The translations under genes were made by a program, and so were the position numbers. Of a stretch of 35,223 bases of DNA, positions 1 through 35,223 are shown piece by piece; positions within the stretch are counted from its first letter, which is position 1, and every line of letters starts with the position of its first letter. The stretch covers positions 1-35,223 of the forward strand of contig JAKSPL010000023.1 in the NCBI GenBank assembly GCA_024404815.1. The letters run 5' to 3'. Source of the stretch: Oscillospiraceae bacterium (lineage in GTDB: Bacteria; Bacillota; Clostridia; Oscillospirales; Ruminococcaceae). A model generated the notes under the pieces. The model saw only the letters and a list, made by a program, of their open reading frames with translations, did not search any database and was not told the DNA's origin.

Positions 1-72
1 TTTGCTTGCAAACTCGTGGGCTTGCCCTAGCGGTGTCCCCATTACAAATCCATCGTAGATACCCGTTTTCAG
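1..72 (-). other. Possible 5' end of a gene cut by the left edge
   Basis: Minus-strand frame without stops from just after the MATE stop codon to the window edge (24 codons, beginning LKTGIYDGFVMGTPLG). A GGAGG motif inside the last MATE codons lies 9 nt before a CTG at position 72; the first ATG in this frame is ten codons further in and lacks a clear ribosome binding site. CTG starts are rare, so this may be chance. No family is recognised. Confidence 0.15.
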
Positions 73-76
73 AGCA

Positions 77-1426
77 TCATTCCTCCATTTTCAGATGCTT
101 ACACCACACGTTCGAACGGTAGAAACAGTACGACAATATCGTGCCGATCGTCCAGCTCAGCGGCCATGCCAGCCAGATTCCCGTCGCGCCGTAAAAATTC
201 CGCAGAATCCACGCAAGCAATACGCGCAGCACCAAGTCCGCAAGCGTCGCCGTCATAAAACAGCCCATACTGCCGCTGCCGCGAAGTATCCCATCTGCTA
301 CGATTTTAATGCATATGACCGCATAAAACGGCGACACGATCCGCAGAAAATTCATGCCCGTTTTCAGCGCAAGCTGACTGCTGTCCGCGTCCATGAACAG
401 CTGCAAAAGCCATCGCCCTGCCAGCAGATACGCCGCGGTGAACACGATTGCCGTCCCCCACGCCATCAGTACACCTGCACGAAACCCTTTCCGCACACGT
501 TCCGGTTCGCCTGCGCCGAGGTTCTGTCCCGTAAAGCTGGACATTCCGCTGCTCATGTTCGTAAAGCACGTTAATACGAAAGTATTCAGCTTTATCGCCG
601 CAGAATAGCCTGCGATGACCGACGAACCGAACGCATTGACAAACCGCTGCACGAACAAATTTCCAACCGAGATAAAACTCTGCTGCAAAATGCTCGGAAT
701 CGAAATCACTGCGATATCGCGGAAATCACGCCACGTAAACCACGCAGCTGCACCGTTTTTCGGGATCACTCGCATTCGTTTCCGCAGGACGATGAGCGAC
801 AGGACACAAGCCGCCGCCTGCGCGATCAGCGTTGCCCACGCACAGCCTGCCACACCCTGACGGAGTCCCAGCACAAACACCAAGTCCAGCACAATATTGC
901 CAAGCGAGGAGAAAATCAGCAGATACAGCGGCGTTTTGCTATCGCCAAGACTGCTGAATAATCCCGTAATTACGTTGTAAAGATGTACAAACACAAAGCC
1001 TGCCGTGTAAATTTTCAGATACAGGCTGCCGTCTGCGAAAATGTTTTCGGGCGTTTCGACCAGCGTCATCAGCCACTTACTCGCCAGCACACCGCCGACC
1101 GACAACAAAAACGAGATTGCAAATCCGCTCAGAATCGCCGTAGATACGCAGGAATGCACTCTCTGATACGCTTTTGAGCCATAGAGTCGGGCAAGCACCA
1201 CGCTGCACCCGATCTGCGAACCGATTGCTACCGCCATAAACAGCATCGTAATCGGATAACTCGCGCCGATCGCCGCCAGCGCATCTTCTCCGACATATTT
1301 GCCTGCAATCGCACTGTCAGCGATGCTGTATAGCTGCTGAAAAAACACACTCAGAAACAACGGCAGCGTGAACCGAATCAATACGCTGCCGGGATTCCCC
1401 TGCGTTAAGTCTTTTGCCGAGGACAT
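77..1426 (-). CDS. MATE family multidrug/cation antiporter
   Basis: Integral membrane exporter of the MATE family, which moves cationic drugs, dyes or metabolites out of the cell in exchange for Na+ or H+. The 449-residue length and the regular run of about 12 hydrophobic segments in two similar halves fit the family. The N-terminus (DLTQGNPGSVLIRFTLPLFLSVFFQQLYSI) has the TxGsp..lI..f.lP....n..qqlY pattern typical of Clostridial MATE proteins. The ATG at 1426 follows an AGGA about 13 nt upstream, a rather long spacing; no better start is visible. A sigma-A promoter lies about 310 nt upstream at 1744-1772 (-), and the leader between them carries an intrinsic terminator and a dispersed repeat copy, so expression may be attenuated. 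Substrate cannot be told from sequence. Confidence 0.93.
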   Translation of the reverse strand: MSSAKDLTQGNPGSVLIRFTLPLFLSVFFQQLYSIADSAIAGKYVGEDALAAIGASYPITMLFMAVAIGSQIGCSVVLARLYGSKAYQRVHSCVSTAILSGFAISFLLSVGGVLASKWLMTLVETPENIFADGSLYLKIYTAGFVFVHLYNVITGLFSSLGDSKTPLYLLIFSSLGNIVLDLVFVLGLRQGVAGCAWATLIAQAAACVLSLIVLRKRMRVIPKNGAAAWFTWRDFRDIAVISIPSILQQSFISVGNLFVQRFVNAFGSSVIAGYSAAIKLNTFVLTCFTNMSSGMSSFTGQNLGAGEPERVRKGFRAGVLMAWGTAIVFTAAYLLAGRWLLQLFMDADSSQLALKTGMNFLRIVSPFYAVICIKIVADGILRGSGSMGCFMTATLADLVLRVLLAWILRNFYGATGIWLAWPLSWTIGTILSYCFYRSNVWCKHLKMEE

Positions 1427-1462
1427 GAAATGATCTGCTTCCTTTCTACCTTTCTAATAGTG

Positions 1463-1580
1463 CTTTGTGGGGGACACTGTCCCCCACACCCCCTGCCAAA
1501 GGGATACTATCCCTTTGGAATCCCATTTTTGCACGAATAATAACATAGTATGGGCGAAGAAAATGGGAGTTCTCCGCACG
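1463..1580 (+). repeat. Dispersed multi-hairpin repeat, copy A
   Basis: Hairpin 1 at 1466-1488 (TGTGGGGGAC/GTCCCCCACA), hairpin 2 at 1496-1518 (AAAGGGATACTATCCCTTT core), then GGAATCCCAT and a third hairpin at about 1554-1577. It lies in the MATE leader. The first 85 bp are almost identical to copy E (24833-24980). The third hairpin is in inverted orientation relative to copies E and F. Confidence 0.9.
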
Positions 1581-1628
1581 TATATTATAATAGTATCCCC
1601 TTTCCAACCGAAAAAGCCCAGAAAAAAA

Positions 1629-1647
1629 GCAGGGTACGAAACCCTGC
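1629..1647 (-). terminator. Intrinsic terminator inside the MATE leader
   Basis: On the minus strand GCAGGGT, loop TTCGT, ACCCTGC, followed directly by seven T. It lies between the MATE promoter (1744-1772) and the MATE start (1426), so it would stop most transcripts before the gene unless relieved. No obvious antiterminator arm is seen upstream. Confidence 0.8.
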
Positions 1648-1663
1648 TGCCAGATAAAAGAAA

Positions 1664-1726
1664 TCAAATCATAGTGTGTAGAACAAAAGAAAGGAGACAA
1701 CAAAACGAGTGAAAATAACATAACAT
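1664..1726 (-). CDS. Possible leader peptide upstream of the MATE gene (20 aa)
   Basis: A 20-codon ORF (MLCYFHSFCCLLSFVLHTMI) begins five bases after a GGTGAT motif near the predicted transcript start and ends 16 nt before the stem of the terminator at 1629-1647. This spacing is what ribosome-mediated attenuation requires, as known for leader peptides of antibiotic-resistance genes. The ribosome site is weak and there is no homology evidence, so the call is tentative. A longer overlapping frame (97 codons, 1446-1739) runs through the terminator and repeat and is probably not a gene. Confidence 0.25.
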   Translation of the reverse strand: MLCYFHSFCCLLSFVLHTMI

Positions 1727-1743
1727 TATTTATCACCACGCTT

Positions 1744-1772
1744 ATTATACATCATGTCAGGCCAATCGTCAA
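1744..1772 (-). promoter_or_regulatory. Sigma-A promoter reading toward the MATE gene
   Basis: Minus strand: -35 TTGACG (1767-1772), 17-bp spacer, -10 TATAAT (1744-1749). Predicted transcript start near 1737, about 310 nt before the MATE start codon. Confidence 0.8.
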
Positions 1773-1928
1773 CCGTTTTTGAAGATTTTCAATTCGAAAA
1801 ACAGGATTTTCGTCAAAATGCACAACAGAATTTGTGAAATATGGTCAGCTTTTCGGTCATCATAGGTGCATCTTCTTCGTGCGGCAAAAACTCCCACGTA
1901 AAATTCGCGTAAAAATCGCGCAAATGAC

Positions 1929-1957
1929 TTTACAAGCCTGTCGTTTTGTGTTATAAT
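1929..1957 (+). promoter_or_regulatory. Sigma-A promoter of the PFOR gene
   Basis: -35 TTTACA (1929-1934), 17-bp spacer, -10 TATAAT (1952-1957). Predicted start near 1964, giving an 80-nt leader that includes the 12-codon ORF at 1991-2029. About 155 bp of AT-rich DNA separates this promoter from the divergent MATE promoter; I see nothing else in that stretch. Confidence 0.8.
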
Positions 1958-1990
1958 AGATTCGTGAAATTCTGCGCGGAGGGTATTGCT

Positions 1991-2029
1991 ATGCCTGCAC
2001 GCGGATTCCCATTATACTATATCTTCTAA
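1991..2029 (+). CDS. Leader peptide ORF upstream of PFOR (12 aa)
   Basis: ATG at 1991 follows a strong GGAGGG ribosome site (1978-1983) with 7-nt spacing and encodes MPARGFPLYYIF. Its TAA stop (2027-2029) overlaps the PFOR Shine-Dalgarno (TAAGGAGG, 2027-2034), so a ribosome ending here sits on the PFOR initiation region. This suggests translational coupling or leader-peptide control. The peptide is not recognised; conservation is untested. Confidence 0.5.
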   Translation: MPARGFPLYYIF

Positions 2030-2043
2030 GGAGGAACATTCCT

Positions 2044-5000
2044 ATGGCAATCGTTCGTAAGAAGAAGACGATGGACGGCAACAATGCTGCTGCTTATGTG
2101 TCCTACGCCTTCACGGAAGTCGCGGGTATCTACCCGATCACGCCTTCCAGCCCGATGGCTGACTATGTTGACCAGTGGGCAGCTCAGGGGCAGAAGAATA
2201 TCTTCGGCACCACTGTTAAGGTTCAGGAGATGCAGTCCGAAGCCGGTGCAGCAGGTACCGTTCACGGCTCCCTGAACGCAGGTGCTCTCACCACTACCTA
2301 CACCGCATCTCAGGGCCTGCTCCTGATGATTCCGAATATGTACAAAATCGCAGGCGAGCTGCTCCCCACAGTTTTCCATGTTTCCGCTCGCTGCGTCGCT
2401 TCTCATGCACTGAATATCTTCGGCGATCACTCCGACGTTTATGCCTGCCGTCAGACCGGTTTCGCTATGCTCGCTGAAACCAACCCGCAGGAAGTTATGG
2501 ACCTCTCTGCTGTTGCACACCTCGCTGCAATCAAGAGCCGCGTTCCGTTCATCAACTTCTTCGACGGCTTCCGTACCTCCCACGAAATCCAGAAGATCCA
2601 GGTCTGGGATTATGAAGACCTCAAGGAAATGTGCGATATGGATGCTGTTAAGGCATTCCGTGACCGCGCTCTGAATCCTGAGCAGCCGACCATGCGTGGT
2701 TCTCACGAAAACGGCGATATCTTCTTCCAGCACCGTGAAGCTTGCAACTCCTACTACAATGCTGTTCCCGGCATCGTTGAGGAATACATGGACAAAGTCA
2801 ATGCAAAGCTCGGCACTGACTACAAGCTCTTCAACTACTACGGCGCAGCTGATGCTGACCGTGTTATCGTTGCTATGGGTTCTATCTGCGACGTTGCAGA
2901 AGAAGTCATCGACTACATGAACGCAAACGGCAATAAGGTCGGTATCGTCAAGGTTCGCCTGTTCCGTCCGTTCTCTGCTGAAAAGCTCGTTGCTGCGATC
3001 CCTGCAACCGCTAAGAAGATCGCTGTCCTCGACAGAACCAAGGAACCCGGCTCCCTCGGCGAACCGCTGTTCCTCGATGTTGTTGCTTCTCTCGCAGCAG
3101 CAGGCAAGTCCGATGTTAAGGTCATCGGCGGCCGCTACGGTCTGGGCTCCAAGGATACTCCTCCTGCAAGCGTCTTCGCAGTATACGATGAGCTGGCAAA
3201 GGATGCTCCGAAGGCTCAGTTCACCATCGGTATCAACGATGATGTTACCTGCCTCTCTCTCGAAGAGAAGGAAGCTCCCAACACCGCAGCAGAAGGCACC
3301 ATCGAGTGCAAGTTCTGGGGTCTCGGCGGCGACGGTACTGTCGGCGCAAACAAGGACTCCATCAAAATCATCGGCGACCACACCGATAAGTTCGTTCAGG
3401 CTTACTTCCAGTACGACTCCAAGAAGACCGGCGGTATCACCATCTCGCACCTGCGTTTCGGTGACAAGCCCATCAAGAGCCCGTACTACATCAATAAGGC
3501 TGACTTCGTCGCTTGCCACAACCCGTCTTACATCCTCAAGGGCTATAAGATGGTCAACGACGTTAAGCCGGGCGGCGTCTTCCTCATCAACTGCCAGTGG
3601 GATGCTGCTGAGATCGGCAACTACCTGAATGCTGAAACCAAGCGTTACATCGCTAAGAACAACATTCAGCTCTACCTCGTAAACGCGATCGACCTCGCTG
3701 CAAAGATCGGTCTGGGCAAGAGAACCAACACCGTTCTGCAGTCCGCATTCTTCTCCCTGTCCAAGGTTCTTCCTGAGGCTGAGGCTATCGGCTACATGAA
3801 GGAAAAGGCTCAGAAGTTCATGAAGAAGGGTATCGAGATCGTTCAGATGAACGAGGCTGCTATCGACGCAGGTGCTACCGCTTACGTCAAGGTTGAGATC
3901 CCTGCTGACTGGGCAAATGCGACCGATGCTGCTTGCGAATGCAACACCAAGGGCGCAGAAAAGCTCGTCAAGATGGTCAACGGCATCATGAATCCTGTTG
4001 GCAAGATGGACGGCGACTCCCTGCCGGTTTCCGCATTCACCGATCACGTTGACGGTACCTTCGAACAGGGTGCTGCTGCTTACGAAAAGCGTGGCGTTGC
4101 TGTTATGGTTCCTGAGTGGAATGCTGACACCTGTGCAAAGTGCAACCGCTGCGCATTTGTCTGCCCGCACGCTACCATTCGTCCGTTCGCTCTGACAGAA
4201 GCTGAGGCTGCTGCTGCTCCGGAAGTTACCAAGTTTGCTCCGAAGCCCATCGTCAAGACCGAATACAAGTACACGCTCGCAGTTTCCGCTATGGACTGCA
4301 TGGGCTGCGGCGTCTGCGTAGGCGTCTGCCCGACCAACTCCCTCAAGATGGTTTCCAGAGAATCTCAGGAAGCTCAGCAGGCTGCATTCGACTACTGTGT
4401 CGAAAAGGTTGCAGAGAAGGCTGACGTTGCTACCAACGCTACCCTCATCTCCAGCCAGTTCAAGAAGCCGCTGCTCGAATTCTCCGGCTCCTGCGCAGGT
4501 TGTGCAGAAACCTCTTACGCTCGTCTGATCACTCAGCTGTTCGGTTCCAGAATGTACATCTCCAACGCTACCGGCTGTTCTTCCATCTGGGGCGGTCCTG
4601 CTGCAACTTCTCCGTACACCACCGATGCAAACGGCAGAGGTCCTGCATGGGCAAACTCCCTGTTCGAAGATAACGCTGAACACGGTCTGGGTATGTACCT
4701 CGGTCAGAAGGCTATTCGTGACCGCCTGATCGAAAAGGTTCAGAACGTTCTGGCTTCTGACTGCGCTTCTGCTGAGCTGAAGGCTGCTGCACAGGCTTAC
4801 CTCGATACCGTTGAAGATGGCGAAAAGAACGCAGCTGCTTCCGAAGCTCTCATCGCTGAGATCGCAAAGGTCGCTGATAAGTGCGACAACTGCGCTGACA
4901 TCTATGCAAACCGCAACTACCTCTCCAAGAAGTCCGTTTGGATCTTCGGCGGCGACGGTTGGGCATATGATATCGGTTTCGGCGGTCTCGACCACGTTCT

Positions 5001-5574
5001 CGCTTCCGGCGAAGACATCAACATCATGGTCTTCGATACCGAAGTTTACTCCAACACCGGTGGTCAGGCTTCTAAGTCCTCCAACATCGGTCAGGTCGCA
5101 CAGTTCGCTTCTGCCGGTAAGGCAATCGCTAAGAAGCGTCTGGCTGACATCGCTATGAGCTATGGTTACATCTATGTCGCTCAGATCGCTATGGGCGCAG
5201 ACATGAACCAGACCCTCAAGGCAATCAAGGAAGCTGAAGCTTACCACGGCCCGTCCCTCATCATCGGCTATGCTCCGTGCGAAATGCACAGCATCAAGGG
5301 CGGTATGCAGAACTGCCAGTCCGAAATGAAGAAGGCTGTCGACTGCGGCTACTGGAACAACTTCCGTTATGATCCGCGTCTGGCTGACGAGGGCAAGAAC
5401 CCGTTCACCCTCGACTCCAAGGCTCCGACCGAGTCTTATCAGGACTTCATCATGAACGAAGCTCGTTACTCCGCTCTGACTCGTTCCTTCCCTGAGCGTG
5501 CAAAAGAATTGTTCGCACAGGCTGAGGATACCGCTAACAAGCGTTACAACCAGCTCGTTGAACTCGCTAAATAA
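2044..5574 (+). CDS. nifJ: Pyruvate:ferredoxin (flavodoxin) oxidoreductase, single-chain
   Basis: Cytoplasmic enzyme that oxidises pyruvate with CoA to acetyl-CoA and CO2 and reduces ferredoxin, the central step of fermentation in anaerobic Clostridia. At 1176 residues it is the full homodimer-type fusion. The N-terminus has the pyruvate-binding YPITPSSPMA motif. Two 4Fe-4S motifs are visible: CAKCNRCAFVCP (C697, C700, C703, C707) and CMGCGVCVGVCP (C752, C755, C758, C762). A CAGC motif near residue 817 and the TPP-binding GDGWAYDIGFGG (about 970) and YSNTGGQASKSS (from 1002) complete the catalytic domain. Start ATG 2044 follows AAGGAGG. Codons are strongly biased, as expected for a highly expressed gene; this bias also opens a long spurious frame on the other strand. 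It is monocistronic, with its own promoter and a perfect terminator at 5591-5630. Confidence 0.98.
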   Translation: MAIVRKKKTMDGNNAAAYVSYAFTEVAGIYPITPSSPMADYVDQWAAQGQKNIFGTTVKVQEMQSEAGAAGTVHGSLNAGALTTTYTASQGLLLMIPNMYKIAGELLPTVFHVSARCVASHALNIFGDHSDVYACRQTGFAMLAETNPQEVMDLSAVAHLAAIKSRVPFINFFDGFRTSHEIQKIQVWDYEDLKEMCDMDAVKAFRDRALNPEQPTMRGSHENGDIFFQHREACNSYYNAVPGIVEEYMDKVNAKLGTDYKLFNYYGAADADRVIVAMGSICDVAEEVIDYMNANGNKVGIVKVRLFRPFSAEKLVAAIPATAKKIAVLDRTKEPGSLGEPLFLDVVASLAAAGKSDVKVIGGRYGLGSKDTPPASVFAVYDELAKDAPKAQFTIGINDDVTCLSLEEKEAPNTAAEGTIECKFWGLGGDGTVGANKDSIKIIGDHTDKFVQAYFQYDSKKTGGITISHLRFGDKPIKSPYYINKADFVACHNPSYILKGYKMVNDVKPGGVFLINCQWDAAEIGNYLNAETKRYIAKNNIQLYLVNAIDLAAKIGLGKRTNTVLQSAFFSLSKVLPEAEAIGYMKEKAQKFMKKGIEIVQMNEAAIDAGATAYVKVEIPADWANATDAACECNTKGAEKLVKMVNGIMNPVGKMDGDSLPVSAFTDHVDGTFEQGAAAYEKRGVAVMVPEWNADTCAKCNRCAFVCPHATIRPFALTEAEAAAAPEVTKFAPKPIVKTEYKYTLAVSAMDCMGCGVCVGVCPTNSLKMVSRESQEAQQAAFDYCVEKVAEKADVATNATLISSQFKKPLLEFSGSCAGCAETSYARLITQLFGSRMYISNATGCSSIWGGPAATSPYTTDANGRGPAWANSLFEDNAEHGLGMYLGQKAIRDRLIEKVQNVLASDCASAELKAAAQAYLDTVEDGEKNAAASEALIAEIAKVADKCDNCADIYANRNYLSKKSVWIFGGDGWAYDIGFGGLDHVLASGEDINIMVFDTEVYSNTGGQASKSSNIGQVAQFASAGKAIAKKRLADIAMSYGYIYVAQIAMGADMNQTLKAIKEAEAYHGPSLIIGYAPCEMHSIKGGMQNCQSEMKKAVDCGYWNNFRYDPRLADEGKNPFTLDSKAPTESYQDFIMNEARYSALTRSFPERAKELFAQAEDTANKRYNQLVELAK

Positions 5575-5590
5575 TTGCTGAGTGAATTAC

Positions 5591-5630
5591 AAAACCTCCG
5601 CATGGTCCGTGATACCATGCGGAGGTTTTT
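5591..5630 (+). terminator. Rho-independent terminator of PFOR
   Basis: Perfect 15-bp stem (AAAACCTCCGCATGG and its complement) with a 9-nt loop and T run, 16 nt after the PFOR stop. The A run on the left makes it potentially bidirectional. Confidence 0.93.
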
Positions 5631-5649
5631 GCATTTTATCTTCCCACAT

Positions 5650-5722
5650 AATGGGATTCCAAAGGGATCCCTTTGGCAGGGGACGCTCACGTTTCGCTTT
5701 GCAAAACGTGAGCGTCCCCCAA
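5650..5722 (-). repeat. Dispersed multi-hairpin repeat, copy B
   Basis: Inverted copy. On the + strand: ATGGGATTCC, then hairpin 2 as a perfect 18-bp palindrome CCAAAGGGATCCCTTTGG (5659-5676), then hairpin 1 (5679-5719) with an unusually long perfect 16-bp stem beginning GGGGACGCTCACG. It lies between the PFOR terminator and the HtrA stop and may double as a terminator for the HtrA gene. Confidence 0.88.
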
Positions 5723-5737
5723 AATCCCGTTGCTGAA

Positions 5738-7417
5738 TCAGTTAGAAGCAACATTCTCAGTCGGCTGTTTCTCCTGCAATGTGACGGAGAAATCAATGTC
5801 CTGATTATAGCGGGCGACTGTTACCGTAATGGTATCGCCTGCTTTGAACGTATTCTTGATACTGTTGAGTTCTTCGTAGGTAGTGATCGTTTCGCCGTTG
5901 ATCGCAATGATAATATCGTTGACCTGAATACCTGCCAGATCTGCTGCGCCGCCGGGTACGACCTCAACAACAGATACACCGATCGGCAGACCGTACTGCT
6001 GAGAAGCCGTTTCGGTAACATCATAACCGCTGATACCGAGCAGAGGCTTTCCGCGAACAAAGCCGAAGCTGATCAGATCGTCAACGATCTGTTTTGCGTG
6101 GCTCATCGGAATCGCAAAGCACACGCCCTCGATACTCGCTTCGCCATAGTAGCTGCTGCTGAGTTTTGCCGAGTTGATGCCGATGACCTGACCAAAGCTG
6201 TTGATCAGCGGACCGCCCGAGTTGCCTGCGTTAATGGCAGTATCGGTCTGGATCAGACGCATGGTCGATTCATTGATGGTCATTTCACGGTCAAGCGCGG
6301 AAACGATACCCGTTGAAACAGAGCCGAACAAATCGAAGCCGAGCGGGTTGCCGATGGCAACGACCAATTCTCCGACACGCAGTTCATCACTGCTGCCGAA
6401 TTCTGCCGTGACAAGCTTCTGGTCGGTGTCGATTTTCAGAACGGCAAGGTCCTCCTCGACATCGTAACCGATCACTTCCGCTTCAAACTGCGTTTCACCT
6501 TCATAGCACTGGTCATTCAGAACGACCTGCACCTTTTTTGCGAGTCCGCACTTGTACTGGCTTTCGTTGTCATAAATAACATGGGCATTGGTGACGATAT
6601 AGCCGTCCTCGTTCATAATGATGCCCGTACCTGTGCCTGTCATTTCCTTCTCATAGGGTTCGGTCATTCCAAAGCCCCACATCGAAAAGCTCTGTCCCTG
6701 TCCGACAAACGTGGACGATACGCCGACACTCGAAGGCATGACCTTATCGACAATATCGGGAATGCTCATCGCGCCCTCACGAGCCGCAAGCTGGATCCAG
6801 TCCTGTGCGACACCCGTCGGTTCGGTTTTGGGCTTTTCTTCTTTTTTGGAGTCCTTTTCGTCATCGTCAAGAGAGGGTGTTTCCTCGCCTGTCTTTTCGG
6901 ATTCGGTAACTTTGTTGTCGTGTCCGAAGAACTTGCGGAACGATTCATTTTCCGATGCAAACTGGTAGCACTGGATCGAAGTATAGCAAAGGAGCGCAAC
7001 ACAGGCGAAAATCGCAAGTGCTTTCAGTCCCTTGTGAGATTTCTTCGGGGGATTCGGAGATTCGGGGGAATTATAATAACTGCCGCCGTCGGGGGGATAG
7101 TTTCCGCCGCCGCCGTTGTTCGGAATGCCGCGCTGATTATAGTAGTGGTTTTCCACAGGAGAAGGATAGCCGCTTCTCGGAGAATAATAGCTGCCCGACT
7201 GCGGCGGAACCGCATTGGTGATCGGCGGCTGAACGGGCGGCTGCGGCATAGGCTGCGGTGTCGGCTGAGAAATCGGGGGCGCGGAAAAAGGATCGCTCAG
7301 GTTCTCAGGAACTTGCGGCTCCTGCGGGATCGGCGGCTCACTTGGAATGGTTGGTTCAGAAATATCCGACGAAGAGTCCTCTCCGCCGAAGTTGTTCAGT
7401 TCGTCATCGAACGACAT
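5738..7417 (-). CDS. HtrA/DegP-type membrane-anchored serine protease with PDZ domain
   Basis: Envelope quality-control protease of family S1C that degrades misfolded exported proteins. The 559-residue chain starts with a cytoplasmic Pro/Ser/Tyr/Asn-rich region (about 1-125), one membrane helix (about 130-150, LKALAIFACVALLCY), an acidic-basic linker, and a trypsin-like domain with the triad His279 (VTNAHV), Asp323 (EEDLAVLKID) and Ser400 (NAGNSGGPL). A PDZ domain follows (about 460-550, VVEVVPGGAADLAGIQVNDII). ATG 7417 was chosen because AGAGGTG precedes it; an upstream in-frame ATG at 7492 lies in the promoter region. The long proline-rich N-terminal tail is typical of Gram-positive HtrA/YkdA/YvtA proteins but longer than most. 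A TATAAT at 7467-7472 (-) could be the -10, with a poor -35. Confidence 0.95.
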   Translation of the reverse strand: MSFDDELNNFGGEDSSSDISEPTIPSEPPIPQEPQVPENLSDPFSAPPISQPTPQPMPQPPVQPPITNAVPPQSGSYYSPRSGYPSPVENHYYNQRGIPNNGGGGNYPPDGGSYYNSPESPNPPKKSHKGLKALAIFACVALLCYTSIQCYQFASENESFRKFFGHDNKVTESEKTGEETPSLDDDEKDSKKEEKPKTEPTGVAQDWIQLAAREGAMSIPDIVDKVMPSSVGVSSTFVGQGQSFSMWGFGMTEPYEKEMTGTGTGIIMNEDGYIVTNAHVIYDNESQYKCGLAKKVQVVLNDQCYEGETQFEAEVIGYDVEEDLAVLKIDTDQKLVTAEFGSSDELRVGELVVAIGNPLGFDLFGSVSTGIVSALDREMTINESTMRLIQTDTAINAGNSGGPLINSFGQVIGINSAKLSSSYYGEASIEGVCFAIPMSHAKQIVDDLISFGFVRGKPLLGISGYDVTETASQQYGLPIGVSVVEVVPGGAADLAGIQVNDIIIAINGETITTYEELNSIKNTFKAGDTITVTVARYNQDIDFSVTLQEKQPTENVASN

Positions 7418-7878
7418 AAAAATGCACCTCTTTCTTTTGTTTACGGGAATTTGCTGTATGCTATTTATTATACGCAGTTTTGTGAAAATCATATGATGAA
7501 AACCGCAAAAAGCCGTAAAAGCAAATAAATTTCAGCAAGCCGACGAAAATCACCTGCCATTTTTTTACAGCTTTCACAAGTTCGTTTCAAAAAGATACAA
7601 TAGCGGACAAACTGCTGTATATTTCGTCGCTTTCTTTTACAATCATAAGAAAATCTTCATATTTACGTAAAATCTGCCACATAGCTTTCAGTTCTCTTTC
7701 AAAACACTTTCACAGAACATTCACACGCATCCGTTAAGATATACTTGTACACGGGGGCAGGAACCGAGTGATCGCTCCGCCCTCTGCTGTACACCAAACA
7801 TGACAACTTCCAATCCCCCCTCTCTTTTTTCCTGCTGTGAAGCATACACCCCATGCTTCCTATACTTCCAAACCCCAA
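7418..7878. other. Intergenic region upstream of the HtrA gene
   Basis: About 460 bp without a convincing gene. It contains a minus-strand TATAAT (7467-7472) and, over its -35 region, the perfect palindrome ATCATATGAT (7488-7497), a possible regulator site. The stretch 7500-7740 is AT-rich with TTCACA repeats (about 7705-7727). Around 7748-7789 an imperfect inverted repeat bounded by TGTACA on both sides encloses a GC-rich segment that could fold, but I cannot assign it. The open frame on the minus strand at 7699-7992 has no family features. Confidence 0.4.
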
Positions 7879-7931
7879 AAAAGCAGACGGCACATCGTTT
7901 CTCACCCCTGAGCGATGTGCCGTCTGCTTTT
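7879..7931 (-). terminator. Terminator of the SGNH hydrolase gene (bidirectional)
   Basis: Perfect 19-bp stem (AAAAGCAGACGGCACATCG with its complement) around a 15-nt loop, with A and T tracts on both sides, 15 bp after the hydrolase stop codon. Confidence 0.92.
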
Positions 7932-7945
7932 CTTTTGTAATCTGA

Positions 7946-8938
7946 TTATTCCGGAACGTGGCAAAGCACGTAGTCGAGAAGAATCCGTTCACCCTCTGCG
8001 TTCAGGTGAATACCGTCTTCCTCGGCTTTATCCTTGTCAAGTCTGCTGTCATTGTTTTTGAGCGCGGTGTTCGTGTCCACAAAGTACACGTTCGAATCGT
8101 TCGCAATGGTCAGCAGGAGAGAATTAAACTTGTCGATGGTACTGTTCAGCAGCTGTTTCTCTGCCTTTTCCGCCGCCTGTGTCACGGGCGGTACAGCAAG
8201 GACATAGATTTTCGACTCGGGTGCTGCCGCCTGCACCTTGTTCAGCATTTCCAGATACAGGTCCGATGCTTTTTCAGGTGTCATGGTTTTCAGGCTTTCC
8301 GCACCGAACAGCAGATAAATCGGACAGTCCGCTGCGCGAATCGCACTCAGCATCTTGATCTGTGTGCCGTTCAGATCGAAATAGTGCGTTTCATAATTTC
8401 CGAGGTTCAGCGTTTCATCCGAATAGACACTCATCGTTTGCAGCAAGCCGTTCTGTCCCATTTTCCAGATGTTCGAATCACCCAGAAATGCGCAATGGTT
8501 GACATAGTCGCCTTCCTTCGGTGCGCCCTCGGGAACAGGATTGATCTTTGCCTGAATCACGACCTGCGAAGCAGATGTTTCAGTCGGTGCAGTTTCGCCG
8601 CCTTCCGCAGGGGGAGTTGTGACGTCCGTGACAGCCGCATCGTCTGCGGTGAAATCGTCAGCATCTGTGTCATCCACATCCCAGTCGGTGGTGTCCGTGT
8701 CGGAATCGGTATCCTTATCCGACTTGTTCTTTGCAGCAAGTTCTGCCGCTGCAATTTCGGGATGAATATTCCGCTGTACCATATAGATACCGAAACCGCC
8801 GATCACACAGAAGATCCAAATGAGAATGACCGCGCTGAAACGAAAACGGAGCAGAGGTCCGCGGCGGCGGCGTTTTTTCTGTGCGTGAACAGGCTCGGAA
8901 GAATGTGTGCGTTTCGGTTTTGTCGTTTGATTAGCCAT
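7946..8938 (-). CDS. Membrane-anchored SGNH/GDSL hydrolase
   Basis: Predicted extracytoplasmic esterase or O-acyl hydrolase. A basic cytoplasmic N-terminus (KKRRRRGPLLRFRF) precedes one membrane helix (about 33-53), then an Asp/Thr-rich linker (about 70-125), and a 180-residue catalytic domain. Block I is FLGDSN (nucleophile S155) and block V is DGIHLN (D308, H311), the expected catalytic triad; YVLAVPP (245-251) matches the central strand. The exact substrate is unknown; deacetylation of plant polysaccharide or cell-wall glycans are both plausible, and the neighbouring GH5-GH3 operon makes a carbohydrate role attractive but unproven. It has its own promoter (8977-9005) and terminator, so it is not part of that operon. 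ATG 8938 follows AAAGGAAACC; another ATG 7 nt upstream is out of frame. Confidence 0.9.
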   Translation of the reverse strand: MANQTTKPKRTHSSEPVHAQKKRRRRGPLLRFRFSAVILIWIFCVIGGFGIYMVQRNIHPEIAAAELAAKNKSDKDTDSDTDTTDWDVDDTDADDFTADDAAVTDVTTPPAEGGETAPTETSASQVVIQAKINPVPEGAPKEGDYVNHCAFLGDSNIWKMGQNGLLQTMSVYSDETLNLGNYETHYFDLNGTQIKMLSAIRAADCPIYLLFGAESLKTMTPEKASDLYLEMLNKVQAAAPESKIYVLAVPPVTQAAEKAEKQLLNSTIDKFNSLLLTIANDSNVYFVDTNTALKNNDSRLDKDKAEEDGIHLNAEGERILLDYVLCHVPE

Positions 8939-8976
8939 GGTGCATGGTTTCCTTTCTCGAAAGTATGTACATATCT

Positions 8977-9005
8977 ATTATAACGGAATCCGACATTTTT
9001 TGCAA
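8977..9005 (-). promoter_or_regulatory. Sigma-A promoter of the SGNH hydrolase gene
   Basis: Minus strand: -35 TTGCAA (9000-9005), 17-bp spacer, -10 TATAAT (8977-8982), predicted start near 8970. Confidence 0.8.
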
Positions 9006-9049
9006 GCCTTTTTTCAGATTTTCCGCAGGTTTTTTCAGGAATCTGTTTC

Positions 9050-10426
9050 TTACTGCGGCAGCAGCGACAATTTTTCTTTCCAGATAAAAATTCGCAGGAC
9101 CGACTCGTTGATTTGCCGTTCGGAGATCTCTCCGCTGCGGACTGCCGCCGCGATCGCATTGCGCGAACCTGCAAAATTCGGTGTACAGATCAGATCGTTG
9201 CCTGCCTTTGCCGCCATGACTGCGGCGTTTTCTGTTCCGCAGAAATCACGGATCGCATTCATGTCCAGATCGTCCGTGACGATCACGCCGTTGTAGCCGA
9301 TGGTATCGCGGAGAATCGCATGGACGGCAGGGGACAGCGACGCAGGATTTTCTGCATCCATACAGGCGACGATATTGTGGCTGACCATGACAGAATCTGC
9401 GCCTGCCGCAATACCCGACTGGAACGGCAGGAAATCTGACTGTGTGAATGCTTCGTATGGTCGGGAATCGTAGCCCATGCCTTTGTGGGTATCGGTACTG
9501 CCGCCGTAGCCCGGGAAATGTTTCAGCGTTGAACCGATGCCGTGCTGTGACATGACCGATACCACACGCTTGACATACTCCGCGGTTTCATTGGCGTTCA
9601 TACTGAAACAGCGCCAGTAAATATAGTCGTTTTTACTCTGCGGTACATCGCAGACGGGGGCAAGGTTCACATTCACACCCAGACTCAGCAGAAGGTCTGC
9701 TTTCTCTGCGGTGTCGCTTTCGATGCGTTCCCAGCCGCCCAGTTCATAGAGTTTTCCCGGACGGAGAAATTTCGAGTCGCGGAGATTCGGGTTTGCGCTG
9801 ACGCGCGTCACGCCGCCGCCCTCCTCGTCGATCGAGATCAGCATGGGAATCGGGGCAAGGTCCTGATACGCGGCGTTCATCGCCACCACCTGTTCCTTTG
9901 TCTTTCCCTCGAACGCATCCGCATACAGACAAAGTCCGCCTGCGCCGCCTGATGCGGCAGTTTCGGGCGTGGTTTCTCCGTGACAGCTGATGAGAAGCAT
10001 CTGCGCGATTTTATCTTCCAGCGACATTGCAGAGATCCGACTGTTCAGTTCCGGATATGCGCCGTCCGCAAAATGCGCCGTGTAAGATGAGGATGTGACA
10101 GGCGCGGCGGCAGAAGTTGTCGGTTCTGTCTGTGTCTGTGACTGCACCTGCGTTTGCGGTTTTTCCGCAGAGGCCGCACCTGTGGTCTGAGAACCTGTGG
10201 TAACGGTCGTTTCCGATTCAGACAGAACGCTTGTTCGTTCTGTGGAAGATGTGGTCTGCATCTCCGCCTGCGTATCTGTGGTTTCTGTGGTCACGGTCGT
10301 TTCCGTCTGCACAGAATCCGTGGTTGTCATCTCTGCGGTTTCGTTAGGAAGTTCTTTACCGCAGCCTGTCAGCAGCATCGCACTCAGCAAAATTGCCGCT
10401 GCTTTTCGTAGTCGGTTCCGTTTCAT
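9050..10426 (-). CDS. GH3 family lipoprotein, beta-N-acetylhexosaminidase (NagZ) type
   Basis: Surface lipoprotein glycosidase, 458 aa. Signal peptide with lipobox LLTGC (C22), then a Thr/Ser/Gln-rich linker (about 28-115), then a GH3 N-domain barrel. The NagZ hallmark KHFPGYG (302-308) followed by DTH (312-314) gives the loop histidine acid/base, and TDDLDM supplies the nucleophile (D385). No second GH3 domain follows, which again fits NagZ-type hexosaminidases rather than two-domain beta-glucosidases. Canonical NagZ has KHFPGHG; the second His is Tyr here. I chose ATG 10426, 6 nt after GAGG; the ATG at 10432 directly abuts the ribosome site. It lies 28 bp after the GH5 gene and is probably co-transcribed. 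Peptidoglycan recycling or chitin/host-glycan trimming are possible roles. Confidence 0.92.
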   Translation of the reverse strand: MKRNRLRKAAAILLSAMLLTGCGKELPNETAEMTTTDSVQTETTVTTETTDTQAEMQTTSSTERTSVLSESETTVTTGSQTTGAASAEKPQTQVQSQTQTEPTTSAAAPVTSSSYTAHFADGAYPELNSRISAMSLEDKIAQMLLISCHGETTPETAASGGAGGLCLYADAFEGKTKEQVVAMNAAYQDLAPIPMLISIDEEGGGVTRVSANPNLRDSKFLRPGKLYELGGWERIESDTAEKADLLLSLGVNVNLAPVCDVPQSKNDYIYWRCFSMNANETAEYVKRVVSVMSQHGIGSTLKHFPGYGGSTDTHKGMGYDSRPYEAFTQSDFLPFQSGIAAGADSVMVSHNIVACMDAENPASLSPAVHAILRDTIGYNGVIVTDDLDMNAIRDFCGTENAAVMAAKAGNDLICTPNFAGSRNAIAAAVRSGEISERQINESVLRIFIWKEKLSLLPQ

Positions 10427-10454
10427 TTTCATTCCTCGGTTATACAAACTGTAA

Positions 10455-11678
10455 TCATTTCGCATCGCAATAGGCAAGCATCGCCTTGACGATGTCGGGA
10501 TAGTTGTAGGTCGCGGTCTTGCGGAACAGCAGTCCAAAATTTTCGCCGCTTCCTGCAAACGAATTGTTATCCCACCAGCAGCAGGTCATACCGTGCGCAC
10601 GCGCCGCCGCCACATAAAATGCCGTATAGTCGATACGCGCTTCGAGATTGTCCTTATTGAGTGCGCCGAATTCTCCAAGCAGAACAGGGATGCCGTTCAT
10701 CACGAATTTCCCGTAGAGGTCATCCATGATCATCAGAACAGGATTGCTGTCGGAGGGATTCTTGCGGTCGAACGCATCCGTACCTTTTGTGTTAAGGGCG
10801 AAATCGTAGGGCGTATAGGAATGGACAGATACGATCACACGATTCTGCGCATCCTCAGGCAAAGCAAAACCATCTGCCAATGCCCCGTCCGCCGATGCCG
10901 CATATCCGGGGCAAAGCAGATACCTTGTCGCATTGCCGCCGCCCGACGAACGAATCGTATCGACAAACAACTGGTTGAGGATATTGATGCACGCAACGGC
11001 ATCTTTTCCCTGTGAACTTGACTCGTCCAGAATCCACTCATAATTTGTCCCGACAAGCCGCGGTTCATTCATCGACTCTAAAATCAGACGGTCATCGTAA
11101 TCCCGAAAGGCTTTTCCAAGCTGTGACCAGACCGCCGAAAGATAAGCTTTGGAAGATTCCAGATGCGCGGTGTCGGGGTAGTAATATTCTTCGGCATTGT
11201 CGTGGTGCGTGTTGACGATCACATGGAGATCGCAGGCGAGGCACCAATCGACAACCTCTTTGACACGGGTAAGCCATGCCTTGCTGATGCGGAAATTTTC
11301 GTCCACATGGTTATGCCATGACACGGGGATGCGCACGGTCTGAAAGCCTGCCGCCTTGACTGCCGCAATGTCCTCTATTGTTGTGTATGTGCCGCACCAT
11401 GCTTTTTCATAGTCCATTTCGTCCTGCACATTGCAGTCGGATGCGTCAAATGTATTGCCGAGATTCCAGCCAAGCCGCAGCGACTCCACAAATTGCAGTC
11501 CCTCCGATTCGGGGACAGCATAGGAATCCACGGTGATCTCAGGAATCTCCGCCGCCGCTGTGTCAAGGATATTTGTCGGAATCTCGAAATCGGGGATCTC
11601 CGTTTTCGGTGTTCCGCAGGCAGTCATGCTGCCAAGTCCCAGTACCGCCGCGGTCAGCGCCGCTAGTTTCTTTTTCAT
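10455..11678 (-). CDS. GH5 family lipoprotein endoglucanase (cellulase)
   Basis: Surface-anchored endo-acting glycoside hydrolase of family 5, probably on beta-1,4-glucan, possibly xyloglucan or mannan. 407 aa: lipoprotein signal with MTAC (C21), short linker, then a (beta/alpha)8 barrel. Visible signatures are GWNLGNTFD (70-78), THHDN (157-161), MNEPR with the acid/base E205, HSY (286-288) and LLGEFGA with the nucleophile E336. No dockerin or carbohydrate-binding module is present, so it is a cell-surface rather than cellulosomal enzyme. ATG 11678 follows GAAGGAG; an upstream in-frame start at 11699 is less well placed. The gene has a strong promoter at 11715-11743 and is first in a two-gene operon with the GH3 enzyme. 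Confidence 0.94.
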   Translation of the reverse strand: MKKKLAALTAAVLGLGSMTACGTPKTEIPDFEIPTNILDTAAAEIPEITVDSYAVPESEGLQFVESLRLGWNLGNTFDASDCNVQDEMDYEKAWCGTYTTIEDIAAVKAAGFQTVRIPVSWHNHVDENFRISKAWLTRVKEVVDWCLACDLHVIVNTHHDNAEEYYYPDTAHLESSKAYLSAVWSQLGKAFRDYDDRLILESMNEPRLVGTNYEWILDESSSQGKDAVACINILNQLFVDTIRSSGGGNATRYLLCPGYAASADGALADGFALPEDAQNRVIVSVHSYTPYDFALNTKGTDAFDRKNPSDSNPVLMIMDDLYGKFVMNGIPVLLGEFGALNKDNLEARIDYTAFYVAAARAHGMTCCWWDNNSFAGSGENFGLLFRKTATYNYPDIVKAMLAYCDAK

Positions 11679-11714
11679 TTCCACTCCTTCGGTTCGCATT
11701 TCTCTATCCCTTTC

Positions 11715-11743
11715 AGTATACCATTCTGCCCGAACAAAGTCAA
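11715..11743 (-). promoter_or_regulatory. Sigma-A promoter of the GH5-GH3 operon
   Basis: Minus strand: -35 TTGACT (11738-11743), 17-bp spacer, -10 TATACT (11715-11720). About 22 bp upstream of the -35 lies ATTGTATATAT (11765-11775), which also occurs in the putative operator of the neighbouring ytrA-type operon. Confidence 0.8.
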
Positions 11744-11936
11744 GCGTTTTCCGCCTGATGTGAAATTGTATATATCAGGAGCACAGGGAAATCAACATCA
11801 GTCAAAAGGGGAGATGGGAAAGGAATCATACTGACAGCGCGGATTTGTCGGCGATCTGTACAGTTTTCACGTTTTCTGCGTCAGAAGGGGGCGTTTCGTG
11901 CCAAACAACAGCCGCATTTTCAAAGCACGCAGATAG

Positions 11937-12024
11937 GTGCATTTAGTCCTCCCCTCTTGATAGAAAAGCCCTCCCCTGCCACATTTTTCGAAAATCGGCA
12001 GGAGGAGAGGACGAAATAGTGCAC
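11937..12024. repeat. 88-bp imperfect inverted repeat between GH5 and the GntR operon
   Basis: Outer arms GTGCATTTAGTCCTCCCCTC (from 11937) and the near-complement ending TAGTGCAC at 12024 enclose an inner hairpin with arms CCTGCC (11975-11980) and GGCAGG (11997-12002) and a TTTTTCGAAAA core. The left arm contains an extra segment of about 15 nt with a duplicated CTCCCCT. On the minus strand the stem is followed by CTTTTCT. It could be a minus-strand terminator, a small structured RNA or a MITE-like relic. The remaining gap between the two divergent promoters (11776-11936) shows nothing I can name. Confidence 0.6.
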
Positions 12025-12068
12025 AAAAGGAGTTCCGAAAATCTGTGCAAAAAATTTTTTCAGGGGAC

Positions 12069-12097
12069 TTGACAAACCAGACATCACCTGATATAAT
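12069..12097 (+). promoter_or_regulatory. Sigma-A promoter of the ytrA-type operon
   Basis: Consensus -35 TTGACA (12069-12074), 17-bp spacer, consensus -10 TATAAT (12092-12097). Such a perfect promoter fits a gene set held off by a repressor. Confidence 0.9.
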
Positions 12098-12105
12098 GTA
12101 ATTAT

Positions 12106-12117
12106 TGTATATATACA
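12106..12117. promoter_or_regulatory. Putative operator for the GntR/YtrA regulator
   Basis: Perfect palindrome TGTATATATACA at the predicted transcription start, just downstream of the -10. Position and symmetry suit autorepression by the regulator encoded next. AT-rich palindromes do occur by chance. Confidence 0.5.
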
Positions 12118-12142
12118 TTCATTGAACAGGAGAAATCAATCC

Positions 12143-12523
12143 ATGGATATTATCATACGGAATGCGGATGGAGAACCCATCTATCAGCAGATCGTGACGC
12201 AGATCAAGCGCATGATTCTCGACGGAGAATTGCAGGCAGGGGACGCTCTGCCTTCCATGCGTGTCCTCGCGCAGCAGCTTCGGATCTCTGTCATCACCAC
12301 CAAACGCGCCTATGAAGAACTCGAACGCGATGGGATGATCGAATCCTTCACGGGAAAAGGCAGCTTCATCAAAGCGCAGAATCCCGAACTGCTGCTCGAA
12401 GAATCCCTGCGGCAGATCGAAGCACAGCTCACGACAGCTGTCGAAAAAGCAAAGCAGTCGAAGATCTCCCTCGCCGAATTGCAGGAGATGCTCGAACTGC
12501 TCTACGGCACAGACGAAACCTGA
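12143..12523 (+). CDS. GntR family transcriptional regulator, YtrA subfamily
   Basis: DNA-binding repressor of 126 aa. Residues about 10-75 form the GntR winged helix (EPIYQQIVTQIKRMIL, AGDALPSMRVLAQQL, ISVITTKRAYEELERDGMI). The remaining 50 residues are a short helical dimerisation tail (LLEESLRQIEAQL... ), with no FCD or UTRA ligand domain. This size and layout define the YtrA subfamily, whose members usually control an adjacent ABC exporter. ATG 12143 follows AGGAG at 10-nt spacing; a TTG at 12122 in frame is upstream of that site. It is the first gene of a five-gene operon and a palindrome over its transcription start suggests autorepression. Confidence 0.93.
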   Translation: MDIIIRNADGEPIYQQIVTQIKRMILDGELQAGDALPSMRVLAQQLRISVITTKRAYEELERDGMIESFTGKGSFIKAQNPELLLEESLRQIEAQLTTAVEKAKQSKISLAELQEMLELLYGTDET

Positions 12524-12537
12524 AAGGAGATACCACT

Positions 12538-13431
12538 ATGAATGCCGATTACACAAACGCCATCGAAATCAAAAATATCAGCAAGAAGTACGACGGCTTC
12601 ACCCTCGATAATGTCAGCTTCCATGTGCCGAAAGGCAGTATCATGGGATTCATCGGACAGAATGGTGCAGGCAAGACCACGACCATCAATGCCCTGCTGA
12701 ATATCGTTTCCATTGACAGCGGCGAGATTTCAATGCTCGGAAAAGACCATATCAAGGAAGAACAAGAAGTCAAGCGGCACATCTCTGCCATTTTTGACAC
12801 GCTCCCCTTCCACGACATCTTCAACGCAAAAGATCTGTCATTTATTCTCCGCGATGTGTTTGAGGAGTGGAACGAGCAGACATTTTATGACTACCTCGAC
12901 CGTTTTCAGCTCCCGAAGAACAAAAAGTTCGGACAGTTTTCAAAAGGTATGAAGATGAAGCTGCAAATCGCCGCCGCCCTCTCCCACAATGCAAAACTGC
13001 TGATTATGGACGAGGCAACAACGGGACTTGACCCTGTGGTACGAAACGAAATTCTCGACATCTTCCTCGAATACTTGCAGGATGAGGAAAATTCCATTCT
13101 GATGTCGTCGCATATCACCTCGGATATTGAAAAAATCTCCGACTGTGTGACGTTCATCGACCGCGGAAAAATCCTTCTGTCGGGCTACAAGGATGATATT
13201 CTCGAACAGCACGGCATGATGAAATGCACGAAAGCGGAGTTCAAGGACGTCAACCCTGCGGATTATATCAGCGCGAGAGTCAACGATTTCGGTGCGGAGC
13301 TTCTGACTGCGAACCGCGAAACCTGCAAAAAAGCATACAGCGGTATCACGATCGAGCCGACAACCCTCGAAGAGATCATGCTTTACTACGTCCACCGCGA
13401 CAAAAAGGAGTGGTCGATATGCGCGGACTGA
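12538..13431 (+). CDS. ABC transporter ATP-binding protein (YtrB/BcrA type)
   Basis: ATPase subunit of an ABC-2 type exporter, 297 aa. Walker A GQNGAGKTT (40-48), degenerate signature FSKGMKMKLQIAAAL (about 138-152), Walker B LLIMDEATTGLDP (about 155-167) and the switch His in MSSHIT. The FSKGMKMKL form is typical of the YtrB/BcrA/CcmA exporters rather than importers. It lies 14 bp after the regulator with AAAGGAG before ATG 12538, and its 3' end overlaps the next gene by 13 nt. It should pair with the two membrane proteins downstream. Confidence 0.95.
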   Translation: MNADYTNAIEIKNISKKYDGFTLDNVSFHVPKGSIMGFIGQNGAGKTTTINALLNIVSIDSGEISMLGKDHIKEEQEVKRHISAIFDTLPFHDIFNAKDLSFILRDVFEEWNEQTFYDYLDRFQLPKNKKFGQFSKGMKMKLQIAAALSHNAKLLIMDEATTGLDPVVRNEILDIFLEYLQDEENSILMSSHITSDIEKISDCVTFIDRGKILLSGYKDDILEQHGMMKCTKAEFKDVNPADYISARVNDFGAELLTANRETCKKAYSGITIEPTTLEEIMLYYVHRDKKEWSICAD

Positions 13432-14228
13432 TTTACCGAGAGTATAAGATGCAGGCGAAAAATTTCTGGCTGACATTCTTCGGCTGCCTATTGGTTCTGG
13501 CAATTTCCATGCTCATCTGCCTCTCCGCAAAGTACGGAAATATTGCAAAGCTCATCGCTTCCGATGAAAGTACCGCCTCTGACATCATAGATTCGTTCTA
13601 TCTGTTCACAACATATGTGTTCAGCATCATTCCGATTATTCTGATGAAAGTGGTGACTTACACCTCCTCGGATGCGGCTTGCGGATTCTCAAAATTCACC
13701 TTCACAACCGCCGTGCCTGCATGGAAACTGTCGCTCGCATTCTATGTCACGGTCATCGTTCGGTATCTGCTTGCGTTCGGATTGATGGTGCTGAACAGCT
13801 ACACATCATGCAGACTGCTCGGAAGACCGTACACCAGACTGGAATTCGGCGTAATAGCATCCATCGCGGTCGTATTAATCGTGGTGGAACAGATCTCGCT
13901 GCAATTCCAGCGTTTCGCAAAAACGCCTGCTGCGGAAACACGCATCGCTACTTTCATCGAAATCATCCCGTTGGTTGCGTTTGCAGGCTATATGACGCTG
14001 TATATGAGGGACAAAGCACTGCTTTACAATATCCAGAAGGAACAAAATCCCCTGCTCACCGATGACGAGATCTACATGAGTTTACTCACCGAGGTCAAAA
14101 GCCTGCTGAACGGATTTCTGGATAAATTCCTGCCGATCGCGCCGATTATTTTGATTGCTGTATTGGTCGGCGGATACTTCTGCACAACAAAATTACTGGA
14201 CAGGAGGGGTATACGATGCGAAAAATGA
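13419..14228 (+). CDS. ABC-2 type transporter membrane protein 1
   Basis: Integral membrane subunit, 269 aa, about six hydrophobic segments (for example AKNFWLTFFGCLLVLAISML near the N-terminus and APIILIAVLVGGYFCTTKLL at the C-terminus). It starts MRGLIYREYKM, the usual cytoplasmic amphipathic helix of ABC-2 permeases. ATG 13419 follows AAGGAG and overlaps the ATPase gene by 13 nt, implying translational coupling. The upstream part of the open frame belongs to the ATPase region in another frame. Substrate unknown. Confidence 0.88.
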   Translation: MRGLIYREYKMQAKNFWLTFFGCLLVLAISMLICLSAKYGNIAKLIASDESTASDIIDSFYLFTTYVFSIIPIILMKVVTYTSSDAACGFSKFTFTTAVPAWKLSLAFYVTVIVRYLLAFGLMVLNSYTSCRLLGRPYTRLEFGVIASIAVVLIVVEQISLQFQRFAKTPAAETRIATFIEIIPLVAFAGYMTLYMRDKALLYNIQKEQNPLLTDDEIYMSLLTEVKSLLNGFLDKFLPIAPIILIAVLVGGYFCTTKLLDRRGIRCEK

Positions 14229-14968
14229 CAGGTCTGCTCTATAAAGACTGGAAACTCCTCCGCACCACGATCATCGTTTTGCTGACCGCATCCGCTGTTA
14301 TGGGTTGTATGCCACTGCTGGTTTTCTTCGGCGGCGATACAAACGGCGTCACGAGCGATGAATTTCAGATGCTCGGCACGCTGATGATGGGATTGTTTTT
14401 CCTTATCACACCCATGTTCACGTTTACCATCATGCCGGAAATCTTCAAGATCGACGAAAAAAAGGAATGGGGACAATTTATCCTCTCCTCGCCTGACGCC
14501 GCAAAAGCTGAGATCCGTACAAAGTACGAATTCGCGCTGGTTTTGATGATACTCAATCTCATCGTCAATATGATCGTTTTATCGTTCGATATGATGGTCA
14601 TGGACGTTGCAAGCTCGATTTCTATCATTCTTGTACTGGAATTCTATCTGATCATGCTGTTAAATGCATTCGAATTTCCGTACTTTACGCGCTTTGGCAC
14701 AAAGAAAGCAAACGCCATCCGCGTTATTCCGCTGCTCATCATTTTCATTGTTTTTTTCGTCTATCTGCTGTTTGGCGACCTCTCTGTATTCGGCGATTTC
14801 GACAAGGTGCTAGAATACATCTTCGATGTGATGACAGGCAAACGCGAAATGAAAGTCATTCCGTATATTACAGCCGCTATGCCGATCGTTGCCGTTGTCG
14901 CGTACATTCTGTCCTATAAGCTCTCCTGCAAACTCTATCGGAAAGGAGTGGAGAAACTTGAAAACTAA
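14216..14968 (+). CDS. ABC-2 type transporter membrane protein 2
   Basis: Second membrane protein of the exporter, 250 aa, about six membrane segments. It opens MRKMTGLLYKDWKLLRTTII, as ABC-2 permeases of the YtrC/YhcI/PhnE-like exporters do. ATG 14216 is preceded by AGGAGGGG and overlaps the previous gene by 13 nt. The pair with the preceding gene suggests a heterodimeric permease. Confidence 0.87.
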   Translation: MRKMTGLLYKDWKLLRTTIIVLLTASAVMGCMPLLVFFGGDTNGVTSDEFQMLGTLMMGLFFLITPMFTFTIMPEIFKIDEKKEWGQFILSSPDAAKAEIRTKYEFALVLMILNLIVNMIVLSFDMMVMDVASSISIILVLEFYLIMLLNAFEFPYFTRFGTKKANAIRVIPLLIIFIVFFVYLLFGDLSVFGDFDKVLEYIFDVMTGKREMKVIPYITAAMPIVAVVAYILSYKLSCKLYRKGVEKLEN

Positions 14969-15812
14969 ATCACTCGAATGGGTAAGAATCGCGATCTATA
15001 CCGTGCTTGCCTGTCTGGGACTGTGGATTCCCATCTGGATTTTTGACTGCAACATCGCAACATCGACCGATCCGACCATCGCCTTTGTCATGCTGTTCGC
15101 CGGTTGTTCGCCTGCATTTGCAAATCTGTTCACGCGACTGCTGACAAAAGAAGGCTTCCATGACAGCTTCCTCCACTTCAACTTCCCGAAAGCATGGAAA
15201 TGGTATATCATCGCACCCATTCTCAATCTGCTGATCGTATCGTTTGGAGATGCATGCGCGTGCTTTGTGTTCAGGGAAAAGCTCGAAGCTGCTGAAGAAG
15301 CCATGACACGCGGCGATATTTGCATGATTCTGCTGAGCGGTTTCGCAACGGTTCTGCTGTTTGCGCTCTATACCCTCGGCGAGGAACTCGGCTGGCGCGG
15401 ATACCTGATGCCACGGCTCGAAAAGCGCATCGGTACTGTCCCCTCTATCATCGTCGGCGGTATCATCTGGGGCATCTGGCACGGTCCGCTGTTCCAGTAC
15501 GGCTACAATTTCGGCACGAACTATCCCCTGTTTCCATACCTTGGAATCGCGCTGATGTGCGCAAATTGCATCGGAATGAACGCGATTTACACATGGCTGA
15601 CCAAGCGCACAGGAACCGTCTATGTTTCCTCCCTCGCACACTCGTGTAATAATGCTCTGAACGGCATCCTCGCATCGTTTATTTTCATGGGTAAAACGAT
15701 CGGTGAGGACAATCTGTTCTATTTTGCACTTGTACAACTTCTCTTTGAGCTCCCGTTCTTCATCCTTTTCACCATTCTCTGCATCAAACACAAACCCTAC
15801 GAAATGCCCTAG
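14958..15812 (+). CDS. CPBP family intramembrane glutamic endopeptidase (CAAX/Abi)
   Basis: Integral membrane protein, 284 aa, of the CPBP family (Rce1-like proteases; bacterial members include bacteriocin self-immunity proteins). Key motifs are EELGWR (E142, E143, R147) and WGIWH (H175), with a third motif near SSLAHSCNNAL. The start is TTG 14958, chosen because AAAGGAG lies 9 nt upstream and no ATG or GTG in frame is near; it overlaps the previous gene by 11 nt. Being last in the YtrA-ABC operon, it probably acts in the same envelope-stress or peptide-resistance response. A bidirectional terminator follows. Confidence 0.9.
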   Translation: MKTKSLEWVRIAIYTVLACLGLWIPIWIFDCNIATSTDPTIAFVMLFAGCSPAFANLFTRLLTKEGFHDSFLHFNFPKAWKWYIIAPILNLLIVSFGDACACFVFREKLEAAEEAMTRGDICMILLSGFATVLLFALYTLGEELGWRGYLMPRLEKRIGTVPSIIVGGIIWGIWHGPLFQYGYNFGTNYPLFPYLGIALMCANCIGMNAIYTWLTKRTGTVYVSSLAHSCNNALNGILASFIFMGKTIGEDNLFYFALVQLLFELPFFILFTILCIKHKPYEMP

Positions 15813-15849
15813 GTAAAACACTTTACAGTGTGGGGAACGGGCAGCATTT

Positions 15850-15906
15850 TGAATGAGGCTCCGCCTCAAACTCCGCTTAAGGGACTGCGCCCCTTAAGAA
15901 TCCCAT
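15850..15906 (+). repeat. Dispersed multi-hairpin repeat, copy C (diverged)
   Basis: Same architecture with different bases: hairpin 1 TGAGGC/GCCTCA (15854-15868), spacer AACTCCG, hairpin 2 CTTAAGGG/CCCTTAAG (15876-15898), then AATCCCAT. Both stems remain paired although most bases differ from the other copies. Confidence 0.75.
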
Positions 15907-15910
15907 AGAT

Positions 15911-15948
15911 AAAAACAGACCGACTGCATAAGCAGTCGGTCTGTTTTT
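15911..15948. terminator. Bidirectional terminator
   Basis: Perfect 17-bp stem AAAAACAGACCGACTGC with its complement and a 4-nt loop, with A and T tracts on both sides. It ends the + operon and, from the other side, the rsmG transcript. It lies between two oppositely oriented repeat copies (C and D). Confidence 0.93.
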
Positions 15949-15958
15949 ATAAACGAGG

Positions 15959-16012
15959 TTTCCAAAGGGAATCATTCCCTTTGGTGGGGGTTTGGGGGCA
16001 AAGCCCCCATTC
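15959..16012 (-). repeat. Dispersed multi-hairpin repeat, copy D
   Basis: Inverted copy: hairpin 2 CCAAAGGGAAT/ATTCCCTTTGG (15962-15984), spacer TGGGGGTT, hairpin 1 TGGGGGC/GCCCCCA (15993-16009). The inner base pairs of hairpin 2 (AAT/ATT) differ from the other copies in a compensated way. Confidence 0.88.
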
Positions 16013-16041
16013 TAAATGTCGCCCGCGCCCACATCGTGAAA

Positions 16042-16057
16042 TGTTCCACGTGGAACA
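16042..16057. other. parS-like centromere site 1
   Basis: TGTTCCACGTGGAACA, a perfect 16-bp palindrome identical to known bacterial parS sites (ParB/Spo0J binding). The symmetry extends to 24 bp (16038-16061), overlapping the rsmG stop codon. Confidence 0.88.
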
Positions 16058-16059
16058 TT

Positions 16060-16764
16060 TCATAGGGGTTGGCGTTTGATTTTGGCGAAGCGGCGAGGGT
16101 ACTGGGGTGGGGTAGGCGACTGCTTTTTGACGCAGATCAGGTATTTTTGTTCGGATTCAAGCGTATATGGCACGGGTTCACAGGCGATACCGCCGACAAG
16201 AGGTGCAGCTTCTGCGAAACGCTCCACCGTGGGGTCATATCCCCTGCCTTTCATGGCAAGCAAAACGCCTCCGACTTTCACAAATGGAAGAGAAAGTTCT
16301 GTCAGCATTGAACCGTTTGCCATCGCACGAGAAACCGCCATATCGAATTTTTCACGATAATCCGCACTTTTTGCAAGTTCCTCGGCGCGTCCGCAGATCG
16401 GATGGACACGTTCAGATAAGCCGAGCTTTTGTACTGCCATGGTACAAAACTCGATTTTCCGAAGTTCGCTGTCAAGCAGAGTTATATCCAAGTCAGGGCG
16501 AAGAATTGCAAGAGGAATGCCGGGGATCCCGCCGCCTGTTCCAATGTCAATAATCTTCGAAACATCCGCTTCGATATGATGCAAAAGATACGCAGAATCG
16601 AGAAAATGTCTAACCCAAATATCAGAGATTTCCGAAACAGCCGTGACATTCTGAACAGGTGTTTCATCATGCAGCAAAGCCGCATACTGAGAGAGAAGTT
16701 GATATTGTTCTTCGGACAAATCAAGCTGATACGCGGAAAACAGGCTGCAATACGTTTCAAGCAT
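16060..16764 (-). CDS. rsmG: 16S rRNA (guanine527-N7)-methyltransferase RsmG (GidB)
   Basis: SAM-dependent enzyme that methylates G527 of 16S rRNA. 234 aa, within the family range. The SAM-binding motif is IIDIGTGGGIPGIPLAI, followed by LLDSELRKIEF and the MAVSRAMA region. ATG 16764 was chosen over an in-frame GTG at 16773 since GGGTGG sits 5 nt before it. Its start overlaps the mnmG stop by 8 nt (ATGCTTGA), implying coupled translation. It is the last gene of the cluster and is followed by a parS-like site. Confidence 0.97.
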   Translation of the reverse strand: MLETYCSLFSAYQLDLSEEQYQLLSQYAALLHDETPVQNVTAVSEISDIWVRHFLDSAYLLHHIEADVSKIIDIGTGGGIPGIPLAILRPDLDITLLDSELRKIEFCTMAVQKLGLSERVHPICGRAEELAKSADYREKFDMAVSRAMANGSMLTELSLPFVKVGGVLLAMKGRGYDPTVERFAEAAPLVGGIACEPVPYTLESEQKYLICVKKQSPTPPQYPRRFAKIKRQPL

Positions 16765-18637
16765 GTGAGCCACCCGCTTTCAGCCAAGTCATCAAAATGG
16801 CAATGTCCGCAGGAGATACGCCGCTGATTTTTGCCGCCTGTGCGAGATTTTCGGGCTGTTCCTTGGACAGTTTTTCCCGCGCCTCAGAGGAAAGTCCGTG
16901 AATCATCTGGTAGTCAGTTTCGTGTTTCAACCTCACGGACTCCAAATGTGAAAAATGGCGATTCTGCTGGTTTTGACGTTCAATGTACTGCTCATATTTG
17001 ATTTGCAGCTCGACTTCCTCTGCTTCATCAGGTGTCAGCGAGAAAGACAACCCCAGCGCATTTGACAATCCGTCAAGAGTCACCTGCGGACGGCGAAGCA
17101 GAGAATCCATTCGCTGTCCGACCGAAATCTCACTTGTACCGACAGATTGCAAATAGGAATTGACCGCCGCATCCGCATGAACGGTGTGCTTTGCAATGGC
17201 TTCGACAGCGTCAGAAATATGCTGCATTTTGTTCGTAAAAGCGGAGAAATCGTCATCTCCAACAAGACGATATTTTCTGCCGATGGGTGTCAGACGCGCA
17301 TCAGCAGTCGAGTGTCGCAATGACAACCGATATTCGCTTCGCGCAGTCATCATTCGGTACGGATCCTCGCAGCCTTTGGTCACAAGGTCGTCAATCAAGG
17401 TCCCGATATAGGAGCTCGAGCGCGGAAGTGTCAACTCTTCCTCGCCTAAAACATACGCAGAAGCGTTGATTCCGGCAATCAATCCCTGTGCCGCCGCTTC
17501 TTCATAGCCTGATGTGCCATTGAACTGCCCGGCGGCATACAACCCGTGAAAATCACGGAAGCCAAGCGTTGCAAACAACGATTTCGGGTTGATGCAGTCG
17601 TATTCGATCGCGTATGCCGAACGCATAATCTCGATATGTTCAAAGCCCTTGACCGAACGATACATCGCAAGCTGAACGTGTTCCGGCAAAGAGGTACTGA
17701 AACCCTGTAAGTACATCTCGTCGCAGTCAATTCCGGTCGGCTCAACAAAAATCTGATGACGCTCACGGGTGGAGAATCGAACAACCTTGTCCTCGATGGA
17801 AGGACAGTATCGAGGCCCAACTGCATGGATAATTCCGCCGTACAAAGGAGATTCGGACAGATTATCACGAATGACTTTGTGCGTATTTTCGTTTGTATTC
17901 GCTATCCAGCAGGGAATATCATTTCTCCAGACCGTCTCTCCGCTGCGAAACGAAAATGGTCTTGGGTTCTCATCACCTGTCTGCATCTGAAGTACAGAAT
18001 AATCTATACTTCTCTTGTGAGCGCGGCACGGTGTGCCGGTTTTAAATCTGCGAAGTAAAATTCCTTGTTCGGACAACTTTTGTGACAAGAATCGAGCAGG
18101 CAGACAAGCATCCGGGCCGCTCTCCATCGAAGTTTTGCCAATATAAATCTTTCCACGGAGAAATGTTCCTGCACAAATCACAACCGCCTTACACGGATAC
18201 ACGCCGCCAAACGCATTGACAACACCCGTAACGCAATGATTCTCGTCCAGTTGGATGTCCGCAATCTCTGCCTGAATGATATGTAAGTTCTCCGTATTTT
18301 CGCATATTTGCTTTGTTTTTGCATGGTATGCTCGTCGATCACATTGCGCACGCGGACTGTGTACAGAAGCCCCCTTGCTGAGATTCAGCATACGCATCTG
18401 AATACAGCACGCATCCGCCGCTTTACCCATTACGCCGCCAAGCGCATCAATTTCGCGTACCAAGTGACCTTTTGCGCTGCCACCGATTGAAGGATTGCAG
18501 GGCATATTTCCAATCTGGTCAAGAGAAATGGTGAACAACGCAGTTTTACAGCCGCGCCGTGCCGAGGCAACAGCCGCCTCGATCCCTGCATGACCAGCAC
18601 CAATCACCGCAACATCAAAGCTTTCTAGCATTCCCAT
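16757..18637 (-). CDS. mnmG: tRNA uridine-5-carboxymethylaminomethyl synthesis enzyme MnmG (GidA)
   Basis: FAD-dependent tRNA-modifying enzyme that works with MnmE to make the (c)mnm5 group at wobble U34. 626 aa, the usual length. The FAD site VIGAGHAGIEAA is near the N-terminus, followed by NPSIGGSAKGHLVREIDALGG, with the helical tRNA-binding domain at the C-terminus. ATG 18637 follows AAAGGA at the right spacing. The frame is open upstream to 18709, but that part reads through two parS-like palindromes and has no ribosome site, so it is excluded. Confidence 0.98.
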   Translation of the reverse strand: MGMLESFDVAVIGAGHAGIEAAVASARRGCKTALFTISLDQIGNMPCNPSIGGSAKGHLVREIDALGGVMGKAADACCIQMRMLNLSKGASVHSPRAQCDRRAYHAKTKQICENTENLHIIQAEIADIQLDENHCVTGVVNAFGGVYPCKAVVICAGTFLRGKIYIGKTSMESGPDACLPARFLSQKLSEQGILLRRFKTGTPCRAHKRSIDYSVLQMQTGDENPRPFSFRSGETVWRNDIPCWIANTNENTHKVIRDNLSESPLYGGIIHAVGPRYCPSIEDKVVRFSTRERHQIFVEPTGIDCDEMYLQGFSTSLPEHVQLAMYRSVKGFEHIEIMRSAYAIEYDCINPKSLFATLGFRDFHGLYAAGQFNGTSGYEEAAAQGLIAGINASAYVLGEEELTLPRSSSYIGTLIDDLVTKGCEDPYRMMTARSEYRLSLRHSTADARLTPIGRKYRLVGDDDFSAFTNKMQHISDAVEAIAKHTVHADAAVNSYLQSVGTSEISVGQRMDSLLRRPQVTLDGLSNALGLSFSLTPDEAEEVELQIKYEQYIERQNQQNRHFSHLESVRLKHETDYQMIHGLSSEAREKLSKEQPENLAQAAKISGVSPADIAILMTWLKAGGSHA

Positions 18638-18658
18638 TGCGACACTTCCTTTCAAAAA

Positions 18659-18674
18659 TGTTCCACGTGGAACA
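18659..18674. other. parS-like centromere site 2
   Basis: TGTTCCACGTGGAACA, perfect 16-bp palindrome between mnmE and mnmG, 22 bp upstream of the mnmG start. Confidence 0.88.
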
Positions 18675-18692
18675 AAATGCGACACAGCAAAA

Positions 18693-18708
18693 CGTTCCAC
18701 GTGGAACA
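18693..18708. other. parS-like centromere site 3
   Basis: CGTTCCACGTGGAACA, one base from the perfect palindrome, 18 bp beyond site 2 and adjacent to the mnmE stop codon. Confidence 0.8.
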
Positions 18709-18713
18709 ATCCA

Positions 18714-20063
18714 TTATTTTCCTACACAAAACTTTGAGAAGACACCGTTCACGACATCTTCTGAAACATTATCGCCATCCAGAGAGTACAGCGCATTCGC
18801 TGCAACTTCGAGAGAATGGTAAACAATGTCAAGTGGCTGATTTCCTAGTAAATCCGCAATTCCACCCTGCAATGCAGTCAAAGCCTTCTCAATCAGGGTG
18901 CGCTGACGCTCATTGAGAATCGCCATGTCCGAATTTGAATCAGGGACAGGATAACCCTGTTTTAACGCATCACAAAGTGCATCCTCGCCAACCTGTTCTT
19001 TTGCGGCACAAACAGCAATCGGTATTTCCATCTGCGGAGGGTTCGTATTCGTCAAGTCACTTTTGTTCCAGAGCAGAATGCGCTTTTTGTCAGCAAAACG
19101 GTGTAAAATCGCATCGTCCTCGGCAGTCAGTCCGACGGCCGCGTCCACCACATAGAGAATCAAATCGGATTCCGCAACTTCGTCAAAGGCCGCCTCAATG
19201 CCGATGGTTTCGATGGGGTTATTCGCTTCTCGGATGCCTGCCGTATCAGCCAAAAGTAACGTATATTCGCCAAAACGAACCTGTTCGGTCACAACATCGC
19301 GTGTCGTACCAGCAATGTCCGTGACGATGCTTCGGCGCGTGCCTGCAAGCCAATTCATGACGGAAGATTTTCCTGCATTCGGAAGTCCGAGCAAAACCGT
19401 TCGGATTCCTTCGCGGAAAACTTTACCGTTTTGATAGGTATCCAGCAGTTTTTGTAAATCGCCGCACACGCCGCTAAGTGATGAAAGCAACGTATCTTCT
19501 TGTAATTCAGGCGGAAATTCCTCTGCGTCATCCATCCAGTAGGCAAATGCCGAAAGCATTTCTGTGATTCGTTCGGAACACTCTCGCATCCGTTTGGACA
19601 GCCGTCCGCTTCTTGCATAATTCGCCTGTTTCAGCGCGATTTCTCCATCTGCGGCGATAACATCCATGACTGCTTCCGCCTGTGAAAGAGAGAGTTTTCC
19701 ATTTAGATACGCGCGTTTTGTGAATTCTCCTGCACCTGCCGGCTGTGCGCCCACACGGTACAACAGCGACAAAATTCTTCGGCAGAGATACACGCCGCCA
19801 TGACAGGTGATCTCGACAACGTCCTCGCCCGTGTAGCTGTGCGGCGCACGAAACACGGTCAGCACAACATCATCGAGCGTTTGTTCGCCATCGCAAATCG
19901 TTCCGTAGGCGCACGTATATCCACGCATTTCCGTCACTTTTCTACCGTTTGCCGCATGGAAGATCTGTTCAGCAAGCGGTAAGGAATCCTCGCCAGAAAT
20001 CCGAATCATTCCGATTCCGCCCGATGCGTTCGGTGTCGAAATCGCCGCAACCGTCTCCGACAT
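18714..20063 (-). CDS. mnmE: tRNA modification GTPase MnmE (TrmE)
   Basis: GTPase partner of MnmG in wobble-uridine modification. 449 aa. The N-terminal folate-binding domain covers about 1-115 (AAISTPNASGGIGMIRISG). The embedded G domain shows GLPNAGKSS (G1), DIAGTTRD (G2), DTAGIRE (G3) and NKSD (G4). The C-terminus ends FCVGK, matching the family's catalytic FC(I/V)GK with its conserved Cys. ATG 20063 follows ACGGAGGAAAA; upstream in-frame ATGs lie within a terminator-like hairpin. It sits 50 bp after jag, separated by that hairpin. Confidence 0.98.
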   Translation of the reverse strand: MSETVAAISTPNASGGIGMIRISGEDSLPLAEQIFHAANGRKVTEMRGYTCAYGTICDGEQTLDDVVLTVFRAPHSYTGEDVVEITCHGGVYLCRRILSLLYRVGAQPAGAGEFTKRAYLNGKLSLSQAEAVMDVIAADGEIALKQANYARSGRLSKRMRECSERITEMLSAFAYWMDDAEEFPPELQEDTLLSSLSGVCGDLQKLLDTYQNGKVFREGIRTVLLGLPNAGKSSVMNWLAGTRRSIVTDIAGTTRDVVTEQVRFGEYTLLLADTAGIREANNPIETIGIEAAFDEVAESDLILYVVDAAVGLTAEDDAILHRFADKKRILLWNKSDLTNTNPPQMEIPIAVCAAKEQVGEDALCDALKQGYPVPDSNSDMAILNERQRTLIEKALTALQGGIADLLGNQPLDIVYHSLEVAANALYSLDGDNVSEDVVNGVFSKFCVGK

Positions 20064-20079
20064 TTTTCCTCCGTTCATG

Positions 20080-20107
20080 AAAAAGGGCGACAAATCTGCC
20101 GCCCTTT
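20080..20107 (-). terminator. Terminator or attenuator between jag and mnmE
   Basis: Minus strand: AAAGGGCG, 10-nt loop, CGCCCTTT continuing into T residues, 8 bp after the jag stop codon and 17 nt before the mnmE start. It should lower readthrough into mnmE-mnmG-rsmG; no strong promoter for mnmE is seen nearby. Confidence 0.75.
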
Positions 20108-20114
20108 GGTTTCA

Positions 20115-21152
20115 TCAGTCAATTTCAATTTTGCCGTAAACGCCTGCATTCAGCGAATCTTCCGGCTTCGGACGCTTGTAATCCTTCTCGAAGCTGGTCG
20201 AAAGATCGAGCTTTCTCGGTCCGTCACTCGGCTTGCGCTCACGATCGTTACGATGTCCGCGATTGCCGCGGTCGTTTCTGTCGCCGTGGTCACGGTATCC
20301 GCCCTTGCCGCCGCGGCGTTCATTCTTCGCTGCCTGCGGATGGTCGGATGTAATAATGACCTTACGATTCGGCTCCTCACCGGAAGAATGCGAGCTGACG
20401 CCCTCGATCGCGGTGACGGTCGAATGGATAATTCTGCGCTCATAGGGGTTCATCGGTTCGAGTGCAACGCTTCTGCCGGTGCGGAGAACGCTCTTGCAGA
20501 TACGCTGTGCAAGCTCCTGCAATGCTTTCTGACGCTTTTCGCGGTAGCCGCAGGTGTCGATCGCAATGCGGAGATAATCTCTGTCGCCGCGGTTTGCGAC
20601 CATAGAGGTCAGGTATTGCAGTGCATCGAGGGTTTCGCCGCGTCTGCCGATCAGCTTTCCTGCATCTTCGCCGACAAGTTCGATTTCTACGCCGTTTTCG
20701 CCAAGCTGTGCCTCGACCTTGACATCGGGGTACATAGCAGCCATGACTTTTTCGAGATACTCTGCGCCAAGCTGCATTTTTTCCAGTCCGACCACAGGAT
20801 CGACCTCGGATTTCGGCGCATCATCAAAGGATTCGAATGTTTCGGCAGGTGCTTCTTCTGCTGCCGCTGTCGGTCTTGCTGTCTGCGGAATTTCGATGGT
20901 CTCGGGGATCTCCTCCTCGACTTTTTCGACCTTTTCGACAACCTCAGCTACAACGGACTCGACCGATTCTGTCGGGGTGTACTCTGCACAAACCTTGTAC
21001 TCTGTGGATTTCTTTCCGAACAGACCGCCGAACAGACCTGTTTTCGGTTCTTCGAGAACTGTAAATGCGATTTCGGATACCGGCACACCGAACGTATCGG
21101 CTGCCATCTGCTTTGCCGCCTCAAGTGTCGCGGCTGAAAATTCTTTTCTCAT
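20115..21152 (-). CDS. jag: Jag/KhpB (EloR) RNA-binding protein
   Basis: Cytoplasmic RNA-binding protein encoded next to yidC in Firmicutes; in pneumococcus KhpB/EloR links RNA binding to cell elongation. 345 aa, longer than the usual 200-330. Order: Jag-N domain (about 1-55, FGVPVSEIAFTVLEEPKTGLFGG), acidic Val/Glu-rich linker (about 58-135), KH-II domain with the GxxG loop in LIGRRGETLDALQYL, R3H domain (RETxxh-like region YREKRQKALQELAQRIC and NPYERRIIHSTV), and a long basic Arg/Gly/Asp-rich tail (about 280-345, with RGGKGGYRDHGDRNDRG). The ribosome site is weak, but a better one belongs to a small overlapping ORF just upstream (21121-21195). Confidence 0.95.
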   Translation of the reverse strand: MRKEFSAATLEAAKQMAADTFGVPVSEIAFTVLEEPKTGLFGGLFGKKSTEYKVCAEYTPTESVESVVAEVVEKVEKVEEEIPETIEIPQTARPTAAAEEAPAETFESFDDAPKSEVDPVVGLEKMQLGAEYLEKVMAAMYPDVKVEAQLGENGVEIELVGEDAGKLIGRRGETLDALQYLTSMVANRGDRDYLRIAIDTCGYREKRQKALQELAQRICKSVLRTGRSVALEPMNPYERRIIHSTVTAIEGVSSHSSGEEPNRKVIITSDHPQAAKNERRGGKGGYRDHGDRNDRGNRGHRNDRERKPSDGPRKLDLSTSFEKDYKRPKPEDSLNAGVYGKIEID

Positions 21153-21195
21153 AGTCTTTCTTTTGAATGCGTTCGCCCATTTGCGTCCAGCGCAT
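21121..21195 (-). CDS. Small ORF overlapping the start of jag (24 aa)
   Basis: ATG 21195 has AAAGGAG five bases upstream, much better than the jag site. It encodes MRWTQMGERIQKKDYEKRIF plus SRDT and ends 30 nt inside jag in another frame. A GAATGCG/CGCATTC hairpin surrounds its start. It could couple ribosomes to jag or could be chance. Confidence 0.3.
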   Translation of the reverse strand: MRWTQMGERIQKKDYEKRIFSRDT

Positions 21196-21260
21196 TCTTT
21201 CTCCTTTCAAGCAGATTCTAAAACGTGTAGATACGATAATTTATTAGAAAACGCTGCCAA

Positions 21261-22415
21261 TCAGTCCAACTCGTCAGGCTCATAAGTTTCGCTGTCGTCG
21301 GGCAGTTCGTCGCCGTATTTGAGTGCGGCTCTGCGGCGTGCTGCTTCGATCAGCTTTCTGTCATACTCGGCACGTTCCTTGCGCGACATACCGTCATCGC
21401 CCTCGGAATACCGTGTACGATTTCCTTTTATGGACATACCGCCGTTTTGCTGTTCGTTCTGCATCTCAGCAGACATATCCATCATGCGCTGCATCCAGCC
21501 GGGACCTTTTGCAAGCTGCTTTTCTTTTTCCTTCTCGTTGATTACGAGAACACGCTCAGGGTTCAGGTACTTATAGATACCGAGCGTCAGCAGAAGCGAA
21601 GAAACCGAGTTCAGGAGCCAGTAGAAGTTCAAACCGGCAGGTGCCTTGAAGCCGATCCAGATGGACATCAGCGGCATCAGGTAGAGCATGAGGTTCATGC
21701 TGCCCATCGTCTGTGCGGATTCCGGATCCTGTTTCTTCATGTGACGCTGGCTGACGATCGTCATCGCAATCTGTGCGATAAAGCAGAGGATCGGGAGGGA
21801 TGCGAGCAGGATCGCTCCGATCGTCCAGCCGCCCTCAGGCTTCAGCGTGGGCTGACCGCCGAGGTCAAAGCCCAGAAATGTATTCTGGAAACCTGCGACT
21901 TTCTTGACGAATTCGGGCATCGTCGAGAAGATCTCAGGGTTCGATTTTGCGTACTTAATGATGATCAGCTCAGGACGTGCAGTCAGATACTGCTCGGTGA
22001 TATTCTTCGAGTCGAGCCATGTTTTCAGAAGCTCGGTCGCAGGTGCAATATCATCCTTGAGCTGTAAAATGTAGGTGAGGGGACGGATAACGACCTGAAA
22101 CACACCCATCAGCACGACCAGCGTCAGAATACTGCCCAGACAGCCCTGACTCATGTTGATGCCCTCTTGGGTGTAGAGCTTTTGCTGCTCCTCCTGCATT
22201 TTCTGCGGATTGTTCGCATAGGATTTGCGGATTTTTGCGAGCTTCGGGCTCAGAAGTCCTCGGCGTGCTGCGGCGACCTGCTGTTTATAGGTGCTGGGAA
22301 TGGTGCAGGCTTTCACAAGCAGGGTAAAAATCAGGATCGACATACCGTAGCTTTTCACCACGGAATAAATCAAGCGCATAATCCAGCCAAGCGGAATGGC
22401 AATCAAATTGAACAA
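21261..22415 (-). CDS. yidC: Membrane protein insertase YidC (SpoIIIJ/OxaA1)
   Basis: Inserts and folds membrane proteins with or without SecYEG. 384 aa, Gram-positive type without the large N-terminal periplasmic domain. The N-terminal membrane segment (MFNLIAIPLGWIMRLIYSVV) leads into the hydrophilic-groove helix (STYKQQVAAARRG), the charged cytoplasmic hairpin (LAKIRKSYANNPQKMQEEQQ) and further helices ending GLNFYWLLNSVSSLLLTLGIYKYL. A long acidic/basic tail of about 100 residues follows. The start is TTG 22415, supported by CGGAGG eight bases upstream; the next ATG would delete the first helix. It lies 35 bp after yidD. Confidence 0.97.
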   Translation of the reverse strand: MFNLIAIPLGWIMRLIYSVVKSYGMSILIFTLLVKACTIPSTYKQQVAAARRGLLSPKLAKIRKSYANNPQKMQEEQQKLYTQEGINMSQGCLGSILTLVVLMGVFQVVIRPLTYILQLKDDIAPATELLKTWLDSKNITEQYLTARPELIIIKYAKSNPEIFSTMPEFVKKVAGFQNTFLGFDLGGQPTLKPEGGWTIGAILLASLPILCFIAQIAMTIVSQRHMKKQDPESAQTMGSMNLMLYLMPLMSIWIGFKAPAGLNFYWLLNSVSSLLLTLGIYKYLNPERVLVINEKEKEKQLAKGPGWMQRMMDMSAEMQNEQQNGGMSIKGNRTRYSEGDDGMSRKERAEYDRKLIEAARRRAALKYGDELPDDSETYEPDELD

Positions 22416-22450
22416 TGAAGGTTCCTCCGTTCAGATGCAGGTTTGTCATG

Positions 22451-22807
22451 TCATATACGTGTTGCGGTTCTGTACCCGTTTTTCCAGCAGGTACGTGTAC
22501 AAAGCATCATTCCGATTTTTCTTGCCCTTCCGAATACACCTTCATAAAGCGGATCGGGGGGCATCCCGTTTTTATGCCGTCCCAAAATATCAAACGATTC
22601 CGGCACAGGATCCCAGCCGCCCTCCGAAAACGGATTGCAGCGGAAAATTCGTAAGGTGCCGAGCCACATTCCGCGAATCGCACCGTATTTTTTTACGGCA
22701 TCCATCGCGTAGTGGGAACAGCTTGGGCGATAACGGCAGGCGGCAGGAAACAGCGGCGAAATAAACCGCTGATAGAATCGGATCAATCCGATGACGATGT
22801 ACCGCAT
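22451..22807 (-). CDS. yidD: Membrane protein insertion efficiency factor YidD
   Basis: Small membrane-associated protein that helps YidC-dependent insertion. The family core is complete: IRFYQRFISPLFPAACRY, RPSCSHYAMDAV, and RCNPFSEGGWDPVP with the conserved cysteines. 118 aa, about 35 longer than common members because of a C-terminal tail (ARKIGMMLCTRTCWKNG...). ATG 22807 overlaps the 3' end of rnpA by 25 nt and has no clear ribosome site, pointing to translational coupling. Confidence 0.96.
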   Translation of the reverse strand: MRYIVIGLIRFYQRFISPLFPAACRYRPSCSHYAMDAVKKYGAIRGMWLGTLRIFRCNPFSEGGWDPVPESFDILGRHKNGMPPDPLYEGVFGRARKIGMMLCTRTCWKNGYRTATRI

Positions 22808-23241
22808 GATGTTGCATTGGAAGCAGGTGCAGCGGTTTGTTTCTGCTTTCCTGCGGATCTTCCTCTCGGCGGACGGTTCTGTGCTTCACAGGGAATGCTT
22901 CCGTCGCTGACGCCCTGAAGATGCTTCAAGCCGCGTGTACCGAGTGTTTTTGTCAGGATCAGCGAAGATTCATCCGGCAGGGTATGTCTTGCGACAAACA
23001 CAATGTCCAGCCCGATCGGCATAGACAGTTCGTTTGCTGTATAGGCGGCGCGGATGATTCTCTTTGCGCGGTTGCGTTTCACCGCACAGCCGACCTTTTT
23101 TCCGGCGGTAATGCCGAGGCGGTTGTAGGAGCGTCCGTTTGGCATCGCATACAAAAGCGCAGAGCCCAGCGAACAGAATGCACCGCGCTGATACAGGCGG
23201 AGAAAGTCCTTATTCTGGTTGAGCTTGATCGTAAAGACCAC
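22783..23241 (-). CDS. rnpA: Ribonuclease P protein component
   Basis: Protein subunit of RNase P, which with the RNA subunit removes tRNA 5' leaders. Core residues include KNKDFLRLYQRG-type N-terminus (NQNKDFLRLYQRGAF), RLGITAGKKVG and the RNR motif RNRAKRIIRAAY. 152 aa, longer than the usual 110-125 because of a C-terminal tail rich in Pro, Arg, Ser and Thr, part of which overlaps yidD. The start is GTG 23241, nine bases after AAGGAG. Confidence 0.96.
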   Translation of the reverse strand: MVFTIKLNQNKDFLRLYQRGAFCSLGSALLYAMPNGRSYNRLGITAGKKVGCAVKRNRAKRIIRAAYTANELSMPIGLDIVFVARHTLPDESSLILTKTLGTRGLKHLQGVSDGSIPCEAQNRPPRGRSAGKQKQTAAPASNATSCGTSSSD

Positions 23242-23272
23242 GCGGTTTCACTCCTTTCATGCTATTAGAAAA

Positions 23273-23295
23273 GGGCAACAACCGCATTGTTGCCC
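23273..23295 (-). terminator. Terminator or attenuator between rpmH and rnpA
   Basis: Perfect 9-bp stem GGGCAACAA/TTGTTGCCC with a 5-nt loop, followed on the minus strand by TTTTCT. It would allow abundant L34 mRNA with less RNase P protein downstream. Confidence 0.8.
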
Positions 23296-23309
23296 TCATC
23301 TTGCATGAA

Positions 23310-23444
23310 TCAGTAGGTCAGTCTTGCTCTGCCCTTTGCACGGCGGCGAGCCAGAACCTTGCGGCCATTGGCAGTTGCCATACGCTTCATAAAGCCATGC
23401 TCCTTCTTACGGTGCAGCTTCTTCGGCTGATAAGTTCTCTTCAT
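23310..23444 (-). CDS. rpmH: 50S ribosomal protein L34
   Basis: Large-subunit ribosomal protein of 44 aa. The sequence starts [18 protein letters not shown] and ends GRARLTY, with [19 protein letters not shown] between, the canonical L34 form. ATG 23444 follows AAGGAG at 10 nt. It is the first gene of the cluster reading rpmH-rnpA-yidD-yidC-jag-mnmE-mnmG-rsmG and has a strong promoter at 23564-23592. Confidence 0.98.
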
Positions 23445-23563
23445 TGCAAAGTCACTCCTTTTCTTTTGTATAAAGCTGACTGCATCTTTGCGAATCAGCC
23501 GGATTACAGATATTTCACGGGGCAGCTATGTGCAAAAGTGCGCAATATGCCCTGCAAGCACCA

Positions 23564-23592
23564 ATTATACAGGAATTTTCGCAAAAAGTCAA
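23564..23592 (-). promoter_or_regulatory. Sigma-A promoter of the rpmH cluster
   Basis: Minus strand: -35 TTGACT (23587-23592), 17-bp spacer, -10 TATAAT (23564-23569); leader of about 110 nt. Between this promoter and the divergent one at 23736 lie about 140 bp of AT-rich DNA. I see no run of DnaA boxes (TTATNCACA) there. Confidence 0.88.
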
Positions 23593-23735
23593 GGGCAAGG
23601 GGGGCGATTTGTGCAGAGTGTCGGTTTTTTTGTATCCCGCCATCCCCGAAATAGATATTTTGTATTCATTGTTTCTTTTCGATTTCACGCAGTTTCGCCT
23701 TTCGACGCCATTCAGGAAAAAATTTTCAAAATTGC

Positions 23736-23764
23736 TTGACACTTTCAGTTTCTGCGTGTATAAT
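23736..23764 (+). promoter_or_regulatory. Sigma-A promoter of the CPBP gene at 23835
   Basis: Consensus -35 TTGACA (23736-23741), 17-bp spacer, consensus -10 TATAAT (23759-23764). A short TGGATG/CATCCA hairpin lies at the start of the leader. Confidence 0.9.
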
Positions 23765-23834
23765 CTTATGATGGATGTATTGGCATCCACAATTTAATAT
23801 ATATAGTCTATTATAATTGTAAAGGAGTATTTCT

Positions 23835-24785
23835 ATGGACGAACAGCAATTCCAACCAACACAGCAATCCGACGATCAGCAGCCCGACACACAGCCAACA
23901 CCCCCTCCTGCTGCACCCGTACCGAAAAAACAGCCAAAACCAAAATTCCAGAAGCCGCTCCTCGGCGCACTCGGATGGTTCGGCTTTGCATATCTCATCT
24001 GCAATATGGTTGCAATCTGTGCCATCACCATTGATCCGCTGGATCCCGAAAGTGAGAGAAAAACTCTCTGTATGAGTCTGCTGCTTGCAGTCGGCGGTGT
24101 CATAGCCCTGATTATTTTCCATAAAATATACGAGCGCGACGGTTTCTGTAATTTTGCTACAAACGGCAATATCAAGCTCGCTGCCCTGCTGATCATCCCC
24201 GCGATCCTCTATAATCTGACCGGTATTTTCTTTGCTACGCGTATGCCCTCCATGCGGACAACGATTCTCTCGTTCCAGGCAGGCATCGCCGAAGAAGTCA
24301 TGTTCCGTGCGCTTCCGATCGCCTATATGATGCGTGCATACAAGTTCGATGAGAAAAAGGTTGCGATTCCTGTTGTTGTGACCGGCGTGTTCTTCGGATT
24401 GTTCCACGCAACCAATATGTTCATGGGCGCACCGCTGAAATCAACGATTTATCAGGTCGCCGCGTGCATCGGCATCGGTGTTTTGTTCGGTGCGGTCTAT
24501 ATGCGTTCCGGCAATATCATTTTCTGCATGGTCAGCCATGTTTTGCAGGACTTTATCGCACTGCTCAATGAATCATCCGTCAGCGAAGACGGCATTATGA
24601 AAGATATCGAATTCACCTCAGATGTCATTCTGGACATTGCGCTGATCGCTGTGTTTATCATCATCGGAATGTTCTACATCCGCAAATCCAAGCGCGGCGA
24701 GATCGTCGAACGCTGGAAGAAGATCTGGTCATATACCGACGAAACGGAAGTACCTGCCGAACCTGTACAGATCGAAACCGTATAA
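23835..24785 (+). CDS. CPBP family intramembrane glutamic endopeptidase
   Basis: Membrane protein of 316 aa with a cytoplasmic Gln/Pro-rich N-terminus (1-40, QPTPPPAAPVPKKQPKPK) and about eight hydrophobic segments. The CPBP motifs are EEVMFR (E153, E154, R158), FFGLFH (H191) and MVSHVLQD (H235, D239), so the catalytic set is complete. ATG 23835 follows AAAGGAG. The gene is monocistronic, with a consensus promoter and a terminator. It occupies the place, divergent from rpmH, where dnaA normally lies in Firmicutes. Its substrate is unknown. Confidence 0.9.
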   Translation: MDEQQFQPTQQSDDQQPDTQPTPPPAAPVPKKQPKPKFQKPLLGALGWFGFAYLICNMVAICAITIDPLDPESERKTLCMSLLLAVGGVIALIIFHKIYERDGFCNFATNGNIKLAALLIIPAILYNLTGIFFATRMPSMRTTILSFQAGIAEEVMFRALPIAYMMRAYKFDEKKVAIPVVVTGVFFGLFHATNMFMGAPLKSTIYQVAACIGIGVLFGAVYMRSGNIIFCMVSHVLQDFIALLNESSVSEDGIMKDIEFTSDVILDIALIAVFIIIGMFYIRKSKRGEIVERWKKIWSYTDETEVPAEPVQIETV

Positions 24786-24789
24786 TCCC

Positions 24790-24824
24790 AAAAGAGAACC
24801 TGAGTTTCGGGTTCTCTTTTTTTT
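24790..24824 (+). terminator. Rho-independent terminator of the CPBP gene
   Basis: AAAAGAGAACC, short loop, GGTTCTCTTTT and further T residues, 5 bp after the stop codon. Confidence 0.93.
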
Positions 24825-24832
24825 GTGGAGTT

Positions 24833-24980
24833 TTGTGGGGGACGCTGTCCCCCACACCCCCTGCCAAAGGGATACTATCCCTTTGGAATCCCATTTTAGC
24901 ACGAATGATAGTATAGTAAGGGCGGAGAGATAGTTCTTCGCCCTTTTTGTATGTGTGTACACCGCGAAGCGCAACAAAAG
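24833..24980 (+). repeat. Dispersed multi-hairpin repeat, copy E (longest form)
   Basis: Hairpin 1 at 24834-24856, hairpin 2 at 24864-24886, GGAATCCCAT, then hairpin 3 at 24918-24945 (AAGGGCG/CGCCCTT with T run) and a GCGAAGCGCAACAAAAG end. Homology to copy F covers about 145 bp. The rest of the gap up to the purB promoter (24981-25045) holds nothing I recognise. Confidence 0.92.
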
Positions 24981-25045
24981 TTTTACTCGATTTTTCCAAA
25001 AATCGCAGGGTTGAGATAATGATAACCTGACAAGCCTGCCACCAT

Positions 25046-25074
25046 TTGACAAATCCCCCACACTATGATATAAT
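25046..25074 (+). promoter_or_regulatory. Sigma-A promoter of purB
   Basis: Consensus -35 TTGACA (25046-25051), 17-bp spacer, consensus -10 TATAAT (25069-25074). No purine riboswitch or PurR box is seen. Confidence 0.92.
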
Positions 25075-25082
25075 AATCTAAA

Positions 25083-25098
25083 TATGCGTTCGCGCATA
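25083..25098 (+). promoter_or_regulatory. 5'-terminal hairpin of the purB mRNA
   Basis: TATGCG, UUCG loop, CGCATA right at the predicted transcript start (about 25081). It may protect the mRNA 5' end. Confidence 0.4.
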
Positions 25099-25127
25099 AA
25101 TCTTGCTTCACGAAAGGAATTATTTCC

Positions 25128-26570
25128 ATGAGCCAGAATAACCTGAATTCTTACGAAAGCCCCTTCTGCACACGCTATGCAAGCAAAGAAATGCAGTACA
25201 TTTTCTCCGCAGATAAAAAGTTTACCACCTGGCGCAAGCTCTGGGTCGCCCTCGCTCGCGCTGAACACGAACTCGGTCTGAACGTCACCGCAGAACAGGT
25301 CGCTGAACTCGAAGCCCATGTCAACGACATCGACTACGAAGCTGCTGCTGCCGAAGAACGCCGCCGCCGCCACGATGTTATGTCCCATGTATACGCTTAC
25401 GGTCTGGTCTGCCCGAACGCAAAAGGTATCATTCACCTCGGCGCAACCTCCTGCTATGTCGGCGACAATACCGATGTCATTATTACCCGTGACGCCCTGA
25501 ACCTCGTCCGCGGCAAGCTTGTCCGTGTCATCGCAAACCTCGCAAAGTTCGCAGAAACATGGAAATCTCTGCCCTGCCTCGCATATACCCACTGCCAGCC
25601 TGCACAGCTGACTACTGTCGGCAAGCGTGCAACACTCTGGATGAACGAACTCATCATGGACTTGCAGGAAATTGATACCCGTATCGAACGCCTGCAGCTC
25701 CTCGGCTCGAAAGGCACCACAGGTACACAGGCTTCCTTTATGGAACTGTTCCACGGCGACGGTGCGAAAGTCCGCGAACTGGAGCGCAAAATCGCCGTAG
25801 AAATGGGATTTGCACCCGATGCTGTCGTTCCCGTTTCCGGACAGACCTATTCCAGAAAAGTCGATGCAATGGTTCTCAATGCGCTGTCGGGCATCGCACA
25901 GTCCGCAATGAAATTTGCAAATGACCTGCGTCTGCTCCAGTCGTTCAAGGAGATGGAAGAACCGTTCGAAAAAGATCAGATCGGTTCCTCCGCAATGGCA
26001 TACAAGAGAAACCCGATGCGCTCCGAGCGTATCTGTGCGCTGGCAAGATACCTCATCACCGATTGCCTGAACCCTGCTTTCACCGCAGGTACACAGTGGT
26101 TTGAGCGTACTCTCGACGACAGCGCAAACAAGAGAATCGCTGTTGCAGAGGGCTTCCTCGCCGCAGACGCAATCCTCAATATCATGATGAATGTCACGGG
26201 CGGCATGGTCGTTTATCCTGCTGTCATTCGTCAGCGTGTTATGAATGAACTGCCGTTTATGGCAACAGAAAACGTCATTATGGATGCAGTAGAACGCGGC
26301 GGCGACCGTCAGGAACTGCATGAGCATATCCGTCAGCACTCGATGGCGGCAGGCGCACAGGTCAAGGAAAAAGGCTTGCAGAACGACCTCTGTGCAAGAA
26401 TCATTGCAGACCCGATCTTCGGCACGACCGAGGAAGAACTGAACGCAAAGCTCGATCCGTCGAACTATATCGGCAGAAGCGCAGAACAGGTCGAGGAATT
26501 CCTCGCAGAGTGCGTCAAACCGATCCTTGACGGCGCAGACCTCGCTGAGGATGTGGAACTGACAGTATAA
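25128..26570 (+). CDS. purB: Adenylosuccinate lyase
   Basis: Purine-biosynthesis enzyme that releases fumarate from SAICAR and from adenylosuccinate. 480 aa, of the longer PurB group. The superfamily signature loop is SSAMAYKRNP (287-296), which carries the catalytic Ser; TSCYVGDNTD and the TCHQPAQ-like YTHCQPAQLTTVGKR motif are also present. ATG 25128 follows AAAGGAA at usable spacing. It is apparently monocistronic: secD has its own promoter 95 bp after the stop. No clear terminator follows it. Confidence 0.97.
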   Translation: MSQNNLNSYESPFCTRYASKEMQYIFSADKKFTTWRKLWVALARAEHELGLNVTAEQVAELEAHVNDIDYEAAAAEERRRRHDVMSHVYAYGLVCPNAKGIIHLGATSCYVGDNTDVIITRDALNLVRGKLVRVIANLAKFAETWKSLPCLAYTHCQPAQLTTVGKRATLWMNELIMDLQEIDTRIERLQLLGSKGTTGTQASFMELFHGDGAKVRELERKIAVEMGFAPDAVVPVSGQTYSRKVDAMVLNALSGIAQSAMKFANDLRLLQSFKEMEEPFEKDQIGSSAMAYKRNPMRSERICALARYLITDCLNPAFTAGTQWFERTLDDSANKRIAVAEGFLAADAILNIMMNVTGGMVVYPAVIRQRVMNELPFMATENVIMDAVERGGDRQELHEHIRQHSMAAGAQVKEKGLQNDLCARIIADPIFGTTEEELNAKLDPSNYIGRSAEQVEEFLAECVKPILDGADLAEDVELTV

Positions 26571-26664
26571 TCATGTGCCTGCGGCGCATTCGTAATGGGA
26601 TTCCGACGAAACAGCACAATTCCGCGCACACAAATCCCACCCGATGAAAATTATGCGAAATCTC

Positions 26665-26693
26665 TTGACATTTTGCGCAAAATGCTCTATAAT
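26665..26693 (+). promoter_or_regulatory. Sigma-A promoter of secDF
   Basis: Consensus -35 TTGACA (26665-26670), 17-bp spacer, consensus -10 TATAAT (26688-26693). Confidence 0.9.
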
Positions 26694-26707
26694 AAATTGT
26701 ATCTGTC

Positions 26708-26752
26708 GGCGAATGGCGTTTTTCTGCCCTTTTGGCGAAAAAGCATTGCGCC
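26708..26752 (+). promoter_or_regulatory. Imperfect hairpin in the secD leader
   Basis: GGCGAATGGCGTTTTTC pairs imperfectly with GCGAAAAAGCATTGCGCC across a short loop, ending about 24 nt before the secD start. Possible regulatory fold; no known family matched. Confidence 0.35.
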
Positions 26753-26776
26753 GAATAAAAGCAAGGAGGCTCCATT

Positions 26777-28246
26777 GTGAAGAATAAGAAACCCGTATTT
26801 TTCATCGTATTTATTCTCATTCTCGCGTTCGCGGCTTCAACCGTGTTCGGCGTGAAAAGGACATACGGTGACCTGACAACCACCTATATCAATGGTCTGG
26901 AAGATATTCGTCTGGGCATTGATATTCAGGGCGGTGTGGACGTTACGTTTGCACCGGCTGACGACACGGTCGATGCAACAAAGGAACAGCTCGAATCCGT
27001 ACAGGAAGTCATGAAAACCCGTCTGATCTCCCTCGGTATCAACGACTATGAATCCTATATCGACGAAACAAACGATAAGGTCATCGTCCGTTTCCCGTGG
27101 CAGAGCGGCGAAGCGAATTTCGATCCCGAAGCTGCTGTCAAGGAGCTCGGCGAAACCGCACAGCTTCAGTTCCGCAAGGGTTATTCCTATGATTCCGAAG
27201 TCGCTGATGACGGTTCTGTAACTGTCATTCCGAAGGGCGATATCGTCCTCGAAGGTACAGACGTCAAAGAGGCTTATGTCAACTACGCTTACGACGAAAG
27301 CGGTCAGATCAAAACCGGCGAATTCGCTGTCGGTCTGACACTCGAAGAAAGCGGCAAGGAAAAGTTCAAGAACGCAACACAGGAAGCAATCAATCAGGAT
27401 ACAGCTTATCTGGATTCCACCAATTCCAGCGGCCAAAGCCGTTATGTCATCTCCATCTGGATGGATGACCTCTGCTTCTCTGCGCCTGCTGTCAACGATG
27501 TTATCATGGACGGCTCTGCAAGCATCTCAGGCAGCTTCGACTATGAAGGTGCAAAACAGCTCGCCGACAAGATCAACGGCGGTGCGCTCCCGTTCAACCT
27601 CAAAACCGAAACCTTTAAGACCATCTCGCCTTCTATGGGTACCGGCGCACTTCAGGTCATGCTGATCGCAGGCGTCATCTCCCTGCTCCTCATCATGATC
27701 TACATGATCGTGCTCTATCGTCTGCCCGGCTTCGTTGCTGCAATCGCACTTGTCGGTCAGGTCGCAGGTACGCTCGCAGTCATCTCCGGCTGGTTCGGTT
27801 TCTATAATTCCAGCACACTGACCATCCCCGGTATCGCAGGTATCATCCTTGCGATCGGTATGGGCGTTGACTGTAACATCATCACAGGCGAACGTATCAA
27901 GGAAGAACTGAACGCCGGCAAGAACCTCGAAGGCGCTCTGAAATCCGCTTACCACCGTTCGTTCACCTCTATCCTCGACGGTAACATGACCGTTATCATC
28001 GTTGCGATCATCCTCATGGGTGCATTCGGTGTTTCTTCGAGCTTCTTCTCGAAGGCTCTGCACTGGCTGTTCTTCATGTTCGGCGTTTCCACCGAGGGTA
28101 CGATCTACTCCTTCGGCTTCACATTGCTGACAGGTGTTATCTTCAACTTCATCATGGGCGTTCTGGCTTCCCGTCTGATGCTGACCTCCCTCTCGAAGTT
28201 CAAATGCTTCCAGAACAGAAAGCTTTACGGAGGTGCTGAGAAATGA
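26777..28246 (+). CDS. secD: Protein translocase subunit SecD
   Basis: RND-type membrane protein that uses proton-motive force to help pull proteins through SecYEG. 489 aa. N-terminal membrane helix (PVFFIVFILILAFAASTVFG), then the P1 extracytoplasmic domain starting LGIDIQGGVDVTF, and a C-terminal five-helix block including GMGVDCNIITGERIKEEL and RSFTSILDGNMT, the SecD hallmark. Start GTG 26777 has AAGGAGG seven bases upstream. Its stop overlaps the secF start by 4 nt (ATGA). Confidence 0.97.
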   Translation: MKNKKPVFFIVFILILAFAASTVFGVKRTYGDLTTTYINGLEDIRLGIDIQGGVDVTFAPADDTVDATKEQLESVQEVMKTRLISLGINDYESYIDETNDKVIVRFPWQSGEANFDPEAAVKELGETAQLQFRKGYSYDSEVADDGSVTVIPKGDIVLEGTDVKEAYVNYAYDESGQIKTGEFAVGLTLEESGKEKFKNATQEAINQDTAYLDSTNSSGQSRYVISIWMDDLCFSAPAVNDVIMDGSASISGSFDYEGAKQLADKINGGALPFNLKTETFKTISPSMGTGALQVMLIAGVISLLLIMIYMIVLYRLPGFVAAIALVGQVAGTLAVISGWFGFYNSSTLTIPGIAGIILAIGMGVDCNIITGERIKEELNAGKNLEGALKSAYHRSFTSILDGNMTVIIVAIILMGAFGVSSSFFSKALHWLFFMFGVSTEGTIYSFGFTLLTGVIFNFIMGVLASRLMLTSLSKFKCFQNRKLYGGAEK

Positions 28247-29205
28247 GCAAGAACAACAATACCAGATCCTATACCGCGAATGTAAAAGTTCGTGACTTCT
28301 TCGGCACTCGGAAAGTCTTTTTCACGATTTCCATTCTCCTCGTAGCAATTTCCATTCTGTCGAGCTTCGTGTTCGGCGTCGGCGTTGCGATCGAATTCAA
28401 GGGCGGTACCATCGCAGACTATTCCTATTCGGGTACTGTCGATGAAAACGAACTCTCCAAAATCGCAGGAGATGTCCTCGGCACTCCGGTCAATGTCCAG
28501 CTCGGCGAGACCTTTACGGGCGAAAACCAGTCCAGCTTTACCGTTTCGTTCAGCATGGATGAACCGTTCACCATCGACCTCCAGAACGAACTGGTCGAGA
28601 AATTCACCGAGAAATATCCCGATTCCGAAATTGATACCCTCCAGTGCAACGACGTTGCAGCGACCGCAGGTAAAAACTTCTTCGGCAAATGTATCGTCGC
28701 AGCTGTCTTTGCAGCGATCGTCCTGATCCTCTACATCGCATGGCGATTCAAGAAGATCTCGGGCTGGAGCGCAGGTCTGTTCGCAGTTGTCACCCTGCTC
28801 CACGACCTCACCACCGTCTACGGCGCATTCGTCATCTGCGGCTTTGAGATCGACTCCAACTTCATGGCAGTTATCCTGACCATCCTCGGTTACTCCGTCA
28901 ACGATACCATCGTTATCTACGACCGTATCCGTGAGAACCAGCAGCTGATGCCGAAGGGCACTCCGCTCACCGAACTGGTCAACACTTCCCTGAGCCAGAC
29001 CATGAGACGTACCATCCGTACTTCCATCACCACCATCACCACCATGCTGATCGTTACCATTCTTGCAGCAGTCAAGGGTGTCGATTCCATCCTCAGCTTC
29101 TCGATCCCGCTGATGGTCGGTATGATCGTCGGCTGCTACTCGTCGCTGTGCCTCGCTCCGATGCTCTGGACTTCCTGGAAGCTCCGCGGCAAAAAGGATG
29201 CGTAA
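28243..29205 (+). CDS. secF: Protein translocase subunit SecF
   Basis: Partner of SecD, 320 aa. Signature GYSVNDTIVIYDRIREN and the MRRTIRTSITT region are intact; the N-terminal helix (VFFTISILLVAISILSSFVFG) is followed by GVGVAIEFKGGTI. ATG 28243 overlaps the secD stop, and secD and secF are separate genes rather than the fused SecDF of Bacillus. Codons are biased like PFOR and purB. Confidence 0.97.
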   Translation: MSKNNNTRSYTANVKVRDFFGTRKVFFTISILLVAISILSSFVFGVGVAIEFKGGTIADYSYSGTVDENELSKIAGDVLGTPVNVQLGETFTGENQSSFTVSFSMDEPFTIDLQNELVEKFTEKYPDSEIDTLQCNDVAATAGKNFFGKCIVAAVFAAIVLILYIAWRFKKISGWSAGLFAVVTLLHDLTTVYGAFVICGFEIDSNFMAVILTILGYSVNDTIVIYDRIRENQQLMPKGTPLTELVNTSLSQTMRRTIRTSITTITTMLIVTILAAVKGVDSILSFSIPLMVGMIVGCYSSLCLAPMLWTSWKLRGKKDA

Positions 29206-29283
29206 GATTGAAACAGATTTAAGCATATCTGCAAAAACTCTCGCAGCACTTTCCGACAGAGTTATACAAATCTCTAAAATTTT

Positions 29284-29315
29284 ACAAAGCACCTTGCATT
29301 TGCAGGGTGCTTTGT
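29284..29315 (+). terminator. Long hairpin after secF, probable terminator
   Basis: ACAAAGCACC and GGTGCTTTGT form the outer stem with TGCA/TGCA inside, 15 bp with one G-U pair. The T run is poor (TTGTGTT), and it overlaps the promoter that follows. Confidence 0.5.
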
Positions 29316-29323
29316 GTTATGAT
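29294..29323 (+). promoter_or_regulatory. Probable promoter of the isomerase-nrdR pair
   Basis: -35 TTGCAT (29294-29299), 18-bp spacer, -10 TATGAT (29318-29323). It lies within the hairpin after secF, so termination and initiation may be linked. Confidence 0.5.
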
Positions 29324-29365
29324 AGACTGGTAAAAAAGTTTATGCAGCGCAAAGGGGGAGTACCG

Positions 29366-30157
29366 ATGCAGGCAGCCGTATCGACCGCGTGCCTCTTTCC
29401 TGCCCCCACAGAAGATGCGCTTTCACAGCTTGCAATGCAGGGTGTGGATACCGCAGAGATCTTCCTCAACGCCCCGTCAGAATACGATGCGGCGTTTGCG
29501 CACAGGCTGAAACAGACGGCTGACCGATACAATATGCAGGTCATGTCCGTCCACCCCTACACCGCGCCGATCGAAGGCTTTATGCTTTTTTCGGAATACA
29601 CGCGCAGATGCGAGGATTTCCTCGAAGAAGCAAAGCGTGTGTTCGATGTCATGAATATCCTCGGCGCGAAATATTACATTCTCCACGGCGCGAACTGCGG
29701 CTACTGTCCGGATGTATCGGTTTACTGCGAACGATTCGCAATGCTCGCGGAACTCGGCGCGTCCTTCGGCGTGACCGTCACACAGGAGAATGTCCATCGG
29801 TTTGAAAGCCAGAATTTATCGTTCCTGCAAACATTCTGCCGTATCCTCGGCGACTGCGCAAAGCTGACCTTCGATGTCAAGCAGGCGGTGCGTGCAGGAA
29901 TGGATATTGATACCGCCGTCAGAACCCTCGGCTCGCATATCGTACACGTTCACCTCAGCGACCACGGCAAAAACGGCGACTGCCTCCGTATCGGCACAGG
30001 AGAATTTGATATTCCCGATTTTCTGCGTACCCTTTCCGCTGTCGGATTTGACGGTGCGCTGACCATTGAACTCTACCGCGGCGCGTTTCAGACCGCCGCT
30101 GACCTCGCGGAAGATTTCCGCACTCTGCAAACAGAGATCATGCAGATAGATAAATAA
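29366..30157 (+). CDS. Sugar phosphate isomerase/epimerase-like TIM-barrel protein
   Basis: 263-aa protein of the xylose isomerase-like/AP endonuclease 2 superfamily. Supporting motifs: MQVMSVHPYT (strand with His), YYILHGANCG, VTQENVHR (metal-ligand Glu), KLTFDVKQAV (metal-ligand Asp), HIVHVHLSDHG (two His) and ALTIELYRG (final metal-ligand Glu). These positions match the divalent-metal site of IolE/IolI-type isomerases. Reaction and substrate are unknown. ATG 29366 follows GGGGGAG; the frame stays open upstream into secF but that part covers the promoter. It is 43 bp before nrdR and is likely co-transcribed. Confidence 0.87.
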   Translation: MQAAVSTACLFPAPTEDALSQLAMQGVDTAEIFLNAPSEYDAAFAHRLKQTADRYNMQVMSVHPYTAPIEGFMLFSEYTRRCEDFLEEAKRVFDVMNILGAKYYILHGANCGYCPDVSVYCERFAMLAELGASFGVTVTQENVHRFESQNLSFLQTFCRILGDCAKLTFDVKQAVRAGMDIDTAVRTLGSHIVHVHLSDHGKNGDCLRIGTGEFDIPDFLRTLSAVGFDGALTIELYRGAFQTAADLAEDFRTLQTEIMQIDK

Positions 30158-30200
30158 AGAAAAGTAGAACAAATGCAAAACCGAAAGGAGTCACCCAACC

Positions 30201-30647
30201 ATGCGCTGTCCCTTCTGCGGAGAAGATGACACAAAAGTCGTGGATTCCCGTTCTGTTGACGGCAAAAAGAAACGCCGCCGTCATTGCCTGAAATGCGGAA
30301 AACGCTTCACGACCTTTGAGGCCTACGACCGTCCCCTGCTGATGGTCGCAAAACGTGACGGCAGTTTCGAGCCGTTCAATCGCAACAAACTCATTGCAGG
30401 TATTTATTCTGCCATCAAAAAACGCCCTGTCCATATGGAGGACGTCAACAATATGGTGGACGAGATCGAGTCCGAACTGCAAGGCGGTATGGTCAATACC
30501 GTTTCGCCCGACCAGATCGGTTCCATGGTCATGGAACGGCTTCGGAAGATCGACAGCGTCGCCTATGTCCGTTTCGCTTCCGTTTATATGGCGTTTTCCA
30601 ATGTCGAGGATTTCATCCGCATCATCAGCGAAATGCAGCAGAAGTAA
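30201..30647 (+). CDS. nrdR: Transcriptional repressor NrdR
   Basis: ATP/dATP-sensing repressor of ribonucleotide reductase genes. 148 aa. N-terminal zinc ribbon MRCPFCG (C3, C6) and HCLKCGKRF (C29, C32), then the ATP-cone (about 46-136, LLMVAKRDGSFEPFNRNKLIAGI... SVAYVRFASVY). ATG 30201 follows AAAGGAG. No ribonucleotide reductase gene is in the window. Its stop codon directly abuts the stop codon of the convergent gene at 30648. Confidence 0.98.
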   Translation: MRCPFCGEDDTKVVDSRSVDGKKKRRRHCLKCGKRFTTFEAYDRPLLMVAKRDGSFEPFNRNKLIAGIYSAIKKRPVHMEDVNNMVDEIESELQGGMVNTVSPDQIGSMVMERLRKIDSVAYVRFASVYMAFSNVEDFIRIISEMQQK

Positions 30648-31070
30648 TTATTTTACACGCTCCATTTCCTGTGTCGCAGCGTCGTAGACCATCGCCCCGA
30701 CCAGTTCGTCCCCACAGACGACCAGCTGGGCATAAAATGTGTCCGCACGCAGATTTTCGACATGATATACATACCGCACAGCCGACCGACCGCCGTAATT
30801 CTCAGGCGAAAGTCCCTGTGCAAGCTGTAAGTCAAGCCACGTTTGTCCTGCATCGGTACGGTACTGCGTCGGCATCCGCATGGATTCCTCCGACACCGCC
30901 GTCACCTCCCAGCCGTATAGATTCAGCCACGCTTCCCTTGTACAGGCGTCAGGCAATCGGACGATCCCCTGCGGTTTTGCATCGGCAGAGTCCCCGAAAA
31001 CGGCAATGCAGCCAAGCGCAGTCCCACAGGTCAGCAGGCATCCCAGAATGATTCCTGTCTGCCGCTTCAT
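30648..31070 (-). CDS. Exported DUF4830-like protein
   Basis: 140-aa protein with an N-terminal hydrophobic signal or anchor (about 5-27, TGIILGCLLTCGTALGCIAVFG) and a compact domain. The pattern REAWLNLYGWEV, then MPTQYR, LDLQLAQGLSPENYGGRSAVRYVYHVEN and LVVCGDELVGAMVYD resembles the DUF4830 family of Clostridia, function unknown. ATG 31070 follows GGGGAGG. It converges on nrdR with no intergenic base and no terminator between them. The assignment is from memory of the family pattern, not a search. Confidence 0.75.
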   Translation of the reverse strand: MKRQTGIILGCLLTCGTALGCIAVFGDSADAKPQGIVRLPDACTREAWLNLYGWEVTAVSEESMRMPTQYRTDAGQTWLDLQLAQGLSPENYGGRSAVRYVYHVENLRADTFYAQLVVCGDELVGAMVYDAATQEMERVK

Positions 31071-31148
31071 CTGACATCACCTCCCCGAACGATCTCAACG
31101 CATTCTATGCGGAAATCGTGTACGGGATTCCTCGAAAGGAGCATTTTT

Positions 31149-31928
31149 ATGCGCCTTGACCGATTTCTCTCCGAACAGACCGCCCTCTCCCGCAAGGACG
31201 CACAGACGGCAATTCGGAAGGGAAGCGTTACCGTGGACGGCATCGTCGTGAAAAAGCCCGACCACACGGTGTTCCCTGAAAAAAACGAGATCTCCCTCGC
31301 GGGAAAACCACTTGTTTTCGCGGAACATCACTACTTTCTGCTGCACAAGCCCGAGGGTGTCATCACCGCAACGGAGGACGCAAAGCAGAAAACTGTCCTC
31401 GATTTGCTGAGCGCGGACGACCGTCTGCCGAAGCTTGCCCCCTGCGGCAGGCTCGACATCGACACAACAGGTCTGCTCCTCATCACCGATGACGGTCAGC
31501 TTTCCCACAGAATGCTCTCCCCGAAACACCATGTTATGAAATATTACCTTGCAAAACTCAGCGAGCCGCTTTCGGCGGACACAAAGCCGCGCTTTGCAGA
31601 TGGCATTGCGATCCGCGAGGGCGCAGGCGAAGTCATCTGTCAGCCTGCCGAATGCGAAGAGATCGCGCCCTGTCTTGCCGTTGTCGGCATCCACGAGGGC
31701 AGGTACCATCAGGTCAAGCGAATGTTCGCGGCGGTCGGCAATCATGTCGAAAAACTCCTGCGGTTTCAGATCGGAAATGTCCCGTTACCGCCCGATTTGC
31801 CCCTCGGAGCGTATTTCGTCATTTCTGACAAAGAAGCAGGCGAAATGTTGATGAATCCTGCATTTTCAAGCATTTGCGCGTTTTGCAAAGAAAATTATTC
31901 GTCATATTGGATAAACAATCAAGCGTAA
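31149..31928 (+). CDS. rsuA: 16S rRNA pseudouridine synthase, RsuA family
   Basis: Converts a uridine (U516 in E. coli) of 16S rRNA to pseudouridine. 259 aa. N-terminal S4 RNA-binding domain (MRLDRFLSEQTALSRKDAQ..AIRKGSVTVDG), then the catalytic motif GRLDIDTTGLLLITDDG with the nucleophile Asp (GRLD), LSPKHHVMKYYLAKL typical of RsuA rather than RluB, and EGRYHQVKRMFAAVG. ATG 31149 follows AAAGGAG; an in-frame ATG at 31107 has no ribosome site. The last 20 residues (CKENYSSYWINNQA) extend beyond the usual end. Confidence 0.93.
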   Translation: MRLDRFLSEQTALSRKDAQTAIRKGSVTVDGIVVKKPDHTVFPEKNEISLAGKPLVFAEHHYFLLHKPEGVITATEDAKQKTVLDLLSADDRLPKLAPCGRLDIDTTGLLLITDDGQLSHRMLSPKHHVMKYYLAKLSEPLSADTKPRFADGIAIREGAGEVICQPAECEEIAPCLAVVGIHEGRYHQVKRMFAAVGNHVEKLLRFQIGNVPLPPDLPLGAYFVISDKEAGEMLMNPAFSSICAFCKENYSSYWINNQA

Positions 31929-31946
31929 GTTTGGGCAATTATCGAC

Positions 31947-31975
31947 TTGACCTGAGCGAAAAAATCTGGTATGAT
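31947..31975 (+). promoter_or_regulatory. Sigma-A promoter of the UgpC-type ATPase gene
   Basis: -35 TTGACC (31947-31952), 17-bp spacer, -10 TATGAT (31970-31975). Leader of about 155 nt. Confidence 0.82.
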
Positions 31976-32027
31976 ATTAGAAAGTGATTTTTCATGTCAC
32001 TTGCCCACATTCCATTTGTTTCATTTT

Positions 32028-32103
32028 GTATGCGGTCAGACGCATACTTGTCGGAAGTCGGTTTCGCGGATTGTCCGTTCGCCTCTCAGCCGGTATTCCG
32101 ACA
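32028..32103 (+). promoter_or_regulatory. Structured 5' leader of the UgpC-type ATPase gene
   Basis: A hairpin GTATGCG/CGCATAC (32028-32047) is followed by a long-range perfect stem TGTCGGAA (32049-32056) with TTCCGACA (32096-32103), enclosing CGGA/TCCG (32067-32077) and CGG/CCG pairings. No terminator follows; the fold ends 25 nt before the ribosome site. Resembles no riboswitch class I know. Confidence 0.45.
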
Positions 32104-32138
32104 TGATAAAATTTGAATTTTTTAGGAGGACACACAGA

Positions 32139-33260
32139 ATGGCAAGCTTATCTCTGCGGGGTATCTACAAGAAGTACCCCGGCGGCGTTGTCGCAGTTTC
32201 CGATGTTAATCTCGAGATCCGCGACAAGGAATTTATCGTACTGGTCGGACCTTCCGGCTGCGGTAAGTCCACAACCCTGCGTATGATCGCAGGTCTGGAA
32301 GAAATCTCCGAGGGCGAACTTTACATCGGCGACCGTCTGGTCAACGACATCGCTCCGAAGGACCGCGATATCGCAATGGTTTTCCAGAACTACGCTCTGT
32401 ATCCGCATATGACCGTTTTCGACAACATGGCATTCGGTCTGAAGCTCCGCAAGGTTCCGAAGGAAGAAATCAACCGCAAAGTTGAGGAAGCTGCACGTAT
32501 CCTCGACCTCACTCCGCTGCTCAACCGTAAGCCGAAGGCTATGTCCGGTGGTCAGCGTCAGCGTGTGGCTCTCGGCCGTGCTATCGTTCGTAACCCGCAG
32601 GTATTCCTCCTCGACGAGCCGCTGTCCAACCTGGACGCTAAGCTCCGTGCGCAGATGAGAACCGAAATCTCCCTGCTCCACAAGCGTCTCGGTACTACGT
32701 TCATCTATGTAACGCATGACCAGACAGAAGCTATGACCATGGGCGACCGTATCGTTGTCATGAAGGGCGGCTTCATTCAGCAGATCGATACTCCGCAGAA
32801 CCTGTACGAAACTCCGTGCAACAAGTTCGTTGCAGGATTCCTCGGTTCTCCGCAGATGAACTTCATCGATGCAATGCTCAACTACACCGATGGCAAGTAT
32901 GTTGTCACATTCGGCAGCAACCGTGCACAGTATGAAGTTGTTCTTCCGCAGAACAAGGTTACTCCGGATCTCGAACACTATATCGGTAAAGAGATCATCC
33001 TCGGTATCCGTCCGGAGAATGTCCACGACGAGCCGATGTATCTCGCAAACGCTACCACCGGTATCGTTAAGTGCAACGTCGAAATCACCGAGCTGATGGG
33101 TGCTGAAACCTATCTGTATCTCGACTGCGAAGGCGTCAAGATCACTGCTCGTGTTTCCCCGAAGTCCACTGCTCGCGCTCAGGACGACATCGATGTCGTT
33201 TTCGATGCAGAGAAGATCCACCTCTTCGACAAGGAAACCGAAAAGACCATCATCAACTGA
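32139..33260 (+). CDS. ugpC: Carbohydrate ABC transporter ATP-binding protein, UgpC/MsmK/MalK family
   Basis: ATPase that energises CUT1-type sugar importers. 373 aa, the family length. Walker [10 protein letters not shown] (about 37-45), Q-loop [10 protein letters not shown], signature [15 protein letters not shown], Walker [17 protein letters not shown], switch VTHDQTEAM, then the C-terminal TOBE/regulatory domain (from about 235, with LGIRPENV). ATG 32139 follows TTAGGAGG; upstream in-frame codons lie in the leader. No permease or binding-protein gene is adjacent, so it is probably a shared ATPase serving several sugar importers, as MsmK does in streptococci. Strong codon bias agrees with high expression. 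Confidence 0.95.
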
Positions 33261-33271
33261 TTGTTGCTTTC

Positions 33272-33306
33272 AAGCAGGGCATTCGTTTGGATGCCCTGCT
33301 TTTTTG
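33272..33306 (+). terminator. Rho-independent terminator of the UgpC-type gene
   Basis: AAGCAGGGCAT, 8-nt loop, ATGCCCTGCTT and T run, 11 bp after the stop codon. Confidence 0.93.
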
Positions 33307-33369
33307 TGTGGAGAGTGCGATCTGTGGTGCAGCACACTTGCGAGATAGCGGCGCCCTAAGAACCTGCAA

Positions 33370-33516
33370 GCTTTTGATTTGCTTCGCGCTTATAGCATAA
33401 AAAAGGGTGAAGAACTAAATATCCGTCCTTTCCATGCTATCATTCATGCTAAAATGGGATTCCAAAGGGACAATGTCCCTTTGGCAGGGGGCTTGGGGGA
33501 CAGCGTCCCCCAAAAA
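33370..33516 (-). repeat. Dispersed multi-hairpin repeat, copy F
   Basis: Inverted full-length copy: hairpin 3 at 33403-33430 (AAGGGTG/CGTCCTT, kept paired by two G-U wobbles), hairpin 2 at 33462-33484, hairpin 1 at 33493-33513. It fills most of the gap before the FAD-dehydrogenase gene; no clear promoter for that gene is visible in the gap. Reading through it adds a spurious N-terminal extension to that gene's frame. Confidence 0.92.
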
Positions 33517-33552
33517 ACTCTCCCCAAAAAACCGAAAGGAGACAGTAACGCA

Positions 33553-35154
33553 ATGCTCAGACTGAACAACCTGCCGCTGAAACTCGGATACAGCGATGAG
33601 GACTTGCAGAAAATTGTTGCAAATACGCTGAAAATCAATCCATCAGAGATACTGTCCGCAGTCCTCGCAAAGCGTTCGGTCGATGCCCGAAAAGGTGTAC
33701 AGTTTATTGCTTCCGTAGATCTGAACGTCAAAAACGAAGCGCAGATTCTTCGCAAATGCGCGAAAAACAAGAATCTTCAGAAAATAACGCCGTTTGTGAT
33801 GCCGATTTATCCCAAACGAAAAACGGCGCATCCGCCTGTCATCATCGGATGCGGTCCCGCAGGACTGTTCGCCGCAGACGTCCTCGCGCAGGCAGGACTC
33901 TGCCCGATTCTGCTGGAACGCGGAAAACCCGTTTCGGAACGGCAAAAATCCGTTGCTGCATACCACAGCACGGGCGTCCTCGACCCCGAGAGCAACGTGC
34001 AGTTCGGCGAGGGCGGTGCCGGTACGTTCTCCGACGGAAAGCTGAATACAGGCACGAAAAGTCCGCAGATACGTCAGGTTTTGCAGACGTTCGTGGATTG
34101 CGGCGCACCTGACGAGATCCTCTGGCAGGCAAAGCCGCACATCGGCACGGACAAGCTCGCAGAGTGCATCCCCACACTCCGCCGCCGCATCGAACAAAAC
34201 GGCGGTCAAGTGCTGTTCGGTGCAAAATGTATTGGATTTACTGCACAAAACGGACAGATCGTTTCTGTGGAGTATGTACAAGGCGGCGTGGAGAAAAGCA
34301 TTCGCACAGACGCGGCGATTTTTGCAGTCGGGCATAGTGCAAGGGACGTATTTGCGATGTTTCAGAATAAGAGCATGGCAATGGAACAAAAGGCATTCTC
34401 GCTCGGTGTGAGAATCGAACACCGACAGCGCGACATCGACAAAATGTGCTACGGGACGGCGGCATCGCACCCTGCGCTCGGCGCGGCAAGCTACAAACTC
34501 GCTGCACATCTGCCCGACGGACGCGGCGTTTACACATTTTGTATGTGTCCGGGCGGCGTTGTGCAGGCGGCGGCATCCGAAGCGGAAACCGTCGTCACAA
34601 ACGGCATGAGCTGTTTTGCGAGAGATGCTGAAAATGCCAATTCTGCGTTACTTGTGGGGATTTCGCCTGCGGATTTCGGGAGCGACGATGTGCTGGCAGG
34701 TGTCGCGCTTCAACGGAAAATCGAGCACGACGCATTTCTCGCAGGCGGCAGTACGGGAAAAGCCCCCGTCACGCTGCTGGAGGATTTCCTGAAAAATCAG
34801 CAGCCGCGTTGTTTTGGAGATGTACAGCCGAGTTATCCGCTGGGAACGGTACTCGAAAAACCCGAAAGCTGTCTGCCGAAATTTATCTGCGATGCCCTGC
34901 GTACCGCGCTCCCGAAGCTGGACAGCAGTCTGCACGGATTTCTTCGTAACGACGCAGTTTTGACAGCACCCGAAACCAGAAGTTCCTCCCCCGTCCGCGT
35001 TCTCCGAAACGCCGAAACCCTCGAATCCGTCAGCGTCCGCGGACTCTACCCCTGCGGCGAGGGCGCAGGCTACGCAGGCGGCATCGTCAGCGCGGCTGTG
35101 GACGGCATTCGCTGCGCGGAGAGGATTATTCAACGTATCTCCGATGATTTGTAA
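33553..35154 (+). CDS. FAD-dependent dehydrogenase, COG2509 type, function unknown
   Basis: 533-aa cytoplasmic flavoprotein. An N-terminal domain of about 90 residues (MLRLNNLPLKLGY... ARKGVQFIASVDL) precedes the Rossmann FAD site VIIGCGPAGLFAADVLA (GxGxxG at 99-104). Further motifs are LERGKPVSERQ, NVQFGEGGAGTFSDGKLNTGTKS, IFAVGHSARDVF, CMCPGGVV and the C-terminal FAD motif LYPCGEGAGYAGGIVSAAVDG. This set matches the uncharacterised COG2509 dehydrogenases common in Clostridia and Bacteroidetes; the physiological substrate is not known. ATG 33553 follows AAAGGAG with 11-nt spacing; the in-frame start at 33379 would translate repeat copy F and is rejected. Confidence 0.9.
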   Translation: MLRLNNLPLKLGYSDEDLQKIVANTLKINPSEILSAVLAKRSVDARKGVQFIASVDLNVKNEAQILRKCAKNKNLQKITPFVMPIYPKRKTAHPPVIIGCGPAGLFAADVLAQAGLCPILLERGKPVSERQKSVAAYHSTGVLDPESNVQFGEGGAGTFSDGKLNTGTKSPQIRQVLQTFVDCGAPDEILWQAKPHIGTDKLAECIPTLRRRIEQNGGQVLFGAKCIGFTAQNGQIVSVEYVQGGVEKSIRTDAAIFAVGHSARDVFAMFQNKSMAMEQKAFSLGVRIEHRQRDIDKMCYGTAASHPALGAASYKLAAHLPDGRGVYTFCMCPGGVVQAAASEAETVVTNGMSCFARDAENANSALLVGISPADFGSDDVLAGVALQRKIEHDAFLAGGSTGKAPVTLLEDFLKNQQPRCFGDVQPSYPLGTVLEKPESCLPKFICDALRTALPKLDSSLHGFLRNDAVLTAPETRSSSPVRVLRNAETLESVSVRGLYPCGEGAGYAGGIVSAAVDGIRCAERIIQRISDDL

Positions 35155-35167
35155 TGGGGCGAAGTTT

Positions 35168-35223
35168 GTTTGTGGGGACGCTGTCCCCACACCCCTGCCA
35201 AAGGGACATTGTCCCTTTGGAAT
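35168..35223 (+). repeat. Dispersed multi-hairpin repeat, copy G (cut by window end)
   Basis: Hairpin 1 TGTGGGGAC/GTCCCCACA at 35171-35191 and hairpin 2 with AAAGGGACA/TGTCCCTTT at 35198-35220, 16 bp after the dehydrogenase stop codon; the GGAAT tail runs off the edge. Confidence 0.9.

Follow-up and report, generated by a model that had tools for sequence, protein, structure and literature searches.

Intergenic two-hairpin repeats of an Oscillospiraceae bacterium as probable arms and remnants of IS1182-family MITEs that duplicate their target stem-loops

Why should a short two-hairpin unit recur between the genes of an Oscillospiraceae bacterium, with its stems altered but its fold retained? 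This is the question raised by the window (the whole stretch of DNA that was analysed, 35,223 nt), in which an initial annotation, made from the letters alone, reported seven such copies on both strands. All seven are present, at or near the positions first given; copy F, which had been given as 33370, was off by about 60 nt. The report that they lie between genes also holds, in that all are outside the Pfam-matching parts of genes; copy F overlaps the frame 33379-35154 only in the longest-start form of that frame, and the likely ATG comes after copy F. The copies, their component hairpins (HP1 and HP2, with HP3 in places) and the hairpins next to them are as follows.

1466-1550, plus strand: copy A; HP1 at 1466-1488, a C-rich linker, HP2 at 1496-1518, then the AATCCCATTTT linker
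5592-5628: terminator-like hairpin adjoining copy B
5629-5719, minus strand: copy B; HP2 at 5659-5676, HP1 at 5679-5719 with an additional hairpin inside its loop
15850-15919, plus strand: copy C; HP1 at 15854-15868, HP2 (of the CTTAAGGG type) at 15876-15898
15915-15944, no strand assigned: terminator-like hairpin at the centre of the C/D pair, with an A-run 5′ of it and a T-run 3′ of it
15940-16012, minus strand: copy D; HP2 at 15962-15984, HP1 at 15991-16009
24790-24820: terminator-like hairpin before copy E
24834-24918, plus strand: copy E; HP1 at 24834-24856, HP2 at 24864-24886
24918-24945, plus strand: HP3, a terminator-like hairpin after the AATCCCATTTT linker of copy E
33430-33514, minus strand: copy F; HP2 at 33462-33484, HP1 at 33493-33513, HP3-like hairpin at 33401-33431
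35170-35223, plus strand: copy G; HP1 at 35171-35191, HP2 at 35198-35220; the contig ends within this copy

Copies C and D form an inverted pair of arms 3′ of rsmG, and an HP3 hairpin following the AATCCCATTTT linker is seen in many copies of the source genome. We considered whether the copies are simply terminators and rejected this, since most of them stand beside terminator-like hairpins and are not themselves such hairpins. By eye, a terminator centred between two arms is seen not only in the C/D pair of the window but also at loci L120, L194 and L115.

That the unit is a dispersed family, as had been proposed, was confirmed by searching the whole source genome and its relatives with a covariance model (R1, comprising HP1, the linker and HP2, and built from 26 copies with 18 pairs). 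In the source genome (1.97 Mb in 59 contigs; assembly 84% complete) 150 of 731 R1 candidates were scored and yielded at least 148 matches at E≤10, which is well above chance. Forty-one of the 148 rows were removed as antisense readings of palindromic stems or as weak matches, and 107 places were retained as copies, some of them being the two arms of one element; the family here comprises some 100 arm copies. With scoring limited to 75 candidates per genome, 28/29 of the congeners sampled have R1 matches at E≤0.1 (the exception is G013) and, beyond the genus and at the same threshold, at least 29 matches were found in G034, which belongs to another genus of the same family, with sparse matches in a few others. 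A scan with the HP2 string returned at least 103 stretches; the matches listed are mostly in Ruminococcus, Oscillospiraceae or Clostridia genomes, and include R. flavefaciens isolates and several Fundidesulfovibrio agrisoli contigs. Rfam 15 gave no match in the window at the gathering score, and only two tRNAs in nine loci of relatives, which rules out a known structured RNA family at the places searched.

The larger structure to which the copies belong is seen in relatives, where the hairpins are the inner arms of an element that is symmetrical and bounded by inverted ends of 16 nt, CAGNYTGTNGANAAAG. When complete, the element is an extended, imperfect palindrome, in which this terminal repeat is followed by HP0, HP1 and HP2, an AT-rich centre and a mirror arm; the three hairpins are joined by conserved linkers, and the mirror arm has similar linkers and different stems. 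Elements with HP2 in one or both arms are mostly about 180-280 nt long, and a 93-nt form (L273) is without HP2. Thus the two hairpins first described are real, but the unit that they were taken to form is an arm of something longer. The end motif occurs 15 times in the source genome, 174 times in G008, 53 in G027, 51 in G022 and twice in G028, compared with 0 or 1 per strand for a reversed control pattern, and near-identical elements are found at different terminators within one genome (L117, L118).

A search of the window allowing at most one mismatch found no 16-nt element end, and the window copies appear to be truncated arms; because they are without ends, their membership of the MITE family rests on their homologues. 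The HP1-side end is likewise missing in source-genome copies. However, at source-genome locus L026 an end of the 16-nt type is continuous with HP2-HP1, and at L061 an end adjoins an HP3-type hairpin.

The ends of the elements abut stem-loops. At a score of at least 6, a stem-loop lies within 0-3 nt of 111 of 128 distinct ends (which include some pairs from one element), compared with 5.7% of random positions (n = 962) and 7.1% of controls shifted by 35 nt; at a score of at least 8, this is so for 96/128 ends, versus 2.0% of random positions and none of those shifted by 35 nt. The adjoining stem-loop varies from place to place and is usually terminator-like, 62 of the 96 higher-scoring ones being followed by at least five T in the next 10 nt, and at 17/128 ends the score used detected no adjoining stem-loop. 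In the source genome a hairpin adjoins all seven of the ends examined (of 15). The elements target palindromes, as is expected of an IS1182-family MITE.

In relatives, moreover, the stem-loop is often found on both sides of the element. Fourteen of 27 end pairs found by relaxed matching have a flank duplication scoring at least 15, compared with 0/698 cross-locus pairings (control maximum 11.5); these 14 cases are 13 MITEs and one IS, with duplicates of 25-36 nt, and at L103, L108, L117, L118, L144, L152, L189, L250 and L251 the entire stem-loop is doubled, up to its foot. The other 13 pairs, some of which are probably false end pairs, are without long duplication. Unlike hairpins stand on the two sides at L272 and L273, and L192 has a 10-bp duplication with no hairpin. 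An overlapping test that makes no use of the end motif gave scores of at least 20 in 16/88 elements versus 0.8% of 880 controls, with 11 of 99 elements left out for short flanks and a few of the 16 positives being tandem copies or non-hairpin similarity (for example L101). Among the 73 source-genome copies with enough flank, duplication was found in none at a score of at least 14 (controls 4.3%) and in one at a score of at least 12 (controls 6.3%).

Occupied and empty arrangements can also be compared at orthologous gene ends. In G022 serA is followed by terminator-element-terminator, while in other genomes it is followed by a single terminator and no element at 19/19 informative loci (2/22 loci being uninformative). 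The C/D pair which follows rsmG in the window was seen in none of the 25 congeners with a match (judged by eye, over up to 330 nt), and the rsmG locus of the nearest congener, G006, has one plain terminator. As terminator stems differ among species, these are empty arrangements rather than identical empty sequences.

Doubled terminators might also arise by ordinary recombination or by template switching at palindromes, with the element as a passive filler between them, and tandem arrays (L152, L111, L183) are in keeping with this; but every junction falls at the identical 16-nt end, and such ends enclose an intact transposase, so that we consider such an origin very unlikely. The amplification that had been suggested for these repeats does look like transposition at hairpins.

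Which enzyme, then, could move these elements? The candidate mover found in the genus is an IS1182-family DDE transposase that lies between matching element ends. At L371 (G007) a complete 1,636-bp IS has a 505-aa open frame between such ends and is flanked by identical 28-nt terminator-like hairpins; its transposase is of the IS1182 family, matching NCBIfam NF033551 at 426 bits (cut-off 270) and Pfam PF05598, PF01609 and PF13751. At L376 (G025) a 483-aa frame, with an incomplete C-terminal end, matches NF033551 at 332 bits (cut-off 270); its left end adjoins a hairpin, and a search for its right end located none. The left end of L371, L376, L238 and L252 is CAGNYTGTCGAAAAAG, which is also found as MITE ends in relatives and at L026 of the source genome, and the right end of the IS, CAGACTGTCCATAAAG, deviates from the MITE motif at a single fixed position. 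Inspection by eye showed no resemblance between MITE and IS outside the terminal repeat. The L371 transposase has relatives or fragments in 9/30 genus genomes, and NF033551 has matches in 11/30, above the cut-off in 2/30. An IS1182 transposase had no match in the source genome (assembly 84% complete) and none was detected in the copy-rich G008 or G027; at a contig edge of G027 (L252) the IS left end and first codons are present.

The enzyme first suggested was of another kind. REP, BIME and REPIN elements, moved in trans by a RAYT (IS200-type Y1) transposase, are high-copy intergenic hairpins which also occur in inverted pairs, as the present repeats do. However, a search for the domain of such enzymes (Y1_Tnp, PF01797) gave no match in the source genome (an 84% complete assembly; control matches in 5/14), found it in only 3/23 same-genus genomes searched (the source included, G027 not included) and did not detect it in the copy-rich G008. 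The present elements, without a tie to Y1, differ also in having inverted ends and target duplication, and direct duplication of a target is, to our knowledge, not expected of Y1 enzymes. The missing PF01797 largely refutes a RAYT origin, in a source assembly that is incomplete, and we regard this as extremely unlikely.

The abutment of ends on stem-loops, the duplication of these stem-loops and the presence of an IS1182 IS among the duplicated cases make MITEs mobilised by IS1182-type transposases the best reading of the repeats. We therefore think it likely that they come from a MITE family of IS1182-family insertion sequences, of which they are the arms and remnants, and that this family is moved in trans and duplicates its target stem-loops. 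In this process a DDE transposase, supplied in trans, would join the 3′ ends of the element to the two 5′ feet of an extruded stem-loop, usually an intrinsic terminator just 3′ of a gene; gap filling would then copy the entire stem-loop, irrespective of the length of the hairpin, to give terminator-element-terminator. After insertion the upstream hairpin copy would be without a U-run and the downstream copy would retain it, so that the element should ride in the 3′ UTR with termination preserved, and insertions would thus be tolerable. Such duplication could explain how around a hundred insertions can be present at gene ends without termination being destroyed. The window copies may have arrived by the same route, as is suggested by their homology to the elements of relatives, by the seven source-genome ends that all adjoin a hairpin, and by L026 and L061.

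There are precedents for much of this in the IS1182 family. In the available sections of Wan et al. 2017 (PMC5678879) IS1272 targets stem-loops and replaces them, and in those of Furi et al. 2016 (PMC4923244) terminator hairpins are among the targets and are partly deleted; each of these refers to Siguier et al. 2015 for the palindromic targets of some IS1182 members. As described in these sections, IS1272/TnSha1 resemble the present elements in having an IS1182-family transposase and 16-bp terminal repeats (PMC5678879, PMC4923244), and in targeting varied stem-loops, transcription terminators included, by structure and not by sequence. They differ in the fate of the target: IS1272/TnSha1 replace the stem-loop or delete part of it and do not duplicate the target, whereas the IS and MITEs reported here duplicate it. 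Stem-loop duplication, via element 3′ ends joined to 5′ feet, figures in the same sections of PMC5678879 as a proposed pathway only, and it is this duplicating pathway that the present elements look like. The reading of stem-loops by IS1182-type transposases is already known, from published cases that, in the sections available, lose the target hairpin; here it is kept in duplicate by an IS and by a family of high-copy MITEs, both of one lineage, and this makes a pathway that had only been drawn directly testable.

MITEPye1 of Paracoccus yeei (PMC11578231), as far as the available part of that paper describes it, is alike in being non-autonomous and mostly intergenic in chromosomes, with IS1182-like ends and long stem-loops, and differs in having 1-3 copies per chromosome and 4-bp direct repeats; no hairpin duplication is described in that part. 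One IS1182 member has the value 4 in the direct-repeat column of a table in the available part of PMC3281130. In the open-licence literature searched, we found no description of IS1182 elements duplicating a stem-loop. The family table of ISfinder gives IS1182 direct repeats of 0-60 bp, so single cases of duplication may be on record there. Further afield, the pneumococcal BOX and RUP are modular intergenic repeats of several structured units, and their likeness to the present elements is in this modular build, by description only. Fungal and algal mitochondria have double-hairpin elements, which are mobile GC-rich paired hairpins whose stems also change with pairing preserved; these differ in being in organelle DNA, and are not known to have a transposase.

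How do the covarying stems fit with a MITE family? Across 89 distinct source-genome copies 95.4% of stem cells are paired, with both sides changed in 107 cells, a single side in 26, and 66 cells unpaired; the 107 double changes compare with 28.5 in shuffles (0/500 reach 107) and with at most 14 for slid partners, in an alignment that was fitted to the structure and is biased towards it. Mean divergence from the commonest base is 11.7% in stem columns versus 4.0% in the linker columns directly after HP2, and in the tail beyond this linker it runs from 5 to 56% per column. The pairing-preserving change that had been described is therefore real and exceeds shuffles, but it is in part a comparison of two unlike arms: in 20/20 parsed elements the HP2 stems differ between the arms (the same stem on both in 0/20 versus 6.7 expected by re-pairing, with 0/5000 shuffles as low), although these elements are not independent but kin by descent, so that 20/20 overstates the independent cases. 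Similarly, the HP2 of copy C had been taken for a changed version of the stem, but CTTAAGGG is a stem commonly borne by the arm opposite to that of D, and compensatory change from D need not be assumed. Moreover, the most frequent stem types of HP1 and HP2 are combined in all four ways (27, 18, 13 and 7 copies), suggesting that the hairpins change or are exchanged independently. Because of these combinations and of the different stems on the arms of one element, there is no need to invoke selection on RNA structure alone, though both results remain compatible with it.

A structured RNA in the 3′ UTRs of genes (an mRNA stabiliser or terminator module), with its fold under selection and its spread secondary, would be in keeping with the preserved pairing of stems whose columns diverge more than those of the post-HP2 linker. 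It would also be in keeping with orientation, the HP1 side being towards the gene 3′ end in 63/79 source-genome copies with a called left gene, at a median of 17 nt after the stop codon (by crude ORF calls, 12/107 copies without flanks being left out). Nevertheless, we think this quite unlikely, as occurrence is not conserved at the two orthologous gene ends compared above, the window and the nine relatives' loci have no Rfam match for such an RNA, and the ends and duplications are of the DNA-transposon type. For repeats more widely, pairing-preserving change, which is usually read as selection on RNA, can stem partly from the unlike, exchangeable arms of a mobile element.

As each insertion of such a MITE leaves a hairpin on both sides, successive hairpin pairs might be earlier terminators. 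On this tentative extension, which we hold to be rather unlikely, hairpin-element-hairpin units would sometimes themselves become mobile, and HP2/HP2′, HP1/HP1′, HP0/HP0′ and the HP3 of the source genome would be fossils of swallowed terminators; jointly with it, and just as tentatively, the unlike stems of the arms would keep the whole from becoming a perfect, unstable palindrome.

Several R1 matches reach contig ends, window copy G among them, and the elements offer a concrete reason for assembly breaks at gene ends in these gut bacteria.

Several MITE families may share one kind of end, since elements of other types, with similar ends and doubled terminator hairpins and without the CCAAAGGG hairpin, occur at two further loci (L250 and L251), listed here with other unusual arrangements and targets:

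L250, 1501-1725: element of another type
L251, 1272-1516: element of another type
L152, 1426-2035: tandem array, terminator-element-terminator-element-terminator
L256, 356-413: 58-bp mini-palindrome, 2 nt away from a complete element
L192, 685-936: element with a 10-bp duplication, AGATTTATAA, its target not a hairpin
Window, 5679-5719: HP1 whose loop contains one or more additional hairpins

The array at L152 resembles a repeat-spacer array in its layout. The L256 mini-palindrome looks like two back-to-back IS1182 right ends, and lies as if it were the target hairpin for the neighbouring complete element. At a further locus, L018, the HP1 loop likewise contains additional hairpin(s), and both this loop and that of the window appear as if one hairpin had been inserted into another.

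Similar sequence, in which a GCCTCCGGCGG-like hairpin is followed by CCAAAGGGAGTTCCTCCCTTTGGAATCCCAT, was found on several contigs of Fundidesulfovibrio agrisoli, which belongs to a different phylum (loci L148, L158, L166, L168, L169, L176 and L180); this likeness may reflect either inter-phylum transfer or convergence.

Three GTTCCACGTGGAAC palindromes, which we take to resemble parS sites, lie in the vicinity of rsmG (GidB) and the adjacent long frame in the window:

16039-16063: palindrome
18656-18680: palindrome
18690-18714: palindrome

Read by eye, the motif is also present after rsmG in most of the relatives inspected.

The window also carries two Rce1-like (CAAX) protease genes, each with a repeat copy directly downstream:

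14889-15812: Rce1-like protease gene
23835-24785: Rce1-like protease gene
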